Source: a virus. Taken from it: a stretch of 64,000 nucleotides of DNA. The notes under the pieces are model-generated. The model did no database searches, had not been told where the DNA came from, and saw only the letters and a list, made by a program, of their open reading frames with translations. How positions within the stretch are numbered: position 1 is the stretch's first letter; the number at the start of each line of letters is the position of its first letter. A program made the translations under genes and the position numbers. The DNA lies in the IMG/VR virus record IMGVR_UViG_3300021090_000013, positions 1-64,000 of that record. One strand, written 5' to 3'. Positions 1 to 64,000 of the stretch are shown one piece after another.

Positions 1-102
1 GCCTTCTCGTCGCGAGCCCGAAATGGTTGCGATCCAAAGTTCTGGAGTGACGCTACGGAGCGCCGGATCCAAGCCGCCGGATCGCTCTGGTGGGGCTTAA
101 GG
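1..102. other. Left window edge upstream of small terminase
   Basis: No complete gene is present. Reading from base 2 gives an open frame ending at a TAA (98-100) just before the terminase start, so this may be the last residues of an upstream gene. Reading from base 1 stays open into the terminase frame, so an N-terminal extension of the terminase from outside the window cannot be excluded. A pac or cos site would be expected near here but none can be recognised by eye. Confidence 0.3.
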
Positions 103-519
103 ATGGCGCGCCCACGCAAGCCGACCGCCCTACGAGTGCTGACCGGAAAAGCCGGCCATCGCCCGCTCCCGAAGAATGAGCCGAAGCCTGAGTTAGGCGC
201 CGTGCCGCCGCCGTGGATGACGGCGCCGGGGGCCGTGGCTGAGTGGGACAGGATGGCTCCGCGCCTGCTCAAGCTGGGGCTGCTCACAGAGGTGGATGGC
301 GAGGCGCTGGCGTTGCTCTGCGGCCACCTGGCAGACGCTGGCGAGCAAATGCGCATGGCCCGGCCGGTGGACCCGCGGTTGACATCGGAGATCCGTCAGT
401 TCCTCGGGCAGTTCGGGCTCACGCCAGCATCACGGGCCAAGGTGACGAGCGCGAATCCGAAGGAAGACGTTGACCCGTTCGCAGCATGGAAGGTCCCGAG
501 TGGCGGCAAGAAAGGCTGA
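103..519 (+). CDS. Terminase small subunit, P27 family
   Basis: DNA-recognition subunit of the packaging motor, acting with the downstream large subunit. The 138 residues start with the P27-type opening (RPRKPTALRVLTGKAGHRPL), followed by the basic, proline-rich stretch and PPPWM. The helical middle (AEWDRMAPRLLKLGLLTEVDG) is also typical, and the C-terminus is the usual SxxxRxK-like region. It is slightly shorter than most family members. The start is the first ATG after a weak AAGG; the frame is open to the window edge, so the start is not certain. It overlaps the large subunit gene, as is normal for this pair. Confidence 0.85.
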   Translation: MARPRKPTALRVLTGKAGHRPLPKNEPKPELGAVPPPWMTAPGAVAEWDRMAPRLLKLGLLTEVDGEALALLCGHLADAGEQMRMARPVDPRLTSEIRQFLGQFGLTPASRAKVTSANPKEDVDPFAAWKVPSGGKKG

Positions 520-2263
520 CCAGACTACCGCCTACGCCCGTGGCGTGATCGCCGGGAAGATCCCCGCTGGCCGGTTGGTGATCCTCGCCTGCAAGCGCCA
601 CATCCGCGACCTCAAGGACGGGAAGCGGCGAGGGCTCGTGTGGGACCCTGGGGCGGCAGAGCGTGACATCGGGTTCTTTGCGAAGCTCTGTCACTACAAG
701 GGAGAGTGGGCGGGGAAGCCGCTGATCCTCTCTCCGTGGCAAGCGTTCATTGTCGGAAGCATCTTCGGCTGGAAGAACCGAGACGGGCTGCGCCGTTTCC
801 GAGAAGCCTATGAGGAGGTGCCGCGCAAGAACGGTAAGAGCACGAAGGACGCCGGCTTGGGAATCCGCCTCGCCTTCTTCGACGGCGAGCAAGGGGCCGA
901 GTGCTACTGCGCCGCGACCAAGAAGGACCAGGCGCGGATCATCTGGGGAGACGCGAAGCAGATGGTGCTTCGCACCCCGGCCCTTCGGAAGATGCTGCGC
1001 GTGTTCACCGGCAACCTATCATCCGAGGCGCTTGCGTCGAAGCTCGAGCCGCTTGGGGCCGACGAGGACACCATGGACGGTCTCAACGTGCATGCTGCGA
1101 TGATTGACGAGCTGCACGCGCACAAGACCTCGGGCGTTGTGGACGTGCTCAAGACCGCGACCGGATCGAGGCGCCAGCCACTCATCAAGTACGTCACGAC
1201 GGCCGGATACAACCGGGAGTCCATCTGTTGGAAGCTCCGAGACTACTCGGTCAAGGTGCTCGAGGGCTCGGTGGTAGATGACACCTTCTTTGCCTACATC
1301 GCCTGTGCCGACGAGGGCGACGACTACCGCGACCCGAAGACGTGGGCGAAAGCGAATCCAAATCTAGATGTATCCGTGAGCCGCACCGACCTCGCGCGCA
1401 AGGCAAAGCAGGCGGAGCACATGCCGGCGGCCCTCAACGCATTCTTGAGGCTGCACCTGAACGTCTGGACCGAACAAGCCGACCGCTGGGTAGATATGGA
1501 GGTATGGGACGGTTGCTCGGGTGCGGTCGACGAAGCCGCGCTCAGGGATCGTCACGCAGAGTGCTTCGGTGGCCTCGACATGGCGTCGGTGCGCGACCTG
1601 TCGGCGTTCGCTCTTGTCTTCCCCGACGAGGATGACGGCTTTGACGTGATCTGGAAGTTTTGGATTCCTCGCGAGAGCCTCGAACCAGGCAAGACTCACC
1701 GTAGCGAGCGGGAGAGATTACTCCTCCTGGGATGGGCGACACAGGGGTTCATCACGGTAACCGAGGGCAACGTCACCGACTACGACCTTGTCGAGCGCGA
1801 CATTTTCGAGGCGGCCGAGAGCTACCGAGTTCTAGAGATCGCGCATGACCGCTGGAACATCACTCAGCTCATCACGCATCTGCAAAACGAGTTCGGCACC
1901 GACGAGGATTCAGTGCCTCGCGTCATCGGGTTCGGTCAGGGCTTCCAGAGCATGAGCGCGCCGACCAAGGAGCTGGAGAAGCTACTCCTCGGTCGAAAGA
2001 TCCGGCACGGCGGGAACCCGGTAGCTCGATGGATGGCGGCCAACGTGGTCGTGCGCCAAGACCCGGCTGGCAACATGAAGCCCGACAAGGAGCGCTCAGC
2101 CGAGAAGATCGACGGCATCGTGGCGCTGGTGATGGCCCTGGGTCGTGCGATCACGCGGCCCACTGATGGCGAATCGGTCTATGACCAGCGCTTCACAGCG
2201 AATCGGGACCTCACGGAGAAAGGAAAGCAGGGGCCACCGCAGCCCCTAATCGACGCATGGTGA
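500..2263 (+). CDS. Terminase large subunit, HK97/P27-associated type
   Basis: ATPase-nuclease that pumps DNA into the prohead and cuts concatemers. The N-terminal ATPase domain shows a variant Walker A (EEVPRKNGKST) and a Walker B (AAMIDELHAHK). The C-terminal RNase H-fold nuclease has the expected acidic positions (GGLDMASVRDLSAF and a late DGIVALVMALG). GTG 500 is preferred: GGAAGG lies 7 bases upstream and the protein then starts just before the conserved TTAYARGVIAG. A TTG at 470 with its own AGGAAG is an alternative. At 587 residues the length is normal. It overlaps the small subunit gene by 20 bases. Confidence 0.93.
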   Translation: MAARKADQTTAYARGVIAGKIPAGRLVILACKRHIRDLKDGKRRGLVWDPGAAERDIGFFAKLCHYKGEWAGKPLILSPWQAFIVGSIFGWKNRDGLRRFREAYEEVPRKNGKSTKDAGLGIRLAFFDGEQGAECYCAATKKDQARIIWGDAKQMVLRTPALRKMLRVFTGNLSSEALASKLEPLGADEDTMDGLNVHAAMIDELHAHKTSGVVDVLKTATGSRRQPLIKYVTTAGYNRESICWKLRDYSVKVLEGSVVDDTFFAYIACADEGDDYRDPKTWAKANPNLDVSVSRTDLARKAKQAEHMPAALNAFLRLHLNVWTEQADRWVDMEVWDGCSGAVDEAALRDRHAECFGGLDMASVRDLSAFALVFPDEDDGFDVIWKFWIPRESLEPGKTHRSERERLLLLGWATQGFITVTEGNVTDYDLVERDIFEAAESYRVLEIAHDRWNITQLITHLQNEFGTDEDSVPRVIGFGQGFQSMSAPTKELEKLLLGRKIRHGGNPVARWMAANVVVRQDPAGNMKPDKERSAEKIDGIVALVMALGRAITRPTDGESVYDQRFTANRDLTEKGKQGPPQPLIDAW

Positions 2264-2412
2264 GACTCCAAGCCTCGGTTGTCGACCGTCTTGCCGTCCT
2301 CGCCGGTGCGGGGCTCGTCCTCTATGGCGTGTCCATGTGGTCACGACCAGCAGCCGTCATCCTCGCCGGGCTGTTCCTGTTGGCCGGCGCTCTATGGAGG
2401 ACTCGCCAGTGA
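2257..2412 (+). CDS. Small two-helix membrane protein between terminase and portal
   Basis: A 51-residue ORF starts inside the last codons of the large terminase (ATG overlapping its TGG-TGA end) and ends in a GTGA overlap with the portal start, so it is translationally coupled on both sides. It has two hydrophobic stretches (about residues 12-25 and 33-46) separated by SMWSRP. Small membrane proteins at this position are common in HK97-type phages; their role is unknown. No function is proposed. Confidence 0.6.
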   Translation: MVRLQASVVDRLAVLAGAGLVLYGVSMWSRPAAVILAGLFLLAGALWRTRQ

Positions 2413-3986
2413 CCAGCATGGTTTCGTGGCTTCTCGGTGTGCCGAAGGCGGGTGCTCTCGATGCGCTGGATGACCGGTACTATGAGCCGGCGAGTAGCCT
2501 CTCTCGTGCAGGCGTTCGGGTCTCCGCCGATTCGGCGATGAAGTCGTCTGCCGTTTACCGCTGCGTCTCGATCCTCGCGAACGTGCTGGCGATGTTTCCG
2601 AAGGCAATGTATGAGCACCTTGACCGAGGGCGTCGGCCGGCTCCAGACCATCCGCTCGACGAGATCATCAGCTTCCGCCCGAATCGCCGCCAGAACGCTT
2701 TCGTGTTCTGGCGCCAGGTCTGCTACCACCTGATGCTGCGCCAGAACGCGTTCGTCCAGATCATCCCCGGCGCCTCTGGCCGTGGTTGGGTTGGCGGGCT
2801 CGTCCCCCTGCACCCGGATCGCATCCGGGGACCAGAGGAGCTTCCAGACGGCTCCTTACGCTACCTATACCAGCGCCCGAACGGAGGACCTGCGGTTCCC
2901 ATGATCGGCGGAATCGACATCTGGCACCTACACGGCCTGAGTTCAGACGGGCTCAAGGGCCTGTCGATGCTCGACGTAGCCGACGACTCTATCGGTCTGT
3001 CCCTTGCGGCTGAGCGTCACGCGGCTCGGTTCTTCCAGCGCGGGGTGAAGCCGACCGGGATCTTGCAGCACGAGAAGACGCTCAAGGCCGAGACCGCGCG
3101 GGAGATGAGCGAATCGTTCGGGCGCGTCTACGGCGGCGAAGAGGGGACCGGTAAGGTTCCGGTCCTCTGGGAGGGGATGAAGTTCAACCCCATCTCGATG
3201 ACCTTGAAAGACGCCGAGTTCTTGGACTCGCGGAAGTTCTCGGTGTCTGAGATCGCTCGGTGGTTCGGCGTGCCGCCCCACATGGTTGGCGATGTCGAGC
3301 GCAGCACGTCTTGGGGAACCGGGATTGAGCAACAGGGGCTCCACTTCCTGATCTACTCTCTCCTGCCCTGGATCGAGTTGATCGAGCAGTCCATCCGGTT
3401 CACGCTCGTGGTGCAGCCCGACAAGTTCTACCCGAAGTTCAACGTCAACGCGATCTTGCGGATGGACGCGAAGGCGCAGGCCGACGTGTTCGCGATCTTG
3501 GTCGACAAGGGCATCCTCAACCCTAACGAGTGCCGCGAGCTGCTGGAGCGCAACCCGCGCAAGGGCGGCGACGAGTACGCGAAGCCAGGCGCCGCGCAAC
3601 CGCCTCCGGCGCCGTCCTTGCCCGATGCGATGCGTCCAATGGAGCCGGACTCTGACGAGGTTGACGCAGCCCGGGCCCTCGCAACCGCCAGCGCGATCGC
3701 GCACGCGCGGGCCCTGGAGCTACTCGACGAGGAGCGCCAGTCCCTCTCCCGGCTCGCCAAGGAGCACGCCAAGCAGGGCGAGGCGTTCCGGGCGGCAGCC
3801 GCTCGCTTCTACGGCCACTTTTCGGGCCGCGTCTCGGTGGCTATGGCCTGCGACAAGACCTCGGCCAAGGGCTGGTGTGAGACCAGGCGCGGCCTTGTGC
3901 TCTCGGATGGGATTGCCGGACTGACGGACCAGAACCAGGCGGCAGCGGCGCTCGTCGCCATTGCCCTGAATGGAGGGCCCGCATGA
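2409..3986 (+). CDS. Portal protein, HK97 family
   Basis: Forms the dodecameric ring at one capsid vertex through which DNA enters and to which the connector binds. The 525 residues carry the family core: SSAVYRCVSILANVLAMFP, then NRRQNAFVFWRQVCYHLMLR, then GVPPHMVGDVERSTSWG near residue 295. GTG 2409 is chosen over the in-frame ATG 2394 because GGAGG at 2397-2401 is correctly spaced for it and because it makes a GTGA overlap with the preceding small gene. The C-terminal 130 residues are rich in alanine and charge and less conserved, as usual. Confidence 0.93.
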   Translation: MTSMVSWLLGVPKAGALDALDDRYYEPASSLSRAGVRVSADSAMKSSAVYRCVSILANVLAMFPKAMYEHLDRGRRPAPDHPLDEIISFRPNRRQNAFVFWRQVCYHLMLRQNAFVQIIPGASGRGWVGGLVPLHPDRIRGPEELPDGSLRYLYQRPNGGPAVPMIGGIDIWHLHGLSSDGLKGLSMLDVADDSIGLSLAAERHAARFFQRGVKPTGILQHEKTLKAETAREMSESFGRVYGGEEGTGKVPVLWEGMKFNPISMTLKDAEFLDSRKFSVSEIARWFGVPPHMVGDVERSTSWGTGIEQQGLHFLIYSLLPWIELIEQSIRFTLVVQPDKFYPKFNVNAILRMDAKAQADVFAILVDKGILNPNECRELLERNPRKGGDEYAKPGAAQPPPAPSLPDAMRPMEPDSDEVDAARALATASAIAHARALELLDEERQSLSRLAKEHAKQGEAFRAAAARFYGHFSGRVSVAMACDKTSAKGWCETRRGLVLSDGIAGLTDQNQAAAALVAIALNGGPA

Positions 3987-4276
3987 ACGAGCGGATGACT
4001 GAGGCAGAGCTGTTGGAGGCCGAAGAGATAGTCAGGGCGGCCGAACATGATGCCGCTCCTCTCCGTCTGGAAATCCTTGATGTTGCAAAACAAGCGGTCG
4101 CCGAGGTGCGCCGGCTGCGGGGCCTACTCAAGCCTTTCTCCGGAAACGTAGGCTATGACACCTGCTGCATTGGCTGCGGCGACGCCATGCATGCAATGGG
4201 CGAGCCGGGACATAGCCCTGAGTGCCCATGGATACCACTGGAAGCCGAGGCGAGCGCGATCCGCGCTGAGGAGTGA
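3983..4276 (+). CDS. Small zinc-finger-like protein between portal and protease
   Basis: 97 residues, starting in an ATGA overlap with the portal gene. The N-terminal two thirds is an acidic helix (TEAELLEAEEIVRAAEHDA). The C-terminus has CCIGCGDAMHAMGEPGHSPECPW, a C-x2-C/H/C pattern that could bind one zinc ion. This C/H arrangement is often seen in small phage proteins of unknown function. Position inside the packaging-capsid operon is clear, but no head role is known. Confidence 0.7.
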   Translation: MNERMTEAELLEAEEIVRAAEHDAAPLRLEILDVAKQAVAEVRRLRGLLKPFSGNVGYDTCCIGCGDAMHAMGEPGHSPECPWIPLEAEASAIRAEE

Positions 4277-4280
4277 CGCC

Positions 4281-5258
4281 ATGTTGAGCCTGCTTCATGC
4301 CGTAGCTGGTCGCCCCTGGGCGATCCAGGCCGAGATAGCGTTCCACATCCGGGGCTTGCTGGCCAAGGAGGGGATCGCCGGCCTACGCCATCTCGCGGAG
4401 CTCAAGAGCGGCGTCCACGCCTTCGACGAGGACCGACCGCGCGCCGCCAGTCGCCAAGCGTTCATGGACACGGGCGGCACCGTGGCGGTCATCCCGGTCA
4501 TCGGTACGCTGACCCAGCGCGGAGACATGATCGGCAGCGCCCAGACGCGGTCGACCGCCGAGATCGCTGCCGAGGTGCGGGCGGCCGCTGCCGAGCCATC
4601 AGTCGACGGCATCTTGCTTGAGATCGACTCCCCGGGCGGGGAAGTGTTCGGCATCCCCGAAGCGTGGGCTTCGATACGCGAGTCCGGCCGGATGAAGCCG
4701 GTCGTAGCGCACGCGAACAGCATCGCGGCTTCAGCGGCTCTCTACCTGGCGAGCGCGGCCAATGAGTTCTGGATCACGCCCAGCGGCGAGGCGGGTAGCG
4801 TGGGCGTCTACGCGCTCCACGTGGACATGGGCAAGGCTCTGGAGAGCATGGGTGAAGCCTGGGACTTCATCGTGGCCTCCAAGAGCCCCTACAAGATCGA
4901 GGGCAACCCATCAGGCCCGCTCACCGACGAAGCCAGGGGATACCTCCAGCGGAACATCGACCGCTATATGGGCATGTTCCTGCGCGACCTCGCCCGCGGC
5001 CGCGGCGTGTCGGAGAAGCGCGTTGAAGCGGACTTCGGGGGCGGCCGGATGCTGAATCCAGCCCAGGCTGTCGCTGTGGGGATGGCTGATGGGGTGGCCA
5101 GCTTCGATCAAGCCGTCAGGCGATCGGCAGACCTCGGGCGCCATCGCGGAGGCGGCCCCCGGGCGGACCTTGCAGGGCCAGAACCGGTCGCGGAAGATCC
5201 TGCCGCTCTTGCGGCCTGGGCAGCTCTTGCCGGCGTGAAATTGGAGGGACTCGAATGA
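4281..5258 (+). CDS. Head maturation protease, S49 (SppA-like) family
   Basis: Serine-lysine protease expected to trim the scaffold-like N-terminus of the capsid protein. The 325 residues show ILLEIDSPGGEVFG (oxyanion region, about 111-124), SIAASAALYLASAA with the likely nucleophile Ser151, and SKSPYKIEGNP with the catalytic lysine (Lys201 or Lys205). ATG 4281 is chosen because GAGGAG precedes it; the longer open frame upstream overlaps the zinc-finger gene and lacks family similarity. It ends in an ATGA overlap with the next gene. Order portal-protease-capsid is standard for HK97-like phages. Confidence 0.92.
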   Translation: MLSLLHAVAGRPWAIQAEIAFHIRGLLAKEGIAGLRHLAELKSGVHAFDEDRPRAASRQAFMDTGGTVAVIPVIGTLTQRGDMIGSAQTRSTAEIAAEVRAAAAEPSVDGILLEIDSPGGEVFGIPEAWASIRESGRMKPVVAHANSIAASAALYLASAANEFWITPSGEAGSVGVYALHVDMGKALESMGEAWDFIVASKSPYKIEGNPSGPLTDEARGYLQRNIDRYMGMFLRDLARGRGVSEKRVEADFGGGRMLNPAQAVAVGMADGVASFDQAVRRSADLGRHRGGGPRADLAGPEPVAEDPAALAAWAALAGVKLEGLE

Positions 5259-5647
5259 GCGTACTTGTGGCAACCCCGCTTGAGGCCGCCGGTGTCAATC
5301 TCTGCACGACGCTGACCGGTAACGTCGACTCCACGAACACGATGGACCGCGGCTACACCCTCGGGGGCCCGTCCCTCCTGCGGGTAACCTCGACCATCGG
5401 GGCGGGGCCGACCGTGAAGTTCGACATCCAGGGCTCGATGGATGGTGTCGTGTTCTTCAACGTCCCCTATAGCCTGATCGCCACGCCGGAGACCTGGGTG
5501 GTGGCGCAGATCACGATCACGACGGCGGTCACTGCCTACTACGTCCTCAAGGGCAATGTGCCCTGGAAGTACCTCAAGACAGTGATGAGCCTGAACACGA
5601 ACGTGACTCTCACCGTGGACGCCTGGCCCACGTATTACAAGGGCTAA
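5255..5647 (+). CDS. Putative capsid-associated or decoration protein
   Basis: 130 residues, beta-rich and low in charge, with many T, V and S residues (for example TVKFDIQGSMDGVVFFNVPY). It overlaps the protease gene by ATGA and precedes the capsid gene. The composition and position suggest a small virion protein such as a head decoration subunit, but no family is recognised. The stop is followed by a promoter and structured leader, so it is the last gene of the first transcription unit. Confidence 0.6.
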   Translation: MSVLVATPLEAAGVNLCTTLTGNVDSTNTMDRGYTLGGPSLLRVTSTIGAGPTVKFDIQGSMDGVVFFNVPYSLIATPETWVVAQITITTAVTAYYVLKGNVPWKYLKTVMSLNTNVTLTVDAWPTYYKG

Positions 5648-5670
5648 GAATGGGGGGGCTTGACAGCCTA

Positions 5671-5679
5671 TGGTATAAT
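5671..5679 (+). promoter_or_regulatory. Extended -10 promoter upstream of capsid gene
   Basis: TGG followed by a perfect TATAAT (5674-5679) makes a strong extended -10 element. A TTGACA at 5660-5665 lies only 8 bases upstream of the hexamer, too close to act as a normal -35, so recognition is probably through the extended -10. The expected start of transcription is near 5686, in the intergenic region ahead of the structured leader and capsid gene. Confidence 0.65.
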
Positions 5680-5685
5680 CCTCAG

Positions 5686-5813
5686 TGACGTAGAAAGGGC
5701 TCCGGTCGCCTCAGCCTTCGGGCCTCTCCGACCGACCATCGCAGCACCGCGCCACTGGCGCCCCTGCTGTTTCGGCATCTGACGTTTTTCAGGTGCCGGC
5801 CAGGGGCGCTTTT
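5686..5813 (+). ncRNA. Structured leader or small RNA upstream of capsid gene
   Basis: The 127 bases from the predicted transcription start to the T-run hold no good ORF but strong secondary structure. One hairpin has CGGTCG pairing with CGACCG around 5703-5734 and encloses GCC-TTCG-GGC, a UUCG tetraloop. A second, long terminator-like double stem follows. Without read-through the product would be a short RNA; with read-through it is the 5' leader of the capsid mRNA. No Rfam family is recognised. Confidence 0.5.
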
Positions 5814-5820
5814 GCTTTTC
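5757..5820 (+). terminator. Rho-independent terminator or attenuator before capsid gene
   Basis: GCGCCCCTG (5758-5766) pairs perfectly with CAGGGGCGC (5801-5809). Inside it CGGCATCTG (5773-5781) pairs with CAGGTGCCG (5790-5798) with a single G-U. TTTTGCTTTT follows directly. This is a strong intrinsic terminator placed 25 bases before the capsid start codon, so capsid expression must come from read-through, antitermination or attenuation. Confidence 0.7.
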
Positions 5821-5844
5821 CGGGCCGGCGCATCAGGAGCTGCG

Positions 5845-7227
5845 ATGGAACGACTAAAGGAACTCGAAGTCGATCGCGAGGATCGGCGCGCCCAGGTGAA
5901 GGAGATCCTGACCGCGGCCGGCAAGGACAAGCGGACCTTGTCCGAGGACGAGCGGCAGAAGGCCGCGACCCTCACCAAGGAACTCGAGCAGATCGAAGCG
6001 ACGATCAAGCTCGAGGAGCAGACGCTCGACTGGAACCGGACCTCAGCCGTTGCGGTCGATCGCCCCGCCGGCGAGGTGACCAAGCCGTTCAAGCCCTACG
6101 CTGCGGGTCTCGGGGGTGCCAAGAACCCCTGGGGAGATTGCAGCAACGAACGCGGGCTGCAGATGGCATTCGGCAGCTTCTTGCAGGCCGTGGCGTCGTG
6201 CGCCAAGGGTGGCCCATCAGACCCCCGCCTCTCCATGATGCCGATGGCTGCCGCCAGCGGCCTCAACACGTCGGTGGGCTCCGAGGGCGGCTTCCTCGTC
6301 CGCACCGACTTCTCGACTGCGCTACTGGCGCGGGCGATGGGGGAATCAGTCCTAGCCAATCGCTGCACCACGATCGACATAGGGGACGGTTCGGATGGCA
6401 TCGAACTGCCCTACATCGACGAGACCAGCCGGGCGACCGGCTCTCGCTGGGGCGGCGTCCAGGTCTACCGGCGCGCCGAGGCGGACACCGTCACCGCGTC
6501 CAAGCCGAAGCTCGGAATGCTGGAGATTCGGCTGGAAGACCTGATGGGAATCTGCTACGCGACCGACCGCTCCCTGCGTGACGCGACCAGCCTCGGTCAG
6601 ATCATCCAGACGGCGTTCTCGTCCGAGTTCGCCTTCCGCGTCGACGACGAGATCATCCGTGGTTCTGGCGCCGGGCAGTGCCAGGGCCTGCTGTCCTCGG
6701 GGGCCCTCGTGAGCCAGGCAAAGGAAACGGTCCCCGCCCAGCTCGCGGACACGTTCATCACCGAGAACGCGCTGAAGATGCGTTCGAGGATGCCCGCCAG
6801 GCTCCGCAGCGACGGCGCATGGTACATCAACATGGAGTTGGAACCGCAACTCCCGATGATGACCGTCAAGGTTCTCAACGTGGCTGGCACCGAGTGGGTC
6901 GGCGGAGGCGCTCCGATCTACATGCCGGCGAACGGTCTCGCTGGCCAGCAGCACGACACGCTCTTTGGGAAGCCGATCATTCCCATCGAGCAGTGCGCGG
7001 CCATCGGAGACAAGGGTGACGTCTTCTTCCTCGCCCTCCGCGAATATCTGCTCATCCGCAAGGGTGCGCTGGAGACGGCGGAATCCATCCACGTGCGCTT
7101 TCTCTACGGGGAGAACACGTTCCGCTTCACCTATCGAATCAACGGGGCTCCGGCCTGGAAGACCAGCCTGGCTCCCTACAAGGGCACGCTGGCCCTCAGC
7201 CCCTTCGTCACACTCGACGCGCGGTAA
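5845..7227 (+). CDS. Major capsid protein, HK97 fold
   Basis: 460 residues. The N-terminal ~110 residues are charged and coiled-coil-like (the delta domain that acts as an internal scaffold and is removed by the S49 protease). The mature domain begins near the SEGGFLVRTDFS segment. Typical HK97-family landmarks follow: TDRSLRDATSLGQIIQTAFS, the DDEIIRGSGAGQCQGLL turn, and GKPIIPIEQCAAIGDKGDV near the C-terminus. ATG 5845 is chosen because it has AGGAG 6 bases upstream; an in-frame TTG at 5812 lies inside the terminator T-run and is unlikely. Confidence 0.93.
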   Translation: MERLKELEVDREDRRAQVKEILTAAGKDKRTLSEDERQKAATLTKELEQIEATIKLEEQTLDWNRTSAVAVDRPAGEVTKPFKPYAAGLGGAKNPWGDCSNERGLQMAFGSFLQAVASCAKGGPSDPRLSMMPMAAASGLNTSVGSEGGFLVRTDFSTALLARAMGESVLANRCTTIDIGDGSDGIELPYIDETSRATGSRWGGVQVYRRAEADTVTASKPKLGMLEIRLEDLMGICYATDRSLRDATSLGQIIQTAFSSEFAFRVDDEIIRGSGAGQCQGLLSSGALVSQAKETVPAQLADTFITENALKMRSRMPARLRSDGAWYINMELEPQLPMMTVKVLNVAGTEWVGGGAPIYMPANGLAGQQHDTLFGKPIIPIEQCAAIGDKGDVFFLALREYLLIRKGALETAESIHVRFLYGENTFRFTYRINGAPAWKTSLAPYKGTLALSPFVTLDAR

Positions 7228-7239
7228 GGAGCAAAGGTC

Positions 7240-7728
7240 ATGTCCCATCTCTGCATTCCACAGGACGCCGTACCGTTCTCGCTCCTCCCGCCGGCAGCCG
7301 ATGCCGCTGGGCGGACCTCGGTCTACAAGAGCCTCAAGGGCGCTGTCAAGGCGTGGATCGTCGTCTATATCAACCAGGGGGCCGCGAACACCGTCCTCCT
7401 GAGCCCGATGCAGGCGCTGAACGTGTCCGCCGGTTCAGCCATTGCCTGCCGGGCCTGCCGCATCTACTCGAAGCTCACTGCGGCGACGGTGGACTTCACG
7501 CAGGACACCGAGGCCACCACCTACACCACGGACGCCGGAACCGACGCCAAGGTGATCATCTTCGAGATCGACCCGAACAAGAGCCTGACCCCCGAACACG
7601 CCACCGGCGTCTACGACTGCGTCGCTGTGTCGACTGGAGCCAGCGCCGCCGCCAACATCACCTCGGCGATGCTCTGGATTCAGCCGAAGCACCAGGGCAC
7701 CGGGATCACCAACGTTCTGGCTGACTAG
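7240..7728 (+). CDS. Putative virion protein downstream of capsid
   Basis: 162 residues with a clear start (GGAGCAAAGGTC before ATG). It is beta-rich, with many alanines and threonines and few charges, resembling small structural or decoration proteins. Its place right after the capsid gene supports a head role. No family is recognised. Confidence 0.6.
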   Translation: MSHLCIPQDAVPFSLLPPAADAAGRTSVYKSLKGAVKAWIVVYINQGAANTVLLSPMQALNVSAGSAIACRACRIYSKLTAATVDFTQDTEATTYTTDAGTDAKVIIFEIDPNKSLTPEHATGVYDCVAVSTGASAAANITSAMLWIQPKHQGTGITNVLAD

Positions 7729-7748
7729 GCGGGGGTTCGTGACAAGGC

Positions 7749-7784
7749 GCTCCCGCGCGTGGGTTAAGGCTCTCGCGCGGGGGC
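7749..7784 (+). other. Intercistronic hairpin
   Basis: GCTCCCGCGCG (7749-7759) pairs with CGCGCGGGGGC (7774-7784), 11 base pairs with one G-U, around a 14-base loop. No T-run follows, so it is not a standard terminator; it may stabilise the capsid mRNA 3' end or mark a processing site. Confidence 0.5.
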
Positions 7785-7807
7785 GGCATCGCAAGAGGAG
7801 ATGAGCG

Positions 7808-8032
7808 ATGAAGGTTCGGATTCTGAGCGGTAGTCAGGCCGGTGCCGTCGTCGAGCAAGAGCAGACCGAGGCCGAGTCCAACATCTCGACCGGATTCGCC
7901 GAGGCCGTGACGGACGGCTTCGTCGAGTGGGGACCTGGCCCTGGGCTCCCGGTGCTGCTCCATCAGGACCAGGTCATTCCAGCCGAAGCAGAGCCCGAGA
8001 AGAAGCCCGAGAAGGCGAAGCACGGACGGTAG
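7808..8032 (+). CDS. Small head protein of unknown function
   Basis: 74 residues, starting after AAGAGGAGATGAGCG. The first half is a compact beta-type segment (MKVRILSGSQAGAVVEQEQ); the last 20 residues are a charged tail with EPEKKPEKAKHGR. Genes of this size often sit between capsid and connector in HK97-like phages. No function is recognised. Confidence 0.55.
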   Translation: MKVRILSGSQAGAVVEQEQTEAESNISTGFAEAVTDGFVEWGPGPGLPVLLHQDQVIPAEAEPEKKPEKAKHGR

Positions 8033-8034
8033 CT

Positions 8035-8598
8035 GTGGACTCGAACCTCTATCTCGTCACTGCTCCAGCTACGGAGCCGGTGAGTCTCGACGAGGTGAGA
8101 GCGCAGGCTCGGGCCGGCGTCGAAGAGGACACCTACCTTGCCACCCTGGGCAAGGCTGCCCGGGAGTGGGCGGAGGCGTTCACGGCCAGGGCGTTCATCA
8201 CTCAGACGTGGGAACTCAAGCTCCACTGTTTCCCGGATGGCGCGATCGAGCTGCCGAAACCTCCGCTGGTTTCGGTCACCTCGGTCACGTATCTCGACAC
8301 GTCTAACGTCGAGCAGACGTGGCACGTCAGCCAATACATCGTGACCGGGATCGCCGCCGAGACCGCCCGCGGAAAGATTCAGCCGGAGTGGGGGATCGTT
8401 TATCCCTCCACCCTTCGCGTTCCCGATGCGGTGCGGGTCGTGTTCGTAGCCGGATATGGAGCGGCTTCCTTGGTTCCGCAGGGGATCAAGAACGCACTCC
8501 TACTCCACGCGGCCGAGGCGTTCCAGAACCGAGAGCGGCCGGACTTCTCGCTCGCCGAGAACACCATCTGGCCATGGGTTCAGACGAGGTTCGACTGA
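8035..8598 (+). CDS. Head-tail connector, gp6-like
   Basis: 187 residues beginning at a GTG 2 bases after the previous stop. The N-terminus (TAPATEPVSLDEVRAQARA) and the block EWAEAFTARAFITQTWEL match the gp6-like connector family, whose members form the ring below the portal. Later VYPSTLRVPDAVRVVFVAGYG and AILLHAAEAFQ-type helices are also typical. The longer open frame upstream overlaps the previous gene and is not used. Confidence 0.85.
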   Translation: MDSNLYLVTAPATEPVSLDEVRAQARAGVEEDTYLATLGKAAREWAEAFTARAFITQTWELKLHCFPDGAIELPKPPLVSVTSVTYLDTSNVEQTWHVSQYIVTGIAAETARGKIQPEWGIVYPSTLRVPDAVRVVFVAGYGAASLVPQGIKNALLLHAAEAFQNRERPDFSLAENTIWPWVQTRFD

Positions 8599-8933
8599 TG
8601 CTCTCATCGGGACCGCGTGACCGCCGGGTGCGATTCGAGCAGGCGCAAGAGGTTGTGTCCGAGAGCGGGGAGAAGACGCTGGTGTGGCTTCCCTTCTTCA
8701 CCACCTGGGCCGAGCGCACGCCGCTGAGCGGGACCGAACTCTACCAGGCCCAGCAGCTAGCGGCCAAGGTCGACACGCGGTTCCGGATTCTCTGGGGCTC
8801 GGCGCCTTCGGAAGTCACCCCGACTTCGACCTATCGCCTCGTGTGCGAGGGCCGGACCTACGACATCACGCACGTGTCTGAAGTCGGACGCCGCGGCGGC
8901 CTGGAGCTCCTGGCCACTGCGAGGACCGAGTGA
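8598..8933 (+). CDS. Head-tail adaptor (head closure) protein
   Basis: 111 residues, TGATG overlap with the connector gene. Small beta-barrel-type protein with the family pattern: early basic R-D-R-R-V-R-F, WLPFFTTWAERTPLSGTEL, FRILWG and YRLVCEGRTYDITHVSEVGRRGGLELLA. These belong to the SPP1 gp16 / phage head-tail joining group that closes the head and docks the tail. It is followed by a GTGA overlap. Confidence 0.85.
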   Translation: MLSSGPRDRRVRFEQAQEVVSESGEKTLVWLPFFTTWAERTPLSGTELYQAQQLAAKVDTRFRILWGSAPSEVTPTSTYRLVCEGRTYDITHVSEVGRRGGLELLATARTE

Positions 8934-9346
8934 GCAACAAGGCTGGCGTCACGGTGACAGGCTTCGCGGAGCTGGAACGGGCGCTCAAGGCGCTGCCCCG
9001 CGCGGTCGAGTTGCGCGTCGCGCGCGCGACCTTGCGCGACCTGGCCGAGCCGCTACGGGCCGGGATGGCGCAGCGGGCCCCGCGCTCGCGCTTCGCGAAG
9101 TGGCACCTGGCCGACTCCATCGTGGTCAAGCCGGTGAAGGAAGAGAACACGACGGTGAGCATCGCGGTCGGCCCCGAGCGGTACTTCTTCTACGGGCGCT
9201 TCGTTGAGTGGGGCGCGTCGCGCCGCCCCGCTCACCCGTTCATGCGCCCCGCCTGGGACGAGTTCAAGCCCTACGCGCTCGAGGCTTTGGGCGCCGCGCT
9301 CTGGGCGCGCATCACCGCCGCCGCGCGAAGGCTGGCCAAGCGATGA
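8930..9346 (+). CDS. Tail component, HK97 gp10-like
   Basis: 138 residues from GTG in a GTGA overlap. The pattern VTGFAELERALKALPRAVELRVARATLRD, followed by APRSRFAKWHLADSI and the late FVEWGASRRPAHPFMRPAWDE, is diagnostic of the HK97 gp10 family, thought to help join or terminate the tail tube. Neighbours on both sides are head-tail interface proteins. Confidence 0.9.
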   Translation: MSNKAGVTVTGFAELERALKALPRAVELRVARATLRDLAEPLRAGMAQRAPRSRFAKWHLADSIVVKPVKEENTTVSIAVGPERYFFYGRFVEWGASRRPAHPFMRPAWDEFKPYALEALGAALWARITAAARRLAKR

Positions 9347-9738
9347 CGCCCGTCGAGACCGCGCTCCGCACGCGACTGCTGGCGGATCCGGTTGTGGCCG
9401 GGCTCGTGCTCGACCGCATCGCCCCCTCGCCACTCGCCCAGGCGTCGGTGTTGCCGGCGATCACCTACCAGCGCGTCAGTGGTGCCCGTGGCGAGACGTT
9501 CTCCGGCCCCTCGGGGTTGGCGTGGCCGCGCATCCAGTTCGACTGCTGGGCGGGCTCCCACGCCGCGGCGCGGGGCCTGTTCGACGCCCTCCGCGTCTCG
9601 CTCAACGGGGCGGCGTTCATCGCATCCGGGGTAGTGGTCCAGAAAGCCCAGGTCATCAGCGAGACGGACTTCTATGAGTCGGACGTCAAGCTTCACCGCG
9701 TTTCCGCCGACCTCATGGTCTGGCACGAAGAGGAGTAG
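9343..9738 (+). CDS. Tail completion protein, DUF3168 family
   Basis: 131 residues, ATGA overlap with the gp10-like gene. The sequence runs TALRTRLLADPVVAGLVLDRIAP, then LPAITYQRVSG and WPRIQFDCWAGS, the hallmark blocks of DUF3168 tail terminator proteins. It probably caps the tail tube at the head-proximal end. Confidence 0.87.
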   Translation: MTPVETALRTRLLADPVVAGLVLDRIAPSPLAQASVLPAITYQRVSGARGETFSGPSGLAWPRIQFDCWAGSHAAARGLFDALRVSLNGAAFIASGVVVQKAQVISETDFYESDVKLHRVSADLMVWHEEE

Positions 9739-9741
9739 CAC

Positions 9742-10242
9742 ATGGCTTTGACCGCACGTCTCGTAATCGACCTCCAGAGCGACCAGACCAGCGCGCTCGA
9801 CCTGGAGACCGTGTCCAGCCCGCTCAGCTACCGCAAGGTCTACGACATCACGAACGGTACGGGCGCGCTCCAGGCTACCAAGCGCTTCACCGACACACGC
9901 ACCCTCGCAGCCTCCGGGACCGAGGACATCGACCTGTCCGGCGTGCTGGTCGACGGCTTCGGCACCACGCTGCTGTTCACCCGCATCGTGGCGATCATCA
10001 TCGAGGCGGCGGCTGCGAACACCAACAACGTCCTTGTGATCTGCCCCGTTGCCAATGGGTTCATCACGCCCTTTGCCGCAGCGTCCGACACGCTGACCGT
10101 GCGGCCTGGCGGCGTCGCCCTCCTGGTCGCGCCCAACGCGACAGCCTTCGCGGTCACGGCCGCCACCGGGGACTTGCTCACCATCACGAACAGCGCGGGC
10201 ACCACGGGCGTCACCTACAACATCATCATCCTCGGCTCGTGA
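9742..10242 (+). CDS. Putative virion protein, beta-rich
   Basis: 166 residues with a proper start just after the DUF3168 gene. Strongly beta-rich with repeated T-A-S and hydrophobic positions (DTRTLAASGTEDIDLSGVL, TLTVRPGGVALLVAPNATA). Such proteins in metagenomic phages accompany the tail tube gene and may be tube- or surface-associated. No family assignment. Confidence 0.6.
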   Translation: MALTARLVIDLQSDQTSALDLETVSSPLSYRKVYDITNGTGALQATKRFTDTRTLAASGTEDIDLSGVLVDGFGTTLLFTRIVAIIIEAAAANTNNVLVICPVANGFITPFAAASDTLTVRPGGVALLVAPNATAFAVTAATGDLLTITNSAGTTGVTYNIIILGS

Positions 10243-10271
10243 TCTGGAACCGGAAAGAGAAGGAGTGATCC

Positions 10272-10709
10272 ATGGCTGAACACGCAACCATCGCCCGCAT
10301 CGGGTATCTGAGCCAGTTCCAGCGGGGGAACGGAGACGGGCCGCCCGAGACGTTCACGAACGTGAACGAGGTCATCTCGTTCGAGCCGCCCGATGCCCAG
10401 GCCGACGACATCGAGGTGACGCACTTCGAGAGCCCGGGAGGCTACAAGGAGTACGTCCGCGGCCTGCTCGACGGCGGAGAGGTGTCCTTCTCGGTCAACT
10501 GGGACCCGGCCAACCGCGCGAGCCATGCCCAGATCCGCACCGACAAGATCTCGGGGCTCACCCACAACTACCGCTTCGTCCTCCCGGGCTCCATCGAGAC
10601 CATCACCTTCCCCGGCTACGTCAAGGGGCTGAAGCGCAACGTCGAGCCCAACACCCAGATCACCGCCGACGTCACGCTCAAGGTCTGCGGCGCCCCGACC
10701 GAGGTCTAA
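10272..10709 (+). CDS. Major tail tube protein
   Basis: 145 residues, start after AAGGAGTGATCC. The layout matches lambda/TP901-type tube proteins: a short N-terminal arm, EVISFEPPDAQADDIEVTHFESPGGYKEYVRGLLDGGEVSFSV (core tube motif in which the D-D/T-x-F-S-P element is recognisable), and a C-terminal beta-domain with KGLKRNVEPNTQITADVTLKV. It lies just upstream of the tail chaperone, as expected. Confidence 0.88.
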   Translation: MAEHATIARIGYLSQFQRGNGDGPPETFTNVNEVISFEPPDAQADDIEVTHFESPGGYKEYVRGLLDGGEVSFSVNWDPANRASHAQIRTDKISGLTHNYRFVLPGSIETITFPGYVKGLKRNVEPNTQITADVTLKVCGAPTEV

Positions 10710-10712
10710 CGC

Positions 10713-11111
10713 ATGGCCAACAAGTTCAAGGGTGAGGTCGACTTCGAGGCGCAGGGCAAGAATTGGGTCTTGCGCCTCGGCATGAACGACCTGATCGAGC
10801 TACAGGAGAAGCTGGGCATCGAGGAGGACGATCTGGCCAAGTTCTTCTTTCAGCTTGCCCGCTCCATGGGCCGGAGCATGAAGAAGACCAGAACGGCTAT
10901 CACCGTGGCCCTGAAGGGCAACCAGCCCGAGACCACCGAGGAAACAGCCGGCGAAATCATCACGGAGTTGGGCTTCAAGCGAACCGGCGACCTCCTGGCA
11001 GAAGCGATCAAGTGGGCGATGCCCGACCCTCCCGAGGGAGGAGAGAAGGACAAGGGAAAAGGACGCTCTCCTGGCGCGAGTACATCCACGACGCAGCCCG
11101 CGCTGGACTAA
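10713..11111 (+). CDS. Tail assembly chaperone, short (G-like) form
   Basis: 132 residues. Family pattern KFKGEVDFEAQGKNWVLRLGMNDLIELQEKLG, found in tail chaperones that coat the tape measure during assembly. The end of the frame is charged and low in complexity ([14 protein letters not shown]) and contains the slippery sequence that gives the long form. The gene sits between tail tube and tape measure. Confidence 0.88.
   Translation: MANKFKGEVDFEAQGKNWVLRLGMNDLIELQEKLGIEEDDLAKFFFQLARSMGRSMKKTRTAITVALKGNQPETTEETAGEIITELGFKRTGDLLAEAIKWAMPDPPEGGEKDKGKGRSPGASTSTTQPALD
11054..11060 (+). promoter_or_regulatory. Slippery heptamer for -1 ribosomal frameshift
   Basis: In the chaperone frame the codons read AAG GGA AAA, placing a canonical X-XXY-YYZ heptamer G_GGA_AAA exactly here. 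After a -1 slip the next codon starts at 11060 (AGG) and translation enters the downstream overlapping frame. This mirrors the lambda G/GT mechanism. Confidence 0.85.
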
Positions 11112-11386
11112 GCCCAGACGAGTTCTGGCGGTACACGCCGCGCGAAATATCGTACGTCCTCCAGGGGGCCCGATGGCGCCAGGAGCAGGCAACACGGCTG
11201 GCGGTCACGGAGGCTTGGACAGTGGCGGCCCTGAGCAGGGCGAAGCGGCTACCGCGGCTCAAGAGCCTCCTGCGCACGACTGGCGAACGGGAGCGTCAGA
11301 CACCCGAGCAGCAGGAGTCCATCCTCCGCGACTGGGCCGAATCGGCTGGCCTGAAGATCGAGCGTCATGAGCACCCGGTGATGTGA
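11060..11386 (+). CDS. Tail chaperone C-terminal (T-like) extension, -1 frame
   Basis: Joined to the upstream gene by frameshift, giving a product of about 224 residues. The extension opens with [31 protein letters not shown], the conserved T-domain motif (W-R-E-Y, then P-x-E-F-W-x-x-T-P-x-E). It has no start codon of its own at a sensible place. It ends in TGATG overlap with the tape measure. The T part is expected to bind tail tube subunits. Confidence 0.85.
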
Positions 11387-14300
11387 TGGCAGAGCCTATC
11401 GGAGCCCTCCGCGCGATCCTGAGCCTCGACTGGGCATCGTTCGAGGACGCGTGCGGGCGCGCGGCCAAGGCGACTAACAACTTCGGGAAGACCTTCAAGT
11501 CCCTCGACAAGGACATGAAGGCGAGCGCCCGGGCGATCACCGAGATCGCTACGCCCATCGCTGCCGCCATGGCCGCAGTAGGCGGCGCAATCCTGCTCGC
11601 CACGACCAAGTGGGTGCAGTACGCGGATGGGCTCGACACCATGGCCGCGAAGAGCGGCCACACCATCGACTGGCTGCAAGCGACGGCGTTCGCCGCCTCG
11701 CAGTCAGGGACCGATATCGAGGCCGTCGTAGCCGGGACGGGAAGGCTTCAGCGTGCGCTGGTCGAGGGGTCCGCCGAGACTGTCGCGTCTGTTCGTGCGC
11801 TCGGGCTGTCCTTCGGCGAGCTGCGCCGGTCCTCGCCAGACGAGCAGATGCAAAAGGTGCTCGTCGCCCTCGGAAAGGTCAAGAACGAGAGCGAAAGGAC
11901 CGCGCTGGCGACCCGCTTGCTTGGCAAGTCTGGGGCCGACCTGATTCCGCTCGCCGGCAACATGGAGGCGCTGCAACGGCGAGCCCGCGAGCTGGGCCTG
12001 ATCATGTCCACCGAGGACGTGCGGGCGGCCGCTCAGCTCGGGAACGAAGTCAAGGCCCTGGGCTCCAGCTTCACCGGGCTGACGCAGACTCTCGTCGCAG
12101 CGATCACGAGCAACCAGAGCCTCCACACGATGGTCACGGGGCTGACCGACATCTTCGGCAAGCTGTCCACGGCTGTCAGTGGCAACCGCTCGGAGATGAC
12201 GAACCTCGTCTCCCAGGGTGTGGTCAAGCTCGCGGAAGGTATGGTGCTTGTCGCCCGCGCCGGCGGCGTCGCGAACACTGTCTATTCTGCGCTGGCGCTG
12301 ACGTGGGCATCAGCAAGGAACATCGCCCTACAACTCGCGCTAGCCGCCCAACGAATGAACATGCCTTCCGCCGGCAACGCCGCGCGGGACGCCGCCTCCG
12401 CAGCGAAGCGCGCAGAGCGGCTTGAGAATATCAGGCTCATCGAGGCCGAGATCACGGCTAATGCGCGAGCGGCCGGAGAGACCGAGGAGGCTTACACAAA
12501 GCGGGCCAACGCCATCGATGGCGTGGTCAAGGAACTGGAGGGGCTCAAGAAGAGCATCGAGTCCGTAGCCGGGCAGGAAGTCAAGGGCGGCAAGGACATC
12601 AAGAAGACCACGGGGGAGATCAACCTCCAGACCGCGGCGGCAAAGAAGGCGCAGGAGGAGCTCGAGAAGTGGCAGAAGAAGCTCGATCAGTTGAGCTTCG
12701 AGCGCTGGCTGTCCGCGACCGAGGCCAGGATGGACGCGCAGGAGGAAGCCGAGCAAGACGCCTTCGATCTCTGGCTCGCTCGGACCCAGGACCAGATGCG
12801 GCTGGAGGATGAACTCGACCAAATAGGATTCGAGCGCTGGCTGGGCATCCAGGAGCAACGGGAAGAAGTCGCCGAACGGGCGCACAGGGCCGAACAGGAA
12901 CGCTTGCAGGACTTGGAATCCGGGATGCAAGGGCTCTCCGACCTGTTCGCCCACTTCAGCGCACCAGACTCGTTTGGTGCTTCGCTAGCCGGCACGCTCG
13001 AACGGGCGGGCTCCCTGATGCAGGAGTTCAATCGCTACACCCAGGACGGGATCATTTCCTGGGGCGAGCTGGCGGGCATGATCGCTTCCGGTGCGTCTGC
13101 CATGGAGCAGGCGACCGACAGCGCCAGCCAGTGGGAAAACACCCTCGGGGGTGCCTCCACAGGCGCTGCGATGGGATCGGCATTCGGTCCCTATGGGATG
13201 GCCTTCGGCGCCATCATCGGTGGCCTCGCCGGAGCGACAAGCAACCCCGACTGGGTGCGGATCATGGAACACGTGGGCGAGACCTGGGGAATCGCGATCA
13301 GTGAGGGTCTCGCCCGGAAGATCGCCCTCGATCAGGATCGGATCGGTAGCGCCACCGGGGCCATCGCCCTGCACCTCGCGGAGATTTGGGCCGAGGCGGG
13401 CGGCGTCATGGCCGTGGGGCTTGACCAAGCCTACATCGGCATGAACAACCTGCTCACCCTGATGGACGAGGGCGTGATATCTGCCGTTGACGGAGCGGAA
13501 GCATTCAACACGGCATTCGGAGTCCTGCTCCCTGCATCCATCGACAGAACGACTGGCCTGATCTCCCTACAGACCGCGCAATTCATCCGCCACGCGCAGG
13601 CCCTCGGGATCGACTCGCAGGCCCTGACCGACTTCATGGCGCAGCAGTCATCCGCTGCTACGGCTGGGCTCAACGCGATGGCCGCAGGCTTGGTTGTCAC
13701 CGAGTACACAGCGGAGGGTGTGGGCGCCGCGATCGCTGCACAGTTCCAGTCCCTCCGCGACTCGGGCATGACGATTGGCCAGGCGCTCCAAGAGCTACAG
13801 CCTGCGATAGACGCATTCGCGGCCAAGTTCGCGGAGCTTGGGGTGTCCGGCGGTGCCGCCTTCGCCCAAGTCGGAGCCATGGCCGCCTTGGCTGGCGACG
13901 AGGTGGCCGGCCCCATGATCGAGGCGATCAACGGGGCTGGGGACACGCTGGCTGCGCTCTCGAATCAGGGCATCCTCACGCAGGAGATGTTCACCGGGCT
14001 GAGCACCAGCATGGCCGACACCTACGCGGCTCTGGTGGAGCAAGGCTACGGCGGAGCCACAGCGATGGCCATGATCGCCCCCGACCTACAAACGGTGTGG
14101 GAGCTACAGCAACGGTACGGCTACGAGGTCGACGCCACCACTCAGGCCCTACTCGACGAGGCTCTCGCCTCCGGCGCGGTGGGTGAGGCGCACATGTCCG
14201 CGCAGGAGCGCATCGCGACCGCCACGGAGCACTTGGCGAGCACGGTAGACCTGCTCGCCGAAGCCTTCGGTGTGAAACTGCCACGCGAGGCAGAACGGGG

Positions 14301-14622
14301 CGCTCGCGGCATCGAGGACGCGCTTAACGGGATCAGTGTCAAGCCGGTAAAGGTCCCGGTCGAGGTCGAGTGGCCAGACGGAAAAAACCCCAACGCTCCG
14401 GCAGTCCCCAGCTTCGCGTCAGGCGGGATCGGCGACTTCGGCTCGGGCACGCTGGCGATGCTGCACGACTACGAGGCGATCGTGCCCCTCGACAAGGGCG
14501 GGCCCGGGCTCGCGGACCCGGCGATGCTGTCGGAGCTGCGCGGCATGAACGGCATGCTGCGCCGGTACATCCAGGCCCAGCCGACAGCGCTTCGAGACGC
14601 GGTGCTGATGGGGCGGGCGTAA
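11386..14622 (+). CDS. Tape measure protein, module A
   Basis: 1078 residues. It sets tail length and probably helps DNA passage. A coiled-coil N-terminus is followed by a hydrophobic helix pair ([19 protein letters not shown] near 45-65), a charged coiled-coil from about 370 to 500 with internal F-x-x-W-L repeats, and a glycine-rich membrane-like segment ([20 protein letters not shown] near 600). The end carries the usual late motif with [26 protein letters not shown], common in tape measures. ATG 11386 is preferred (TGATG overlap); a GTG one codon upstream is possible. Confidence 0.92.
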
Positions 14623-14633
14623 AGGAGAGAGAA

Positions 14634-15197
14634 ATGGCGATCCAGACCTTCCAAGAAGTCCTCGTAAACAGCGTCACCGATGGCCCGACGCTGACCGCTG
14701 CGGCGCGGGCCTCGTGCATCCCGACCGCAGACCGGATCGTCCTGCCGAGTCACTACTTCAACCCGGGCAAGGCGCTGGAGTTCACGCTCGGCGGCCGGAT
14801 CTCGAACGCGGTCACTACTCCCGGGACGGTGCGCTTCGACATCTGCATGGGCGCCGCAGGCACCACCATCGTGTTCGACACGGGCGCGCTGAATCTCAAC
14901 ATCGTGGCCAAGACTACGGTTCCTTGGTGGCTCAGGGTGGTGCTCAACTGCCGTGCGGTAGGCGCCAGCACGCTGACCACGTTCTTTCCCGAGGGCATCT
15001 TTCAGAGCGAGGCGGTCGTGGGCTCGCCGTTGCCCACCGTGGGCGGGAACGGATCGCTGCTGGTCCCTGTCGGAACGCCTGGAGTAGGCGCAGGGATGGA
15101 CAACACGGCCGCGTCGATCTTGGACGTTTTCCACACGCAAACCGTAGCCACCGGCCAGCTGATCGTCTCGCAATTCCGCGTGGTTGCCCTCAACTGA
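14634..15197 (+). CDS. Putative tail protein downstream of tape measure
   Basis: 187 residues with a strong AAAGGAGAGA before ATG. Beta-rich jelly-roll-like composition (GKALEFTLGGRISNAVTTPGTVRFDICMG is the general style, with many T, G and V). Its place between tape measure and hub suggests a distal tail or fibre-associated protein. No family is recognised. Confidence 0.6.
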   Translation: MAIQTFQEVLVNSVTDGPTLTAAARASCIPTADRIVLPSHYFNPGKALEFTLGGRISNAVTTPGTVRFDICMGAAGTTIVFDTGALNLNIVAKTTVPWWLRVVLNCRAVGASTLTTFFPEGIFQSEAVVGSPLPTVGGNGSLLVPVGTPGVGAGMDNTAASILDVFHTQTVATGQLIVSQFRVVALN

Positions 15198-15231
15198 GCC
15201 GGAACTGGACCCGGGGTGTAGACTCGGTGGC

Positions 15232-17850
15232 ATGGAACACACACGCAGGACGATAGGTATTCTGGCCATGGCTTTAGGGATCGCGGCGGGCGCTTCGGGG
15301 CCACTCGGTGGGCCTCGTGCGCTGCGCCCTACCGTCCTGGCCGCGCCGACCACAACCGCGGCCTTGAACGTGTCCGACCGGACGTCAGGGACGCCCGTGC
15401 GGTGGCAGAACGCGGTAGGCGTCTCCGTCGCGCAGAACAGCTTGACGAAGACGGCGGCGGGTGGGGCCTTCGATGCGGGCGCGTCATCGGTGCAGACGCT
15501 CTGGTCTGGTGATGGCTACGTCGAATTCACCACGCTGGAGAACGACAAGCGCAAGGTGGCCGGGCTCAGCAATGGGGACCCGGGCCAGACCGATACTGAG
15601 ATCGACTTCGGGATGAGGCTCGGAAACAACGGCACCGTCCAAGTTGAGGAGAGCGGCGTAATCGTCGCTCAGGGCCTCGGCGCCTACGTCGCCGGTGACG
15701 TGTTCCGCGTGGCCATCGAAAGCGGCGTCCTCGTCTACCGCCAGAATGGGACGCTGCTCTGGGTGAGCTCCGCGACGCCCACGTACCCGCTGCTGGCGGA
15801 TACCAGCTTCTTCCATCTCGGCGGCACCATCACCAATGCGCGCATCTCCGCGCCCCCGCTGTACCCGGTGCGGTGGACCGAGGCGTCAGGCGTCGAGGTG
15901 CGCGGGAACCGGATTAGGCAGACGATAATCCAGGCCGGTGGCAGTGCTGGCGCTCTTTCGGCACAGCGCTTAACCTCTGGCGACGGCTACGTCGAAGTGC
16001 TAGCTCCAGCGTTCGGTAATGCTTTCATGTTCGCATTGACCACGGTCGGTGAAGCGCACACGTTTAACCGCTATGAAATTCTCGACTTCGCGCTTTACCA
16101 TCCACCAACCGTGAACGCCACACTACGGGTGTATGAAAACGGACTCGACTATGCAATCGGTGCGACGATTCAGCCCGGCGACATTCTCCGTATTGGAGTA
16201 GAAGCCGGACAAGTCGTCTACAGGCAGAATGGAGTTCTCGTCTACCGAAGCCTCACGCTGCCGATGTACCCGCTACAGGTAGATTGCGCTCTCTTTCTGC
16301 AGGACACTACCTTTCGCGCCCGCGTCTCCGGCATGCGCGTCCACACCATGCACGAGTGGGACGCCGACCTGGGCGAGTGGGGATGGAGCCCGCTAACGCC
16401 AGACGTGCGGACCGACCCACCCGCGACCTTCGATCTAGGCATCCCCGGAACCGGCCCGCTCGACTTCGCGGCCGGCACTGGTCGGGCATCGTGGACGATG
16501 GACAACAGCACGTCCAACAGCGAGGGCACGCTTGGGCTCTACTCCCCGCAGCACGCCGACCACCGGGACGCCTGGGCGCTCGGCATCGGTATTCGCTACA
16601 GCTACCGTGACGACGCTGACGCCGAGCCCATCGAGAAGTTCCACGGGCGGCTGAAGTACGCCAGCGCCGAGCCGGGGCGCTACGGCAAGCGGCACGTCCT
16701 GTGCTCGGCCGTCGACTGGATGGACGAGGCGGCGTCGACAAAGGTCAACATCCCCATCCAGGTCGGAAAGCGCACCGACGAAGTGCTGACCACCGTGAAG
16801 GATGCCGTTCGTAGGCAGCCCCTAGGCGTGGCCTTCGACGTCGCGGACAGCACCTTCCCCTACGTGATCGGCGACGGCGACAGCACGGCGATGACGTTCA
16901 TTCAACGCCTGTGCCAGAGCGAGCTAGGCTACTGCGTGATGCGCCGGGGCGTCCTGACGTTCTACAAGAGGACTTCTCGCCTTGCCCCGCTGCCGGTCGC
17001 CACGTTCGCCGGCACGATGCGCTGGCTTGACGCCCCGGTAGACGCGGCGAAGGTCAAGAACCGGGCGCGGGTGACCGTGCATCCAAAGCGTGTCGACGCT
17101 GCGGCCACTACGGTCCTCTTCGCGAAGCCAGACGAGAGCAATCCCGCGATAGACGTTGCTCAGACCATCACCATCACCGGGCGCTACACCGACCCCGCCC
17201 AGCTTGCGGCCCGCGTCGGCGGGATGGACATGGTCACGCCAGCCGCAACCACCGACTACCTGATGAACGCGCAGGAAGACGGGCTCGGCGCCGACCTAAC
17301 GGCAAACTGCGCAGTGGTGGCCGTCTATGGCGCCAACCAGGTCGAGTACAGCATCACCAACAATGACGCGGTGGTGGGCTATCTGATCAAGCTCCAGGCC
17401 CGCGGGAGAGGCGTCTACGACTACGACCCCATCGACGCCATCGCGCTCGACCAGGCGAGCATCGACGCCGTGGGCGAGGGCATTATCGCGCTGGACATGG
17501 TCTACCAGAGCGACCTCAGCATCGCCGGCCCGGTCGCTGACTACCTGGTGGCGACGTGGGTAGCCGAAGGCGCGAGCGAGGCCAACGTCGAGTACATCCC
17601 CAAGACCGCCGCGGCTCTGTCGGAAGCGATGGGCATCGAGCCCGGGGACGCGATTGTGGCGAGCGAATCCGTCACCGGCGTGAATAACGCCTTCTGGGTG
17701 CAGCACGTCTCGGCTGAAATCTCCGGCAACGGTCCGGGGTTCACGTCGTTCCAGTGGGCGCTACAGAGGACGCTGGTGGCGGCATACTGGCAAGTCGGGA
17801 TCGCCGGCTACTCTGAAGTCGGGATCACCACGGTGGTTGGACCGCTCTGA
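15232..17850 (+). CDS. Tail hub/baseplate protein with duplicated lectin-like domain
   Basis: 872 residues. Residues ~56-215 and ~218-380 are two copies of one module, each opening with P-V-R-W and containing SGDGYVE and VYRQNG; this looks like a carbohydrate-binding jelly roll. The remainder (~385-872) is a tail hub domain homologous to the protein at 58781-60373 (shared: W-T-M/Q-L-D-N-S-S/T near the front, a D-W-M/L-D/E-E-A-A-x-x-K-V/I block, and G-G-M/L-D-M later). The first 45 residues are hydrophobic and signal-peptide-like, unusual for a hub; the start is uncertain. The second lectin copy is visibly poorer in G+C. Confidence 0.75.
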   Translation: MEHTRRTIGILAMALGIAAGASGPLGGPRALRPTVLAAPTTTAALNVSDRTSGTPVRWQNAVGVSVAQNSLTKTAAGGAFDAGASSVQTLWSGDGYVEFTTLENDKRKVAGLSNGDPGQTDTEIDFGMRLGNNGTVQVEESGVIVAQGLGAYVAGDVFRVAIESGVLVYRQNGTLLWVSSATPTYPLLADTSFFHLGGTITNARISAPPLYPVRWTEASGVEVRGNRIRQTIIQAGGSAGALSAQRLTSGDGYVEVLAPAFGNAFMFALTTVGEAHTFNRYEILDFALYHPPTVNATLRVYENGLDYAIGATIQPGDILRIGVEAGQVVYRQNGVLVYRSLTLPMYPLQVDCALFLQDTTFRARVSGMRVHTMHEWDADLGEWGWSPLTPDVRTDPPATFDLGIPGTGPLDFAAGTGRASWTMDNSTSNSEGTLGLYSPQHADHRDAWALGIGIRYSYRDDADAEPIEKFHGRLKYASAEPGRYGKRHVLCSAVDWMDEAASTKVNIPIQVGKRTDEVLTTVKDAVRRQPLGVAFDVADSTFPYVIGDGDSTAMTFIQRLCQSELGYCVMRRGVLTFYKRTSRLAPLPVATFAGTMRWLDAPVDAAKVKNRARVTVHPKRVDAAATTVLFAKPDESNPAIDVAQTITITGRYTDPAQLAARVGGMDMVTPAATTDYLMNAQEDGLGADLTANCAVVAVYGANQVEYSITNNDAVVGYLIKLQARGRGVYDYDPIDAIALDQASIDAVGEGIIALDMVYQSDLSIAGPVADYLVATWVAEGASEANVEYIPKTAAALSEAMGIEPGDAIVASESVTGVNNAFWVQHVSAEISGNGPGFTSFQWALQRTLVAAYWQVGIAGYSEVGITTVVGPL

Positions 17851-17859
17851 GGTGATTGG

Positions 17860-18231
17860 ATGGCGATGCTGACGGCGGGCAGCAAGAGTGCGGCGAGACG
17901 GCTCCTACACTGGGACGTAGCCCGGGTGGTCGCTCTCGCCGCGGCGGGGCACGATGTCTCGCTGTACCAGGCCCGCCAGCGCGCTGCGGAGACGGCGATC
18001 GATGCCGACGTAGCGTCTTGGTCGGAAGAGGTGCGCAGCCTCTTCCTGGCCGTGCTGGAGGTGACCAGGACGCCCACTCCGGTCGTACAGCTAGGTATCG
18101 GCAGACTCCAGCATCCAATCCAGCGAATGACCAGGGATGAGCAGATCGCCAGCCGTGAACTGGCCCGCGAGATCGGCGTCCTCGGCAAGCTCCAAGAAGT
18201 CGCGCCCGTGCACTGGGCCGAGGGGGACTGA
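17860..18231 (+). CDS. Conserved-type phage protein of unknown function, tail region
   Basis: 123 residues, all helical in appearance, with L-L-H-W-D-V-A-R-V and two arginine-rich helices. It begins 9 bases after the hub gene and ends in TGATG overlap with the next gene, so it belongs to the tail operon. No function is recognised. Confidence 0.55.
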   Translation: MAMLTAGSKSAARRLLHWDVARVVALAAAGHDVSLYQARQRAAETAIDADVASWSEEVRSLFLAVLEVTRTPTPVVQLGIGRLQHPIQRMTRDEQIASRELAREIGVLGKLQEVAPVHWAEGD

Positions 18232-18686
18232 TGGCTGTACCTCACACCTGGGTGACCGGGGAACTGGCCACGGCCTCGCTGCTCAACGGCTTGCGCGATG
18301 GCCTGATCGCGCTGGCTGCTGCGAAGCCGCTGGTCATGTCGTTTGGTGATCCTGGCGGGGCCGTACTCACTGCCGGGGTCAAGCGCTGCATCTACGTCAA
18401 GAACGGCATTCGCGCCGGCGGCTGGACGTTGGCGGCTGACGCGGTAGGCTCGGTGGTGCTCGACCTGTGGGTCGCTGCCTACCCCACGATTCCCACGGTG
18501 GCCAACACGATCACCGGGAGCGAGAAGCCAACGCTCGCAGGCGTGAGGGTCAACCAGGACTCGGCGCTCAGCACATGGATCCCGGACATTCCGAGCGGGA
18601 GTTTCCTGGTCGCCAATATCGATAGCGCGGCGACCATTAAGCAGCTCACCGTCAGCCTGGACGGTACGCTGCTAGAGCTGCTCTGA
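18231..18686 (+). CDS. Tail fibre-like protein with baseplate-attachment motif
   Basis: 151 residues. The N-terminus PHTWVTGELATASLLNGLRD is the short phage fibre motif (W-x-x-G-E-x-x-T/A-A-x-x-x-N-x-x-x-R-D) also seen at the starts of the proteins at 60381 and 60662 in module B. The rest is beta-rich. It likely attaches to the hub encoded upstream. Confidence 0.65.
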   Translation: MAVPHTWVTGELATASLLNGLRDGLIALAAAKPLVMSFGDPGGAVLTAGVKRCIYVKNGIRAGGWTLAADAVGSVVLDLWVAAYPTIPTVANTITGSEKPTLAGVRVNQDSALSTWIPDIPSGSFLVANIDSAATIKQLTVSLDGTLLELL

Positions 18687-18690
18687 GCCC

Positions 18691-19356
18691 ATGGCCTTCG
18701 CTCCGGTAACTAACGCAGCCACGGGAGTAGCCGAAAGCTCGGCTACGCTCAACGGGAGCTGGACCGGAGCCACAGCCGACGAGTCAGGCTTCAGCGTCGA
18801 CGCCAAATTCCTGTGGGGCTTCAGCGCCTTTGATCATGAGACCAGCGAAATCCCCTATGCCACCGAGAACGGCTCGCACTCGCACAACCTGACGGCCGGC
18901 GATGGGCTGGGCCCGGACCGCATGATCTTCTTCGAGTTCAAGGCCAGGGACCAGGACGGGCCATTCGAGGGCGGGGGACCGCTCAGCTTCAAGACGCTGG
19001 CGGATCTCATGGCGTTCGGGACGCCGCACGTCTCGGCCACGCGCGACACGCAGGCCGACGTGGACATCGACTTCAACCCGAACTGCATCTTCAGTACGGC
19101 GAGCCTGACGGTGGCCTACAAGCTACTGGGTGATGCCTGGCCCGGGACAGACGGCACCACGATCAGCGCGCTCAACGGGACAGAGCTAACGAACCGATCG
19201 TTTACCATCACGGGGCTGCTGGCCAACACCGCCTATTCCTACCGCTTCAGGGGGAATCGCGACACGGTCAACGACACGACCGCCTTCTCTGGAGAGGGAA
19301 GCTTCACGACGTCTGCGGACCCTAGCGCGGTCGGCGACGTGATGATGTTGGGCTAG
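18691..19356 (+). CDS. Tail fibre-like protein with fibronectin type III-like domains
   Basis: 221 residues. The opening (TNAATGVAESSATLNGSWTG) and later GLLANTAYSYRFRG are typical of Fn3-like domains displayed on phage tails; two copies appear to be present, the second from about residue 110. It is the last gene of the module A tail operon and converges with the minus-strand operon, overlapping its last gene by 35 bases. Confidence 0.65.
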   Translation: MAFAPVTNAATGVAESSATLNGSWTGATADESGFSVDAKFLWGFSAFDHETSEIPYATENGSHSHNLTAGDGLGPDRMIFFEFKARDQDGPFEGGGPLSFKTLADLMAFGTPHVSATRDTQADVDIDFNPNCIFSTASLTVAYKLLGDAWPGTDGTTISALNGTELTNRSFTITGLLANTAYSYRFRGNRDTVNDTTAFSGEGSFTTSADPSAVGDVMMLG

Positions 19357-19552
19357 GCTTCTCCGACCACTGGAGAAGCGTGATCGCGAGCCCATCAGCC
19401 TTGATTTCCCACCGTGCGCCACAGTGTCGGACGCTCCGAGCTAGTTGCATGCCTTCCCTGAGCACGACACGGCTCTCCTCGCGGCACACGGGACAGCCCA
19501 GCCAGACCGTCGCGATGTCCTCGACCGTGAGCTTGAGGTGCGGGCGCCTCAT
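19322..19552 (-). CDS. Small cysteine protein (CPVC motif), last gene of minus operon
   Basis: 76 residues; starts in ATGA overlap with the gene before it. Contains WLGCPVCREESRVVLREG and a later H-C-G-A-R-W, a possible four-ligand zinc site. The C-terminus (PSPTSSRRRPR) is encoded over the convergent plus-strand gene. Unknown function; zinc-ribbon-type regulators or host-interaction proteins are possible. Confidence 0.6.
   Translation of the reverse strand: MRRPHLKLTVEDIATVWLGCPVCREESRVVLREGMQLARSVRHCGARWEIKADGLAITLLQWSEKPSPTSSRRRPR
19357..19379. other. Hairpin at convergent gene ends
   Basis: GCTTCTCC (19357-19364) pairs perfectly with GGAGAAGC (19372-19379) around a 7-base loop, starting at the base after the plus-strand stop codon. 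No T-run follows on either strand, so it is a weak terminator at best. It lies inside the end of the minus-strand gene. Confidence 0.5.
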
Positions 19553-19692
19553 GGAGTCCCCTTGCAAACGGTGCCGCGGCAATCGCGATCCCGACACAAC
19601 CTCCACGGCAGGAAGAACTGCCGCCCGCAGCGCTCGCAGAACCAGCGGCGCACCCGAAAGTGATACCGGAAGGCGAGGAGTATCCGTGACAT
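19549..19692 (-). CDS. Small zinc-ribbon-like protein
   Basis: 47 residues, too short for routine detection but coupled on both sides (TGATG upstream, ATGA downstream). Its core is RRWFCERCGRQFFLPWRLCRDRDC, two C-x2-C/C-x4-C knuckles that fit one zinc ribbon. Very basic. Function unknown; the size and charge would suit a nucleic-acid-binding or inhibitor protein. Confidence 0.6.
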   Translation of the reverse strand: MSRILLAFRYHFRVRRWFCERCGRQFFLPWRLCRDRDCRGTVCKGTP

Positions 19693-19955
19693 CAGGGCCA
19701 CCCGGGAATGAAACGCTGACAGGGGCTCGGCTGCGTCATGGGAGACACCACGTCTCCGCAGAGCGTGCAGGCGTAGTGCCCGAGCCGCGGGTAGTCGGAC
19801 TCGGGATTCTCCGGCTCGTCCCACACCCAGACGCACGTAGGCAGCTCGGAATGCTGCCAGGAGCCGACCCACCGATGCTCGTGGCCGGCGGGGTCCGCGT
19901 AGCTCCAGCCCATAGCTGGCTCGTTCATGCTCGTGACTTCGACCATCTCGGCCAT
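19692..19955 (-). CDS. Small cysteine/histidine protein, first gene of minus operon
   Basis: 87 residues. ATG 19955 has AGGAGG 8 bases upstream and is chosen over an ATG 10 codons earlier. Contains AGHEHRWVGSWQHSELPTC and LGHYACTLCGDVV: histidine pairs plus C-x2-C, a likely zinc site. Acidic overall. Transcribed leftward from the promoter at 20119-20147, opposite to almost every other gene. Confidence 0.65.
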   Translation of the reverse strand: MAEMVEVTSMNEPAMGWSYADPAGHEHRWVGSWQHSELPTCVWVWDEPENPESDYPRLGHYACTLCGDVVSPMTQPSPCQRFIPGWP

Positions 19956-20117
19956 CAGCTCATCCTCCTGGCCGGAGTTTGGCACCGCCGGCTCTCCGTG
20001 CCTTCGTCGTGCCTATCGCACCCCACAAGGCATAGCGGTGAGCGGTCGAGGCGGCTCGTAAGTCACTTAGCAGCATCATTCGGCGCGGCTCGCGGACCGA
20101 TGTTTCTTTCACAACCC
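19956..20117 (-). other. Leader of minus-strand operon
   Basis: About 160 bases between the leftward promoter and the first good start codon. One short frame of 39 codons (20079 down to 19960, starting with two ATGs and ending at the AGGAGG of the next gene) could be a leader peptide, but it has no clear ribosome site. Nothing else is recognised. Confidence 0.35.
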
Positions 20118-20159
20118 CAATATAGGCTCTTGACATCGTGAATGCAAGCGCCTATATTG
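20118..20159. promoter_or_regulatory. Divergent promoters within a perfect inverted-repeat operator
   Basis: CAATATAGGC (20118-20127) and GCCTATATTG (20150-20159) are perfect inverted repeats. Rightward promoter: TTGACA 20130-20135, 17-base spacer, TATATT 20153-20158. Leftward promoter: TTGCAT (complement of 20142-20147), 17-base spacer, TATATT (complement of 20119-20124). Both -10 boxes lie inside the repeat arms, so a dimeric repressor bound here could block both. The Cro-like protein encoded at 20180 is the natural candidate. Confidence 0.8.
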
Positions 20160-20179
20160 ACCTCGTGAAGAGGACAGAG

Positions 20180-20356
20180 ATGAGGTCGGCACTCAAGAGG
20201 CTGGGCTGGAAGCAGACCCAGCTTGCCCGATACCTCAAGGTCACTGACGGGGCTGTGAGCATGTGGCTGAGCGGTCAGCGGCCGATACCTGGCCCGGTCG
20301 AATTGGCGGTCAGGGCGGTGGAGCCCATCCAGGGCCAAGACCGGGAGTCGGCGTGA
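20180..20356 (+). CDS. Cro/CI-like helix-turn-helix protein
   Basis: 58 residues. ATG 20180 is used because AAGAGGAC precedes it and because an upstream in-frame start (20138) lies before the predicted transcription start. The helix-turn-helix is clear: WKQTQLARYLKVTDGAVSMW. It is a minimal single-domain DNA-binding protein, likely binding the inverted repeat at 20118-20159. First gene of the rightward early operon. Confidence 0.82.
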   Translation: MRSALKRLGWKQTQLARYLKVTDGAVSMWLSGQRPIPGPVELAVRAVEPIQGQDRESA

Positions 20357-20442
20357 CCGGAGGCTGGCTGGCCTCGAAGCTGGGCGCCGCCGAGGCCAAG
20401 CCGCAGCCCAAGCGCGGGCGGAAGGGCGAGGAGGGCGCTTGA
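20353..20442 (+). CDS. 29-residue basic micropeptide
   Basis: GTG start in GTGA overlap with the Cro-like gene. Sequence is lysine-rich at the end (KPQPKRGRKGEEGA). Translational coupling is the only support. Function unknown. Confidence 0.4.
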   Translation: MTGGWLASKLGAAEAKPQPKRGRKGEEGA

Positions 20443-20564
20443 GCATCCGCTCGGTCTGGGCCGCCTTCCGCGAGTGGCGCCGGGAGCCAAAGCGGACCGC
20501 CATCGAACGGCTGCAAGGTGGAGACGTTGACATCGTGGCGCTCGCTCGCGAGGCGAAGAAGTGA
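20439..20564 (+). CDS. 41-residue basic micropeptide
   Basis: TTG start overlapping the previous TGA, with GAGGAGG just upstream. Contains SVWAAFREWRREPKRTAIERL, then an acidic D-V-D-I-V-A-L-A-R. Ends in a GTGA overlap with the ParB-like gene. Amphipathic and basic, so possibly nucleic-acid-associated; unknown. Confidence 0.45.
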   Translation: MSIRSVWAAFREWRREPKRTAIERLQGGDVDIVALAREAKK

Positions 20565-21079
20565 AGCTCCAGCTCACCGCCATCGAGTTAGACACCTCGA
20601 TTCAATGTCGAGCCGCTATCGACATCGCCGTCGTGAACGAGTACGCGGAGCGCATGGAGCACGGTGACGTCTTCATGCCCATCGACGTGTACGGATCGAA
20701 AACGAAGTGCTGGCTGGCTGATGGCTGGCACCGCGTCCTCGCGGTGAGGCAGAACGGGGGCGAGTCCATCGATGGGCAGCTCCATCCAGGAGGTCGCGTC
20801 GACGCGCTGAAGCACGCCCTCGGGGCGAACGCGCTGCACGGTCACCGACGCACCAACGAAGACAAGAGACGGTGCGTCGAGATCGCGCTCCGGGAGTTCC
20901 CGAAGCTGAGCAGCCGGGCGGTGGCCACCATGTGCGGAGTGGGTCACGAGATGGTTGATGCGGCAAGGCCATTGGCGGAAACCGCCAATGCCACCCGCAC
21001 CACGACGGATGGACGCCAGTACCCGGCCAGCAGGAGGGTCGTCCCCACCAGGGCCACGTCAGTCCAGCAGGGCCTGTAA
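20561..21079 (+). CDS. ParB/Srx-fold protein
   Basis: 172 residues, GTG start. The first ~90 residues follow the ParB N-terminal pattern: a short strand, MPIDVYGSKTKCWLADGWHRVLAVRQNG (the G-x-H-R-x-x-A-x core), then GQLHPGGRVDALKHALGAN. A helix-turn-helix-like segment follows (LSSRAVATMCGVGHEMVDAA). Phage proteins of this kind act as transcription regulators or nucleases. The gene starts in overlap with the micropeptide and directly precedes another HTH gene. Confidence 0.75.
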   Translation: MKLQLTAIELDTSIQCRAAIDIAVVNEYAERMEHGDVFMPIDVYGSKTKCWLADGWHRVLAVRQNGGESIDGQLHPGGRVDALKHALGANALHGHRRTNEDKRRCVEIALREFPKLSSRAVATMCGVGHEMVDAARPLAETANATRTTTDGRQYPASRRVVPTRATSVQQGL

Positions 21080-21391
21080 GTGAGCGAGCCATTGCGCGCC
21101 AAACTCCACGCCGCCGCGGACGCGATCGCCGCCGCGGTCGAGGACGAGCTCGCCGCGCACCCGAGTGGGGAGCGCCTGCTCACCCTCGCGCAGACAGCCG
21201 AGCGCCTCGGCCGCCACGAGTCGACCGTGAGGCGCGGGCTGCGGGACGGCACGCTGGACCTGCCGGTGGTGCTGCTCGACGGCGACCCGCGGGTGAGGCA
21301 GGCGGACCTCGACGTGTTCATTCGCGGGCTGGCCTACCGGCGGAGGCTGCAAGAGGCGGTAGGCGCGGTTTGCGCAAGGAGGACAGCGTGA
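21080..21391 (+). CDS. Excisionase-like helix-turn-helix protein
   Basis: 103 residues, GTG start directly after the ParB-like stop. HTH of the MerR/excisionase type: LLTLAQTAERLGRHESTVRR, followed by the short wing DGTLDLPVVLLDGDPRVRQADLDVF. N-terminal helix is alanine-rich. Likely DNA-binding; no integrase is in the window to support a true excision role. Confidence 0.7.
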   Translation: MSEPLRAKLHAAADAIAAAVEDELAAHPSGERLLTLAQTAERLGRHESTVRRGLRDGTLDLPVVLLDGDPRVRQADLDVFIRGLAYRRRLQEAVGAVCARRTA

Positions 21392-21972
21392 TCGAGTTCG
21401 CGGAGTTCCCCAAGATCGCAAGACTCAGCCGGCAATGTGTCATCACCGAGAAGATCGACGGCACCAATGCCTCGGTCTACGTGCCCGAAGACGCCGGGCC
21501 GCTCCTGTTTGGCTCGCGTACCCGGTGGATCACGCCCGAGACCGACAACTACGGTTTCGCGCGGTGGGCCACGGCGCGCGCGGAGGAACTGCGGCAGCTT
21601 GGGCCCGGGCACCACTTCGGAGAGTGGTGGGGCTCTGGCTGCCAGCGTGGCTATGGGCTGTCGAAAGGTGAGAAGCGGTTCTCTCTGCTCAACACCGGCC
21701 GCTGGCTCGACGCACACCACGGAGACGATCCGGCGTTCTTGGCCGGGAAGCAGCGGTACGCCCCGTTGTGCTGCCACGTCGTGCCCGTGCTCTTCGCCGG
21801 CATCTTCCACTCCGACGAGGTGACCAGGTACCTCAACCTTCTGCGTGAGTCGGGCTCGCGCGCCGCGCCCGGTTTCATGCAGCCCGAGGGCGTGGTGATC
21901 TGGCACGAGGGCGCGCGGATCTATTTCAAGAAGACGCTGGAGAAGGATGAACAGCCGAAGGGGACAGCGTGA
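21388..21972 (+). CDS. RNA ligase family protein (nucleotidyltransferase)
   Basis: 194 residues from GTG in GTGA overlap. Motif I with the AMP-accepting lysine is EKIDGTNASVYV (Lys22). Motif III-like and IV-like segments follow (EGVVIWHEG near 175) and motif V is IYFKKTLEKD near the end. This is the core of a small T4 Rnl2-type RNA ligase without extra domains. Possible uses are repair of host-cut tRNA or RNA capping/ligation. No kinase-phosphatase partner is next to it. Confidence 0.8.
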   Translation: MIEFAEFPKIARLSRQCVITEKIDGTNASVYVPEDAGPLLFGSRTRWITPETDNYGFARWATARAEELRQLGPGHHFGEWWGSGCQRGYGLSKGEKRFSLLNTGRWLDAHHGDDPAFLAGKQRYAPLCCHVVPVLFAGIFHSDEVTRYLNLLRESGSRAAPGFMQPEGVVIWHEGARIYFKKTLEKDEQPKGTA

Positions 21973-22388
21973 GCGACGTCCATCGCCTCGTCTGCGGCTG
22001 CTCGTACATCCGCGTGCCTGGCCAGTACGTGGGCACAGCGGTGCCGACCGTAGACGTGCTGTCCGTGTGCCACGACCACGGGCCGAACAAGACACCAAAG
22101 AGGGGGGGCGTGGGCGCGCCTGCGGCCTCCCGCCCTGAAGCCGTACCCGGCAGCCGGCGCCCGGGAGACGTAGCGCCGGCATTGCAGCACCGGGACACCG
22201 GCGCCGGTGACGCTGAGTCGTGCCCCTGCCCTTCCCGGGGGCTGGGGCCCATCCCCGCCCGGGTTGCGATCCCCGGCTCAACGCCCACCACCACGCTACC
22301 GCAGCACACCACTGCATTCGCCTGGCCCTCCAGCGAGGGGGCCGGGCCCTCCTTGGTGGACGATTACTACGACGCGGGGGGCGCATGA
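21969..22388 (+). CDS. Putative small zinc protein with disordered tail
   Basis: 139 residues from GTG overlapping the ligase stop. Only the first ~40 residues look folded (LVCGCSYIRVPGQY and VCHDHG, giving C/C/C/H ligands). The remaining 95 are proline-, glycine- and alanine-rich and probably disordered. Ends in ATGA overlap with the exonuclease. The tail could partly be non-coding drift; confidence is moderate. Confidence 0.45.
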   Translation: MSDVHRLVCGCSYIRVPGQYVGTAVPTVDVLSVCHDHGPNKTPKRGGVGAPAASRPEAVPGSRRPGDVAPALQHRDTGAGDAESCPCPSRGLGPIPARVAIPGSTPTTTLPQHTTAFAWPSSEGAGPSLVDDYYDAGGA

Positions 22389-23338
22389 GCACCGCCCCCG
22401 CCATCGTCCTGTCGCCCCGGGATCGCTGGCTGGCGGAGCGCCGAACGCTGTTGACCGCGTCCGACTGCGCGGCGGTGCTCGGGGCGGATCCGCACCGGGG
22501 CCCTCTTGCGGTCTACGCCTCCAAGGTCGCGGACGTCGAGACGGAGGAGACGTTGCCCATGCGCCGCGGCCGGCGGTGGGAGACGGTCATCGCGGAGGAG
22601 TACGCCGAGCAGACCGGGCGACAGGTGGCAGACCTCGGCACCTATCTCATTCAGCGGCATCCCGACGTTTCGTGGCTCGGCGCGACGCTCGACCGCGTGA
22701 CATGCGGGAGCGCCCTGATGGCGGCCCCGGTAGGCGATTCGGCGCCGGAGTGTGGTCCTCGCGCGTGCGGGACGCCGCTCCAGATCAAGATGGCGCTCGG
22801 CTCCCCGGCCGCCTGGAAGGATGGCCCGCCCCTCGGGTTCCTCGTGCAGGTGCAGGTCGAGATCGCATGCTACGGCGCAAGCTGGGGCGCCCTGGCTGGC
22901 CTCGTCGGCCCTGGCCCGCTCGACGTGAGCGACCACCCGCGGAACGAGTCGTTCCTCGCCGCGGCGCTGCCGAAGCTTGAGGAGTTCTGGTTCCGCGTGC
23001 AACGCCGCCAGCCGCCGCCGGCTGACGGCCTCCCAGGCACCACGGCGGCGATCAAGAAGCTCTGGAGCGATGAAGACGGGACCACGGTCGCGCTCGACAT
23101 GGAGACGCAGGCGATGGTCCTGTATCTGGAGTTGGCCAGGGACGCGGCGAGGAAGAGCGCGGCGCGCACGGAGGGTATCGAGAACGAGCTGCGGCGCCGG
23201 CTCGGTTCTGCATCGTTCGGCGCCTTGGCGGACGGGTCGTTTCTGACGGCTCGGAAGACGACCCGGAGCGGCTACACGGTCGAGCCGACCACCTACCGGG
23301 CGCTCCGCAGGTGGTGGCCGCGGCTCAAGAGGAGGTAA
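22385..23338 (+). CDS. YqaJ-type exonuclease (lambda exo-like)
   Basis: 317 residues. The family core is present: R-R-T-L-L-T-A-S-D-C-A-A-V-L-G, then MRRGRRWETVIAEEYAEQTG, WLGATLDRVT (D of the PD-(D/E)XK site) and PLQIKMALG, where Q-x-K completes the catalytic centre, plus VQVQVEIACYG. Digests linear double-stranded DNA 5' to 3' to give single strands for annealing. The next gene is the probable annealing partner. Confidence 0.85.
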   Translation: MSTAPAIVLSPRDRWLAERRTLLTASDCAAVLGADPHRGPLAVYASKVADVETEETLPMRRGRRWETVIAEEYAEQTGRQVADLGTYLIQRHPDVSWLGATLDRVTCGSALMAAPVGDSAPECGPRACGTPLQIKMALGSPAAWKDGPPLGFLVQVQVEIACYGASWGALAGLVGPGPLDVSDHPRNESFLAAALPKLEEFWFRVQRRQPPPADGLPGTTAAIKKLWSDEDGTTVALDMETQAMVLYLELARDAARKSAARTEGIENELRRRLGSASFGALADGSFLTARKTTRSGYTVEPTTYRALRRWWPRLKRR

Positions 23339-23342
23339 GGGA

Positions 23343-24479
23343 ATGGCGACAGAGACAGCGATGGCGACGCCGGCGCCTGGGACGATAGCCCGGCAGGAGT
23401 TCTCCGCGCAGCAGCTCGAGGTCTCAGGCGAGACCGCGGGCACGGCGCTTGCGGCCCAGGCCCGGGCGATGGTGGAGGCTCGGTTCATCGTGGCCATGCG
23501 GCGGCCGCGGGACTGGGACGACGTCCGAACCAAGCTCCTCCGCGCCTGCGAGCGCCCCGGGTTCGCCGGATCGGCAGAAGAGAAGACCTGGGGCGCCGCC
23601 TGGTACCGGAAGCCGGTGGGCGAAGGTGTGGAGGGCTTCTCGATCCGCTTCGCCGAAGAAGCCGCCCGGGCGATGGGGAACATCGATATCCAGGTGGTGC
23701 CCGTCTACGACGACGCGACGCGACGGATCATCACCGTCACCGTGCTGGACCTGGAGAGCAACCTCGGCTTCCCGACGTCCATCGCCTTCGAGAAGACGGT
23801 CGAGCGACGATTCCTGAAAAAGGGGGAGACGGCCCTGAGCGTGAGGGTGAACAGCAAGGGCCAGCCGACCTACCTCATGCCGGCGACCGACGACGACATC
23901 GCGGCGAAGCAGGCATCCCTGGCGTCAAAGGCAATCCGCAACGGACTCTTGCGGGTGCTGCCTGGGGACATCGCTGCACAGTGCCGCGCACGCATCCTGG
24001 AGATCCGCAACGGCGCCGCGGCCAAGGACCCCGACAAGGCGCGCCGAGAGATCGCCGACGGGTTCGCGGCACTCAACGTGATCCCGTCGATGCTCAAGGA
24101 TTACCTGGGCCATGAGCTCGCCACGGCGACCCCCGCCGAGCTGACGGACCTGCGCGAGCTGTGGCACGGGCTGAAGGAGGGGAAGACGACCTGGCCCGAG
24201 GTCATGGACGAGGTGCGGGCCGAGCGCGGAGAGGAGGGCGCCCCAAAGGCCGAGCCGAAGCCGGGGCTGGATGGCCTGGCGGAGAAGCTGAAGGCCGAGG
24301 CGCCGGTCCACGCCGCCCCCGAGGAGGTCCCGACCGAGTCCTGCAAGCACCCGACGTGCCCGCCATCGCGGATCGCGGCGCTCGCCCCGGGCCAAACGCT
24401 CGTGTGCCCGTGCGGCGAGGAGTGGACCGCCGAGGCCCCGGCGGCGAGGAAGCCCAAACAGACGCGCCTGGAGGAGTAG
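23343..24479 (+). CDS. Putative single-strand annealing/recombination protein
   Basis: 378 residues. The N-terminal ~230 residues match a widespread but unnamed phage family, recognisable by RRPRDWDDVRTKLLRACERP, EGFSIRFAEEAARAMGN and ASKAIRNGLLRVLPGD. Its fixed position beside a YqaJ exonuclease supports a single-strand annealing role (established for the RecT/Erf classes, inferred here). The C-terminal tail has a CPCGEEW zinc-like knuckle and basic end, a plausible DNA- or SSB-interaction tail. Confidence 0.65.
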   Translation: MATETAMATPAPGTIARQEFSAQQLEVSGETAGTALAAQARAMVEARFIVAMRRPRDWDDVRTKLLRACERPGFAGSAEEKTWGAAWYRKPVGEGVEGFSIRFAEEAARAMGNIDIQVVPVYDDATRRIITVTVLDLESNLGFPTSIAFEKTVERRFLKKGETALSVRVNSKGQPTYLMPATDDDIAAKQASLASKAIRNGLLRVLPGDIAAQCRARILEIRNGAAAKDPDKARREIADGFAALNVIPSMLKDYLGHELATATPAELTDLRELWHGLKEGKTTWPEVMDEVRAERGEEGAPKAEPKPGLDGLAEKLKAEAPVHAAPEEVPTESCKHPTCPPSRIAALAPGQTLVCPCGEEWTAEAPAARKPKQTRLEE

Positions 24480-24482
24480 GGA

Positions 24483-24761
24483 ATGAAGATCGAGCTTGGA
24501 GACATCGCACGCGACCGCCTGACCGGTTTCGAGGGCGTGGTCGTCGCGTCGACGGAGTGGCTCTATGGCTGCCGTCGCCTGACGATTCAGCCGCAGACGT
24601 TGAAGGACGGGAAGCCACTCGACCATTCCACCTTCGACGAGCCTCAGGTCGAGTTGGTCGGGGAGAAGTTCGAGCGCTACGCGGACGAGAACGCCACGGC
24701 CCCGGCCAATAAGGCAGCCACGTCCGGCGGTCCCAGGCCGGAACCGGAGCGCGGTCGGTGA
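24483..24761 (+). CDS. Small conserved phage protein next to recombination genes
   Basis: 92 residues. Starts IELGDIARDRLTGFEGVVVA and contains EWLYGCRRLTIQPQTLKDGK and a late FDEPQVELV, a pattern I recognise from many phage early operons but with no known function. Tail is disordered. Ends in GTGA-type overlap with the SMC-like gene. Confidence 0.7.
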   Translation: MKIELGDIARDRLTGFEGVVVASTEWLYGCRRLTIQPQTLKDGKPLDHSTFDEPQVELVGEKFERYADENATAPANKAATSGGPRPEPERGR

Positions 24762-26308
24762 GCACCAAGAAGGCCGGCCAGCTCCACATAGCGCGCCTAC
24801 GTCTCGCAAACGTCCTCGGGGTCGAGGACTCGGTCATCGACCTGGACACCATCACCGAGCTGGCGGGGGGCAACGCCAGGGGCAAGAGCACCCACCTCTC
24901 GGCGATCCGCGCCTGTCTGGGCATTGATCGGACGTCTCTGGCCCGGCTGGTGCGTCTCGAGGACGGCCAGCCGGTGGAGGGGAAGCCGGAGGTCGAGGTC
25001 CTGCTCGTCGGTGACGACTGCGAGGCCAGGGTCACCCGCAAGGGAGACGGCTCCCCAGAGGTCAAGCTCCGCATCGGGGAGACCTGGACGGTGCCGCCGC
25101 GGCCAGGGGATTGGCTGCGCGACCTCATCGGCTCGGGCGCTAATCCCGCCCGGTGGCTGGCCATGCCCGACGAGGAGAAGGCCACCGAGGTCCTGGCGGC
25201 GATGCGGCTGCCGAACTACAGCCGGGCTGCAGCGCTCTCGGCCGCAAGCCTGCCGGACTTCCGCCTACCGGCCATCCCCGACGGGCTGCACCCCCTGGAG
25301 GACCTCGAGCTGGTGGAAGCGGCCATCTTCTCCTCGCGCACCCAGGTGAACGCCGAGGAGCGCCGCGAGAAGGACGCCGCGACGAAGCTACTGGCTGGCC
25401 TGCCCGCCGCGGCGCCGGCCGACGTCGCCGAAGAGTTGGGCGCCATCGAGGCCAGCGCCCAGGCCATGGCCTCGGAGTTGGCCGCCAAGGAGGTGGCGGT
25501 GCTGGCCGAGGAGCGCCGCGTCAGGCAAGAAACCGAGGCCACGCACGACGCAGGCGCGGAGAAGATCAAGGCCGACTTCAAGGGGAAGTCCGCCAAGCTC
25601 CGGGCAGAGCATCAGGCCCAGGCGGCCGCAATCCGGGCCGAGGCGGAGTGCCGCATCGCCGACCTGGCCGTCGAGACAGAGGGCCAGGTGGGCGTCATGC
25701 GGTCGGCCGACGAGGCCGCCCTCGACGTCATCGGTGCGACCTTTGCCCAAGCCCAGGATTCGGCACGCCTCAACCGAGAAGGGATCGTGGCGACGCTGGC
25801 CAAGAGCGCCGAGTCGCTGGCCCAGGCCCGCGAGCGGATCGCCTCCCTCCGGGAGAGGCACACCAACAACCAGGCGGACAGGAGGCTACGGGAGACCGCG
25901 GCAGAGGCGCAGGCGCAGGCGGCGCGCCACGCCGAGCAGTCCGACAAACTCACGGCCGGATTGAACGGCCTGAAACGGTACCGCCTGGAGCTGGCTTCCG
26001 CCTTGCCAATCTCGGGGCTCGCTGTGAAGTTCGACGAGAAGGGCAAGAAGAGCTTGACGCTCGACGGGGTGCCGCTCTCCCAGATCAATGGTGCGCGGCG
26101 GGCCACCCTGGCGGTGGAGGTCTCGTTGCTCGGAGCCTCCGTGCCCGAGGACGGGAGGCCAAGCCTGCCGCTGGTGCTACTCGACGACGCCGAGAAGCTC
26201 GACGACGAGACCCGCGCCGCGCTCTACCGTGAGGTGGCGTCTCGCGGGTCTCAGATCATCGCGGCCGTGGTGAGCAAGGGGCCGTTCCGGGTGTTGACCC
26301 AAAAATGA
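24758..26308 (+). CDS. SMC/RecF-like ATPase
   Basis: 516 residues from GTG. Walker A is GGNARGKST near residue 40, the long middle (about 170-420) is alanine/glutamate-rich coiled coil, and the C-terminal half-site has a signature-like INGARRATLAVEVSLL and Walker B LPLVLLDDAEKL. Small SMC-like ATPases of this kind accompany phage exonuclease-recombinase pairs and are thought to tether or process DNA ends. No nuclease partner of the SbcD type is present. Confidence 0.85.
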   Translation: MSTKKAGQLHIARLRLANVLGVEDSVIDLDTITELAGGNARGKSTHLSAIRACLGIDRTSLARLVRLEDGQPVEGKPEVEVLLVGDDCEARVTRKGDGSPEVKLRIGETWTVPPRPGDWLRDLIGSGANPARWLAMPDEEKATEVLAAMRLPNYSRAAALSAASLPDFRLPAIPDGLHPLEDLELVEAAIFSSRTQVNAEERREKDAATKLLAGLPAAAPADVAEELGAIEASAQAMASELAAKEVAVLAEERRVRQETEATHDAGAEKIKADFKGKSAKLRAEHQAQAAAIRAEAECRIADLAVETEGQVGVMRSADEAALDVIGATFAQAQDSARLNREGIVATLAKSAESLAQARERIASLRERHTNNQADRRLRETAAEAQAQAARHAEQSDKLTAGLNGLKRYRLELASALPISGLAVKFDEKGKKSLTLDGVPLSQINGARRATLAVEVSLLGASVPEDGRPSLPLVLLDDAEKLDDETRAALYREVASRGSQIIAAVVSKGPFRVLTQK

Positions 26309-26514
26309 CTCGCCGAGATGAGTTCGCGGCCGAGCGCCGCGCGCGACTCCGCGCCCTCCAGACGCGCGCCCCCGAGCCGTTCGACTGGCGCGGGCTGGCC
26401 CGCCTCCTGCGCGACGTGGTGCTGTGGATCGTTGTCGGGGGGCTCGCCGTCCTCGCCTTCGCGTGGGTGCTCGGGGCCGGGTTCGACTGGCTCGAACGGG
26501 TGCTTGGCCAGTGA
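26305..26514 (+). CDS. Small membrane protein
   Basis: 69 residues, ATGA overlap with the SMC-like gene. Basic N-terminus (RRDEFAAERRARLRAL), then one membrane helix VVLWIVVGGLAVLAFAWVLG, then a short tail. Type and role unknown. Confidence 0.6.
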   Translation: MTRRDEFAAERRARLRALQTRAPEPFDWRGLARLLRDVVLWIVVGGLAVLAFAWVLGAGFDWLERVLGQ

Positions 26515-26741
26515 TCTCAGAAACGGTAGGCGTCGGAACGCGATGGACGCCTCGCGTTCACGGGCGCAGACAGGGCTGCAGCGCCGGCCTCCTGACCGAT
26601 GCGACCGGCGAGGGCTGCACCTGCCCCGCCGACTACAAGCTGCTCACCGACCTGGCGCTTACCGGCCAGCCGCTCGATTCGAGAGATCGAGACCGGATCA
26701 AGGACGCAATCCAGTGGGCGCGGGCGGAGGTCGTCGAATGA
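26511..26741 (+). CDS. Small early protein with cysteine pair
   Basis: 76 residues from GTG overlapping the previous TGA. The middle has GCSAGLLTDATGEGCTC, three cysteines with acidic flanks, and the end is a short amphipathic helix. Found in a run of small coupled genes; function unknown. Confidence 0.5.
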   Translation: MISETVGVGTRWTPRVHGRRQGCSAGLLTDATGEGCTCPADYKLLTDLALTGQPLDSRDRDRIKDAIQWARAEVVE

Positions 26742-27046
26742 CCGTGATCATGGGACCGGAGGGCGTCGGCCCCTGGATCTGCCCTGCTTGCCGGGACGAG
26801 GGCTTGATCCCGCCGCTTCCGGCAGGGACGTGCGCGGAGCGGCTGTGTCTCCGCCATGCGGACGCTGCGGGGGTGGCTCTGCGGCCAGAGTTCATACGCG
26901 ACATGGCAGCGCTGCGGCGACGGCACGCCGCAGTGAAGAGGCGGGCCGTGATGCGCGCTGCTGCGCGTGACGGCCTCGTGGCCATCGTGGCGGGCATCGT
27001 CGGGGGGCTCGTCGCCCTCTCCGGTTTCCTACTGTTGGCGAGGTGA
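26738..27046 (+). CDS. Small zinc-ribbon membrane protein
   Basis: 102 residues, ATGA overlap. A C-P-A-C knuckle near residue 15 and C-A-E-R-L-C-L-R-H near 35 could form a zinc ribbon; the C-terminal 25 residues are one membrane helix (LVAIVAGIVGGLVALSGFLL). A soluble metal site held at the inner face of the membrane is the likely arrangement. Confidence 0.55.
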   Translation: MTVIMGPEGVGPWICPACRDEGLIPPLPAGTCAERLCLRHADAAGVALRPEFIRDMAALRRRHAAVKRRAVMRAAARDGLVAIVAGIVGGLVALSGFLLLAR

Positions 27047-27052
27047 TTGCTT

Positions 27053-27229
27053 GTGACCTGGCTGGACAGAAACACGAAGTGGATGTTGCTCGGACTGGCG
27101 ACGGCCCTCCTTGGATCGTACGTCGCCCTGCGGTTCGCGGAACGCGCCGACCATCGCGCGGCGTGCACCGAGGCGCTGCGAAGTTCTACGGTGGGTGATC
27201 TCGCGCGTCACCTCGTGTGCTCCCAATGA
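27053..27229 (+). CDS. Small membrane protein
   Basis: 58 residues. GTG 27053 has AGGTGA upstream; an in-frame TTG two codons earlier is possible. One membrane helix (WMLLGLATALLGSYVAL) near the N-terminus and a charged tail with two cysteines. Ends in ATGA overlap. Confidence 0.5.
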   Translation: MTWLDRNTKWMLLGLATALLGSYVALRFAERADHRAACTEALRSSTVGDLARHLVCSQ

Positions 27230-27459
27230 GGCGCGCAGTAATCGGCTTCGGCCTCGGCCTCGTCTTCGGCGTGCTGCTGGTCCTCGGCCCAGGCGCTCCG
27301 ACCGAATCGCCGTGGCCAGCGCCTACGCCCAGCCCCACGATGGCCGAGACCGAGCAGACGGTGGAGCGGCTCACCTGCGAGGCGCTGGTCCAGTGGGCGG
27401 TGCTGCGCACGCACCTGCGCGACACCTGCAAGCCGCACCCGCCCGAGTGCGTGCCATGA
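27226..27459 (+). CDS. Small exported or anchored protein
   Basis: 77 residues. N-terminal hydrophobic helix (IGFGLGLVFGVLLVLG) then a proline-rich linker and a helical segment with two cysteines (LTCEALVQWAVLRTHLRDTC) that could form a disulfide if exported. Role unknown. Confidence 0.5.
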   Translation: MRRAVIGFGLGLVFGVLLVLGPGAPTESPWPAPTPSPTMAETEQTVERLTCEALVQWAVLRTHLRDTCKPHPPECVP

Positions 27460-27740
27460 GCGATTCAAAGTACCGCTCCGGCGTGATCCAGGGCATCGCC
27501 CTGAGCCGACACCACGGAGTATTCCCTCCGGAGGTCGCCGGCCTGGGAGCCATGCGCGGCGGACAGCCGTGCGGGCGCTGCGTGTTCTGCCCCAAGGACA
27601 CGCACCTGCAATTCTCGCTGACCTGGGTGACCTACGGCGGCTTCCTCGTTTGTGGCGCGTGCGCTCGGCGCCTGCACGAGAACAAGGCCATCCCTGAGGT
27701 GCAGGCGTTGATCGCCCGGGCCCTGAAGGATCTTACATGA
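27456..27740 (+). CDS. Small zinc-finger protein, paralogue 1
   Basis: 94 residues. GVIQGIALSRHHGVFP, then C-x2-C-x2-C (CGRCVFC), LTWVTYGGFLVCGACARRL. The protein at 31529-31807 is clearly homologous along its length, so the early region holds a duplicated gene. The cysteine pattern fits one zinc site. Function unknown. Confidence 0.65.
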   Translation: MSDSKYRSGVIQGIALSRHHGVFPPEVAGLGAMRGGQPCGRCVFCPKDTHLQFSLTWVTYGGFLVCGACARRLHENKAIPEVQALIARALKDLT

Positions 27741-27895
27741 GCCTACTCGCGCGCATCCTGCGCTGGCTGTACCGCCGCGACTACGTGAGCGAGGTCACGC
27801 GCCGGAGCCTCGACCGAGACATGGAGCAGGACGCAGGCGCCGACGATGACGCGCTGACAGTCGCGCTTTCGCACCCACCAGAGGACGGGCGATGA
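27737..27895 (+). CDS. 52-residue small protein
   Basis: ATG start in ATGA overlap upstream and ATGA overlap into the methyltransferase. Begins MSLLARILRWLYRRDY, an amphipathic helix, then an acidic tail. Coupling supports translation; function unknown. Confidence 0.5.
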   Translation: MSLLARILRWLYRRDYVSEVTRRSLDRDMEQDAGADDDALTVALSHPPEDGR

Positions 27896-28938
27896 GGGTG
27901 CTCTCACTCTTCTCGGGGGTGGGTGGTCTCGACCTAGGCCTGGAGTGGGCCGGGATGCAGACGGTCGGGCAGTGCGAGATAGACCCGGCGTGCCGCTTCT
28001 GGCTGGAGCAGCACTGGCCCGGCTTGCAGCGGTGGTCAGACGTGCGAGAGGTGACGGGCGATGCGGTTGAAGCGGCGTGCGGAGCAGTCGAGCTTATGGC
28101 CGGGGGCCCGCCCTGTCAGCCCGCCTCGCTGGCTGGACGACGGCAAGGTAGTGCTGACGTGCGATGGCTCTGGCCTGAGTTCCTCCGCGTTGTACGAGAG
28201 GTTGGCCCCCGTTGGGTCCTGGCAGAGAACCCTCTCGGAATCGCTAGCCTTGAGCCTCACGGGCTCGACTGGGTGTGCCGTGAGCTTGAAGGTGCGGGCT
28301 ACGAAGTCTGGCCGGTCGTTGTTGGTGCCGAGCATGTCGGGGCTCCGCACCGCAGACACCGCGTGTGGATTGTCGGTCGGCTCGGACTGGCCGACACCGT
28401 GGGCGGGGACGGCCGGCGGGAACCGGGGAGGAGGCGGAGGCCGCGTCGGGCCCTACCGTCCGGGATTGGCGGGGATCGCTCGTCTGTGGCCCACGGCACG
28501 AGCGGAGGACAGCGAGTCTGCCGGTGCCCACGTCACGAGGGGGACTGCGGAGACGCTCACGGCTGCGGCGAGGCTCTGGCCGACAAAGGAGAGACCGTTT
28601 CAGAACGGCAAGAAGCAACCGCTCTTTGCCATGGTGCGGGCCGCTGGCCTGCTCGACCAGGAGAACCACAGCACGAGTGGGAAGCCCCACGCCTGGCCCA
28701 CAGCGCGCGCAGAGCGACGCGGAGCACCGGACAGCCACGGGAAGGCACCGATCAGAGGCAGTCTCTCTCCGGCGTGGGTCAGTCAGCTGATGGGGTTGCC
28801 GACTACGTGGCTGGCCGCATCGCCTCCCGTCACCGGAGGGAAGCGCTAAAGGCGTTAGGTAATGCGGTCGTCCCCGCCTGCGCCCAGGTACTCGGGCGCG
28901 CCATCATCGTGTGCGAATCCCACCCACCAGAGGAGTGA
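27892..28938 (+). CDS. DNA cytosine-5 methyltransferase
   Basis: 348 residues. Motif I LFSGVGGLDLGLEWAG, motif IV GGPPCQPAS with the catalytic cysteine, motif VI E-N-P, motif VIII HRRHRVWIVG and motif X KALGNAVVP are all present in order. The segment between VIII and X (about 165-300), where target recognition should lie, is arginine-rich with LADT, LADK and LAHSARR blocks typical of phage enzymes of this type. It probably protects phage DNA from restriction. A second long frame overlaps most of it. Confidence 0.88.
   Translation: MRVLSLFSGVGGLDLGLEWAGMQTVGQCEIDPACRFWLEQHWPGLQRWSDVREVTGDAVEAACGAVELMAGGPPCQPASLAGRRQGSADVRWLWPEFLRVVREVGPRWVLAENPLGIASLEPHGLDWVCRELEGAGYEVWPVVVGAEHVGAPHRRHRVWIVGRLGLADTVGGDGRREPGRRRRPRRALPSGIGGDRSSVAHGTSGGQRVCRCPRHEGDCGDAHGCGEALADKGETVSERQEATALCHGAGRWPARPGEPQHEWEAPRLAHSARRATRSTGQPREGTDQRQSLSGVGQSADGVADYVAGRIASRHRREALKALGNAVVPACAQVLGRAIIVCESHPPEE
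28061..28849 (+). CDS. Possible second coding frame over the methyltransferase
   Basis: 262-codon frame, +1 relative to the methyltransferase. Its product carries four W-P-T blocks (WPTPWAGT, LWPTARAED, LWPTKERPF, AWPTARAERR) and ends with GSLSPAWVSQLMGLPTTWL. Both features are hallmarks of a common phage protein usually encoded next to cytosine methyltransferases. A chance frame would not be expected to reproduce them. No good ribosome site was found at ATG 28061. It may be overprinted, decayed, or reached by frameshifting. Confidence 0.45.
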   Translation: MRLKRRAEQSSLWPGARPVSPPRWLDDGKVVLTCDGSGLSSSALYERLAPVGSWQRTLSESLALSLTGSTGCAVSLKVRATKSGRSLLVPSMSGLRTADTACGLSVGSDWPTPWAGTAGGNRGGGGGRVGPYRPGLAGIARLWPTARAEDSESAGAHVTRGTAETLTAAARLWPTKERPFQNGKKQPLFAMVRAAGLLDQENHSTSGKPHAWPTARAERRGAPDSHGKAPIRGSLSPAWVSQLMGLPTTWLAASPPVTGGKR

Positions 28939-28942
28939 GCAT

Positions 28943-29410
28943 GTGATCATCGACATGTCCAATTGGCTTAAGGCTGAGCGCGAGCCTCCCACAGCCGAGG
29001 GGGCCGAGGCCGAGCATGAGGGATCTGCGCCCCTGCGCGCCGCCTTGGAAAAGCAGGCATTCCCGGGCTGTCGTCATCTTCAGATGACCATCGACGATAA
29101 ACAGCGGACGGTGAAGTGTACCGATTGCAAGATGTGGCTAGATCCGGTTTGGTGCTTGCGTGAGCTGTTTCGATACTATGAGACGCGAGTGGACCAACGA
29201 CTAACGACGCTCAAGGAATTGGAGGACCGATACAACAAGCGCCAGGCGCGCTCCAAGGAAAGGAAGGCCAAGACGAGAGAACAAAGGGCCGCGACCATGG
29301 CGGAGGAGCTGAAGCGAGCCGCCTACAACGAATACCGGGCGAAGGTTCTCGCGGCTACGGCTCTCCGGCAACGTCTCCGGGCCGACAAGATCGAGGCGGA
29401 ACTCTCATGA
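28943..29410 (+). CDS. Zinc-ribbon/coiled-coil early protein
   Basis: 155 residues from GTG 28943 with AGAGGAG upstream. A zinc site is formed by GCRHLQMTIDDKQRTVKCTDC followed by KMWLDP; the rest (about 90-150) is a long basic coiled coil rich in K, R and E. The zinc part resembles a family found across phage early regions. The gene is visibly lower in G+C than its neighbours, suggesting recent arrival. Confidence 0.65.
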   Translation: MIIDMSNWLKAEREPPTAEGAEAEHEGSAPLRAALEKQAFPGCRHLQMTIDDKQRTVKCTDCKMWLDPVWCLRELFRYYETRVDQRLTTLKELEDRYNKRQARSKERKAKTREQRAATMAEELKRAAYNEYRAKVLAATALRQRLRADKIEAELS

Positions 29411-29787
29411 GGACCATGCGCCTTGAGCCGCCGACTGGAACCGGAACCTGCGGATACGAGGCGTACCGCGGCAGATTGTACATCGTGCTCGTGCGGAATG
29501 GCGAGCGGCTGACGTGCGAGATACCGCTAGGCGAGATGGCGAGCCTCTGCCAGCTCAGCGCGAAGGTGCTTGACGCAGCACGGGCCAGGTGGGAGGCGGC
29601 GAACCTCACGAAGCCTGAGCGCCGGGAGCGCTCGGCTGCGACCAAGGAGAAGGACAAGCTGCGCGACCGCGAGCACAAGCGGGCCAAGCGCCACGGGGTG
29701 CGCGGCGCTCCGGTCGAGCCTCCCGAGGAGGCGGCTGTGCTGGTCACCGCAGCGCCAAAGCTTGCGCACCCGGAGGTCCGACCGTGA
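29407..29787 (+). CDS. Unknown early protein with basic helix
   Basis: 126 residues, ATGA overlaps on both sides. The first 60 residues look like a small beta domain (GYEAYRGRLYIVLVRNGERL), then a highly basic helix (KEKDKLRDREHKRAKRHG). No family recognised; the basic helix suggests nucleic acid contact. Confidence 0.55.
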   Translation: MRTMRLEPPTGTGTCGYEAYRGRLYIVLVRNGERLTCEIPLGEMASLCQLSAKVLDAARARWEAANLTKPERRERSAATKEKDKLRDREHKRAKRHGVRGAPVEPPEEAAVLVTAAPKLAHPEVRP

Positions 29788-31532
29788 AGCGCCTGCAGAT
29801 CGGCACCGACGGCTTCACGCTCGCCCAGGGCGTGGTGGAGGACGTCGTCGCCATCCTCGGTCGCCGCGGACGGGGAAAGACCACCACTGGCGTCGTCATC
29901 GTCGAGGAGCTGTACAAGGCGGGGGCCCGCTTCTGCGTGGCCGACCCCACCGACGTCTGGCACGGCCTCAAGAGCAGTCGCGACGGGAAGCGCCCAGGGA
30001 TCCCCTGCGTCGTCATGGGGGGCGAGCGAGGCGACGTCCCGCTGTCTCCCGACGGGGGCGAGATCATCGCCGACTTCGTGGCCGACCCGACGAGCCCCTC
30101 CTGCGTCCTCGAGCTGAAGCAGTTCACCCAAGGCGAGCTCGTGCGGTTCATGACCGCCTTTCTGGCCAGGCTCTACCACAAGAACAGCTACCCTCTGCAC
30201 CTGGTGCTCGACGAGGCCGACCAATTCGCCCCGCAGAGGCCGATGCCGGGCGAGCAGGCGATGCTCGGGGCCGCTCAGCGGGTGACGAAGATGGGCCGGT
30301 CCAAGGGCCTACACCCGCTCCTCATCACCCAGCGCCCGGCCACGCTCTCGAAGAACGTCCTCACGCAGGCGGGCCTGCTCGTGTCTCACGCCATCACGGG
30401 CCCCCAGGACCGGAACGCCGTCGACGACTGGATCAAGGCCAACGCCGAAGAGGGCGAGCGGGAGCAGTTCCTGTCCTCCCTTCCCGGACTGCCCCGGGGA
30501 ACGGCCTGGTTCTGGAGCCCGGACGTCCCGCTCTTCCGCCAGGTCGGGGTCCGAGACCGCGAGACCTTCGACTCCTCGGCCACACCGAAGCAGGGTGAGC
30601 GGATCCAGCCGAAGGCGCTGGCCGAGGTGGACCTCGAGGCCCTGAAGGTCCGCATCGCCGCCACCATCGAGAAGGCCAAGGCCGAGGACCCGCGAGAGCT
30701 TCGGAAGACCATCGCCGGGCTGGAAAGGGAGCTGCGGGCCAAACTTGACAAAAAGGCCGTATCGCCGATTCCCCCCTCCAAGCGCGTCGAGGTGCCGATC
30801 CTGAAGGACGCGCACGTGAAGCGCCTGGAGGCGGCCGTCGAGAAGCTCCTGGCCGAGATGGCAAACGTAGCAGTCCAAGTCGCTCATCGGCAGCAGGTTG
30901 TCGTCGCCGTCGCGGGAAATATAACCGACCAGATCAAGGCGGCCCTGGCCGCGACGACCGCGAAGATGGGCCCGGATCATTCACAAACTATTCAGACAGC
31001 TCCGCCACGTGCCCTTCGTAGAAACCCGACCTCAAATGAGGAGGCGAAACTACGAAGGCCTGCCGGAGACGCCCGCCTAGGCTCCGGCGAGCGGGCCATC
31101 CTCACGGCGATCGCCCAGCACGGCGACGACGGCGTCACCCGCGAGCAGCTCTCGATCCTCGCCGGCTACAAGCGCAGCTCCAGGGACACGTATCTCCAGA
31201 GGCTACGCGCTGGTGGGCTCGTCGAAGCGGTCGACGATCGGATCGTCGCGACTGACGCCGCGCGCTCGCAGCTCGGCCCCGACTTTGAACCACTCCCAAC
31301 CGGTGAGGCGCTGCGCCGGCACTGGCTGGGACGGCTGCCCGAGGGTGAGCGCCGCATCTTCGAGATCGTCGTCAACGCTTACCCGCGGGCGGTGGAGCGG
31401 TTGGCGATCGACGAGGCGACCGGTTATCAGCGGTCGTCGCGTGACACCTACCTGCAGCGCCTGTCCGCGCGGCGCCTGGTCCGACCAGTTGGCCGCGGTG
31501 AGGTCATGGCGGCGGAGGGGCTCTTCGGATGA
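29784..31532 (+). CDS. HerA/DUF87-like ATPase with tandem winged-helix tail
   Basis: 582 residues. Walker A GRRGRGKTTTG near residue 30, Walker B LHLVLDEADQF near 140 and a conserved arginine region LITQRPATLSKNV near 180 identify a HerA-FtsK superfamily ATPase. A coiled coil follows (about 290-400). The C-terminus has two winged-helix units that share the block Y-K/Q-R-S-S-R-D-T-Y-L-Q-R-L. It could act on DNA during replication or recombination. Phage relatives are common but uncharacterised. Confidence 0.8.
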   Translation: MKRLQIGTDGFTLAQGVVEDVVAILGRRGRGKTTTGVVIVEELYKAGARFCVADPTDVWHGLKSSRDGKRPGIPCVVMGGERGDVPLSPDGGEIIADFVADPTSPSCVLELKQFTQGELVRFMTAFLARLYHKNSYPLHLVLDEADQFAPQRPMPGEQAMLGAAQRVTKMGRSKGLHPLLITQRPATLSKNVLTQAGLLVSHAITGPQDRNAVDDWIKANAEEGEREQFLSSLPGLPRGTAWFWSPDVPLFRQVGVRDRETFDSSATPKQGERIQPKALAEVDLEALKVRIAATIEKAKAEDPRELRKTIAGLERELRAKLDKKAVSPIPPSKRVEVPILKDAHVKRLEAAVEKLLAEMANVAVQVAHRQQVVVAVAGNITDQIKAALAATTAKMGPDHSQTIQTAPPRALRRNPTSNEEAKLRRPAGDARLGSGERAILTAIAQHGDDGVTREQLSILAGYKRSSRDTYLQRLRAGGLVEAVDDRIVATDAARSQLGPDFEPLPTGEALRRHWLGRLPEGERRIFEIVVNAYPRAVERLAIDEATGYQRSSRDTYLQRLSARRLVRPVGRGEVMAAEGLFG

Positions 31533-31807
31533 GCGACCCCCGCTACCACTCCGGTGTCATCCAGGGGATCGCCCTCAGCCGCCACCACGGCGTGTTCCCC
31601 GGGGAGATTCCAGGCCTCGGGGGGCGTCGAGGCGCGCAGCCGGGTGGGCTGTGCGCCTTTTGCCCTCGGGGGACGCACCCGCAGTTCTCATACACCTGGG
31701 TGACGTACGGGGACCGCCATGTGTGCGGCCGCTGCGCTCGGAAACTCGCGAACGAAGGCGACCCCGAGGTCGAGCAGATGCTCGCGCGCGCGAAGGGAGC
31801 GGCATGA
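31529..31807 (+). CDS. Small zinc-finger protein, paralogue 2
   Basis: 92 residues, ATGA overlaps both sides. Homologous to the protein at 27456-27740: SGVIQGIALSRHHGVFP is shared, and YTWVTYGDRHVCGRCARKL matches the same place. The first cysteine cluster is reduced to C-A-F-C here. Duplication within one operon suggests distinct partners or dosage. Confidence 0.65.
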   Translation: MSDPRYHSGVIQGIALSRHHGVFPGEIPGLGGRRGAQPGGLCAFCPRGTHPQFSYTWVTYGDRHVCGRCARKLANEGDPEVEQMLARAKGAA

Positions 31808-32529
31808 GGGCTCGCGTGCCCGGAGGAGTGGTGAGCGCGCGTCCGATCATCTTCGGGGCCGACTCAGTCCGCGCGATTTTTGCCTGCACCAAGACGCAGA
31901 CGCGGCGGATCGTGACGGACGCCACAAGTCAAGGCAACTGGAGGGCTTCCGATCTTGACCTGTCGCGCGCGTGGGTAGATGCCGGGCCTTCTCCGGCGGG
32001 TAATCCGGGCCCTTACCTACATGCTCCTCCCACGGCCAAAGCCCTGGAGCGGCGCGGGCATCCGGCCGATGACGCTGTGGTGGATCGCCTGTACCCGCGA
32101 TGGTTCCCAGGCGACCGGCTGTGGGTGCGCGAGGCCTTCCGCCAGAGCGATGGCAGCATGTCGGTCCACTACCGGGCCGACCTCGACGAGGTGAGCGGGG
32201 GACCGTGGCGACCCTCAATCCACATGCCGCGCTGGGCCTCACGCCTGACGCTTGAGATCACAGAGGTGCGCGCCCAACGACTCCAGGAGATCACCGAGGA
32301 GGACGCGCGTGCGGAAGGGGCGCGCTACTACGCCGACATCCCCGCAGGCCCCTACGGGGACAGCGGCACGCGCTGGTCGATGCACGACGACCATCCACCG
32401 AACACGGACCACTGCTTCAGCAACGCGCGCCTTGCCTTCGGCCGGGCCTGGAACGGGATCAACGTCAAGCGGGCGCCCTGGGCCAACAACCCTTGGGTCT
32501 GGGCCTTGACCTTCGAAAGGATGGCCTGA
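31804..32529 (+). CDS. ASCH-like phage protein
   Basis: 241 residues. Recognisable blocks: RPIIFGADSVRAIFACTKTQ, FPGDRLWVREAF, WRPSIHMPRWASRLTLEITE, RLQEITEEDARAEGA and NPWVWALTFE. These define a widespread phage protein with an ASCH-type (PUA-like) RNA-binding fold. Its function is unknown. A GTG at V-S-A-R-P is an alternative start 10 codons in. Confidence 0.75.
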   Translation: MRARVPGGVVSARPIIFGADSVRAIFACTKTQTRRIVTDATSQGNWRASDLDLSRAWVDAGPSPAGNPGPYLHAPPTAKALERRGHPADDAVVDRLYPRWFPGDRLWVREAFRQSDGSMSVHYRADLDEVSGGPWRPSIHMPRWASRLTLEITEVRAQRLQEITEEDARAEGARYYADIPAGPYGDSGTRWSMHDDHPPNTDHCFSNARLAFGRAWNGINVKRAPWANNPWVWALTFERMA

Positions 32530-33410
32530 TGCGAGACGGGCAGTCCCCCCTGCACCTGTGGAGCCGATGGAGCCCGGCCGATTACCTGAACGATGAGGTG
32601 GTACGGCTTTGCGCTGCGAGGGGCAACATGGTGGCCCTTGCCGTCTACTTCCATGTCCTCCAGGTGTCGCGCCAGGCGGGGGGGGATGTACCGGCAGACA
32701 TAGAGGGGCTGTCCGCGGTGCTCGGCATGCCGCGCAAGCTCGTGGCCAGAGGGTTGGGTCTCTGGGTACAGGCAGGCAAGCTGCAAATCGAGGGCGGGCG
32801 CCTGTTCCATCCTCGCGTAAGGCGAGAAGTCGAACACGATCTAGCATTTAGAGAGGCTGCTAGAATCAGCGGTACTGCTGGTGGTCAACGGTCCGCTTCG
32901 ATCATCAGGAAGGGTACCGTCAAGGGTACCGTCAAGGGTACCGTCAAGGCACCCTCAACCTATCCGGAGCCTTATCCAGATCCTGTTCCGGAGCCTGTTC
33001 CGGAAGTAGTGCTGGCGGCTGCAGAGGGGGAGTCTGAGGGGGAGACCCAACGGACGCCCGCCAGCCCGCCCAGCTCCTTGGATGAGCCAGGCATTCCGGT
33101 CAGTTTGCCAAAAAGGCCAGACCAGCGATTCGTCCTCTGGATCGACCACGATCCCGAGGACCACGACCAAGCCGCCCTGGTGGCGAGGGTCCTGGAGCTG
33201 GAGGCGGTCGACGCCGAGATCGACGGAAGGCCCCCCAGCCGGGAGGGCGCCTTGAACATCCTGGCGGCCGTGAGCGGGACCAGGGGAGGGAAGTCCATCG
33301 ACTGGAGCCTGCGCCAGGTGACGCGGGAGTGGCTGGTGGCGAGCCTCGCGACGTGCGAAACGCTCGCCGAGGAAAACGATCTGACAAGCGGCACTGCCGC
33401 AGGAGGGTGA
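32529..33410 (+). CDS. Replication initiator-like protein (DUF1376-type winged helix)
   Basis: 293 residues, TGATG overlap. The N-terminal 100 residues form a winged-helix domain (SPADYLNDEVVRLCAARGNMV, AVYFHVLQVSRQ, RKLVARGLGLWVQAGKL), as in phage helicase-loader/initiator proteins. The middle is low in complexity: a K-G-T-V triple repeat followed by proline-glutamate repeats. The C-terminal ~100 residues form a second small helical domain. In this position it likely helps load the host helicase on phage DNA. Confidence 0.6.
   Translation: MRDGQSPLHLWSRWSPADYLNDEVVRLCAARGNMVALAVYFHVLQVSRQAGGDVPADIEGLSAVLGMPRKLVARGLGLWVQAGKLQIEGGRLFHPRVRREVEHDLAFREAARISGTAGGQRSASIIRKGTVKGTVKGTVKAPSTYPEPYPDPVPEPVPEVVLAAAEGESEGETQRTPASPPSSLDEPGIPVSLPKRPDQRFVLWIDHDPEDHDQAALVARVLELEAVDAEIDGRPPSREGALNILAAVSGTRGGKSIDWSLRQVTREWLVASLATCETLAEENDLTSGTAAGG
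32912..32947 (+). repeat. Three perfect 12-bp tandem repeats
   Basis: GGGTACCGTCAA occurs three times in a row inside the initiator-like gene, giving the peptide K-G-T-V three times, with a degenerate fourth unit after it. Initiator genes often carry iterons that serve as the replication origin, so this could be an origin, though three short units are few. Confidence 0.6.
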
Positions 33411-33411
33411 G

Positions 33412-33810
33412 ATGGGAATGTTGCTGCCGGTGGAGTTGACGCAGGACGAGTTACTCGCGCGCGGTCGGGAGCTGGCCAGCGTGAAGGACGAGCACACCCA
33501 GGCCCAGGCCGACCTCGAGGCGGCTACCGAGGGTTGGAAGGACTCGAAGAAGGCGATGCAGGAGCGCATCGAGGACCACGAGTCGGAGATGCGGCGCATA
33601 GCGCGTGCGATCCGATCCGGACGCGAGGACCGGGACGTCGATGTGCGAGAAGAGCCCGACTTCGAGACTGGCATCATGCGCACGGTCCGTGCTGACACCG
33701 GCGATCTGGTGCAGAGCCGAGGGCTCACCGAGGCAGAGCGTCAGCGGTCCCTCTTCGCAGCTCCGGAACGCGCTGCCGCAGCCGAGGCGGCCGGTCAAGT
33801 CCGCGCCTGA
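33412..33810 (+). CDS. Conserved small coiled-coil phage protein
   Basis: 132 residues. A coiled-coil first half (ELASVKDEHTQAQADLEAAT) is followed by the pattern IRSGREDRDVDVREEPDFETG and R-T-V-R-A-D-T-G-D-L-V, which I recognise from many phage early regions; function unknown. Length is normal. Precedes the resolvase with a 31-base gap. Confidence 0.65.
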   Translation: MGMLLPVELTQDELLARGRELASVKDEHTQAQADLEAATEGWKDSKKAMQERIEDHESEMRRIARAIRSGREDRDVDVREEPDFETGIMRTVRADTGDLVQSRGLTEAERQRSLFAAPERAAAAEAAGQVRA

Positions 33811-33841
33811 TAATCACCGCTAACGAATCGGAGGTGACGGC

Positions 33842-34369
33842 ATGATCTTCGTGGGAATTGACCCGGGCTTGAAAGGCGCGATCGCGTTCCTGGGGGATGG
33901 CGCGGAGCCAGCTTTGGTGTCCATGCCGGTGATCAAGCGGCTCCGCGGCCAGGGACGGGACCAGATCGACATGGTCGGCCTACGGGACTTGCTGCAGAGC
34001 TGGCTCCCGCTCCGCTTCGGCTGTTTCGTGACCGTCGAGCGCGGTCAGGCCCTGCCGCCCGGGATGGGTGGCGGGGTCGCCAACTTCGCTCGTGGCTACA
34101 ACCGCGGGATCCTGGAGGGCCTACTGGTGGCTCTGCGCATCCCCTACCAGCTCGTGCCGCCGCAGGCCTGGCAGAAGGCCATGCACGGGGGATCTCCCGC
34201 CGGCGAGAAGAAGCAGCTCTCGATCCTGGTGGCCCAGCGGCTCTTCCCGGAAGTCAATCTCCAGCGCACACCGCGGTGCTCGACGCTCTCTGACGGCCTC
34301 GCGGAGGCGTTGCTGCTGGCCGAGTACGGGCGCCGCACCCACCAGGGGGAGCATGCCCAGCGCGCCTGA
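33842..34369 (+). CDS. RuvC-like Holliday junction resolvase
   Basis: 175 residues. RNase H-fold landmarks: GIDPGLKGAIAF with the first catalytic Asp (Asp7), VERGQALPPGMGG with Glu, and DGLAEALLLAEYG with the last Asp. Resolves branched DNA before packaging. A strong GGAGG precedes the ATG. Confidence 0.85.
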   Translation: MIFVGIDPGLKGAIAFLGDGAEPALVSMPVIKRLRGQGRDQIDMVGLRDLLQSWLPLRFGCFVTVERGQALPPGMGGGVANFARGYNRGILEGLLVALRIPYQLVPPQAWQKAMHGGSPAGEKKQLSILVAQRLFPEVNLQRTPRCSTLSDGLAEALLLAEYGRRTHQGEHAQRA

Positions 34370-34559
34370 CCACGACCTACTTTCCCGGCTGGAGGCACTC
34401 TACGGGCGGGCCTTCCTACGGCGCTTGGTCGTCTCCGGGGAGGAGGCGATGCGGGTAGCCGCGCGAGGTGGCGAGCCCCCGCCGGAGATCATCGCCCGGG
34501 TCAAGTTGCGCGATGGGCGGGCGGTCCTGGCCACGGTCGAGGCGTGGCGGCCGATCTAG
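34353..34559 (+). CDS. Small unknown protein after resolvase
   Basis: 68 residues, overlapping the resolvase by 17 bases. Compact helical sequence (LLSRLEALYGRAFLRRLV) with a beta-type end (VKLRDGRAVLATVEAW). It is the last gene of the early operon. Function unknown. Confidence 0.55.
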   Translation: MPSAPDHDLLSRLEALYGRAFLRRLVVSGEEAMRVAARGGEPPPEIIARVKLRDGRAVLATVEAWRPI

Positions 34560-34564
34560 AACCC

Positions 34565-34593
34565 TTGACACGGTAGCGTACACTTGCCATAGA
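34565..34593 (+). promoter_or_regulatory. Promoter for lysis region
   Basis: TTGACA (34565-34570) is followed after 17 bases by CATAGA (34588-34593), preceded by T-G-C, an extended -10 context. The -10 is weak but the -35 is perfect. It lies directly after the early operon and before the lysis genes, and transcripts would begin near 34600. Confidence 0.55.
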
Positions 34594-34599
34594 CGTACC

Positions 34600-34700
34600 C
34601 CCGGAGCAAGAGGGGTCGCTCAGGCCGGGTTCGGAGCCTCGGCCGTTCGTAGAGAGCCTCAAGATTCCATGTTCGGAGCCATGGAGCCTTGGGGCTTTTT
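34600..34700 (+). ncRNA. Leader RNA with two stem-loops sharing the same loop
   Basis: Between promoter and endolysin, GGCCG (34623-34627) pairs with CGGCC (34640-34644), and TCCAT (34666-34670) pairs with ATGGA (34681-34685). The loop core GTTCGGAGCC occurs in both (34629-34638, 34671-34680). A terminator-like hairpin follows. The duplicated loop suggests a repeated protein- or RNA-binding site. No known RNA family is recognised. Confidence 0.5.
34685..34700 (+). terminator. Terminator or attenuator before lysis genes
   Basis: AGCC-TTGG-GGCT (34685-34696) with two further G-U pairs outward and five T residues (34696-34700). Modest strength. It partly overlaps the second stem-loop upstream, so the two are mutually exclusive, a layout typical of attenuation. 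Confidence 0.5.
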
Positions 34701-34732
34701 CGTTAGGTGGAGGAAAGCGTGGAGCAGCTAGG

Positions 34733-35242
34733 TTGACGCCGGCCCACCAAACGCTGAGTCACGGCCTGTTCATCACCCGCGCTTTGGCCGCAGCTCGCCA
34801 CGCGCTCGAGCTCGGCGCCCCTATCGTCCCAGCCATCGCCGCGGCACAGGCGGCACTTGAGAGCCGGTACGGGATGAGCCGGCTGGCCAAGGAAGCCAAC
34901 AACCTCTTCGGCGTCAAGGCCGGCCGCCGCTGGCTACAGCCAGTGCTCGAGTTGCCGACGCGAGAGTGGCGCCTCGGGCGCTTCGTCACGGTTCTGGCGC
35001 GCTGGCGCAAGTACGCCTCGTGGGAGGAGTGCTTCGCGGATTACGGCGCGATCATCGGGCGGCTGTCGTGGTACGCCGATGCGGTCGCGGCCGCCAAACG
35101 TGGGGACGCGCGCGGGTTCCTGGCCGGCCTGTTGGCGCAGTCGCACGGTCCCGGGCCCGCCGATGATGAGCCTGGCTGGGCCAGCGATCCTGAGTACTCG
35201 GCCAAGGTGCTGGCGGTCGCGATGCAGTGGGGCCTGCTGTGA
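34733..35242 (+). CDS. Endolysin, glucosaminidase family
   Basis: 169 residues from a TTG with GGAG 8 bases upstream. The core AAAQAALESRYGMSRLAKEA followed by NNLFGVKAG is diagnostic of the FlgJ/Mannosyl-glycoprotein endo-beta-N-acetylglucosaminidase family, with the catalytic Glu in A-L-E-S. YASWEECFADYGAII and the C-terminal DPEYSAKVLAV complete the domain. It cuts peptidoglycan. No signal peptide, so export needs a holin. Confidence 0.88.
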   Translation: MTPAHQTLSHGLFITRALAAARHALELGAPIVPAIAAAQAALESRYGMSRLAKEANNLFGVKAGRRWLQPVLELPTREWRLGRFVTVLARWRKYASWEECFADYGAIIGRLSWYADAVAAAKRGDARGFLAGLLAQSHGPGPADDEPGWASDPEYSAKVLAVAMQWGLL

Positions 35243-35334
35243 TGCTCCCCTGCGATTGGCTAGAGACGGGATTCACGCTGGCGGTCTTGGCCGGTATCGC
35301 CTGGGCTGTGTGGCGCATGTTCAAGGAGCGCTGA
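35242..35334 (+). CDS. 30-residue membrane peptide
   Basis: TGATG overlap on both sides with the endolysin and the next gene. One hydrophobic helix (TGFTLAVLAGIAWAVWRMF) with a basic end. Could be a small holin-like or spanin-like factor; only position supports that. Confidence 0.5.
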   Translation: MLPCDWLETGFTLAVLAGIAWAVWRMFKER

Positions 35335-35516
35335 TGGCCCGCGTCTACGGTGGGCTCCGGGGGGGCAAGCTGCCGCCCCCGGTCTCGATGGCCAGCACCC
35401 AACGACGCGCGAGCCGTCGCTGGCCCTCGACGGCGCGGCTGCTGGAGATGCTGGCAAGGCTCCAGGAAGGTCGTCCCGCGGGCGTCGTCCCGCAATCGGA
35501 GGAGGCGTCGTTATGA
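35334..35516 (+). CDS. Small basic protein in lysis region
   Basis: 60 residues. Starts MARVYGGLRGGKLPPPVSMA and is rich in R, G and P; no membrane helix. ATGA overlap with the lipoprotein gene. Unknown. Confidence 0.45.
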   Translation: MARVYGGLRGGKLPPPVSMASTQRRASRRWPSTARLLEMLARLQEGRPAGVVPQSEEASL

Positions 35517-36022
35517 AAAAGTTGAATCTGACGGTTGCCGTTTCAGCGCTGCTCGCGTTCGGGCTGCTCGCTCTCGTGAGCCTCGGGTGCAACCCGACGC
35601 CAAACGACCCCAGTACGATCTACATCAGCAACGTCAACACCAACACCCAGGGAGGTCAGCCGTCGCCGCCCGCGGATGCCAGCGGCGCCCTGCCGGCCGG
35701 GTCCGTGGTCAAGATCGAGATCTTCGGGGCGAGCTGCCCGAGTGGCGCCAACCCGCGGCCGAACCCGGGAGAGCTGAAGCTGGGTTGCTCCCTCGCCGTG
35801 ACCGCCACGCCCAAGGGGCCTGACGGCGCGAACCTACCCGCGAATGTACACGGCCCCAACTGCGCCTGGGCGGTCCCTGTCGGATCCACGTCCCTGCGCG
35901 TGGTCGAGGACGGCTCGCAGCCCTTCAACGCCACCGTTCTCGCCACCGCCATCGGCCAGGGCGTGGTATCCGCGGTGGTCAAGGGCACCACGGGGACGCT
36001 CCTGATCACCGTCGTGCCGTAG
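35513..36022 (+). CDS. Putative phage lipoprotein
   Basis: 169 residues with a classic signal peptide (KKLNLTVAVSALLAFGLLALVSLGC) ending in a lipobox-like S-L-G-C, though its -3/-2 residues are atypical. The mature part is polar and beta-rich with two further cysteines. Could be an outer spanin partner, a superinfection-exclusion lipoprotein, or another envelope factor. GGAGGCGT precedes the ATG. Confidence 0.7.
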   Translation: MKKLNLTVAVSALLAFGLLALVSLGCNPTPNDPSTIYISNVNTNTQGGQPSPPADASGALPAGSVVKIEIFGASCPSGANPRPNPGELKLGCSLAVTATPKGPDGANLPANVHGPNCAWAVPVGSTSLRVVEDGSQPFNATVLATAIGQGVVSAVVKGTTGTLLITVVP

Positions 36023-36031
36023 GGGTTCGCC

Positions 36032-36922
36032 ATGCGCGCTCTCTGGCGTACCGCAAAGGCGCTCTTCCGTCGCCATCCGACGATCCACTACTGGCCGACA
36101 GGCGGCGCCTCGCTCCAGGTGGGAGACCAGCTCGTCCCGCTTGCCCGAGCCCCGGCCGGCTGGCGTGTAGCCGGCATCTTCGCCCTGATCCTGCTGCCCG
36201 CCCTCGCCCAGGCCCAGGTGCCGCTCCAGCCCGACTGGAGCAACCCCGGCCACGTCTACGGCCCCGTGGACGGCGTCGCCCCGCTGTGGTCTCAGGCGCC
36301 CGCGGCCGTCGAGCCTGAGCCGCCTCCGCCCAACCTGCGCCTCTCCATTCTCGGAGGAGGCCTCGCCTCGCTCAGCGCCGACGCCTCTGGAGTGGTGCCC
36401 TTCGCGCGCATCGGGGCCGAGGCGCGGCTGACCAAGACCGAGAGGGGCCCGTCCCTCCATGTGGTGGTGGACCTGACTGCCGAACCAGGAGACTCGGTAA
36501 CCATCGAGGATCCGCAGACCTACAGGGGGATCGAGTTCTCGGCCGGGGTGAGCCAGCCACTTGGAGGCCCGCTGCTGTTCAGCACGTACGCCGAGATCGG
36601 CTTCGTCTCGCGGCTGCCCTCCGATCCGGCGCCGCGGGACCGCACTGCGAAGTGGGTCTCGGCGGGCCTGCTCTTCCAGACCAAGGGCCGCGAGCATCGC
36701 CTCGCGCTCGGGCTCGGCCGCGACCAGCGGCTCAACGGAAGCTGGGTTACTGCGGTCCAGGTGAGCGGCCAGGTGAAGCTGCGCGAGTCCAAGGGGATCT
36801 CGGTCTACCTCGTGGGCTCGGCCGTGCTGTCCCTCGAGGTTCCGCTACCGGCGGGGTCCACCTTCGCCGGCTACTCGCCGCCGCGCGACAGCGTGCGCTG
36901 CGGCATCGCCTTGGGGGTGTGA
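36032..36922 (+). CDS. Putative outer-membrane beta-barrel-like protein
   Basis: 296 residues. Residues 1-45 are cytoplasmic-looking, then a signal-like segment (WRVAGIFALILLPALAQA) with an A-x-A cleavage site. From about 100 onward alternating hydrophobic and polar residues (LRLSILGGGLASLSA, FARIGAEARLT, LHVVVDLTA, FSAGVSQPL, LFSTYAEIGFVS) suggest about eight beta strands. The extended N-terminus before the signal is unusual, so a start near 36140 is possible. A barrel would point to a Gram-negative host. Confidence 0.55.
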   Translation: MRALWRTAKALFRRHPTIHYWPTGGASLQVGDQLVPLARAPAGWRVAGIFALILLPALAQAQVPLQPDWSNPGHVYGPVDGVAPLWSQAPAAVEPEPPPPNLRLSILGGGLASLSADASGVVPFARIGAEARLTKTERGPSLHVVVDLTAEPGDSVTIEDPQTYRGIEFSAGVSQPLGGPLLFSTYAEIGFVSRLPSDPAPRDRTAKWVSAGLLFQTKGREHRLALGLGRDQRLNGSWVTAVQVSGQVKLRESKGISVYLVGSAVLSLEVPLPAGSTFAGYSPPRDSVRCGIALGV

Positions 36923-36923
36923 C

Positions 36924-37415
36924 ATGAAAGGCAAGCTCATCGAGTGCGCCATCCGTTGGCTGGCTGGCGGGATCATGCGCGAGGTCGCGGACGGTCGACG
37001 GGGGCCGAGGGCCTTGGCCGCCTACCAGTTCATGTTGGGCAAGAAGACCGCAACGGGGTGGATCCTTGCCGTGGTACTGGCCGCCACCGCGGCGTTCGAC
37101 CCCCAGCTCGCCCTGAAGATCGCCCCCGTCCTTGCCACGGCATCGGGGCTATTCATGGCCTGGGGCTTCCTGGACCGCGACTGGCGCACCAGTGAGCCGC
37201 CCGCCTGGGTCGGAGAGGGCTTCCACACCCTGGTGAGCCTAGGCCCCGTCCTGGCGCTCATCACCGACCTTCTCGTCCGCTACCTGTCCGGCGCTGGCTG
37301 CGCTGGCTGTGGGGAGTGGGCCCATCGCATAGACCTGGCCGCGGGCTCGGTGGCCATGGCAACGGCGTGGCTCGCGACCCGCTTGGCGCGGCCGCCGCTC
37401 CAGCTCGAACCCTGA
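36924..37415 (+). CDS. Holin candidate with three or four membrane helices
   Basis: 163 residues. Hydrophobic helices at about 45-62 (ATGWILAVVLAATAAF), 68-84 (ALKIAPVLATASGLFMAW), 103-120 (LVSLGPVLALITDLLVRYL) and 140-155 (AGSVAMATAWLATRL). Size, charge and position downstream of the endolysin fit a holin, but no family motif is seen. Confidence 0.6.
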   Translation: MKGKLIECAIRWLAGGIMREVADGRRGPRALAAYQFMLGKKTATGWILAVVLAATAAFDPQLALKIAPVLATASGLFMAWGFLDRDWRTSEPPAWVGEGFHTLVSLGPVLALITDLLVRYLSGAGCAGCGEWAHRIDLAAGSVAMATAWLATRLARPPLQLEP

Positions 37416-37442
37416 ACGGGGAGACGCGAGAAGGAAACACCC

Positions 37443-37835
37443 ATGTCCTTTGAATTTGGGGCGCTGCTTCAGGGCTGCATTGCCATGCTGTCGATAGGAA
37501 TCGCCTGGGGGCTGCTCAAAGGCAAGGTGGAAAAGCTCGGAGACAAGATCGAGACCGGCCACGCCGACGCGCTGCGCGTGGCGAGCGAGGCGGGTCGCTC
37601 TTCGCTGCGGTCTCACACTCGGCTCGACGATCATTCGGGCCGGCTGACCAAGATCGAAACCGGCTGCATCTTCCACGAACGGCGGCTCGACGAGAGCATA
37701 GGCTTTGTGCGCAGCGAAGTGTCGGGCCTACGCGAAGCGCTGGACAAGCATGTGGATGCGATGGGCGAACGCCTCGACGCCCTCGCCGACAAGATCGATG
37801 CCCTGCGAGCCGGACAAAGGGGTGTGGCGCCATGA
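37443..37835 (+). CDS. Membrane-anchored coiled-coil protein (inner spanin candidate)
   Basis: 130 residues. One N-terminal membrane helix (LQGCIAMLSIGIAWGLLKG), then a long charged coiled coil to the end. This is the topology of inner-membrane spanins, which pair with an outer-membrane lipoprotein; the lipoprotein at 35513 could be that partner, though separated by two genes. Confidence 0.55.
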   Translation: MSFEFGALLQGCIAMLSIGIAWGLLKGKVEKLGDKIETGHADALRVASEAGRSSLRSHTRLDDHSGRLTKIETGCIFHERRLDESIGFVRSEVSGLREALDKHVDAMGERLDALADKIDALRAGQRGVAP

Positions 37836-38455
37836 CAGCCAAGCTCGTAGGCGGAGGCTCGGCCGCGCTGATGCCGGTGTACTTCGTCGGGCGCACCGGT
37901 AGGCGATGGTGGCGTGACGGCTCCGCCATCGTGTCCGACTTACGAGAGGTGATCAAGGAGGTCAAGCCCAACAAGGGCGCGAGCCTGCGCGACGCCGTGG
38001 ACCGAGTAGAGCGCCTGGTGGCGGAGAGCGCCCTACTCGGTAGCCAGCGCTGGAGGGCGATCAACGACCAGGCCACCCTCGGCTACGCAGAGAGCGATCA
38101 GGAGGGCGGGATCGTCTGGGCAAATCGCACGTTGCGGGACATGATCGGTCGCGACGCGCAGGACATGAGCGGCTGTGGCTGGCTCAACGCGGTGACGTCC
38201 TCGATGCGCGACTGGGTGCGCGACTCCTGGGCAGAAGCCATCACCGAGGCCAGGGACTACGAGGAGAGCGTAGTCTTCGAGCGCCACGATGGTACGCGCG
38301 TCTGCTGCAAGGTCAAGGCCGCGCGCACCACGCGCCTCGATGGCTCGCTCAGCGGGCACGTCCTCACCGTGGCGCTATGCGCAGAGATGATCGCGGGGAA
38401 GCCGTGCGGGGAGTGCTACACCGCGCACCGGTTCGGGATCCCGTCAGAGCTATAG
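37832..38455 (+). CDS. PAS-domain protein
   Basis: 207 residues. A basic N-terminus and helix lead into a PAS-type fold from about residue 85: GGIVWANRTLRDMIGRDAQDMSGCGW, then SWAEAITEARDYEESVVFERHDGTRVCCKVKA and GHVLTVALC. PAS domains bind small ligands or mediate protein contacts. No output domain (kinase, cyclase, HTH) follows. The place beside membrane and lysis genes suggests sensing or control of lysis, but this is inference. Confidence 0.7.
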   Translation: MTAKLVGGGSAALMPVYFVGRTGRRWWRDGSAIVSDLREVIKEVKPNKGASLRDAVDRVERLVAESALLGSQRWRAINDQATLGYAESDQEGGIVWANRTLRDMIGRDAQDMSGCGWLNAVTSSMRDWVRDSWAEAITEARDYEESVVFERHDGTRVCCKVKAARTTRLDGSLSGHVLTVALCAEMIAGKPCGECYTAHRFGIPSEL

Positions 38456-38456
38456 A

Positions 38457-40250
38457 TTGGCAATCGGACTTCGAGGCGTTGCGACTCAGACGGCATGGTC
38501 GAGCGCGACCCCTTCGCCCACGCTCAACTTCCCAGCCGGCGTAGCCCAGGGAGACCTCCTCCTCGCGTTCTTCACGACGAACAGTGCGCATAACGGAGCC
38601 GCCTCGATCGTCTCCGGCTCCTGGACGTGGACTAAGATCGTCGAAGTAGACGACGGCGGGGCGGACAGCACCAGCTCTCTCTACTGGGCCATCGCGCCGG
38701 CAACTCCTGGCACGTCCTTCGCGTTCACGAGCGTGTTCGACGCGACCGAGACCGGCATGGGCGTCATCGTCGCCCTGACCGGACTCTTCGGCGCGACTAG
38801 CATCCACAAGTTCTCGGGGATTGAGCGGACCGTCGCAGCAGCTGGTCTCGCGACGAGCACGGCGACGGTCCAGACGGTCGACAACTGCCTGATCATTCAG
38901 TTCATCGGGTCAGACCCCGGGACGGGAGCGTACTCCTCGACGCCCGACGCGAGCCCGGTGGGCACCGAGACATTCGATGCGAAGGAAAGCACCGGCGGGT
39001 CGCTCGCGTATACGTACATTCAGCGCTACCAGCAGACGACGGCCGCCTCTCTTGCTCTCGATGCGACGATGGCGACGGCGGACGAGTACCAAGTCATCCA
39101 GGTTGCCATCTGTGAGCAGGCGACCGTCTACACCGAGACGGGCCTGGCCATCGCCGCAGCGGCGACGGTCACCCTCAGCGACCTGGAGCGCTACAAGGAC
39201 CTCGCGCTGGCCGTGGGGGCGGTGGGCGTGGTGTCCGTGGCTGACGTCGAGCACTATCGGCAGATCGGGCTCGCCGTGCCCGTCTCCGCGCTCGTGACCG
39301 CGGCCGCGGCGCAGCACTTCCTGGACACGGGCCTACCGATCCCCGTCACCGGCACGATCAGCGGGAGCGACGCCAAGAAGTACGCCGAGCAAGGGCTCCA
39401 GATCACAGCCGTGGGCACCGTCGCGGAGGCCGACCTCCAGCACTTCAGGGACGCGGGCCTGGCAGTGAGCGCAGCCGGTACGGTGTCTCTGACGGACGCG
39501 CTCCACGCTCTCGACCTCGGGCTGCCCGTCACCATCGTCGGCACCGCGAGCGTCTCCGACAAGGAGCATTACCAGGACCTGGCCCTGGCCGTGCCCGCCG
39601 CCGCCGTCCTCTCCGCGGCTGTCGCGCAGCACTACCAGGAGTTGGGCCTGCCGATCACGGCGGCAGTGACAGCGGCCTTGACAGACGTCGAGCACTATAA
39701 GGACACGGCCCTCGGGGTGAGCGTCGCGGCTGTGGTGAGCCTGGCCTCTGAGGTCTTCCACGGCTCGTACCCGCAGGAGTTCGTCGCCCTGACCGCGGTC
39801 GCATCGACCGCCGTGACCGACCTCCAGCACTACCTGGAGGCGAGCCTACCGGTGAGCGCGCAGGCGGTCTTGGCGGCCGTGGACAAGGAGCACTACCAGG
39901 ATGCGATGCAGGTCCTGATCGCAGCCACCCTTGGCGCGTCGGACGCCCAGCACTGGGGGGAGGCCCTCGAAGCGCTGGCGACTGGCCAGGTGCTGCTGAC
40001 CGACGCGCAGCGCTACAAGGAGGTCGGGCTCCTCGTCTCCGCGGTGGCAACCATCGGCGTCGTGGACGTGAAGCGCCTGGCACGGCTCGGCCTGCCCATG
40101 GTGATCTTCACCACGCCTCCCGTTGAGCGCACCTTCCAGGCGCCATCCGTTCCGGCGTTCGACTGTTCGAGCGTCGAGCGAGTCTTTCTAGCGCCGAAGG
40201 CACACCGGACGTTCGATGCTCCCGCCGTGCAAAGAGTCTTTGGAGGTTGA
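38457..40250 (+). CDS. Tail fibre-like protein with 21-residue repeats
   Basis: 597 residues from TTG (no clear ribosome site). Residues 1-220 form a phage-type beta domain (SSATPSPTLNFPAGVAQGDL, then SLYWAIAPATPGTSF). From residue 225 to about 545 there are about fourteen units of 21 residues with consensus Y-x-D/E-x-G-L-x-V-x-x-x-x-T-V-x-x-x-D-x-x-H. The tail ends with a shorter repeat of the type V-E-R-T-F-x-A-P. A solenoid or trimeric fibre shaft is likely. It precedes two more surface-type proteins. Confidence 0.7.
   Translation: MAIGLRGVATQTAWSSATPSPTLNFPAGVAQGDLLLAFFTTNSAHNGAASIVSGSWTWTKIVEVDDGGADSTSSLYWAIAPATPGTSFAFTSVFDATETGMGVIVALTGLFGATSIHKFSGIERTVAAAGLATSTATVQTVDNCLIIQFIGSDPGTGAYSSTPDASPVGTETFDAKESTGGSLAYTYIQRYQQTTAASLALDATMATADEYQVIQVAICEQATVYTETGLAIAAAATVTLSDLERYKDLALAVGAVGVVSVADVEHYRQIGLAVPVSALVTAAAAQHFLDTGLPIPVTGTISGSDAKKYAEQGLQITAVGTVAEADLQHFRDAGLAVSAAGTVSLTDALHALDLGLPVTIVGTASVSDKEHYQDLALAVPAAAVLSAAVAQHYQELGLPITAAVTAALTDVEHYKDTALGVSVAAVVSLASEVFHGSYPQEFVALTAVASTAVTDLQHYLEASLPVSAQAVLAAVDKEHYQDAMQVLIAATLGASDAQHWGEALEALATGQVLLTDAQRYKEVGLLVSAVATIGVVDVKRLARLGLPMVIFTTPPVERTFQAPSVPAFDCSSVERVFLAPKAHRTFDAPAVQRVFGG
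39129..40103 (+). repeat. Protein-level 21-residue tandem repeat array
   Basis: About fourteen 63-base units inside the fibre gene. Most units have exactly 21 codons; one longer unit carries an insertion around 39750-39790. DNA identity between units is low although the amino-acid pattern is kept, so the array is old and under selection. Confidence 0.75.
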
Positions 40251-40251
40251 G

Positions 40252-40986
40252 ATGACCAAGATGCAGAAGGGGATCGCCGCCGTAATCGCCGGCCTAGGCC
40301 TGATCCTGGGCGGCGCTGGCCTCGTGAAGTGGGGGGTTGGCACGATCCGGGAGGAGCTTCGCACCAAGGCGAAGGCCTACACCATCGGGCACGACAAGCA
40401 GAGCGATGTGGCCCGTCCGGTGCAGCTCGCATCGGTGCAGGAGACCGGCATCTGGACCCTCACCTGGCGTGACGCCCAGGGCCACGTCAAGGCCACCGAG
40501 GTCCTGCACAACACGCTCAGCCGAGTCGCCGACCAGAGGATGCTGGAGCTTCAGTTCAGGGGAGGGGCGGCCCCGGGGGCCAGCTACTATATCGGCCTGG
40601 CCGATGCTTCGAACCCGTGCTCCATCACCAAGGTGGACAGCACCGCGACCGCCTGGACAGGTGAGCCCGTTGCGAACGGCTATGCCCGCGTGGCGGTGAG
40701 CAAGGATTCGACCGGCTTCCCCACTTCGGCGGCCTCCTCGAACGACTGGCACCTCATCAGCAAGGTGGTGACCTTCACGAGCACGGGAACGATAGGTCCG
40801 GTGAACTGCGCCCTCTTGAGCGACCAGGCGAGCGGTACGGCGGGGGACTGGCACGCCTGGGTTGCCCTCAGCCAGGCGAGGACAATGGCCAACGGGGAGA
40901 GCCTCGACGTCTCGATGGACATCACCCTGGCCTACCTGGGGCTCGACCAGCTCGACACGTACGCGCTGCTGCTGCCGCCCCAGTAG
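40252..40986 (+). CDS. Membrane-anchored or tail-associated beta-rich protein
   Basis: 244 residues with TGGAGG before ATG. One N-terminal hydrophobic helix (KGIAAVIAGLGLILGGAGLVKW), then a polar domain with HNTLSRVADQRMLELQFRGG and SYYIGLADASN, a pattern common in phage structural proteins near fibres. The helix may be a signal anchor or a buried virion helix. Function unknown. Confidence 0.6.
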   Translation: MTKMQKGIAAVIAGLGLILGGAGLVKWGVGTIREELRTKAKAYTIGHDKQSDVARPVQLASVQETGIWTLTWRDAQGHVKATEVLHNTLSRVADQRMLELQFRGGAAPGASYYIGLADASNPCSITKVDSTATAWTGEPVANGYARVAVSKDSTGFPTSAASSNDWHLISKVVTFTSTGTIGPVNCALLSDQASGTAGDWHAWVALSQARTMANGESLDVSMDITLAYLGLDQLDTYALLLPPQ

Positions 40987-40998
40987 CAGGAGGGATCT

Positions 40999-41313
40999 AT
41001 GGCTCTGGCAGCCAAGCCCGACTTCTCGATGGCCAAGCGCTCAATAGAGAGCGTGCGTCGCGCCATCGACTTCACGCGCGTGCTGGAGTCGGGGGATTCG
41101 CTGGCGAGCGTGAGCGTCACGGCCACAGACGAGGCTGGAGCAGACGTGTCTACCGACCTGGTTGCGTCCCCCAATCCCACGGGAACCAAGGCGGTCTGGA
41201 CCCTCCTCGGCTGGGGCACGCTGGGCGCCAGCTACGACGTGCTGATCGTCGCGACAACGGACCAAGGCGACGTGCTGCCAAGGGTGGTGCGGGTGAGGAT
41301 CGAGGGCCTGTGA
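40999..41313 (+). CDS. Small Ig-like virion protein
   Basis: 104 residues with CAGGAGGG upstream. Sequence R-V-L-E-S-G-D-S-L-A-S-V-S-V-T-A and S-Y-D-V-L-I-V-A-T-T resemble the small Ig/Fn3-like add-on proteins that accompany phage fibres. Last clear gene before the junction with module B. Confidence 0.6.
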   Translation: MALAAKPDFSMAKRSIESVRRAIDFTRVLESGDSLASVSVTATDEAGADVSTDLVASPNPTGTKAVWTLLGWGTLGASYDVLIVATTDQGDVLPRVVRVRIEGL

Positions 41314-41549
41314 TGGCGAGGCGGTACCCCGGAGCGTGCGGTCGTTGTCGACTTAGGCCGCCCATGAGGCAGGGGGGCGAGAGGGCAAAGCCCACCGGGG
41401 TGGAGGGGGGGCACGACAACAAAACGCGTTTGCTCTTATCTTCTCGTCGCCGCCTAACGTCGGAGGCTCCTGGCTTCCACCGCCAAAGGGCGGGTCAAAC
41501 GGGCGCGATTCCTCCCTCCCTTTCGTCCAACCCCTAGGGGGTCAAGGCT
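41314..41549 (+). other. Junction region before second terminase (possible cos)
   Basis: 236 bases without a convincing gene. One 74-codon frame (ATG 41313, coupled by TGATG) has G-A-C-G-R-C near its start but poor coding character. The region is purine-biased and includes a run of seven Gs and the 10-base palindrome AAACGCGTTT (41422-41431). In lambda-type phages the cos site lies just upstream of the small terminase gene, so this is the best place to look for one. It is also the boundary between the two virion gene sets. Confidence 0.45.
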
Positions 41550-42125
41550 TTGCGAGGAGCCCCCAAACGGCAGAAGCGCTCGCCCACCGCCAAGGCGAAG
41601 CGCAAGCCAGCGCGGCGGAAGGGCCGGGGGCTCAAGGCCGGCCAACCTGCAGGCCTGGTGACGCGTGCCGAGGCTGCGGCCGCGCTTGGCGTGGAGCCGA
41701 ACCGGATCAACAAGTGGGCGGCTGACGGCGCTCCCATAGCCAAGCGCGGGAGCCGTGGGCATTCGGCCTACTACGACCTCGACGCCCTGCGGGCCTGGCG
41801 GGACGCACGACAGCCCCCCAATCGTGATCCAGGCCTGAGTTTGGGCGCGGCGCGGGCCCGTGCGGCTGAAGCCCAGGCCGTCAAATGGGAGCGCGAGAAC
41901 GAGCTGCGCGCTGGCCAACTCCTCGAGCGCGCTGCGGTGGTGGCGGAGGGGCAAGCGATCCTGGCGGCGCTCAAGTCTCGGCTGCTGTCGCTGCCGCGGC
42001 AGGCCGTGATGCGCGGGGTGATTCAGCGAGAGACGGAGCCGGCCCTCCATGCCTTGGTGGTCGAGGCGCTCAGAGAGCTGAGGCGCTGGACGGTAGGCGG
42101 GGAGCCGATGGAGGCCTCCGCGTGA
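41550..42125 (+). CDS. Terminase small subunit, Nu1-like (module B)
   Basis: 191 residues from TTG with AGGGGG upstream. A very basic N-terminus is followed by a winged-helix motif LVTRAEAAAALGVEPNRINKW with the wing AKRGSRGHSAYYDLDALRAW. A long helix follows (AEAQAVKWERENELRAGQLL, then a C-terminal helical part), as in phage DNA packaging Nu1/DUF1441 proteins. It binds the packaging site and recruits the GpA-type large subunit encoded next. Confidence 0.8.
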   Translation: MRGAPKRQKRSPTAKAKRKPARRKGRGLKAGQPAGLVTRAEAAAALGVEPNRINKWAADGAPIAKRGSRGHSAYYDLDALRAWRDARQPPNRDPGLSLGAARARAAEAQAVKWERENELRAGQLLERAAVVAEGQAILAALKSRLLSLPRQAVMRGVIQRETEPALHALVVEALRELRRWTVGGEPMEASA

Positions 42126-44023
42126 GCACGCCCGCGCTCGCCGCCGACTGGTTGTCTGCCCTCGAACCGCCGCCCAACCTCAAGGTCAGCGAGTGGGCCG
42201 AAAAATACCGGATGCTTCCGGAAGCGAGTGCGGCCCGGGGCGGGAAGTGGGCGAACGAGACGGCGCCGTACCTCGTCGGGATCATGGATGCCGCGCGCGA
42301 GCCGGGGGTCCGCAAGATTGCCGTGATGAAGGGCGTCCAGACGGGCGGCTCGGAGGCACTGAACAACATCATCGGCTACCACATCCACCACGACCCTTGT
42401 CCGATGCTCGTCATCCACCCGGCCGTCGACGTCGCCGAGCAGTACTCGAAGGAACGGCTGTCCGACATGATCCGCTCCACCCCGGAGCTCGCCGCGGTCG
42501 TCCGTGACAAGGCGCAACCGAGGACGGTCGCCCAGCAATCAGAGAGCACCTTGACGATGAAGATGTTCCCAGGCGGCTTCATCATCCTGGGTGGGGCCAA
42601 TAGCCCGAACCCGTTCGCCCGCAGCTCCGTCCGCATCGGCCTTGGGGATGACGTCGATCGCTGGCCCGCAGTGGTCGGAGTCGAGGGAGACCCCGTCGAC
42701 CTTCTGAGCAACCGGGGCACGAGCTTCTATGACGCGGTGACGATCTACGTCTCCACGCCCACGCTCAAGGGCGGGCGGATTGACACGCTCTACTCCATGA
42801 GTGATCGCCGTCGCTACTTCGTACCCTGCCCGCACTGCGGACGATGGGATTGGATGACCTGGAATGCCCCCGACCACCTCAGGGTGAGCTACGAAGGCGA
42901 GGATGCGGACAGCGCTCGGCTTGAGTGCCCCAGCGCGGACCACGGCGGCTGTGGGGGCCAGATGCTCGAGCCGGAGCGCAGGGCGATGGTCGCCCGAGGC
43001 GAGTGGCGCGCTACGGCCCAGGCCCAGGAGCCGGGCCTCGCTGGGTTCCATCTTCCGGCCATGGTCTCGACCCTGGGGGACGTCACGCTCCCTGGCCTTG
43101 TCTCGAAGTGGTTGTCGGCCAGGTCGCGCGGCAAGGAAGCGCTGCGTGTCTTCATCAACACCAGCCTCGCGGAAGGGTGGGAGCATCGAGGGGCCACGCT
43201 CGATTCGCATACGTTGTTGAATCGGCGCGAACCGTACGGCGAGGGGGTCGAGGTCCCAGCGGCAGTGCCCTGCCTGACAGCGGGAGTCGACGTCCAGATC
43301 GATCGCTACGAACTCCAGGTCGTGGGCTGGGGCCTCTTCGGAGAGCGGTGGGTAGTCGACACTGGGGTAGTGCCCGGCAACCCGAAGGCCCCCGAGACCC
43401 AGGCCGGGCTTCTGGAGGCCCTGAGCCGTCGGTATCACCACGCCTCCGGCCACTGGCTGCCCATTCACGCCGTCTGCATCGACTCGGGCTGGCTGCCGGA
43501 GCACGTCTATGCCTTCGCCGCGCGTCATCGCCACCGGCACTTCTATGCGACGAAAGGGATCGGCGGCAAGCGCGGAGAGCCTATCTTGCTGAACGCCATC
43601 ACCAAGGTCCCGATCAACGTGAACGCCGACGGCGCCAAGGCAGACATCATGAGCAGCATCGGCTTGGTGGCGCCCGGGCCCGGCTACATGCACTTCCCTG
43701 AACGGGTCGACGAGGAATACTTCGCCCAGCTCTGCTCGGAGCATTCAGAGACGAGGAAGAACAAGGCGGGCGTCGTCACCGAGGAAATCTGGATCCAGGA
43801 CCGGACCAGGAACGAGGCTCTCGATACCGCCGTCCTGGCCCTCGCGGCCTTCCGGATTCTAGCCAAGGGGAAGGAAAACGATTTCCTGAGGAACATGCTG
43901 GCCATCCTGGCATCGACTCCGCCGGCCCCCGGTGGTGACGGTCAGGTACCACCGCCGCAGGCGGCCCCCCAGCCAGCAGGACAGCAACGGCGAGTCGGGA
44001 GGTCTTCCTACCTTGGGCGCTGA
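42122..44023 (+). CDS. Terminase large subunit, GpA-like (module B)
   Basis: 633 residues from GTG in GTGA overlap. Lambda GpA-family features: VSEWAEKYRMLPEAS near the front, an ATPase P-loop MKGVQTGGSEALNNIIG, VSTPTLKGGRIDTLY, a zinc-like CPHCGRWDWMTW block with later cysteines, and a C-terminal nuclease domain with AGVDVQIDRYELQVVGWG and an acidic N-E-A-L-D-T-A-V-L-A. It is a different terminase lineage from the one at 500-2263. The C-terminus is proline/glutamine-rich. Confidence 0.93.
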   Translation: MSTPALAADWLSALEPPPNLKVSEWAEKYRMLPEASAARGGKWANETAPYLVGIMDAAREPGVRKIAVMKGVQTGGSEALNNIIGYHIHHDPCPMLVIHPAVDVAEQYSKERLSDMIRSTPELAAVVRDKAQPRTVAQQSESTLTMKMFPGGFIILGGANSPNPFARSSVRIGLGDDVDRWPAVVGVEGDPVDLLSNRGTSFYDAVTIYVSTPTLKGGRIDTLYSMSDRRRYFVPCPHCGRWDWMTWNAPDHLRVSYEGEDADSARLECPSADHGGCGGQMLEPERRAMVARGEWRATAQAQEPGLAGFHLPAMVSTLGDVTLPGLVSKWLSARSRGKEALRVFINTSLAEGWEHRGATLDSHTLLNRREPYGEGVEVPAAVPCLTAGVDVQIDRYELQVVGWGLFGERWVVDTGVVPGNPKAPETQAGLLEALSRRYHHASGHWLPIHAVCIDSGWLPEHVYAFAARHRHRHFYATKGIGGKRGEPILLNAITKVPINVNADGAKADIMSSIGLVAPGPGYMHFPERVDEEYFAQLCSEHSETRKNKAGVVTEEIWIQDRTRNEALDTAVLALAAFRILAKGKENDFLRNMLAILASTPPAPGGDGQVPPPQAAPQPAGQQRRVGRSSYLGR

Positions 44024-44699
44024 GATCGCCCTCGTGACGGCGAACATGGGCGGCCTCGACCCGCTCTTCGCCCTGCCGCCACACCCGGGCGTCGACGCCT
44101 TCTACTACACCGACCGGCCAGATGCGGTGCCAAGCGGATGGACCGGGTCCTTTGTGGTGGGAGATGGAAACCCGCGACTGCTCGCCAAGCGCTTCAAGTG
44201 CCAGGCCCACCGGCTCGCCGAGGTTCAGGGCTGCCGCTGGCTGGCGTGGGCGGACGCCAGCTTCGAGTTCCGCTCGCTCGACTTCCTGCATGCGTGGGCC
44301 GCGCTCGCAGGCGACGAGGGCGCTTGCGCCGTGTTAGTCCCGCACCCGGACCGGGGGACGGTGGCGGAAGAGTACGCCTACGTGCTGCGGCAGATCGCGG
44401 GTGGGAATAAGTACCTGAGCAGCCGGTACTCAGCGGAGGTGCTCAGGTGCGAACGCGCGCACTTCAGCCGTACGCACGAGCTCGAGAAGCTCCGGCTGTG
44501 GGCCGGCGGGATGTGGCTCTTCGCCAACGTGCCGCGCACGCACGAGTTCCTCAACTCTTGGTGGGACTGCGTGCTGCGGTTCTCGATCCTCGACCAGACG
44601 TCTATGTCGCCTCTGCTGGCAGATCACGGGATCGAGCCGGTCGCCTTCAGCGGGAACCTCTACGACAACCAGCACTGGGTGAGGCACCCGCACCCATGA
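44013..44699 (+). CDS. DUF616-like glycosyltransferase-type protein
   Basis: 228 residues from TTG 44013 with GGAGG upstream, overlapping the terminase by 11 bases. The blocks LLAKRFKCQAHRLAEVQGCRWLAWADASFEF and later GGMWLFANVPRTHEFLNSWW match the DUF616 (TOD1-type) glycosyltransferase-like group; the W-A-D-A-S is the D-x-D-like position. First gene of the inserted glycosyl/methyl cassette. Its acceptor is unknown (capsid protein, DNA or host surface sugars). Confidence 0.7.
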   Translation: MGAEIALVTANMGGLDPLFALPPHPGVDAFYYTDRPDAVPSGWTGSFVVGDGNPRLLAKRFKCQAHRLAEVQGCRWLAWADASFEFRSLDFLHAWAALAGDEGACAVLVPHPDRGTVAEEYAYVLRQIAGGNKYLSSRYSAEVLRCERAHFSRTHELEKLRLWAGGMWLFANVPRTHEFLNSWWDCVLRFSILDQTSMSPLLADHGIEPVAFSGNLYDNQHWVRHPHP

Positions 44700-45238
44700 A
44701 CAAGCTTCTACTTTGTGCAGGTCCCACGCGCCCCGCAGGGTTCGTGCGACTGGACTCCAACCCCGCGCACGAGCCGGACATCCTCGCAGAGATCCCGCCG
44801 CTACCGGAGGAGGTGCGGGCCACCAGGTGGGACGTCGTCGAGCTGGTACATGGGATCGAACACTTCTGGCCATGGGATGCTGGGCCGCTCCTCCAGGAGA
44901 TTCACGAGGCGCTGCGCCCGGGAGGGGTGCTGGTGCTGGAGCAACCCAACGCCATCGTCGGAGCGCGAGCCCTGCTCGGATTCCAGGAGATGCCCGGTGC
45001 CCCTCGCGCGGACGGCCCCACCACCCTCACGGGAGTCGACAACTCCGAGGGCATGTGGTCCCTCTACGGAGATCCCAATCACCGCGACCCTGGCTATATG
45101 CACCGTTGGACATACAGCCCCGTGTCCCTCACGGCCTTGCTCCGCAGCGTCGCGCCCTGGTCCTCGATCGAGGCTCGCCCGCAGCAGTACCACACGTACG
45201 CCCGCGGCCGGGACTTCCGGCTGGAGGCCGTCCGGTGA
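44696..45238 (+). CDS. SAM-dependent methyltransferase-like protein
   Basis: 180 residues, ATGA overlap. The second half of a class I methyltransferase fold is visible: DVVELVHGIEHFWPWDAGPL, LQEIHEALRPGGVLVLEQPN and a later helix-strand end. The usual N-terminal glycine motif is short and unusual (LLLCAGPTRPAGFVRLDSNP), as in small methyltransferases tied to glycan synthesis. Probably modifies a sugar made by the neighbours. Confidence 0.7.
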   Translation: MNKLLLCAGPTRPAGFVRLDSNPAHEPDILAEIPPLPEEVRATRWDVVELVHGIEHFWPWDAGPLLQEIHEALRPGGVLVLEQPNAIVGARALLGFQEMPGAPRADGPTTLTGVDNSEGMWSLYGDPNHRDPGYMHRWTYSPVSLTALLRSVAPWSSIEARPQQYHTYARGRDFRLEAVR

Positions 45239-45888
45239 TCCTTACGGCTGTGCCTTACGCCGACGACATGAACCTCGGTCAAGCCTACAACGAGACCTTC
45301 GACCTCGTGGGGCCGGATGACTGGGTGGCGCTTCTCGATCACGATCTATTCTTCACGACCCCGGTGTGGCACCGGCAGCTCCGGGAGGCGGCTGCGGCCG
45401 AGCCGGAGGGGTGCTTCACCGCCATCACCAACCGCATGGCGAACCGGTGGCAGGTCGCACCGGAGGCGGCCGGGGCGGTCGTTCGTGCTGCGAACGGGTC
45501 CATTTCCAGGAGGGGCGAGGACAGCGTCGCCCACCACAGGAGGGTGGGTACGGAGCGGTTGAAGACGCGCACCCTGTTGGACGTGACGGAGACGCAGGGC
45601 TGGGGAGGCGTGCTGATGCTGATCAGCAAGCGGGCCTGGCTGGATGCTGGCGGCTTCGTCGACGGCCTCTTGTGCGTGGATCATGTTTTTCACTACGCGT
45701 TACGCGCTGCCGGCCGGAAGGTCTGGCTCATCGAAGGGCTCTATGTCTTCCACTGGCGTGGGACAAGCGGAGGGCCGCGCCCGCCGGGCCCAGAGATCCC
45801 GCGTGCTAGCGACCCACGGACCGGAAACGGCTGCCCCTGCCGGACGATCCCGCACGGCGATCCGAAGGTGCGGAGGCGGCTGCCGTGA
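45235..45888 (+). CDS. Glycosyltransferase family 2-like protein, copy 1
   Basis: 217 residues from GTG in GTGA overlap. GT-A features: a short first strand I-L-T-A-V-P-Y-A, GPDDWVALLDHDLFF (D-H-D metal site), FTAITNRMANRW, GWGGVLMLISKRAWLDAGGF and DGLLCVDHVFHYALRAAGRKVWLIEGLYVFHWR. Ends with G-C-P-C-R. The protein at 46724-47308 is a close paralogue with the same end motif. A homing endonuclease gene separates the two. Confidence 0.8.
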   Translation: MILTAVPYADDMNLGQAYNETFDLVGPDDWVALLDHDLFFTTPVWHRQLREAAAAEPEGCFTAITNRMANRWQVAPEAAGAVVRAANGSISRRGEDSVAHHRRVGTERLKTRTLLDVTETQGWGGVLMLISKRAWLDAGGFVDGLLCVDHVFHYALRAAGRKVWLIEGLYVFHWRGTSGGPRPPGPEIPRASDPRTGNGCPCRTIPHGDPKVRRRLP

Positions 45889-46727
45889 TCCTTTGCGCCG
45901 TCCCGTTTGCCGGAGAGGTCTACTTCCTGGCGGATCCGCGCGCTCCGAACGCGCCGCGGTATGTCGGTAAGACTTCTCGCGGCCTGACCCGGAGACTTTA
46001 CGGGCACCTTGCGAGCGCTCGTCATGGCGGAAGGGCCCATCGGGATCGTTGGGTTAGCTCGCTCCTGTTGGTCGGACTGTCTCCGGCGATCTGCCGTTTG
46101 TCGGTGGCATGGACCGAGGAGCAACTTAATACACAGGAGCGCGCTTGGATTGACGGATATCGCGCGGCCGGCGTCCTCCTTTGCAATCTCACCGACGGGG
46201 GAGATGGAACCCTTGGCCATTCTCCATCTCCTGAGGCACGGGCCAAGAAGTCCGCCGCGCTGATTGGGCGGAAACGTCCACCAGAAGTGTGCTCGAAAAT
46301 CGGAGATTCCAAGCGCGGCCGAGTCCTTTCGCCTGAGCACCGAGCCAAATTGAGCGTTGCCGGTCGCGGGCGGACGAGGACGTTTTCTCTGGGGCACCGA
46401 GCGAAGTTGAGCGCTCGCCAGACCGGCCGCAGCCTTTCCGCCGAGCATCGAGCGAACATCGGAGCGGGCCTTAGGCAGGCGTGGGCTCGGCCAGAAGTGA
46501 AAGCGAACCGTATCGCCGCACAACGCGCGACGGACCCAGAGGCGAGAAGGCGCAGCGCTTTGATTGCAGCAGCGGCATCTAACCAACCTGAGGCGCGCGC
46601 TCGCCGGGCCATGGCCATAAGGGTCGCGCTGGCCGACCCGGACGTGAGGCTGCGACGGAACGCCTTGACAAGTCTGGCCCTCAAGGCGGCGTGGGCCCGG
46701 CGAAAGGCCGCGGGTACTGCGTCGTGA
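45885..46727 (+). CDS. GIY-YIG homing endonuclease with NUMOD3 repeats
   Basis: 280 residues from GTG. GIY-YIG domain: VYFLADPRAPNAPRYVGKTS, then RLYGHLASARHGG and a conserved Glu in TEEQLNTQERAWI. Then at least four NUMOD3 DNA-binding repeats (SPEARAKKSAALIGRKRP, LSPEHRAKLSVAGRGR, LGHRAKLSARQTGRSL, SAEHRANIGAGL). The first nine residues (M-I-L-C-A-V-P-F-A) copy the start of the flanking glycosyltransferases. G+C is lower than in the neighbours. A mobile element that spreads by cutting gene copies lacking it. Confidence 0.88.
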   Translation: MILCAVPFAGEVYFLADPRAPNAPRYVGKTSRGLTRRLYGHLASARHGGRAHRDRWVSSLLLVGLSPAICRLSVAWTEEQLNTQERAWIDGYRAAGVLLCNLTDGGDGTLGHSPSPEARAKKSAALIGRKRPPEVCSKIGDSKRGRVLSPEHRAKLSVAGRGRTRTFSLGHRAKLSARQTGRSLSAEHRANIGAGLRQAWARPEVKANRIAAQRATDPEARRRSALIAAAASNQPEARARRAMAIRVALADPDVRLRRNALTSLALKAAWARRKAAGTAS

Positions 46728-47308
46728 TCTTTACGATGACGCCTTTCGCAATAGACATGAACTACGGGAGAGCCTGCAACGAGTTCATGGGGCTACTTCC
46801 AGACGATGGGTGGGGCTGCATAATCGATCACGACGCGATGTTCACGACGCGGGCCTGGTTCCGCCAGATCGAGGAAGCGATCGACTTCCGTCCCGACGCC
46901 GGCGCCTTCACGGCGGTGAGCAACCGGATCGCCCGCCGTTGGCAGCAGGCCGGGAACAAGGACAGCCACGACATTGTGCAGCACCGTCGCTTCGGTGCGG
47001 CCCGCCTCAAGACCCGCACGCTGCTCGACATCACCAACACGCACGGGTTCGGCGGCGTCGTGATCGTGATCAGCAAGAAGGCGTGGCGCCAGGTCGGGGG
47101 CTTCGTCGACGGGATGCTCTGCGTTGACCATCGGATGCACTTCGCGCTCCGCGAGGCCGGGCGCCGCGTTTGGCTGATCGAGGGTCTTTTCGTCTACCAC
47201 TGGCGGCGGGCCCAGGGCGACGGCCCGCCGGCGAATGCGCCACGCGCGGCCGGGTGCCCCTGTCGCGGTACCGAGAGCATGCCCACCGTGAGGGTGGCCC
47301 TTCCATGA
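46724..47308 (+). CDS. Glycosyltransferase family 2-like protein, copy 2
   Basis: 194 residues from GTG overlapping the homing endonuclease stop (GTGA). Aligns along its full length with the protein at 45235: TMTPFAIDMNYGRACNEF against the same region, D-H-D metal site (CIIDHDAMFTTRAWFRQ), FGGVVIVISKKAWRQVGGF, DGMLCVDHRMHFALREAGRRVW and the end motif G-C-P-C-R. A tandem duplicate carrying the homing gene at the junction. Confidence 0.78.
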   Translation: MIFTMTPFAIDMNYGRACNEFMGLLPDDGWGCIIDHDAMFTTRAWFRQIEEAIDFRPDAGAFTAVSNRIARRWQQAGNKDSHDIVQHRRFGAARLKTRTLLDITNTHGFGGVVIVISKKAWRQVGGFVDGMLCVDHRMHFALREAGRRVWLIEGLFVYHWRRAQGDGPPANAPRAAGCPCRGTESMPTVRVALP

Positions 47309-48045
47309 CGCGCCTCGTCTCCTGCTACTTTGGCGGCGAGGATTGGAACCGCATGGCCAGGGTGCTGGAGTTCGGCGCGCGCCGTCACTGCCCAGGATGG
47401 GACGTCGACGTTCGCAGGATCGACCCGCCTCGGCCGACCCACTCCCTGTCCGCGAACAAGGTCGGCAACACCCGCAAGCTCGACTGGTGGGCCGAGCAGG
47501 TGCAGGCGGCGTCGGACGGCGCGCAGCTCCTGCTCATCGACACCGACACCATGATCCTCGGCCCCCTCGATGCCGCCTGGGGCGAGAGCTTCGATCTTGC
47601 CTACACCTTCCGGGACGGCCAGGTGACCGGGCGGTTTCCTCTGAACGCGGGCGTCATCTTCCTGCGCGTATCGGATCGTGTGCGGGCCTTCATGGGCCGC
47701 TGGCGCGAGGAGAACCGGCTGATGCTGGCGGATCCTCGGCGGCACGCGCCTTGGTATAGGCGTTTCGGTGGAATGAACCAGTCGGCCCTGGGGAAGCTCC
47801 TCACCGAGGGCGCGGACAGGGCGCTTGGAGTCCAACTCGGACGCCTACCTTGTTCCAGGTGGAACGCCGAGAACACGACCTGGGAGCGATTCGACCCCGC
47901 GACGACGCGGATCGTCCACCTCAAGAACGGCTTGCGCCTGGCCGCGCTGGCGAAGGCTGCCAACGCCCCCAGGTTCAAGCCGCTGGTCCGACTCTGGCGC
48001 GGCCTGGAGCGGGAGGCGCTTGCCGCCCAGGGGTCCACCGCGTGA
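47305..48045 (+). CDS. Nucleotide-diphospho-sugar transferase-like protein
   Basis: 246 residues, ATGA overlap. The pattern resembles glycosyltransferases of the GT8/GT77-like group: ARVLEFGARRHCPGWDVDV, NTRKLDWWAEQVQA, QLLLIDTDTMILGPLDAAWG with D-T-D-T as the metal site, then FPLNAGVIFLRVS and TTRIVHLKNG at the end. Last enzyme of the cassette. Confidence 0.75.
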   Translation: MTRLVSCYFGGEDWNRMARVLEFGARRHCPGWDVDVRRIDPPRPTHSLSANKVGNTRKLDWWAEQVQAASDGAQLLLIDTDTMILGPLDAAWGESFDLAYTFRDGQVTGRFPLNAGVIFLRVSDRVRAFMGRWREENRLMLADPRRHAPWYRRFGGMNQSALGKLLTEGADRALGVQLGRLPCSRWNAENTTWERFDPATTRIVHLKNGLRLAALAKAANAPRFKPLVRLWRGLEREALAAQGSTA

Positions 48046-48308
48046 GCGCGAAGCTCTGGTTCACGGTCCACGAGGTCGCCCTGCTGCTACACATCGCCAG
48101 ACGGACAGTCCGCCGGCTGATCGAGCCGCATCGCGAGCGCTGCCACCTGGCACGCCAGGGACGCCATCCAAGACTCGTGCTGTGGGTTCCGTCTTCGGTT
48201 GTGGGGGAGCTGCGCCGGGAGCGGCGGGCCATGTGGCGGGGGCGGTTCGTCAGTCCCGCAGATCAACTCGCTCTACAGGAAACCCCTGTCAAGCCCTTTT
48301 CACCGTAG
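48042..48308 (+). CDS. Small helix-turn-helix protein
   Basis: 88 residues from GTG in GTGA overlap. Contains KLWFTVHEVALLLHIARRTV with R-R-L-I-E-P-H after it, an excisionase/MerR-type HTH, then a basic tail. It may regulate the cassette or be a relic of an insertion. Unusual directly ahead of the gpW-portal pair. Confidence 0.6.
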   Translation: MSAKLWFTVHEVALLLHIARRTVRRLIEPHRERCHLARQGRHPRLVLWVPSSVVGELRRERRAMWRGRFVSPADQLALQETPVKPFSP

Positions 48309-48380
48309 CCTCTCACCGTGGCCTCTCACCATGGCCACCACGGCAAGCCCACCAAAAACCGACCGTAACCTGTAGCTGCG

Positions 48381-48629
48381 ATGGCGTTGAGCCTGGAGCA
48401 GTTGCAGGCAGACCGAGACGCGATCAGTCGGACGATCGCCCGGGGCGAGCTGTCGGTCACCTTCTCCGACAGAACCACGATGTACAGGTCCGTTTCGGAT
48501 TTGAAGCTGGCGCGGGACATCATCGACGGAGACATCGCCCGCCTTGCCGGTCGCCCAAGGCAGACCGTCATCACCGGCCGCAAGGGCTTCACCCCGTTCG
48601 GCGGCGGAGCCGGGATCGGGAGCTTCTGA
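48381..48629 (+). CDS. Head-tail joining protein, gpW-like
   Basis: 82 residues. The pattern ELSVTFSDRTTMYRSVSDLKLARDIIDGDIARL matches lambda gpW: a short helix, a beta hairpin carrying the Y-R-S element, and a second helix. It ends in TGATG overlap with the portal gene. gpW plugs the portal after DNA is packaged. Confidence 0.85.
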   Translation: MALSLEQLQADRDAISRTIARGELSVTFSDRTTMYRSVSDLKLARDIIDGDIARLAGRPRQTVITGRKGFTPFGGGAGIGSF

Positions 48630-50203
48630 TGGGCGGCCAGCAGCTAGCGCTTCCGCTCGGCTCCCCGCGGGCAGCCCTCGCGCCGAAGATCCGAAACTCC
48701 ACCAACGCCGCCGTCTACGAGGCCGGGAGCTTCAACGCGCGCACGATGGGCTGGCGCGCGCCCACGGTCAGCCCGAACAGCGCGATCCTCTACAGCCTCG
48801 CGGCGCTGCGCGATCGTTCGCGACAGGCCGTCCGAAACAACGGCTTCGCCAAGGGGATCATCGACAAGCTCGTCACCAACATCGTTGGGACCGGCATCAA
48901 GCCCCTTTCGAAGGCCGCGGACGCCGATTTCCGGAAGGCCGTCCAGGCGCTCTGGCTACAGTGGACCGACTTCTCTGATGCGGACGGAGTCCTCGACTGG
49001 TACGGCCAGCAGGCGCAGGCGGTCCGGTGCTGGCTGGAGGCCGGCGAGGTCTTCGTTCGGTTGCGGCAGCGACTCCCCGAGGATGGCCTGCCCGTCCCAC
49101 TGCAGGTCCAGGTCCTCGAGCCAGAGATGTGCCCCTACACCTACAACGGCACGAGGGGCGCCAACAAGATTCGCGCGGGGATCGAGTTCGACCCGGTCGG
49201 GCGCCGCGCGGCCTACTACTTCTACGCCTCGCAGCCGGGCGCCCTGCTCGACTGGAATGTCACCGACCTCCGTCGGATTCCGGCCGAGTCTGTCATCCAC
49301 TTGTTCGACCCCTTGCGCGCCGGCCAGATCCGTGGGCTTCCCCACCTCACCCAGGCCCTGATCAAGCTCTACGAGCTGGACAAGTTCGACGACGCGGCGT
49401 TGCTGCGTCAGCAGATCGCCAATCTCTTCGCAGGATTTGTGAAGCGGCCCGCCGATGGAGGCTCCGATGTCCATCCGCTCACCGGCCTGGCCGCCGACGC
49501 CACCACAGCCGAAGGCCGTCCCGTGCTGAGCCTCGAGCCGGGGATCTTCCAGGAACTTTCGCCGGGCGAGGAGGTGGAGTTCTCGGACCCTCCCGATCCG
49601 CCCTCGACCTACCCGAGCTTCATGCGGCAGCAGCTCATGAGCATCTCGGCCGCGACGGGCGTCCCCTACGAGGTCCTGACCGGCGACATGGCGGGGCTGA
49701 ACGACCGGGTGATGAGGGTCGTCCTGCACGAGTTCCGCCGGATGATCATCTCCCGGCAGCACCACATCGTGGCCTTCCAGCTTTGCCGGACCGTCTGGGG
49801 CGCCTGGCTGGACCGCGTGGTCCTCAGCGGAGCGCTGCCGATTCCGGCCGCCGCCTACGCTGTGGACCCGCGGCCATGGTCCGCCGTCAAGTGGATGCCG
49901 CAGGGGTGGCCCTACATCCACCCGGTGCAGGACGTGACCGCGACCAAGGATGCGATTCGAGCCGGGTTCACGTCGCGCTCGGCCGCCGTCTCCGAGCAGG
50001 GCGAGGACTCCGAGGTCATCGACGCCGAGCAGGCCGCGGACAACGAGCGTGCCGACGAGCTTGGACTGATCTACGAATCAGATGGTCGGCAAGCGGCCAA
50101 GGCGCCGGCGAGCGGTCCTCCAGTGCCCATGGCCGAGCCAGACGATCCGGCCACGAACCCCGACGATCCGCCGGCGGACCCCGCCGCTGCAGCAGGAGCA
50201 TAA
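48629..50203 (+). CDS. Portal protein, lambda gpB-like (module B)
   Basis: 524 residues. Family landmarks: SILYSLAALRDRSRQAVRNNGFAKG, IVGTGIKPLSKAADADFRKAVQALW, VQVLEPEMCP, G-I-E-F-D-P-V-G-R-R-A-A-Y-Y-F, LRAGQIRGLPHL and MRQQLMSISAATGVPYEVLTGD. The C-terminus is a disordered, acidic, proline-rich tail. This is the second, unrelated-lineage portal of the window. Confidence 0.92.
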   Translation: MGGQQLALPLGSPRAALAPKIRNSTNAAVYEAGSFNARTMGWRAPTVSPNSAILYSLAALRDRSRQAVRNNGFAKGIIDKLVTNIVGTGIKPLSKAADADFRKAVQALWLQWTDFSDADGVLDWYGQQAQAVRCWLEAGEVFVRLRQRLPEDGLPVPLQVQVLEPEMCPYTYNGTRGANKIRAGIEFDPVGRRAAYYFYASQPGALLDWNVTDLRRIPAESVIHLFDPLRAGQIRGLPHLTQALIKLYELDKFDDAALLRQQIANLFAGFVKRPADGGSDVHPLTGLAADATTAEGRPVLSLEPGIFQELSPGEEVEFSDPPDPPSTYPSFMRQQLMSISAATGVPYEVLTGDMAGLNDRVMRVVLHEFRRMIISRQHHIVAFQLCRTVWGAWLDRVVLSGALPIPAAAYAVDPRPWSAVKWMPQGWPYIHPVQDVTATKDAIRAGFTSRSAAVSEQGEDSEVIDAEQAADNERADELGLIYESDGRQAAKAPASGPPVPMAEPDDPATNPDDPPADPAAAAGA

Positions 50204-50207
50204 CGAC

Positions 50208-51548
50208 ATGCGCGAATGGTTCAAGGTGAAGCTCCAAGCGGATCCGGCGGTCGCCGAGATCCACATCATCGACTACATCGGTGGCTGGATCGACCAGACG
50301 CTGAACGAGATGTTCGGCGAGACCGTGACGGTCACGGCCAAGGCATTCGTACAGGCGCTCGCCGAGATCCCCGAAGCGGTCAAGACGCTGCGGGTGCATG
50401 TGAACTCGCCCGGTGGCGACCTCTTCGGAGCGGTCAACATCGCGAACGCCTTGCGGGCCTGGGCCACGAAGGGCCGCAAGGTCGAGACGATCGTGGATGG
50501 GATGGCCGCGAGCGCCGCCTCCCTGGTGGTGATGGCTGGCGACCCCGTGCGGATCTCCGACAACGGCCTCCTGATGATCCACAACCCTTGGACGGTGGCC
50601 ATGGGCAACGCCGCCGAGATGCGCCAGGCGGCCGACGAACTGGACAAGTTCCGCTCCGGCAACATCATCCCGACCTACCAGTGGCACACGGAACTCAGCG
50701 CCGAAGAGATCGCGGCGTTGATGGACGCGACCACGTGGATGGACGCCAAAGAGGCGGTCGCGATGGGGTTCGCGGATGAGGTGGTCCAGGGGCTGCGGGC
50801 CGCGGCGAGCATCGACCCGCGGACCCTGGCCAAGCTCACGATCCCAGAAAAGTACGCCGACCGCGTGAAGGCCTTGCTCGCCCCGAAGGCCGAACCCACA
50901 GCAGCGGAGGCGAAAGGAGAGCCCATGAAGGTAGCGGCCGCGATGTGTTGCACGTGTTGCGAAGGTGGCCAGTGTTGCTCTTGCTGCCGCGGTGGCGGCG
51001 GCACGGGGTGCGCCTGCGAGGACACCGGCGCCGACTGCGCTTGCTGCAAGTCTGGCGAGTGCTGCGCCTGCTGCAAGGGTGACCAGTGCTGCCCCGACTG
51101 CATGTCCTCCGCGATGGCCGCGGCCTCCGCCCGGGCCGCCATCATTCCGGCCGCCGATGCCGAGATCGTGAAGGCCTGCGGAGAGGCGGGGCTTGATCTC
51201 GCCTTCGCCCAGGTCCTCATCGGCGAGCACGTCGCGTCCGACGCGCTGCCCGAGCGGATCGCCTCGGAGAAGCAGGCGCGGGCAACCGCCAAGGCGCGCG
51301 AGACCGAGATCCGCGCCCTCTGCGCGAAGGCGAAGCAGCCCGACCTGGCCGACGGCTACGTCGCCGGCGGCATGAAGATCGAGCAGGTGCGCCAGCAGCT
51401 CACCCTCATCACGGCCAAGCTCGACAAGGTCGAGATCGATGGCGGGCTCGAACCGGACCACGGCTCCCGCCGCAACCAGATCATCGACATCGCGGCGGTC
51501 TACGCCGAACGTAACAGGCTGGGCGATCCGGCCAAACGGAAGGAGTAA
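50208..51548 (+). CDS. Head protease (ClpP-type) fused to scaffold
   Basis: 446 residues with AGGAG before ATG. Residues 1-230 are a ClpP-fold protease: LRVHVNSPGGDLFGAVNIAN, DGMAASAASLVVMAGD with the nucleophile Ser, LLMIHNPWTVAMG with the His, and the Asp region near LMDATTWMDAKEAVAMGFAD. Residues 240-446 form the scaffold, whose start is also an internal start codon. Between them lies a very cysteine-rich stretch. Corresponds to lambda gpC/Nu3. Confidence 0.88.
   Translation: MREWFKVKLQADPAVAEIHIIDYIGGWIDQTLNEMFGETVTVTAKAFVQALAEIPEAVKTLRVHVNSPGGDLFGAVNIANALRAWATKGRKVETIVDGMAASAASLVVMAGDPVRISDNGLLMIHNPWTVAMGNAAEMRQAADELDKFRSGNIIPTYQWHTELSAEEIAALMDATTWMDAKEAVAMGFADEVVQGLRAAASIDPRTLAKLTIPEKYADRVKALLAPKAEPTAAEAKGEPMKVAAAMCCTCCEGGQCCSCCRGGGGTGCACEDTGADCACCKSGECCACCKGDQCCPDCMSSAMAAASARAAIIPAADAEIVKACGEAGLDLAFAQVLIGEHVASDALPERIASEKQARATAKARETEIRALCAKAKQPDLADGYVAGGMKIEQVRQQLTLITAKLDKVEIDGGLEPDHGSRRNQIIDIAAVYAERNRLGDPAKRKE
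50925..51548 (+). CDS. Nested scaffold protein (Nu3-like) with cysteine-rich N-terminus
   Basis: 207 residues, in frame with the protease. ATG 50925 has AAAGGAG 5 bases upstream, better than many starts in the window, so a separate scaffold is very likely. Residues 8-63 hold about 20 cysteines in C-C-x-C-C and C-A-C-C groups with G, K, E and D between. The remainder is helical, scaffold-like (KARETEIRALCAKAKQPDLA). The cysteine block is unusual in a scaffold and could bind several metal ions or form disulfides. Confidence 0.7.
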   Translation: MKVAAAMCCTCCEGGQCCSCCRGGGGTGCACEDTGADCACCKSGECCACCKGDQCCPDCMSSAMAAASARAAIIPAADAEIVKACGEAGLDLAFAQVLIGEHVASDALPERIASEKQARATAKARETEIRALCAKAKQPDLADGYVAGGMKIEQVRQQLTLITAKLDKVEIDGGLEPDHGSRRNQIIDIAAVYAERNRLGDPAKRKE

Positions 51549-51553
51549 GGCAC

Positions 51554-51940
51554 ATGACGGCATTGAACGAAGGGCAGTACACCGGCGAGTTCCTCATCGA
51601 GGAGCCCGCCCCGAGGATCAGCCGGGAGACCGTCACCGTGACGGTCGATACGGCCACCAAGCTGGAGCCGGGCCACGTCATGGCCCAGCTCTCGGCGGAC
51701 AGCAAGTTCGTCGAGTACGACAACTCCGGCACCGACGGCTCCGAGGAGGCAGCGGGGATCCTCTACAACGAGTGCGACAACTCGGCCGGCGAGGCCCCGG
51801 CAGACTTTACAGCGGTCGTCGTGGTCCGTCTCGCGGCCGTCCGCAAGGCCGACCTGCAGTGGAACAGCGGGGTCGACGCGAGCGGCAAGACGGCGGCGTA
51901 CGCCGATCTCAAGGCCCTGATGATCTTGGCGCTCGACTAA
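51554..51940 (+). CDS. Head decoration protein, lambda gpD-like
   Basis: 128 residues; gene directly after the scaffold. Recognised by the family blocks QYTGEFLIEEPAPRISRETVTV, LEPGHVMAQLSADSKFVEYD, EAAGILYNECDNS and VVVRLAAVRKADLQW. Trimers stabilise the expanded head by binding the gpE-type capsid lattice. Confidence 0.88.
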   Translation: MTALNEGQYTGEFLIEEPAPRISRETVTVTVDTATKLEPGHVMAQLSADSKFVEYDNSGTDGSEEAAGILYNECDNSAGEAPADFTAVVVVRLAAVRKADLQWNSGVDASGKTAAYADLKALMILALD

Positions 51941-51976
51941 GGGCGCCGCCCCCAAAAGGAGAAGGAGAACAAGCCA

Positions 51977-52975
51977 ATGCCGAACTTGGACGTCTTCCGG
52001 AGCGACGCTTTCAGCCTCGTCTCCCTCACCGCCGCCGTCCTGAAGGCGCCCTACAAGCCCGGCCGGATCGGGGCCTCGGGCCTCTTCCGCGAGCGCGGAA
52101 TCGCGACCACGACCGTCGTCGTGGAGGAGAAGGACGGACGGCTCTCCCTGATTCAGACCTCTCCGCGCGGCGGTCCGCCCACCACGATCGGTCAACAGAA
52201 GCGGACCGCGCGGCCCTTCATCGTGCCCCATCTCGAGCGCATGTCCACGGTGCTCGCCGACGAAGTCCAGAACGTGCGGGCCTTCGGTTCGGAGAACGCC
52301 GAGCAGGCGGTGCAGGAAATCGTGAACGAGAGGCTCGCCGATCTGCGGTCGATGCACGAGGTGACGCTCGAACACATGAGGATCGGAGCCATCAAGGGCG
52401 TGGTCATCGACGCGGACGGTTCGACGCTCTTCGATCTGTTCAGCGAGTTCGGGGTCGAGCAGCAGACGGCCACGCTCGACGTCGGCGACACCGCGGACAT
52501 CAGGAATCAGGCGGTCGCGATCCAGCGCCAGATCGAGTATGCGCTCGGCGCCGAGCCGCTCTCGAGCTTCCGCGCCTACTGCGGAGACGACTTTTTCGAC
52601 GCACTGGTTGGCGCCACCAGCGTCAAGGCCGCCCTCCAGTACCAGGAGTCCGCGCTGTTGCGTGGGAACCTGCGCCAGGGGTTCGAATTCGGCGGCATCA
52701 CCTGGGAAAACTACCGCGGCCGGATGCTCTCCACCTCGACTCCGTTCTTCCCCGACGACGAGGCGTACGTCGTGCCCGAAGGGACGAGCCTCTTCAACAC
52801 CTACTTCGCCCCGGCCGACTTCGTCGAGACGGTCAACACGCTCGGCCTGCCCATCTACGCGAAGCAGGCGCCGGACCCGGAATTCAACCGCTGGGTCAAG
52901 ATCCTGACCCAGAGCAACCCGCTGGCGCTGTGCCTGCGGCCGCGTGCGGTCGTCAAGGTCACCCTCGGGACGTAG
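51977..52975 (+). CDS. Major capsid protein, lambda gpE-like (module B)
   Basis: 332 residues with AAGGAGAAGGAG upstream. Typical gpE-family features: DAFSLVSLTAAVLKAPYKPGRI, RPFIVPHLERMSTVLADEVQNVRAFG, EHMRIGAIKGVVIDADGS and a late FNTYFAPADFVETVNTLGLPIYAK. Same HK97 fold in principle but not recognisably related to the capsid protein at 5845 by sequence. Confidence 0.93.
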   Translation: MPNLDVFRSDAFSLVSLTAAVLKAPYKPGRIGASGLFRERGIATTTVVVEEKDGRLSLIQTSPRGGPPTTIGQQKRTARPFIVPHLERMSTVLADEVQNVRAFGSENAEQAVQEIVNERLADLRSMHEVTLEHMRIGAIKGVVIDADGSTLFDLFSEFGVEQQTATLDVGDTADIRNQAVAIQRQIEYALGAEPLSSFRAYCGDDFFDALVGATSVKAALQYQESALLRGNLRQGFEFGGITWENYRGRMLSTSTPFFPDDEAYVVPEGTSLFNTYFAPADFVETVNTLGLPIYAKQAPDPEFNRWVKILTQSNPLALCLRPRAVVKVTLGT

Positions 52976-52982
52976 GCCCACC

Positions 52983-53309
52983 GTGGGCGACCTGAGGCCG
53001 GAGTTCGAAGCCGCGTCGGCTCCATTCGGGGTCGACGCGGTGGTGACTCCGCCCGGCGGATCCCCGGTGGAGACGAGAGTCATCTGGCTACCGCCGATCA
53101 CCGTGGAGCACCCGACCGGCACGGAGCTGCGCCGTGCAGAGCCCAAACGCGTTCTTGCGCTTCCCCTCGACGGCCTCGGCGAGGTGCCGCGCGGGACGAT
53201 CGTGACGGCCCCGGAGTATGAAGGGGCCGAAGCGAGCGACTGGAAGATCGACGAAGCCGAGCGCGTCGACTTCGACCACTACCGGGCCACAGTCTTGCCG
53301 GCGGGGTAG
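52983..53309 (+). CDS. Head-tail connector, gpFII-like
   Basis: 108 residues from GTG. A small beta-barrel protein with G-V-D-A-V-V-T-P-P-G-G-S-P near the front and LDGLGEVPRGTIVTAP, W-K-I-D-E-A-E-R-V-D near the end, as in FII-type head-tail attachment proteins. Position after the capsid gene is right for this role. Confidence 0.7.
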   Translation: MGDLRPEFEAASAPFGVDAVVTPPGGSPVETRVIWLPPITVEHPTGTELRRAEPKRVLALPLDGLGEVPRGTIVTAPEYEGAEASDWKIDEAERVDFDHYRATVLPAG

Positions 53310-53312
53310 GAC

Positions 53313-53762
53313 ATGCCCAGTACACGCGAAGCGGCGATCAGCGAGCTGAGGGACCGGCTTGAGGCCATCGCCCAAGCCAACGGCTTCGGCACCGACGCCG
53401 GGGCGCTGATCTTCCTCGGCGAGTCCCCGACCCTGGGGCCCGACGATCCGACCGCGGCGATCGCCATCGACGTCCAGGAGGACATCCCCAGCTTTCAGGG
53501 CGAGCACGTAGTAGTCACCGTCCCCGTCGACGTGCAGGCCCTGGTGAAGGCCGACGCTGACGACCCCTGGATGACGGTCGAGGCCATCGTCACGGACATC
53601 AAGACCGCCGTCGAGACCGATCGCGACCTGGGCGGCACCTTGATCGCTCGCGGCCTCATGCGGGGGACCGTGCGCCCGCTCGATCGCGAGCCCGGCAGCC
53701 AGTACGTGGGGGCCGCGGTGCAGTACCGGCTCCTCATGAAAGAGAGCTGGGGGAGCCCGTAA
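53313..53762 (+). CDS. Tail terminator/completion protein (gpU-like)
   Basis: 149 residues. Pattern: AAISELRDRLEAIAQANGFG, D-D-P-T-A-A-I-A-I-D-V-Q, VVVTVPVDVQALVKADADDPW and M-T-V-E-A-I-V-T-D-I-K, fitting the minor tail/tail completion group of lambda-type phages. It overlaps no neighbour but the next gene starts within one base of its stop. Confidence 0.7.
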   Translation: MPSTREAAISELRDRLEAIAQANGFGTDAGALIFLGESPTLGPDDPTAAIAIDVQEDIPSFQGEHVVVTVPVDVQALVKADADDPWMTVEAIVTDIKTAVETDRDLGGTLIARGLMRGTVRPLDREPGSQYVGAAVQYRLLMKESWGSP

Positions 53763-54299
53763 ATGGTCACCATCCGCCTCGACAACGCAGACATCAAGGC
53801 TGGGCTCGCGTCCATGCGCGCGAAGTTTCCCCAGGCTGTCCGGCGTGCGCTCAAGCGCGCCGGCACCAGCGGCCGGGCCGAAATGGCGAGAGTGATCGCC
53901 GCGGACACCGGGCTCCCATCCACTCGCGTGAAGAGGGAGATCACCGTCAGGAGCGACGACGTCTCGATGGCGCTGACGACGGCGGGCTTCCGGATTCCGC
54001 TACTCGACTTCCAAGCGCGGGGGCCGGAGCCGTCCCGTGGGCGCGGCCGGGGCGTGTCGTATCGGGCCAAGTCCGGCCGCGTCCAGCTCCCGCACGCGTT
54101 CATCGCGACGATGGCCAGCGGCCACCGGGGAGTGTTCCAGCGGTCGGAGCTTTCGCTCTCCCACTCGTCCATCAGAGAACTGAAGGGGCCATCCATCGCG
54201 CACGTCTTCGAGGTCCTCGCCCCGCAAGGAATCGCAGCCGCCAGCGAGTCGTTCATGAAGAACGTCAAGAGCGAAATCAAATTCGCCATGACCAGGTAA
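53763..54299 (+). CDS. Minor tail protein, gpZ-like
   Basis: 178 residues. The sequence FPQAVRRALKRAGTSGRAEMAR, then the LPSTRVKREITV block and the late PLLDFQARG and HAFIATMASGHRGVFQR, marks the gpZ family of tail completion proteins. In lambda gpZ positions the tape measure/DNA end for injection. Confidence 0.85.
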   Translation: MVTIRLDNADIKAGLASMRAKFPQAVRRALKRAGTSGRAEMARVIAADTGLPSTRVKREITVRSDDVSMALTTAGFRIPLLDFQARGPEPSRGRGRGVSYRAKSGRVQLPHAFIATMASGHRGVFQRSELSLSHSSIRELKGPSIAHVFEVLAPQGIAAASESFMKNVKSEIKFAMTR

Positions 54300-54310
54300 G
54301 GAGGAAGCCC

Positions 54311-54919
54311 GTGCCTCAACCTTTCGAGATCGTTGCTCAGCCCTTCACTTTGTGGGTGGGCGACGTCGGCGACGTCTTCCCCACGATCGACGAGGATCCC
54401 GGCGCGGGGTGGACCAAGATCGGAACCTCCGGCGACCTCAACTACACCGAGGATGGCGTGACGATCACGCACAACCAGACGGTGGAGAAGTTCCGCGCCC
54501 TCGGCAGCACCGGTCCGCGCAAGGCGTTCCGCACGGAAGAGGAGCTGCACATCACCCTCTCTGTCGCTGACGTCTCGCTCGAGCAGTACGCCCAGGCCCT
54601 GAACGACAACACCGTCACCACCGAGCCGCCAGACACCGGGACGGCGGGTTCCAAGAAGCTCGGCCTCTCCCGCGGCCTGAGCGTGGCGCAGCATGCGCTC
54701 CTCATCCGCGGCGCCGCTGCGTCTCCCTACGGCGAGGGGTGGGTCGCGCAGTACGAGGTCCCGGTCGTCGTCCAGGTCGGTGAGCCAGAGGTCGTCTACG
54801 TCAAGGGCGAGCCCGCCGCGCTGGCGCTGGAGTTCGAGGCGCTCGAGGACCCGGACGCCGTGAGCGATGACGAGCGCTTCGGCCGCCTGATCGTGCAGAA
54901 CACCGAGCCCGGGACGTAG
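54311..54919 (+). CDS. Major tail tube protein (module B)
   Basis: 202 residues from GTG with AGGAGG upstream. Tube features: WTKIGTSGDLNYTEDGVTIT, TVEKFRALGSTGPRKAFRTEEELHITLSVADVSLEQ and a C-terminal beta half. A different subfamily from the 145-residue tube protein of module A. Confidence 0.8.
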   Translation: MPQPFEIVAQPFTLWVGDVGDVFPTIDEDPGAGWTKIGTSGDLNYTEDGVTITHNQTVEKFRALGSTGPRKAFRTEEELHITLSVADVSLEQYAQALNDNTVTTEPPDTGTAGSKKLGLSRGLSVAQHALLIRGAAASPYGEGWVAQYEVPVVVQVGEPEVVYVKGEPAALALEFEALEDPDAVSDDERFGRLIVQNTEPGT

Positions 54920-55123
54920 GTGGGGGGCTTGCCCGGCGATCAGGTGGACGCGTTGCGTCGCGAGATCGCGTCGCACAAGTCCGCGATCCGCTGGCACCGG
55001 TCGGCCCTCCAACGTGCCGCCGAAGCGCTGGCCAGGCTCCAGCTCAGCGGCACCGGCATCAAACCAGTCTTCAAAGGCGAAGGGAAAACCCCATGGCCAA
55101 TCTCCTCAACCTCGACACCCTGA
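54920..55123 (+). CDS. Small coiled-coil protein after tail tube
   Basis: 67 residues from GTG directly after the tube stop. LRREIASHKSAIRWHRSALQ and ALARLQLS form a basic helical hairpin of a kind seen near tail genes in other phages. It overlaps the chaperone gene by 31 bases; the overlapped tail is not conserved-looking. Confidence 0.5.
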   Translation: MGGLPGDQVDALRREIASHKSAIRWHRSALQRAAEALARLQLSGTGIKPVFKGEGKTPWPISSTSTP

Positions 55124-55476
55124 CCGAACGGAACACCGTCACGGTCGACGGCGTGCCATACGACCTCATCAATCCAGGCCAACTCTCGATCCTGGACCAA
55201 CACCGCGTTTTGAAGTGGGGAGCACGCGTCCAGGAGCTCCACGCAACCGTGGAGAACCTCTCCGATGCGGCGATCACGGAGATGGGGGAACTCCTGGACC
55301 GCTTCTGCCGGCTCGTGCTGCCGGCGCCTCCAGAGGTCCACGACAGGGTCTCCGACAACCAACGGCTGAAGCTGATGTCGGTTTTTACCGAACTCCTGCG
55401 GGGGGAGACTCCGGCGCCCGCGGGGGCAAGCGCCGCGCCGGTCGCCGACGAGACGTCGACTGGGGAGAGCAAATAG
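55093..55476 (+). CDS. Tail assembly chaperone, short form (module B)
   Basis: 127 residues. Reads VDGVPYDLINPGQLSILDQHRVLKWGAR, followed by a helical part and a low-complexity end (APAGASAAPVADETSTGESK), the general build of G-type tail chaperones. It sits between tail tube and tape measure. The downstream frame encodes a T-like domain that is probably added by frameshift. Confidence 0.75.
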   Translation: MANLLNLDTLTERNTVTVDGVPYDLINPGQLSILDQHRVLKWGARVQELHATVENLSDAAITEMGELLDRFCRLVLPAPPEVHDRVSDNQRLKLMSVFTELLRGETPAPAGASAAPVADETSTGESK

Positions 55477-55748
55477 CGCGCCTGGTGCGCTTCTACGGGG
55501 GAAATCCGATGACCTGGCTGGCCGAGACACCGACGTGCGTGGTCAACGCGCACCTTGCGATGCTCGGCCGGCTCACGGCCGAGGACCGACTTGCCGCCGC
55601 CATGGCCTCCGGCGCGGGAAGGTTCATGAAGCCGGCGCCCATCCGCAGCCAGATCGCAGCATGGAACAGGGCCGCGCAACGCGGCGACGGCAGCAAGGGC
55701 GGCTCTGGCGTCCCCCGGGGCACGGGCATCAAGGTCGTGAAGCGGTGA
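55404..55748 (+). CDS. Tail chaperone T-like extension in -1 frame (module B)
   Basis: The -1 frame stays open from within the short chaperone to 55748 and encodes DWGEQIARLVRFYGGNPMTW then VVNAHLAMLGRLTAEDRLAA, a T-like helical domain. No canonical X-XXY-YYZ heptamer is in register; a run of six Gs (55400-55405) is the only obvious slip candidate. An internal ATG (55509, after GGGGGAAA) could start the T domain separately. The exact junction is not fixed. Confidence 0.6.
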   Translation, partial: GDSGARGGKRRAGRRRDVDWGEQIARLVRFYGGNPMTWLAETPTCVVNAHLAMLGRLTAEDRLAAAMASGAGRFMKPAPIRSQIAAWNRAAQRGDGSKGGSGVPRGTGIKVVKR

Positions 55749-56356
55749 AGGTCTGCAAGAAACGCGGCCATCAATATTCCGCAGAGCGCAGGCAGTGTCC
55801 TGTTTGCCGGCTACTTTCTCGGCGCACCTCAGAAGCCGGTAGGCGCGAGCAGATCCGCGTCCAGAAACGGACATGGGATGCCAATCGTGAGAAAAGGAAA
55901 GCCTCTGCTCGCAGGAATTACCTCTCCCATCGCGAGGCTTGGGCGGAAAGGACTCGCAACCGGAGATCGGCCAACCTGGAAGCTTATCTGGCAAATTGCC
56001 GCTCCTATCAACAAGCCCATCGAGAACGCCACAACGAGCACGTGGCCAAATACCAGAAGGCCCATCCTGAAAAGCACGCCGAGCGCGAGGCGCGACGGCG
56101 CGCCCGAAAGCGCGCCTCGTTGATCGAACCATTCTCGTGGGTCGAGTGGTGCGCAGTGGTTGACTTCTACGGTGGGCTTTGTGCCTACTGCGCCCAACGT
56201 CCGTGGGAGCACAAAGAGCACGTCGTGCCGCTAGCTCGTGGCGGTGCGCATGCCCTCTGGAACCTCGTCCCATCATGCAAGCGTTGCAACTACCGAAAAC
56301 ACACTAAGACCTGGGCGCCGCTCAAGCGCCATCCAGCGATGGCGGAGGCTGCGTAA
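55745..56356 (+). CDS. HNH homing endonuclease
   Basis: 203 residues from GTG overlapping the chaperone stop. N-terminal zinc knuckle (CKKRGHQYSAERRQCPVC), a long basic middle with arginine/histidine helices, and an HNH nuclease: GLCAYCAQRPW, HVVPLARGGAHALWNLVPSC, KRCNYRKHTKTW. The G+C content is lower than around it. A free-standing mobile endonuclease inserted between chaperone and tape measure. Confidence 0.88.
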   Translation: MKVCKKRGHQYSAERRQCPVCRLLSRRTSEAGRREQIRVQKRTWDANREKRKASARRNYLSHREAWAERTRNRRSANLEAYLANCRSYQQAHRERHNEHVAKYQKAHPEKHAEREARRRARKRASLIEPFSWVEWCAVVDFYGGLCAYCAQRPWEHKEHVVPLARGGAHALWNLVPSCKRCNYRKHTKTWAPLKRHPAMAEAA

Positions 56357-56357
56357 G

Positions 56358-58781
56358 ATGTCCGAACGGCTCGCCCGCGGCGTCATCGAGATCGCGATCG
56401 ACGACAAGGACGTCCGGGCCGGCCTCGCCCGCGTGACCGGCGCCTCCGACAGCGCGGCGCACTCGGTCGCCGGCATCAGCGACGGGATGAGGACCTCCTT
56501 CGGGGCGGTGGCCACCGTCCTGGGCGGAGCGGTCACAGCCATCGCGGGAATCACCACCGGAATCGTGGCCCTGGGCATCCACGGGTCTGACGTTGCCGAC
56601 GTCCAGGAAGCCTTCTCCGGGCTCTCGGAGGGGATGGGCTCCACCGCAGACGTGATGCTGGGCGTGCTTCAGGAAGGGACCCAGGGCACCATCTCGAACT
56701 TCGACCTCATGAAGATGTCGAATGCGGCCCTCGGAAGCGGGCTCATCACCTCTTCCGAGAGCATGGCCACGCTGGCGGCTGGGGCGAAGCTGCTCGCAGA
56801 TAGCACCGGAGGCGATACCGCCGAAGCCTTCGACACCTTGACCACGGCGATGGCAAGTGGCCGCACGGCCGCCCTCAAGCACCTGGGCATCTTCGTCGAC
56901 AGCAAGGTGGCGGTCGAGGACTACCGCAAGTCCACGGGCCACCTCACCGGCGAGCTGACTGACGGCCAGCGTGCGACGGCGCTCAGCGAGGCCGCCCTGC
57001 GGGCGCTCCGAAAGCAGGTCGACGAGAACGGGATCTCCGTAAAGGACTTCTCCGACAACGTCGCCCGCGTCAAGGTCGCCGTCCAAAACTGGACCGACAG
57101 CCTGGCCGTCGCCATTGCCAAGTCCCCAGTCTTGTCCGCCGGGATGGGGGTGCTGGGCACGGCCATCACGAACGCCTTCGGCTCGAACCAGCAAGCGCAA
57201 ACGCAAGCCCTCGCGCGTCATGTCGGGAGCTTCGCCATCGGCATAGTGAACACGGGCATCGTCCTTGGCACGTTCGCCTCGGTAGCCAATGCCGTCTTCT
57301 CCGGGGTCCGGGTCGTCGTGTTGTCCGTCCTCGAAACCTTCGTGGTCCTCGCCACCGGTATCGTCGGAATCATCAATGAGCTTGTCCACGGGGCCAGCAC
57401 AATCCCGGGGTTCAGCCTTGCCCTGGGCGGAGTGGAGGCATCGACTACCGCGGCGACACTCGCGCTGGATGAGATGGCGCACGGGCTGACCGAGCAGATC
57501 GGAGAGGCGGCGAAGGGAGTCGCCGGCAACAACGAGCTCGGCCAGAAGATCACCGCGACCACCGGCACCTTCATGCTCATGCGGGACGCGATGGTCAAGG
57601 CCCAGACCGAGCAGCTCAAGGTGACCGCGACGGCCCCGCACCCGGCGATCAAGAAGGTGGGCGACGAGGCCGGGCTCACGGCCGCGCAGATGCTGGCGCT
57701 GGCCGAGGCCGAGCGCACCGCCACAGATCGCGCCTTTGCGATGAACCAAACGCTTGAGGCCAAGGGACAGGAGCTTCAAGACAACCTGACGGCGTCGACT
57801 CTTAGCGGCGTGGATGCGCGGCTCTTTCAGATCAATCGAGAGCGCGAAGCCGCCCTGGCGAGCCTGGCGCAGTACGCGCGCTCCTACCCGGTGTGGTACG
57901 CGGCGCAAGTCCTCGCGGTGCAACTGACCTACGGCAACATGACGGCGGCCGCGCAGGGCCACTTCACCACCGTGAAACAGGCTGCCGAGGCCGCCGGTTT
58001 CGCGTTGCGATCAACACTCCAGGCCACGTCCGCCAACGCCACGACCCTCTACGCCGACATGCTCGCAAGTGGGCAATTCACCTACGCCCAGCTCGTCGCG
58101 GCCGGCCAGGCATCAGCCAATGCCCAGCAGTTGGCTAACGGCGGGACGGCGCTGACTCATGATGAGCAATTGCGAGAGACGGCCCGAATCGCGGCCGAGG
58201 CATACGCAGCGATCACGAGAGCTGCTGTAGCCTCGGACGCCGAGATCGAGCGGGCCCACAGGGCATCGGCCGACGCCCAAAAGGCGGTGGACGAGGCCGT
58301 GCTCAGGGCCCGACTCGGCCATGCAGCAATGGCCCTCGACGCCGCCTCCTCAATGATCGGCTCCATCTTCTCGCACAACAAGTCGACGGCGATCGCGATG
58401 GCCTTGATCGACACCGCGTCGGCCATCGTCAAAGCCATCGCTGCGACCCCCTTGCCCTGGGGCCTGATCCCGGCCGCGGCGGCCGCTGCCATGGGCGCCG
58501 CCCAGATCGCGACGATTCGGAACACGAACCCGGGCCACGCCCTAGGCACGCCGCGGCTCGACTTCGCCGACTTCGGCTCGGAGTCCTTCCAGCCGCTGCA
58601 CAACCAGGAGGCCGTCATCCCCCGTGGCGGCGGACACCTGTTGGCCGGCGAGATCGCTGACTCCATGGGTGGTAGCGCCGAGCTGGGGGCCAAGCTCGAT
58701 CGAATCGCGGACCTCCTCGAACGACAGCCAGCCGAGATGCGCAAGGCCTACCGCAACGCGTTCCTGCTGGACACGGCCTGA
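56358..58781 (+). CDS. Tape measure protein, module B
   Basis: 807 residues, ATG with GGAGG upstream. Hydrophobic helix pairs near 45-75 (VATVLGGAVTAIAGITTGIV) and 300-370 (FAIGIVNTGIVLGTFASVAN; VVVLSVLETFVVLATGIVGI), alanine-rich coiled coils, and a late IAMALIDTASAIVKAIAATP and AAAAAMGAAQIATIRNTNPG that match the end of many tape measures. Shorter than the module A protein, so the tail should be shorter. Confidence 0.9.
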   Translation: MSERLARGVIEIAIDDKDVRAGLARVTGASDSAAHSVAGISDGMRTSFGAVATVLGGAVTAIAGITTGIVALGIHGSDVADVQEAFSGLSEGMGSTADVMLGVLQEGTQGTISNFDLMKMSNAALGSGLITSSESMATLAAGAKLLADSTGGDTAEAFDTLTTAMASGRTAALKHLGIFVDSKVAVEDYRKSTGHLTGELTDGQRATALSEAALRALRKQVDENGISVKDFSDNVARVKVAVQNWTDSLAVAIAKSPVLSAGMGVLGTAITNAFGSNQQAQTQALARHVGSFAIGIVNTGIVLGTFASVANAVFSGVRVVVLSVLETFVVLATGIVGIINELVHGASTIPGFSLALGGVEASTTAATLALDEMAHGLTEQIGEAAKGVAGNNELGQKITATTGTFMLMRDAMVKAQTEQLKVTATAPHPAIKKVGDEAGLTAAQMLALAEAERTATDRAFAMNQTLEAKGQELQDNLTASTLSGVDARLFQINREREAALASLAQYARSYPVWYAAQVLAVQLTYGNMTAAAQGHFTTVKQAAEAAGFALRSTLQATSANATTLYADMLASGQFTYAQLVAAGQASANAQQLANGGTALTHDEQLRETARIAAEAYAAITRAAVASDAEIERAHRASADAQKAVDEAVLRARLGHAAMALDAASSMIGSIFSHNKSTAIAMALIDTASAIVKAIAATPLPWGLIPAAAAAAMGAAQIATIRNTNPGHALGTPRLDFADFGSESFQPLHNQEAVIPRGGGHLLAGEIADSMGGSAELGAKLDRIADLLERQPAEMRKAYRNAFLLDTA

Positions 58782-60373
58782 TGGGCGAGACCGTCACGAT
58801 CGTTCCGCGCGTGGAGATGATGTTCGGCTCGGACTGGGTTGACGTGTCCGACGACGTCGTGTCCCAGGTCGAGGCCGCGTGGGGCATCCACGGCGCCAAT
58901 CCGAAGCAGCGCATCGCGGACCCTGGCACCATGCGTTTCCAGCTCGACAACTCCAGCCAGAACAGCGGTGGCGTGCGCGGCTATTACACCATCGGGCATC
59001 CCGACGCCCGCGCGGGGTTCGACGTCAAGACGCCGGTCCGATTCGTGCTGCACAACGACCTGCTCGGGGACAAGGTGCGGTGGGTGGGCACCATCGAGGG
59101 CGCGAAGCCGGGCGCCGGAGTCAAGGACCAAACGGTCGACGTGTCCTGCGTCGACTGGCTGGAGGAGGCCGCCCGGGCGAAGATCAGCGGTCTGGGCGTC
59201 CAGGTCGACATCCAATCCGACGTCCTCTTCCAGCTCCTCATCGACGCGGCGGACACGCCTCCGCCAGGCGGCACGCTGGTCGGGACCGGTTCCGACGTCT
59301 ACGAATACGCCCTCGACAACGTCCAGGACGAGACGACGACACTGATCGAGGCCTTGAACAAGCTCCTGCTTAGCGAGTTCGGGCTTTCCTACGTGTCGGC
59401 CGGCGTTGGGGTGTTCGAGGGCCGGCGGCTTCGCAGCGGCGGTGGCGGCGTGCAGCTCGCGCTGGACGAGGACGAGAACCTCATCACTCTGTCCACGGTG
59501 AACGGGAGAGACGAGGTAATCAACCACGTCCTGGTGTCCGTCCACCCGCGCCGCACGGACCCTGTCTATGCGGTCCTCTTCAACCTCGGCTCCTCTCTCG
59601 ATATCGTGCGCGGGACGGAGATCACAATCAGTTGTCCCTACCGCGACCAGAACCAGCAGGCCCAGCGCGTGGGCGGCCTCGACATGCAGGACCCGGATGC
59701 CGGCGAGGGCGACTACTCCTTCAACGCCGCCGAGGACGGGTCGGGGAAGGACCTCACGGAGCAACTGACCGTGACGGCGGTCTTCGGCGGGAACTCCGCA
59801 GCGGTGACCATCGCCAACAACGGGCCCAACGACGGCTTCGTCCCTCCGAACGGGCTGAAGCTGCGCGGGATCGGCCTATACGACTTCGAGCCTGTCATCG
59901 CGGACCGTTCGGACGTCGACAGCATCCTGGCCTACGGAGAGTGCCCGCTGGGCTATGACATGCCCTACCAGAGTTCGCCGACGAACGCGGGCGACCTGGC
60001 GCTCTTCATCCTCGCGCTGAACAAGACGGCTCGCGTGCGCGCCCAGAAGGTGACGTTCATCGCCAACTGGAGCTACACGGAGTGCGAGCAGGCGTTCAAC
60101 CTCGAGATCTCCAACCGCGTGTCTGTGACCTCGGCGCCCTCAGGGCTCGCCGCCGAGCCGTACTTCGTCAACGGCTTCCGGATGGTCGCGCACATGAGCG
60201 GCCTGGTGACCGTGACGTTAGACCTGGCGCCGACGGACACAGCCGAGTATTGGCAGCTCGAGGTGGACGGCAGGACCGAGCTCGACGAGACGACGGTGCT
60301 CGGCTACGGGCTGTTCACCGCCGGCTGGATCCTCAACAGCTCAGAGCTTGGGTCTCAGACGTTTTTGAACTGA
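58781..60373 (+). CDS. Tail hub/baseplate protein (module B)
   Basis: 530 residues, TGATG overlap. Homologous to the second part of the module A hub (15232-17850): both share an early beta domain with F/W-x-L/M-D-N-S-S/T, a D-W-L/M-E/D-E-A-A block, the G-G-L/M-D-M motif, and a nearby run with N-A-A/Q-E-D-G. The module B version lacks the two lectin-like domains. It probably carries the fibre-like proteins encoded next. Confidence 0.7.
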   Translation: MGETVTIVPRVEMMFGSDWVDVSDDVVSQVEAAWGIHGANPKQRIADPGTMRFQLDNSSQNSGGVRGYYTIGHPDARAGFDVKTPVRFVLHNDLLGDKVRWVGTIEGAKPGAGVKDQTVDVSCVDWLEEAARAKISGLGVQVDIQSDVLFQLLIDAADTPPPGGTLVGTGSDVYEYALDNVQDETTTLIEALNKLLLSEFGLSYVSAGVGVFEGRRLRSGGGGVQLALDEDENLITLSTVNGRDEVINHVLVSVHPRRTDPVYAVLFNLGSSLDIVRGTEITISCPYRDQNQQAQRVGGLDMQDPDAGEGDYSFNAAEDGSGKDLTEQLTVTAVFGGNSAAVTIANNGPNDGFVPPNGLKLRGIGLYDFEPVIADRSDVDSILAYGECPLGYDMPYQSSPTNAGDLALFILALNKTARVRAQKVTFIANWSYTECEQAFNLEISNRVSVTSAPSGLAAEPYFVNGFRMVAHMSGLVTVTLDLAPTDTAEYWQLEVDGRTELDETTVLGYGLFTAGWILNSSELGSQTFLN

Positions 60374-60380
60374 GGGTGCT

Positions 60381-60665
60381 ATGGCTTGGACCGCACCAAG
60401 ATCTTGGGCTCAGGGCCAACTCGTCGAGGCTGCCGATCTGAACGAGCAGGTGCGGGACAACCTCGCACACCTGAAGTTGCTCGTGAACGACGACGGCAAG
60501 ATCCCGATCCTAAGTGACACCTATCTAGCCGATCTCTCGGGAGCGAATCTCACAGGAGTCGCCAAGATCGCCGCGAATAACGACTTCACGGGGGTAAACA
60601 ATTTTGGCTTTGGCATAGGTGCTCGCCTGATCCTTCCGACCGGTTCCGATCGATGGGCGACATGA
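60381..60665 (+). CDS. Small fibre-like protein with attachment motif
   Basis: 94 residues. Begins AWTAPRSWAQGQLVEAADLN followed by E-Q-V-R-D-N-L, the attachment motif shared with the next gene and with 18231. The rest (AANNDFTGVNNFGFGIG) resembles the following protein's next segment, so the two arose by duplication. Ends in ATGA overlap with the repeat protein. Confidence 0.65.
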   Translation: MAWTAPRSWAQGQLVEAADLNEQVRDNLAHLKLLVNDDGKIPILSDTYLADLSGANLTGVAKIAANNDFTGVNNFGFGIGARLILPTGSDRWAT

Positions 60666-61606
60666 GCTGGACGACGCCGCGCACATGGGTCGACGGGGAA
60701 GTGACCACGGCGGCTCAGTTCGATGCCCACATTCGCGACAACCTAACGGTGCTGAAGGTCACACGCAACGCCGAGGGGCGGCTGATAGAACTCTCTAGCA
60801 CGACCATTGAGGACCTCACCGCACCCGATAAAGGCATGGCGGGGGTTGGGAGTAACAACAACTTCACGGGCGGGTCGACGAAGTTCAGCGGAGCCGGAAG
60901 GTTGGTTCTTCCCGTCGGTGCGGACAAATACGTGTCATACCCCTTCGGCCTTCGTTCGGGATTCTGGGTCGAGGGTGACTATCTGCACCACGTCCAGAGC
61001 GACCAGACGACAGAATGGCATTATCTCGGCGAGTACGTATCGACGCCAGCGGGCGCAGTGCCAGGCTCTATCTGGGTCGAGGGCAATTACCTCCACTACA
61101 TCGACGCCGACGGCGACGAGCGGCGGTGTCTCTCGGCCGGCGTAACGGGACACGCCGACGCGGCTGCGGTCGGCGGCTCGACATGGGTCGAGACGTTCGT
61201 TCACTGGATCCGTGAAGCCGGGGCCCTGGAATGCCCGGGACATGCCGACGTCGCCCATGCGGACGGGTCCGAGCACAACGACGGTCACGGGGACCTCGCG
61301 CATGCGGACTCGCACGCGGACTCCGGCCATGCGGACTCGCACACGGATGGAGCGCACGCCGACGAGCACTTCGATGTTGCGCACGCCGACGACCATGACG
61401 ACCACGGCGACACGCTCGACACGCCCAACCACGCCGACGAGCACTTCGATGTTGCGCACGGTGACGTGCACGTGGACTACCACTTCGACACGCATGCCGA
61501 CGAACCGCATAGCGACGACCACAACGACTCGCACACCGACTGGCATTTCGACCACGAGGATTATTCCGACTCCCCGACGCTGAACCAGCCAACGGTGGTT
61601 GTGTGA
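60662..61606 (+). CDS. Tail tip protein with His-Asp repeats
   Basis: 314 residues; ATG 60662 (ATGA overlap) preferred over ATG 60653. Residues 1-30 are the fibre attachment motif (SWTTPRTWVDGEVTTAAQFD, then R-D-N-L). Residues ~100-190 hold three W-V-E-G/T-x-Y/F-x-H units typical of phage fibre shafts. Residues ~193-305 are dominated by H-A-D, H-x-D and D-x-H units: about 24 histidines and over 30 aspartates. Such a segment should bind divalent metals. It ends Y-S-D-S-P-T-L-N-Q-P-T-V-V-V. The next gene is a radical SAM enzyme started in GTGA overlap. Confidence 0.75.
   Translation: MSWTTPRTWVDGEVTTAAQFDAHIRDNLTVLKVTRNAEGRLIELSSTTIEDLTAPDKGMAGVGSNNNFTGGSTKFSGAGRLVLPVGADKYVSYPFGLRSGFWVEGDYLHHVQSDQTTEWHYLGEYVSTPAGAVPGSIWVEGNYLHYIDADGDERRCLSAGVTGHADAAAVGGSTWVETFVHWIREAGALECPGHADVAHADGSEHNDGHGDLAHADSHADSGHADSHTDGAHADEHFDVAHADDHDDHGDTLDTPNHADEHFDVAHGDVHVDYHFDTHADEPHSDDHNDSHTDWHFDHEDYSDSPTLNQPTVVV
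61238..61575 (+). repeat. His-Asp repeat region
   Basis: Codes for irregular H-x-D repeats. At DNA level a 31-base unit (start CACGCCGACGAGCACTTCGA) occurs exactly twice, at 61355-61385 and 61430-61460, and shorter GCGGACTCGCAC units repeat around 61300-61340. Recent duplications within the array are therefore visible. Confidence 0.8.
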
Positions 61607-62814
61607 GTGTCGAGGTGAACATCGTTGGGACGCGGTGCAAGATGGCTTGCGCCTATTGCTACCAGTTGCCCGTACGCGTGGCGACGAACAACCGTGCACT
61701 GCGCCTCCTCGACCATTCGGCGATCCGTGCGGCGGTCGTAGCGGCGAACCCCGGCCCTGCCGGCTTCAGCATCTTTGGAGGCGAGCCGCTTCTCGCGGCG
61801 ATCGAGGATCTCGAAAAGCTCTGGACCTTCGGCCTCGAGCGCTACGGGAAGAATGGAGTCCAGACGAGCGGCTCGGAGATCGGGGAGGAGCACCTCGCGC
61901 TGTTCAAGAAGTACCGGGTCCACGTCGGGTTCTCCATCGACGGGCCAGGGGAATTGAACGACGCCCGGCATGCCGGCACGCCAGACCAAACCCGCGCGGC
62001 CACAGCTCATTCCGAGGCGATGCTGAGGCGGTGCCTGGCGGAGAAGGTCGGCGCGTCCCTGATCGTGACCCTACACCGCCTCAACGCAGCGCCCGATCGA
62101 CTCCCGCGCCTTCTCGCCTGGTTCCGCGATCTCGACGCCGTTGGCCTCTCCAGCGTGCGGCTTCACCTCCTGGAGCGAGATGGGCCAGGCGGCGAACGCC
62201 TTGCGCTGACATCGGAGCAGAACACGGCCGCGCTCTTCGCCGCTCGCGACCTGGAGCCGTCTCTCGCTCGACTAAAGTTCGACGTCTTCGCCGACATCGA
62301 GAAGAAGCTCCTCGATCCGACTACGTCGGCGACGTGCGTCTGGAACGGCTGCGATCCCTGGACCACGCCGGCAGTCCAGGGGATCGAGGCCGATGGCTCG
62401 CGGGGCCTATGCCAGCGCGTCCACAAGGACGGGAAGCAGTGGCGTCCGGCGGACCAGCACTCGAACATCCGCCAGGTGGTCCTCTGGAACACGGCGCAAG
62501 AGGACGGCGGCTGCCGCGGCTGCCGGTTCTTCCTGCAGTGCGGCGGACACTGCCCGGGCACTGCGATAGGCGGTGATTGGCGCAACCGCTCAATCGACTG
62601 CCCGACGTGGTTCGCGCTCCTGGAGCGAACGGAGCTGGAGATGGTGGCCCGCGGAGAGCAACCGGCCTCACTCGCCGCCGACCTTGAGGCGCGGATTGAA
62701 CGCTCCCTCGTCGGAGCCGCTGCGCCGAGCGGCCATGGGGACGCACACGGAGACTCTCCACACGGTGACGATCACGGAGACCATACGGACGCGGGCGACG
62801 AGGGGCACGCATGA
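61603..62814 (+). CDS. Radical SAM/SPASM enzyme
   Basis: 403 residues from GTG in GTGA overlap. The radical SAM cluster motif C-K-M-A-C-A-Y-C (residues 12-19) is followed by Y-Q; GFSIFGGEPLL is the GGE motif that holds SAM; GFSIDGPGELNDAR is the third core element. A SPASM-type C-terminal region has C-V-W-N-G-C, L-C, then C-R-G-C-R-F-F-L-Q-C-G-G-H-C and a later C, enough for auxiliary clusters. The last 28 residues are H-G-D/H-T-D rich, resembling the preceding tail protein. Such enzymes modify peptides or proteins; the His-Asp tail protein is the likely substrate (inference). Confidence 0.82.
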   Translation: MSVEVNIVGTRCKMACAYCYQLPVRVATNNRALRLLDHSAIRAAVVAANPGPAGFSIFGGEPLLAAIEDLEKLWTFGLERYGKNGVQTSGSEIGEEHLALFKKYRVHVGFSIDGPGELNDARHAGTPDQTRAATAHSEAMLRRCLAEKVGASLIVTLHRLNAAPDRLPRLLAWFRDLDAVGLSSVRLHLLERDGPGGERLALTSEQNTAALFAARDLEPSLARLKFDVFADIEKKLLDPTTSATCVWNGCDPWTTPAVQGIEADGSRGLCQRVHKDGKQWRPADQHSNIRQVVLWNTAQEDGGCRGCRFFLQCGGHCPGTAIGGDWRNRSIDCPTWFALLERTELEMVARGEQPASLAADLEARIERSLVGAAAPSGHGDAHGDSPHGDDHGDHTDAGDEGHA

Positions 62815-64000
62815 CCGACCTTCCCCGTGAGTGGTGCCGGCCACCACAGTGGCTCGCTGGCGATTCGCGCGAGGCCTGGGAACCCGTCCTCCGTGCCGCC
62901 CAGGCCGCGTGGTCAGGGCTCGAGCTCGTCTCGATCACCGAGGGCCTGCGCGAATCCGCCATCGTCCATCTCGAGGCTGACGATCTCGCGCGCGCCGGGG
63001 CTGACGTCTCCCGGGTAGGCTTGGCCCTGTCGGTGCTGGAGCACAAGGAAGGCTCCTTTCGTGCGGTCGTGCACCATCCCCGCCTGGCCGCGGCCTGGCA
63101 TGCGGCCTGGGCTGCCGGCGATCACGAAGCGGTCGGCGTGCTGCTCGGCTTTCCGGCCTGCTGCCGCGCCTTCTTCTCCCGCGAGTGGGTCGCCGCCGGC
63201 TCCTACCGCGACCTCACCTTCGCCATGGACACGGTTGATGGCCCGTGGGAGGCGAACACGATGCTGCGCTGGCTCGGCGTCCGGCTGGTGCCCCACCTGC
63301 CCTGCAGCAGCTCGTGCGCCGAGACAGTCGCCCAGGCGCGGGCCTACCTGGAGGCGGGGCGCAGGGCCGGGGTCGACGTTGCGTCCCTGGAGACCGTCCT
63401 CAGGCTGCCAGTGACCCACGATGCGGCCAACGAAGTGGCGATCGTCAGCACGCCGCACTTCCGGTTCCTGGCAGGCGCCGACCGTGGGGCGAAGCGGGCC
63501 GTGGCCCGGAGATCCCAGGAGGAGCCCGGGAGCTGGACCGACAACGGCTTCGCGTCCCACGCGGCCATGGACCAGGCCCACGGGGCAATCCTGAGAGTGG
63601 TCGGCTGGGAGGCGCGGTCCGGGCTCGACCTTGGCTGCGGTGATGGTCGACTCTTATGGAGGGCCGCCCGTCCAGCCAGCGGGCCCTGGGATGGGGTCGA
63701 GTCCGACCCGGGCAGGGCCGAACGCGGGAGCCGCCGCTACGGGCCGCTGGTCACGGTGACCACCGGGAGGATCCAGGACGCCGACCTCTCGGCGGCGACC
63801 TACGACGTCGTCTTCTTGATGCCCGGCCGCCTGGTGGAGATGGACCCGCTGGAGGCCGCCAGGATCCGGGCCGCGCTGCCGGGCCTCGGGCGCCGGCTCG
63901 TCTTGTACGCCTACGGAGACTGGCTCGCAGACGGGCTACCGGCCCTGGCTGAGCGAGCAGGCCTGGGCGTGGTCGGAGACGTCGCCACCTCGCCCGGCAC
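62811..64000 (+). CDS. DUF483-like protein fused to methyltransferase (partial at right edge)
   Basis: 396 codons seen, no stop before the edge; ATGA overlap with the radical SAM gene. Residues ~85-250 contain VGVLLGFPACCRAFF, the G-F/Y-P-x-C-C signature of the DUF483 group, and a further C-S-S-S-C pair. From about residue 260 a SAM methyltransferase domain begins (SGLDLGCGDGRLLW is motif I, then D-G-V-E-S-D-P-G, later Y-D-V-V-F-L-M-P-G). Together with the radical SAM gene it looks like a modification system. Not a standard phage virion gene. Confidence 0.65.
   Translation, partial: MTDLPREWCRPPQWLAGDSREAWEPVLRAAQAAWSGLELVSITEGLRESAIVHLEADDLARAGADVSRVGLALSVLEHKEGSFRAVVHHPRLAAAWHAAWAAGDHEAVGVLLGFPACCRAFFSREWVAAGSYRDLTFAMDTVDGPWEANTMLRWLGVRLVPHLPCSSSCAETVAQARAYLEAGRRAGVDVASLETVLRLPVTHDAANEVAIVSTPHFRFLAGADRGAKRAVARRSQEEPGSWTDNGFASHAAMDQAHGAILRVVGWEARSGLDLGCGDGRLLWRAARPASGPWDGVESDPGRAERGSRRYGPLVTVTTGRIQDADLSAATYDVVFLMPGRLVEMDPLEAARIRAALPGLGRRLVLYAYGDWLADGLPALAERAGLGVVGDVATSPG

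Follow-up and report, generated by a model that had tools for sequence, protein, structure and literature searches.

The results indicated that the IMG/VR virus record IMGVR_UViG_3300021090_000013 is, with high probability, a chimeric metagenomic contig, in which the sequence of an incomplete phage (phage A) appears to have been fused to that of a circular one (phage B) inside a YqaJ/RecE-type exonuclease gene that is nearly identical in the two. This reading was derived from comparisons at the sequence level. The window, that is, the whole stretch of DNA analysed, consisted of bases 1-64000 of the 73,294-bp record, and bases 60001-73294 were also fetched. Genes were called with our own script, and their start sites are approximate. 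It was the rest of the record past the window, up to position 73,294, that accounted for the double virion set. Both virion sets are real and derive, most likely, from two different related phages; they almost certainly do not represent one virus with two shells. The double set is very probably an artefact of assembly and not a novel system. We know of no phage with two full virion sets, and chimeras are far commoner than double-virion phages, which sets the prior in favour of a chimera.

The preliminary description of this DNA had reported two virion gene sets, and matches to PHROGs and Pfam confirmed both of them at the coordinates originally given (Table 1). In module A, the small terminase subunit (TerS) matched phrog_83 (1e-28), the large subunit (TerL) phrog_9 (2.5e-171), the portal phrog_12, the major head protein phrog_10 and the protease the S49 family (PF01343, 5e-25). 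Matches were also found for the connectors, the tail terminator, the major tail protein and the tape measure. The TerL, portal, protease, major head protein and connectors correspond to the HK97-type head gene set, and the S49-type protease differs from that set only by ordinary variation. In module B, the Nu1-like TerS matched phrog_57, the GpA-type TerL phrog_15 (9e-204), the gpW-like adaptor phrog_2545, the portal phrog_21, the ClpP-type protease PF00574 (3e-28), the decoration protein phrog_49 and the major head protein phrog_29; neck and major tail proteins were matched as well. The tape measure of module B was assigned from a weak PHROGs match (E 0.00075) together with its size and position. 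Module B thus resembles the lambda-type head gene set, with a Nu1/A-type terminase, gpW-like adaptor, portal, protease and gpD- and gpE-like proteins in lambda order, but it contains extra genes between TerL and the adaptor, and its tail proteins match known families weakly. The TerL proteins of A and B are not of one family (phrog_9 and phrog_15, respectively).

Table 1. Coordinates of the features discussed in the text (positions in the record).
Feature	Position	Strand	Content or assignment	Basis
Virion module A	103..19356	+	TerS, TerL, portal, S49 protease, major head protein, connectors, tail tube, tape measure, tail proteins	PHROGs and Pfam
Phage A early-gene start	20089..22385	+	HTH protein, ParB-like protein, excisionase-like HTH protein, RNA ligase	Self-comparison, gene families
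YqaJ/RecE-type exonuclease gene	22385..23338	+	Gene holding the probable join	phrog_434 1.6e-47; PF09588 2e-14
127-bp exact repeat	22412..22538	+	Putative assembly-graph vertex joining A and B	Same sequence as 73168-73294, where the record ends
Single-copy early, recombination and lysis region	22539..41313	+	Assigned to the phage B loop	Gene families; order exonuclease - g35 - RuvC - terminase kept in G001
RuvC-type resolvase	33842-34369		Within the single-copy region	
Endolysin	34733-35242		Within the single-copy region	
Virion module B	41658..60373 (and beyond)	+	Nu1-like TerS, GpA-type TerL, adaptor, portal, ClpP-type protease, gpD-like and gpE-like head proteins, neck, tail tube, probable tape measure, tail protein	PHROGs and Pfam; relative G001

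The shape of the record was revealed by its exact repeats. Among all exact repeats of at least 30 bp, the longest was 127 bp, and the next longest was 64 bp. The last mismatch before the 127-bp repeat lies at 22411, and the second copy runs to the end of the record. One copy is therefore internal, which gives the record the form of a lasso with a tail (1-22411) and a loop (22412-73167) of 50,756 bp. The contig end thus matches an internal stretch across exactly one assembler k, the pattern by which chimeric contigs from a k-mer graph are recognised. With metaSPAdes, 127 is often chosen as the largest k (as in PMC10914622), and the same work (COBRA) has reported that de Bruijn assemblers, including metaSPAdes, leave end overlaps of maxK at path branches. 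The authors of CheckV observed that the terminal repeats of virus contigs cluster at k values used by assemblers (55, 77 and 99 among them; PMC8116208). Chimeras accounted for less than 5% of contigs of at least 10 kb in simulated viromes (PMC5610896). On this reading, phage B would be the loop, closing on itself as a circle, and phage A, incomplete and sharing the 127-mer, would be the tail.

A self-comparison of the record further revealed that the early-gene start of phage A (20089-22385) is partly duplicated, in diverged form, at 69098-73144, beyond the window; the early genes themselves, at 20138-22388, have their second copy at 69147-73144. Three blocks recur in unchanged order and orientation: 20089-20415 and 69098-69439 (90% DNA identity), 21080-21391 and 71076-71387 (84%), and 22386-22538 and 73142-73294 (98%). 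At the protein level, the copies of the early genes (g25/g93, g26/g94 and g29/g97) were 85-90% identical, and the exonuclease start was 98% identical. Each virion set is therefore followed by its own version of a common early-gene start leading into the YqaJ/RecE-type exonuclease, which is the pattern expected from two homologous genomes. The preliminary description had placed a single lysis region and a single early region between the modules; this held only for the DNA after 22.4 kb, which is single-copy, since the A-side early genes have a diverged second copy beyond the window. Likewise, the junctions proposed there, at 19.3-20.2 and 41.2-41.6 kb, were not supported, and the join more likely lies within the exonuclease gene, at 22386-22538. 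Within the tail, 1-22.4 kb, no endolysin, lysis or replication gene was recognised, and one virion set plus an early-gene start lacking a recognised endolysin or replication gene is as expected of a truncated genome.

On this evidence, we propose how the record may have arisen. Two related phages, with hosts that probably overlapped, would have been present in one sample, and their genomes would have been near-identical at the start of the YqaJ/RecE-type exonuclease gene. In the assembly graph, presumably built with k = 127 as judged from the repeat length, two paths would have entered one vertex (22412-22538), namely that of the incomplete phage A (1-22411) and that from the end of the phage B loop. 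The assembler, possibly metaSPAdes, would have passed from A into B, circled the 50,756-bp genome of B once and halted on reaching the vertex again, so that a physical molecule joining A and B probably never existed. Chimeric viral contigs joined at shared k-mers have been described (PMC5610896; COBRA, PMC10914622), and these likewise involve two related genomes, a locally identical stretch, and an end of exactly k bases that recurs inside the contig. The present record differs from them in that the second genome was apparently walked fully round, and in that the repeat, with one copy inside the contig, is not flagged as terminal.

Further searches were carried out on both parts. A megablast of 1-22400 against phage records gave no match. 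IMG/VR was scanned for exact copies of two short sequences, a 32-mer at the B version of the repeat and a 23-mer from the duplicated block; nothing was returned (these scans may omit the record itself), and the continuation of phage A was not recovered. Single-protein searches of IMG/VR with the exonuclease, g35 and the DUF6551 protein yielded no relatives, and a scan of genome contigs detected distant terminase relatives only, with 28-36% identity. In composition, codon usage and tetranucleotides, A and B were not separated.

One relative, the 50,270-bp record IMGVR_UViG_3300044260_000061 (G001), contains one virion set. It shares with phage B the order exonuclease, early region, TerS/TerL, head and tail, and across its packaging and head proteins the identity to module B is 45-75%. 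Compared with module A, the tail tube proteins of G001 were 39-48% identical and part of its tape measure 36%. None of the A head genes was found in G001, save for a 28% protease match that fell on its own ClpP-type protease, and its left 11.6 kb had protein matches to neither A nor B. G001 is thus a mosaic, in which B-like head and packaging genes are followed by tail tube proteins and a stretch of tape measure that are A-like, and these phages swap modules. Among 20 related IMG/VR records, many of which are fragments, the A-type terminase was found in 12, the B-type in 8, and both together in none. The single virion set of G001 fits a chimera, as does the absence of terminase pairs among the 20 records, which, given the fragments among them, serves as supporting evidence only.

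Four explanations had been listed earlier without ranking, namely adjacent prophages, a chimeric assembly, a phage with a capsid-bearing satellite, and a hybrid genome; the results described above favoured the chimeric assembly. If two related prophages lay in tandem in one bacterial chromosome, with the contig halting where the repeated exonuclease gene occurs for the second time, the two halves would share orientation and gene order and would carry diverged copies of the early-gene start, as is observed. However, no match to Phage_integrase (PF00589) or Resolvase (PF00239) was detected in the 73-kb record, although the controls were positive; this search covered the two major families (tyrosine and serine), and an integrase of another type is conceivable. 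In addition, no tRNA was found in the window, no bacterial or host genes were recognised, and the repeat sits inside a coding gene with a length of exactly an assembler k. We therefore regard tandem prophages as unsupported and very unlikely.

Homologous recombination in the exonuclease gene could also have produced a physical cointegrate, that is, a hybrid chromosome of A and B with two complete unrelated virion sets, perhaps both expressed. Phages carrying such recombination enzymes do recombine. A single crossover in this gene would yield identical sequence, the two phages share near-identical DNA and exchange modules, and both virion sets are intact on one record. Nevertheless, such a hybrid is not needed to account for the terminal 127-bp repeat and the duplicated early block, and the relatives carry single virion sets. 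A chromosome of at least 73 kb, compared with about 50 kb for the related genome, would presumably be difficult to package, and we consider the hybrid very unlikely indeed. The association of phage B with a satellite A that forms its own capsids and borrows tails would agree with the terminase, portal, protease and capsid of A, and with the lack of recognised replication and lysis genes in A. Module A, however, carries a tail terminator, a major tail protein, a tape measure and further tail proteins, and tail-stealing satellites lack such tail genes, which makes this association extremely improbable. A capsid-forming satellite of the cf-PICI type, which has capsid and packaging genes without tail genes, was rejected on the same grounds.

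Since assembly is the most likely source of the double virion set, the set is biologically unimportant, and the record is mainly of interest as a warning. A screen for identical contig ends misses a repeat that is internal at one end, so the record would count as a single oversized phage; such chimeras would be caught by checking whether the k-mer at a contig end occurs again within that contig. If the loop is confirmed, phage B probably represents a complete genome of 50,756 bp.

In the loop lie genes for the exonuclease, a HerA/AAA-like ATPase, the RuvC-type resolvase and the endolysin, together with one virion set, a second early-gene start and accessory genes. In its early region, a 582-aa ATPase (29784-31532) weakly matched both HerA/AAA and a terminase-like family, and its position argues against a third terminase. 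Two internal duplications were observed in the loop, namely g39/g45 (27456-27740 and 31529-31807; 66% amino acid identity) in the early region, and g65/g66 (45235-45888 and 46691-47308; 48%) between TerL and the adaptor. Upstream of module B, a phage protein with a PAS-domain match (37832-38455; E 5.5e-06) was found, which is unusual in a phage. Between the tail genes of phage B and the early block, at 61603-64028 of the record, a radical SAM protein is followed by a protein with a methyltransferase domain; these are possibly accessory genes for the modification of glycans or small molecules. Past the window, two HNH genes lie on the minus strand, one encoding an HNH endonuclease with a NUMOD3 motif (L004:4526-5176, where L004 is the record piece 60001-73294) and the other a short HNH-like fragment (L004:8243-8467), and both are probable homing endonucleases.

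Follow-up and report, generated by a model that had tools for sequence, protein, structure and literature searches.

The head-maturation protease/scaffold protein of a tailed phage known from a single metagenomic contig carries 20 cysteines within 52 residues between its two domains, which raises the questions of what such a block does in a capsid-assembly protein and how it came to lie there. The window analysed here is a stretch of 64,000 nucleotides (64 kb), part of a virus record of 73,294 bases. The feature is real and unusual, and it is a singleton: unlike all 144 distinct relatives compared, it marks a variant of the ClpP-type protease/scaffold proteins, and it is not classed as a metallothionein.

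The protease/scaffold gene and its domains

The block is encoded within a single ORF of 446 aa (50208..51548, plus strand, as are its parts and the portal, gpD-like and gpE-like neighbours described below), whose product matches Pfam PF00574 (E 3e-28, 99 bits against a cut-off of 20.2), NCBIfam NF045542 (173.2 bits, exceeding the curated cut-off of 120) and the PHROG 94 head maturation protease (E 5e-67). The protease domain (residues 1-224, 50208..50879) shares 62-73% identity with the relatives L004 and L310, and S102 (MAAS) and H125 (MIHN) of the putative serine protease are invariant in the 21 sequences aligned. The N-terminal half of the linker that follows (residues 225-246, APKAEPTAAEAKGEPMKVAAAM, 50880..50945) aligns with the Pro/Ala/Glu linkers of the relatives, and the C-terminal half (residues 299-315, 51102..51152) was likewise placed by alignment with them. 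The helical domain at residues 316-446 (51153..51545), 69.6% identical to that of L310 and common to the relatives, is taken to be the scaffold on the basis of the alignments and the structural model; its C-terminal part matches PHROG 3348 (E 1e-5). In the AlphaFold model, the protease domain scores pLDDT mostly above 90 with ClpP as its best PDB matches, and the scaffold helices at residues ~311-400 reach pLDDT 89-97. Residues 237-286 between these two confident domains fall below pLDDT 50 and are predicted to be disordered, a score that any orphan repeat would receive likewise. The block thus lies between a protease part and a scaffold part, just as the initial annotation of this DNA had proposed.

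The gene adjoins those of a lambda-family portal protein (48629..50203, PF05136, E 2e-109), a lambda gpD-like head decoration protein (51554..51940, PF02924, E 2e-25) and a lambda gpE-like major capsid protein (51977..52975, PF03864, E 2e-99), in the order portal-protease/scaffold-gpD-gpE. The protease, the scaffold and this gene order are those of the NF045542/PHROG 94 proteases with a C-terminal scaffold. The initial annotation set the block against lambda-type scaffolds; the portal, gpD and gpE neighbours are lambda-type, but the protease is ClpP-type (PF00574, NF045542), whereas the lambda gpC protease is of the S49 type. The protein shares with lambda gpC/Nu3 the fusion of protease and scaffold in one frame, and a candidate internal start for a free scaffold is also present: the Shine-Dalgarno sequence AAAGGAG (50913..50919) lies 5 nt upstream of an ATG (50925..50927) that would open a scaffold product of 207 aa. 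The site is a strong one, and among 150 internal ATGs of reference genes only 2 are preceded by anything comparable. This candidate nested start is missing in the relatives, since none of 20 close relatives has an ATG with a Shine-Dalgarno sequence in the linker, where a few weak GTG/TTG candidates were seen, so that a free 207-residue scaffold is plausible in this phage and is no trait of the family. Internal initiation at ATG 50925 is accordingly regarded as plausible from the sequence, and the 207-residue scaffold assumed at the outset survives as a possible product of a gene that is one 446-aa ORF.

The cysteine block and its reading frame

The block spans residues 247-298 (CCTCCEGGQCCSCCRGGGGTGCACEDTGADCACCKSGECCACCKGDQCCPDC, 50946..51101), just inside the interval 50925-51120 for which about 20 cysteines in 56 residues had been claimed; the exact count is 20 in 52 (38%), accompanied by 10 Gly, 4 Ala, 4 Asp, 3 Glu and 3 Thr, with no His, Phe, Trp, Tyr, Ile, Leu, Val, Asn or Met. 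Cysteine averages 0.75% in the other genes of the phage, and with stretches overlapping the block set aside, nowhere else in the six frames of the window do at least 9 cysteines occur per 52 residues. The motifs CC, CxC, CxCC and CCxCC recur with a period of 9 residues, and the block resolves into six 9-residue units of roughly the form [C/D/G]-C-x-C-C-[K/E/R]-x-G-x: CCTCCEGGQ (50946..50972), CCSCCRGGG (50973..50999), GCACEDTGA with a 2-residue GT spacer ahead of it (51006..51032), DCACCKSGE (51033..51059), CCACCKGDQ (51060..51086, in the 27-nt tandem repeat) and the degenerate CCPDCMSSA (51087..51113). Thirteen Cys-Cys pairs stand at a spacing of 9, a number never attained when the block residues were shuffled 20,000 times, indicating that the periodicity reflects more than composition. 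Differences between the units number 65, 53 and 59 at the first, second and third codon positions, and as they are not concentrated on third positions, the repeats show no sign of purifying selection.

Because GC-rich DNA with TGC repeats can mimic cysteine richness in an unused frame, the reading frame was assessed by synonymous codon choice relative to the phage's own genes, which is independent of amino-acid content. The cysteine frame is the coding frame: its synonymous codon z is about -0.3 with a third-position GC of 0.81, whereas frame +1, open and Ala-rich, gives z = -8.8 and a third-position GC of 0.47, and frame +2 is interrupted by a stop. A frameshift error, named in the initial annotation as one finding that would undo the feature, is thus unlikely, as codon choice fits the cysteine frame and rejects the alanine frame. 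In codon usage the block also falls at the 33rd percentile of 1,277 windows taken from the genes of the phage, an ordinary position that does not make it look foreign.

Relatives of the gene and homologues of the block

In the closest relative found, L310/L319 (identity 73% for the protease, 70% for the scaffold and 74% for the capsid protein), RPEDEPKDGPKPAPAPTPTPAVA stands in place of the block and its flanks. The initial annotation had staked its reading on close relatives not lacking the block without consequence, and here is one, at 73% protease identity, that has none; the block is therefore dispensable for the scaffolds of the family, but may still be of importance to this one phage. 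The remark that known scaffolds have no such block agrees with the comparison, in which no relative has one and none of the 144 exceeds 3 cysteines per 52 residues; their linkers are of the Pro/Ala/Glu kind or hold unrelated inserts where this phage has the cysteine block. Judged by sequence comparison, a Cys-rich joint is seen in this phage alone among the relatives compared.

The joint itself was compared in the 44 relatives in which both domains could be placed. It measures 8-32 residues, mostly Pro/Ala/Glu, in 40 of them, and L327 and L357 have longer joints of the same kind. Unrelated inserts occupy the joint in L330 (4169-5545), with 119 residues, and in L316 (3822-5300), with 156 residues counted, part of them scaffold; neither insert matched a described family convincingly, that of L316 giving a weak match to PHROG 32639. 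The two inserts, each about 100 residues, are unlike each other. Their presence indicates that the protease-scaffold joint accepts insertions, and since both flanks of the cysteine block are homologous to the relatives, the block is an in-frame internal insertion that left the gene intact. The earlier suggestion of a recently inserted gene fragment holds in this respect but finds no support as to a recent or foreign origin, given the 33rd-percentile codon usage and the divergence of the repeats at every codon position. As an insertion-site duplication, a direct repeat of 11 nt (CGTGAAGGCCT, 50864 and 51167) was considered, but its copies lie some way off to each side of the block and are unconvincing.

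No match to the block was found in Pfam and NCBIfam up to E 10, metallothionein families included, or in PHROGs up to E 1, and the PDB held no meaningful relative. The tblastn searches found no phage gene homologous to it, and both negatives are weak because low-complexity masking may conceal homologues. Scans with DNA patterns are unaffected by such masking. When viral contigs were scanned with a loose CCxCC-x4-CCxCC pattern, the matches listed were predominantly low-complexity or non-coding frames, so the pattern was tightened; applied to viral contigs and to GTDB genomes, the tighter patterns returned scattered Cys-rich frames, none of them in a capsid gene, and a stricter two-unit pattern gave zero matches in viral contigs. 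Some pattern matches are probably real bacterial Cys-rich proteins, namely those in L283 and L286 and the Streptomyces C-terminal tails in L230, L252 and L279. The Planctomycete ORFs are free-standing Cys-repeat proteins with CCxCC-K-x-D-x-CC or CCEPECC motifs (L283:1819 and L286:3096 regions), possibly cell-envelope or metal-binding proteins. The Planctomycetaceae ORF in L283 (...CKCCDCCKKDACCC...) has the CCxCC-K-x-D-x-CC motif in common with the block; the likeness of these free-standing bacterial proteins is one of motif only, with no phage head-gene context, and to judge from the sequences it is probably convergent.

Vertebrate metallothioneins contain 20 cysteines, a CCxCC motif in the alpha domain and no aromatic or His residues, and bacterial metallothioneins of the SmtA type contain His and adopt a zinc-finger-like fold. 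The metallothionein-like density noted at the outset is borne out by the 20 cysteines in 52 residues: the block resembles metallothioneins in its 38% Cys and its CC, CxC and CCxCC motifs, and it resembles the vertebrate type in having no aromatic or His residues, unlike the SmtA type. It differs from them in its 9-residue period and in matching no family model. Moreover, metallothioneins, both vertebrate and SmtA/BmtA/PmtA, are small free proteins, whereas the block lies inside a protein of 446 aa (or 207 aa). No paper on a metallothionein joined with a phage scaffold was found in literature of partial coverage.

Function and origin of the block, and other genes of the window

The favoured reading, for which the chances seem about even, takes the block for a metallothionein-like module that binds metal and acts as a spacer or contact in the protease-scaffold joint. 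From composition only, the block probably binds metal ions, as its cysteine density without His or aromatic residues points to soft-metal binding in metallothionein fashion when reduced. Six Cys repeats would have been inserted in frame into the flexible linker from the ClpP-type protease to the helical scaffold, and their 20 thiols would bind soft metals (Zn2+, Cu+ or Cd2+) in the reducing cytoplasm; the linker, otherwise disordered, would thereby fold up as one or two compact metal-thiolate clusters. The disorder modelled at residues 237-286 agrees with the expectation for a metal-free segment of this kind. The lambda initiator consists of protease C, scaffold Nu3 and the portal, and Nu3 may be degraded by the protease ahead of packaging (PMC3224144). 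On the lambda model, the block would enter the prohead with the scaffold in many copies and would be degraded or expelled once the protease removes the scaffold. The effect most to be expected is a local one: the block would serve between protease and scaffold as a spacer stabilised by metal or as an oligomer contact, and the internal ATG may additionally supply a free scaffold with the block at its start.

The benefit of the block to the phage is unproven. That a working metallothionein-like domain was acquired, with the metal-loaded scaffold controlling prohead assembly or scaffold release, or taking up metal in the infected cell, is offered tentatively. If metal is bound, capsid assembly would be tied to the cell's metal or redox state, a link that is not known from any other tailed-phage scaffold, and nature would have supplied a design for protein cages that carry metal and empty themselves. 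As an insertion site for unrelated modules, the protease-scaffold joint of ClpP-type head proteases is worth inspecting in other phages.

Neutral expansion of the linker, in which slippage of a 27-nt unit, in a linker that tolerates changes of length, amplified a short Cys-coding stretch whose metal binding, if any, is incidental and brings the phage no benefit, is judged unlikely. It would account for a tandem repeat of 27-nt period that occurs in no relative, for between-unit changes spread evenly over codon positions, and for a setting in which the relatives' linkers vary widely in length and content. However, the remaining Pro/Ala/Glu-type linkers are almost Cys-free, and a cluster of 20 thiols should be reactive and come at a cost; the block nevertheless stays in frame and its 20 cysteines are kept in repeats that have diverged, the divergence of the six units itself suggesting some age.

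The capture of a small Cys-rich, metallothionein-like gene, which would have landed in the linker, lost its stop and come to be read through, perhaps still starting by itself, is improbable. This reading concerns origin and can be compatible with the metal-binding module. It draws on the insert opening with its own Shine-Dalgarno sequence and ATG (MKVAAAMCC...), which the relatives do not have, but with the patterns used no free-standing homologue emerged from viral, phage or GTDB genomes, codon usage gives no support to a foreign origin, and the target-site duplication is unconvincing.

More improbable is a disulfide or redox clamp, in which the cysteines would cross-link scaffold subunits directly or serve as a redox sensor gating scaffold release. 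Vicinal cysteine pairs at regular spacing would suit it, as would the self-association of such scaffold proteins, lambda Nu3 being known to dimerise (PMC3224144). Disulfides are nevertheless unlikely because proheads assemble in the reducing cytoplasm; the scaffold also has to disassemble again, and no relative has an equivalent. Adjacent CC pairs, moreover, are poor disulfide partners. An artefact, whether compensating frameshifts that made an Ala/Pro linker Cys-rich or a chimeric contig, is scarcely credible, for although frame +1 is open and Ala-rich and the relatives' linkers are rich in Ala/Pro, codon choice contradicts it (z -0.3 against -8.8), the joint would still far exceed most linkers in length, and the same relatives match both flanks.

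The tRNA and Rfam scans gave no match. With phyla sampled from a Polyangia genome, a Planctomycete, an Acidobacterium and a Rubrivivax, prophage relatives of the capsid protein attain only 44%, 40%, 52% and 52% identity, respectively, values that single out no host. Several non-structural genes lie between the terminase large subunit and the portal (44000-48400), an unusual site for such a cluster. They include a methyltransferase-like gene (44696-45238), an ORF with a NUMOD3 motif whose N-terminus resembles a GIY-YIG homing endonuclease (45885-46727), and two apparent paralogues (~45235-45888 and 46691-47308) with common motifs such as LDHDLFFTT / IDHDAMFTT, which look glycosyltransferase-like by eye and are without a Pfam match. 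In the tail gene region, an HNH endonuclease (PF14279/PF01844) is encoded at 55535-56356, ahead of the likely tape-measure gene.

What the first reader, a model, noticed from the sequence alone, without database searches (positions are those of the whole stretch)
60662..64000. Phage modification system: His-Asp tail protein, radical SAM/SPASM enzyme and DUF483-methyltransferase
Seen: three genes with ATGA/GTGA overlaps. The first is a tail protein with a fibre attachment motif and about 24 H-x-D units. The second is a radical SAM enzyme with SPASM-type cysteines. The third is a GFPxCC protein fused to a methyltransferase. Known: radical SAM/SPASM enzymes usually modify peptides encoded next to them, and H-x-H/H-x-D elements in phage tail tips bind iron. 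Inference: the phage makes a post-translationally modified, metal-loaded tail tip. I know of no described phage system of this make-up.
Basis: partly seen in the sequence, partly recalled or inferred. Interest (0 to 1): 0.92.

Follow-up and report, generated by a model that had tools for sequence, protein, structure and literature searches.

The report
Phage tail fibre crosslinked by radical enzyme
A phage carries three joined genes: a tail protein made of dozens of His-x-Asp units, a radical enzyme of the kind that stitches side chains together, and a helper protein. The same trio recurs in some 60 viral or bacterial loci, and the repeat pattern suggests that each unit is locked into a tiny ring, a protein-crosslinking chemistry not described for virus particles in the literature searched.

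Summary
HxD tail protein (60662-61606), full-SPASM radical SAM enzyme (61603-62814) and DUF483-like/methyltransferase protein (62811-64028, ending beyond the window) overlap as stated. Relatives of the enzyme sit beside an Hx[D/N] protein in 58 of 62 loci (the other four are short or contig-end fragments) and beside DUF483 in 60 of 62; 38 more distant radical SAM loci show neither. A motif-only scan recovers the same partnership. Across 51 HxD domains, 98% of His have D/N at +2. His is replaced mainly by Tyr, Phe and Trp (198 of 595 with D/N at +2; 50+/-7 expected), and Asp by Asn, hardly ever by Glu. That is the aromatic-x-Asp/Asn rule of triceptide (three-residue cyclophane) substrates and argues against plain metal ligation. 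Best reading: the enzyme crosslinks each H-x-D into a cyclophane, giving a virion protein with tens of rings. A three-gene 'rSAM module' was reported in Thermus phages in 2024 as a possible DNA-modification locus; the passages read do not mention the repeats. The chemistry remains untested.

The parts
60381..60665 (+). 94-aa paralogue of the N-terminal part of the HxD protein (MAWTAPRSWAQGQ...RDN...); likely virion-attachment type protein, upstream in the same operon
   Evidence: 39% identity over 94 aa to the HxD protein; same gene (95 aa) at the same place in L002
60662..61606 (+). HxD-repeat tail protein (314 aa from ATG 60662): N-terminal attachment-like domain, GSxWxEGxxLxYID modules, then the HxD domain
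   Evidence: 48-56% aligned identity to counterparts in L002 and Thermus phages
61241..61570 (+). dense HxD domain: 24 of the 25 H-x-D units (the other at 61151-61159) plus one Y-S-D unit at the end; proposed crosslink substrate
   Evidence: 25 HxD against 5.2 expected, shuffle maximum 13
61603..62814 (+). radical SAM/SPASM enzyme (403 aa), proposed three-residue-cyclophane maturase of the HxD domain
   Evidence: PF04055 E 8.7e-10; all rSAM and SPASM Cys invariant in 44 sequences; AlphaFold pLDDT 89; nearest solved folds anSMEcpe 4k39/4k36 and ChlB 9gm3
62734..62790 (+). disordered C-terminal tail of the enzyme with five H-x-D units, substrate-like (HGDAHGDSPHGDDHGDHTD)
   Evidence: pLDDT below 50; 45 of 61 family members have at least two such units in the tail
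62811..64000 (+). DUF483-like protein (LGFPACC at 63144-63164) fused to a class I methyltransferase domain (from about 63612); ends at 64028 of the record, outside the window; proposed partner or second-step enzyme
   Evidence: structure model pLDDT 92, methyltransferase half matches solved methyltransferases

Best explanation
This is a protein-maturation cassette. The radical SAM/SPASM enzyme acts on the adjacent HxD-repeat tail protein and joins the ring of each motif's first residue (His; in relatives also Tyr, Phe, Trp) to the beta carbon of the third (Asp or Asn), so that each H-x-D becomes a three-residue cyclophane as in triceptides. The tail protein would thus carry about 25 small rings (up to about 90 HxD units in relatives): a stiff, protease-resistant segment at the end of a tail fibre or baseplate protein. 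The DUF483-like protein is a constant partner, probably for substrate handling or a second step; where a methyltransferase is fused to it, methylation of the ringed Asp or His is the simplest guess. Shown: gene order, family-wide association, motif rule, enzyme family and cysteines. Inferred: that the HxD domain is the substrate, and that the product is a cyclophane. Guessed: the DUF483/methyltransferase role and the benefit to the virion.
For: (1) Association: 58 of 62 family rSAM loci have an Hx[D/N] protein against 0 of 38 distant rSAM loci; DUF483 in 60 of 62 against 0 of 38; the trio stays together through different gene orders: 47 HxD-rSAM-DUF, 9 HxD-DUF-rSAM, 2 others. The four exceptions are short or contig-end fragments; one of them (L046) holds an HxD remnant at its end. 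(2) Reverse test: scanning viral contigs for four spaced HxD units, without using the enzyme, finds degenerate HxD proteins that mostly lie beside this rSAM. (3) Motif rule: His has D/N at +2 in 98%. Y, F and W each have D/N at +2 at about four times the permuted expectation (112 against 29, 55 against 14, 31 against 7), in 44 of 47 domains more than expected (p 2e-10); no other residue class tested is enriched. Of free Asp not preceded by His at -2, the -2 residue is Y 74, F 49, W 16, against one-step His neighbours N 4, Q 4, L 2, P 2, R 2 (Asp, 26, is the one other frequent residue). (4) X3 after His is D 1663, N 74, E 2; three domains are rich in HxN, and the one locus with intact surroundings and no HxD protein (L083) carries instead a protein with 16 HxN and 1 HxD next to a second rSAM copy. 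(5) Known three-residue cyclophane enzymes join Trp to Asn/Asp (OscB), Phe to Asn, Tyr to Asp (YxdB) and His C2 to Ala or Arg (HaaB, YhhB), always i to i+2 (PMC11002830). (6) Best NCBIfam matches of all 44 members are the DynA, AmcB and YhhB maturases together with anaerobic sulfatase maturase; GrrM/OscB in 43. (7) The enzyme's tail imitates the substrate.
Against: No biochemistry. All NCBIfam matches are far below the curated cut-offs (57 bits against 425) and cover mainly the radical SAM core, so the reaction cannot be assigned by homology. The substrate is a large structural protein, not a short leader-bearing peptide, and no protease or exporter is nearby. A His-Asp cyclophane has not been reported in the papers found. 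In the window's own protein only one unit is non-His (YSD), so the aromatic rule rests on relatives. The anSME fold match would equally allow other oxidative chemistry. Some HxD-rich proteins of the reverse scan (the L122/L151/L173 family) have no detected rSAM in their records.
Confidence: 0.68

Rival explanations
1. The HxD domain is a metal-binding tail-tip element (iron, zinc or calcium), as HxH motifs bind iron in other phage spikes, and the rSAM/DUF483 pair loads or tunes the metal site.
For: His and Asp are classic ligands at i, i+2; free imidazole and carboxylate groups would remain available; domains are about 20% Asp and 17% His.
Against: Mainly aromatic residues replace His; Asn but not Glu replaces Asp; one locus uses almost only HxN. 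Spacing between units is irregular (5, 4, 3, 6, 9...). HxH is nearly absent (6 of 1777 His). A radical SAM enzyme is not needed for metal loading.
Confidence: 0.12
2. The rSAM enzyme modifies the HxD protein, but by different chemistry (for example epimerisation, hydroxylation or other oxidation of Asp, His methylation with the fused methyltransferase, or crosslinks between units).
For: Nearest solved folds include anSME, an oxidase of Ser/Cys; all NCBIfam assignments are far below cut-off; a methyltransferase is fused to DUF483 in most relatives.
Against: The preference for an aromatic at position 1 and D/N at position 3 is unexplained by epimerisation or simple oxidation; Cys is absent from 37 of 51 domains and the sulfatase motif from all, excluding thioether and formylglycine chemistry as the general reaction.
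Confidence: 0.16
3. The module modifies phage DNA, as proposed for the Thermus phages, and the HxD protein is a DNA- or metal-related accessory.
For: Published suggestion based on cyanobacterial homologues near deazapurine genes (PMC11437467).
Against: The genes lie among tail genes; in chromosomal and archaeal relatives the constant companion is the Hx[D/N] protein; the enzyme's best matches are peptide maturases and its tail copies the HxD motif. The cyanobacterial loci could not be examined here.
Confidence: 0.03

Closest known systems
rSAM module of Thermus phages Cumys and phiMa (also phiLo)
   Same: Same three genes in the same order in Cumys/phiMa (HxD protein with 54 and 53 units, rSAM 46-47% identical by tblastn, DUF483 protein); in phiLo the HxD proteins lie on the opposite strand
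   Different: The published description notes three linked genes and suggests DNA modification; the passages read do not mention the repeats, a protein substrate or cyclophane chemistry. The Thermus DUF483 proteins lack the methyltransferase domain
Triceptides / three-residue cyclophane-forming enzymes (XncB, OscB, YxdB, HaaB, YhhB)
   Same: SPASM radical SAM enzyme next to a protein with aromatic-x-Asp/Asn motifs; i to i+2 motif geometry; among the closest curated families by score
   Different: Far below family cut-offs; substrate is a phage structural protein with tens of motifs, His-dominated; no protease/exporter; extra conserved DUF483 partner
His-Xaa-Ser (HXS) system, HxsA-HxsD
   Same: Repeat protein with His at i and a polar residue at i+2, matured by radical SAM enzymes (from knowledge; TIGR03978 HxsB is a weak match, 30.6 bits)
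   Different: HXS uses two radical SAM proteins and HxsD; here there is one rSAM plus DUF483, Asp/Asn instead of Ser, and a phage setting
Anaerobic sulfatase-maturating enzymes (anSME)
   Same: Nearest solved fold (4k39, 4k36) and SPASM architecture
   Different: No (C/S)x(P/A)xR motif in the partner domains and scores far below cut-off

Membership tests
Radical SAM/SPASM enzymes | CxxxCxxC radical SAM motif | tested here: met
   C12, C16, C19 invariant in 44 sequences; PF04055 above cut-off
Radical SAM/SPASM enzymes | SPASM motif C-x(9-15)-G-x4-C ... C-x2-C-x5-C-x3-C ... C | tested here: met
   C250, G265, C270, C304, C307, C313, C317, C333 present; the Cys are invariant. TIGR04085 scores 20.5 against cut-off 27, so by motif only
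Triceptide / 3-CyFE system | Adjacent substrate with aromatic-x-X3 motifs, X3 polar (Asn, Asp, Ser, Arg...) | tested here: met
   His/Tyr/Phe/Trp-x-Asp/Asn, family-wide
Triceptide / 3-CyFE system | Enzyme belongs to a characterised 3-CyFE family above the curated score | tested here: not met
   AmcB 57.4 against 425; YhhB 42 against 445; GrrM/OscB 33 against 310
Triceptide / 3-CyFE system | Short RiPP precursor with leader, plus protease/exporter | tested here: not met
   Substrate is a 314-aa tail protein; neighbours are tail genes and DUF483
Triceptide / 3-CyFE system | C-C bond between aromatic ring and C-beta at i+2 | not testable with these tools
   needs MS/NMR
His-Xaa-Ser system | HxsB and HxsC radical SAM pair, HxsD, HxS repeats | tested here: not met
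   One rSAM in the record; HxsB 30.6 bits against 370; X3 is D/N, Ser in 4 of 1777
Anaerobic sulfatase maturases | Sulfatase partner with (C/S)x(P/A)xR motif | tested here: not met
   Motif absent from all 51 HxD domains; TIGR03942 51 bits against 349
Cumys/phiMa rSAM module | Linked rSAM, DUF483 protein and third protein | tested here: met
   the window's DUF483 domain itself is below the Pfam cut-off
Iron-binding HxH tail tips | HxH metal-ligand motifs | tested here: not met
   HxH almost absent from the domains: 6 of 1777 His

The most novel reading that the evidence does not exclude
Phages of unrelated hosts (Thermus and many uncultured viruses), and some bacterial and archaeal genomes, build part of a structural protein as a multi-cyclophane polymer: tens of His-x-Asp (or Tyr/Phe/Trp-x-Asp/Asn) rings installed by a dedicated radical SAM enzyme with a DUF483 partner, some further methylated. 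This would be an enzyme-installed carbon-carbon crosslink chemistry in virus particles and a second life for triceptide chemistry outside peptide natural products.
Probability: 0.55. Interest if true: 0.93.

Novelty: new variant of a known kind. Interest (0 to 1): 0.86.

Why it matters
Radical SAM peptide crosslinking is known from small bacterial natural products. A conserved cassette that seems to apply it to virion proteins, tens of sites per chain, would show a new way to build a durable tail fibre, give DUF483 a testable role and supply enzymes that ring many sites in one protein. It also offers a better-supported alternative to the current suggestion that this module modifies DNA, and cultured Thermus phages (Cumys, phiMa) make the central prediction directly testable on purified virions.

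Tried and rejected
Metal-loading as main function: weakened by the substitution pattern. Thioether (sactipeptide/ranthipeptide) chemistry: almost no Cys in the domains. Formylglycine: no sulfatase motif. Docking of the enzyme's own HxD tail in its active site: the tail is unstructured in the model, so no support. Function of DUF483 from structure: only the methyltransferase half finds solved relatives. The first density-filtered listing missed the HxD proteins of L006 and L051 (diluted by long N-terminal parts) and of L083 (HxN, not HxD); and searches corrected this. Literature searches on triceptides with phage tails found nothing, but subscription papers are not held. The source paper for HXS (PMC3133131) and papers on ChlB were not obtainable.
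Full report
OBSERVATION. The window is bases 1-64000 of a 73,294-base viral record; bases 60300-73294 were fetched as L001. The HxD protein has 25 H-x-D units against 5.2 expected by shuffling its own residues (maximum 13 in 20,000). The enzyme has the radical SAM motif and a complete SPASM cysteine set.

WHERE IT SITS. The cassette is among tail genes: tape measure 56238-58781 (PHROG tail hit), a 530-aa protein 58781-60373, a 94-aa paralogue of the HxD N-terminus, the cassette, a 173-aa protein with several CxxC pairs, then another relative of the same N-terminal domain (record 65253-65774). The same record holds a second, related tail module at 11-19 kb. Its counterparts of the flanking genes (15184-17850 and 18231-18686) have only one 123-aa gene between them, so the cassette looks like an accessory insert in a conserved tail locus.

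RELATIVES. Thermus phages Cumys, phiMa and phiLo carry an rSAM 46-47% identical by tblastn and a DUF483 protein, with HxD proteins of 54, 53 and 72 units. In Cumys and phiMa the HxD gene lies directly upstream; in phiLo it lies on the opposite strand nearby. Scans with a profile returned 32 genome loci and 65 viral loci; together with the window and the phage records, and with one duplicate removed, 62 loci are close relatives (over 200 bits). They include Sphaerisporangium, Sphingomonas, Chengkuizengella, a myxococcal and a proteobacterial MAG and a Diapherotrites archaeon. An Hx[D/N] protein is in 58 of 62 and DUF483 in 60 of 62, against 0 and 0 of 38 more distant rSAM loci pulled in by the same scans (Fisher p 2e-23). 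The four lacking one (L044, L046, L055, L086) are short contigs or contig ends; L046 has an HxD remnant at its first bases. Gene order varies while the trio persists. Caveat: many viral loci are near relatives of each other, so the p value overstates independent evidence; the order changes and the taxonomic spread are the better argument.

REVERSE TEST. Non-repetitive ORFs rich in HxD mostly lie beside this rSAM or have one in the same record. The rest are simple DNA repeats, one different composition (L156), one cut contig (L183) and a family of collagen-like 365-aa proteins (L122, L151, L173, L179). Records of the first three of that family show no rSAM; L179's record has one, but not within the stretch held.

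THE MOTIF RULE. In 51 non-redundant domains (10,094 residues) 98% of His have Asp or Asn at +2. Tyr, Phe and Trp have D/N at +2 in 33%, 32% and 36%, while non-aromatic residues have it in about 3-9%. Permuting all residues outside Hx[D/N] units gives 50+/-7 for Y/F/W against 198 seen; 44 of 47 domains exceed their own expectation. The residues found two before a free Asp that lacks a His are Y 74, F 49, D 26, W 16 and single figures for the rest. Since the codons for Asn, Gln, Leu, Pro and Arg are as close to a His codon as Tyr is, and Phe and Trp are further, this points to selection for an aromatic ring. At the third position Asn replaces Asp, Glu almost never (74 against 2), although Glu is a good metal ligand and one mutation away. 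L059 and L073 have more HxN than HxD, and L083, the one locus with intact surroundings that seemed to lack a substrate, has a protein with 16 HxN and one HxD next to a second rSAM copy. These are the substrate rules described for three-residue cyclophane-forming enzymes: aromatic ring at i, C-beta of Asn, Asp, Ser, Arg or Ala at i+2 (PMC11002830).

ENZYME. All 44 members of the alignment match the DynA, AmcB and YhhB maturase models and the sulfatase maturase model; 43 match GrrM/OscB. Scores are far below the cut-offs and cover mainly the core, so this places the enzyme among SPASM peptide maturases but does not fix the reaction. The AlphaFold model is good (pLDDT 89, pTM 0.87) and matches anSMEcpe and the peptide maturase ChlB best. 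The HxD tail is disordered in the model.

THIRD PROTEIN. P-x-CC and a further Cys (C169) are invariant in 30 relatives, H-L-P-C just upstream nearly so. The methyltransferase half is absent in the Thermus phages, Chengkuizengella and the archaeon. So the DUF483 part is the constant partner and methylation an option. Its role is unknown; substrate handling is my guess.

PRIOR WORK. The Cumys paper (PMC11437467) names the rSAM module, notes similar loci in prophages, and proposes DNA modification by analogy with cyanobacterial neighbourhoods. The passages retrieved do not mention the repeats; I searched that text for selected terms rather than reading it whole. No paper found links phage tails to triceptide-type chemistry, but most subscription journals are not held.

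VERDICT. Confirmed observation, widespread conserved system, a strong sequence argument for three-residue cyclophane formation on a virion protein, chemistry untested. Association with the HxD protein: about 0.95. Cyclophane chemistry: about 0.68. Structural role in the tail: likely in phages, open in the chromosomal examples.

Noticed in passing
window 1-19356 and about 46000-60373; L001: The record appears to hold two related phages head to tail: two tape-measure/tail modules, and near-identical early-region pieces (20089-20415 and 69098-69439, 90%; 22386-22538 and the record's last 153 bases, 98%). Tandem prophages or a joined assembly.
   Followed up: partly
window 62734-62790 (enzyme C-terminus); 45 of 61 family members: The radical SAM enzyme carries a disordered tail made of the same HxD units as its presumed substrate; absent in chromosomal relatives L006, L008-L010 and in most viral loci with the order HxD-DUF483-rSAM.
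   Followed up: partly
L083 (rSAM 4320-5471 and 8001-9176, DUF483 6165-7070 and 7076-7951, HxN protein about 9180-9860): Duplicated rSAM and DUF483 genes beside a protein built of H-x-Asn units instead of H-x-Asp.
   Followed up: yes
L225/L226 (records of L110/L103): A much more divergent radical SAM lineage (MNTILWYMLLDCPTGCEYCF..., 149 bits) with the same HxD tail and a large HxD/N protein next to it.
   Followed up: partly
L122, L151, L173, L179: 365-aa class protein with a collagen-like GPP stretch followed by about 13 HxD units and no adjacent radical SAM gene in the stretches held.
   Followed up: partly
L001:3726-4247 (record 64025-64546): Fourth gene of the operon, 173 aa with several CxxC pairs (zinc-ribbon-like); a similar gene lies at the same place in L002 (8468-9025).
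   Followed up: no
L008 (Sphaerisporangium), L009 (Sphingomonas), L006 (myxococcal MAG): Cassettes in bacterial genomes whose HxD proteins do not look like phage tail proteins; the Sphaerisporangium one is rich in Y-x-D units.
   Followed up: partly
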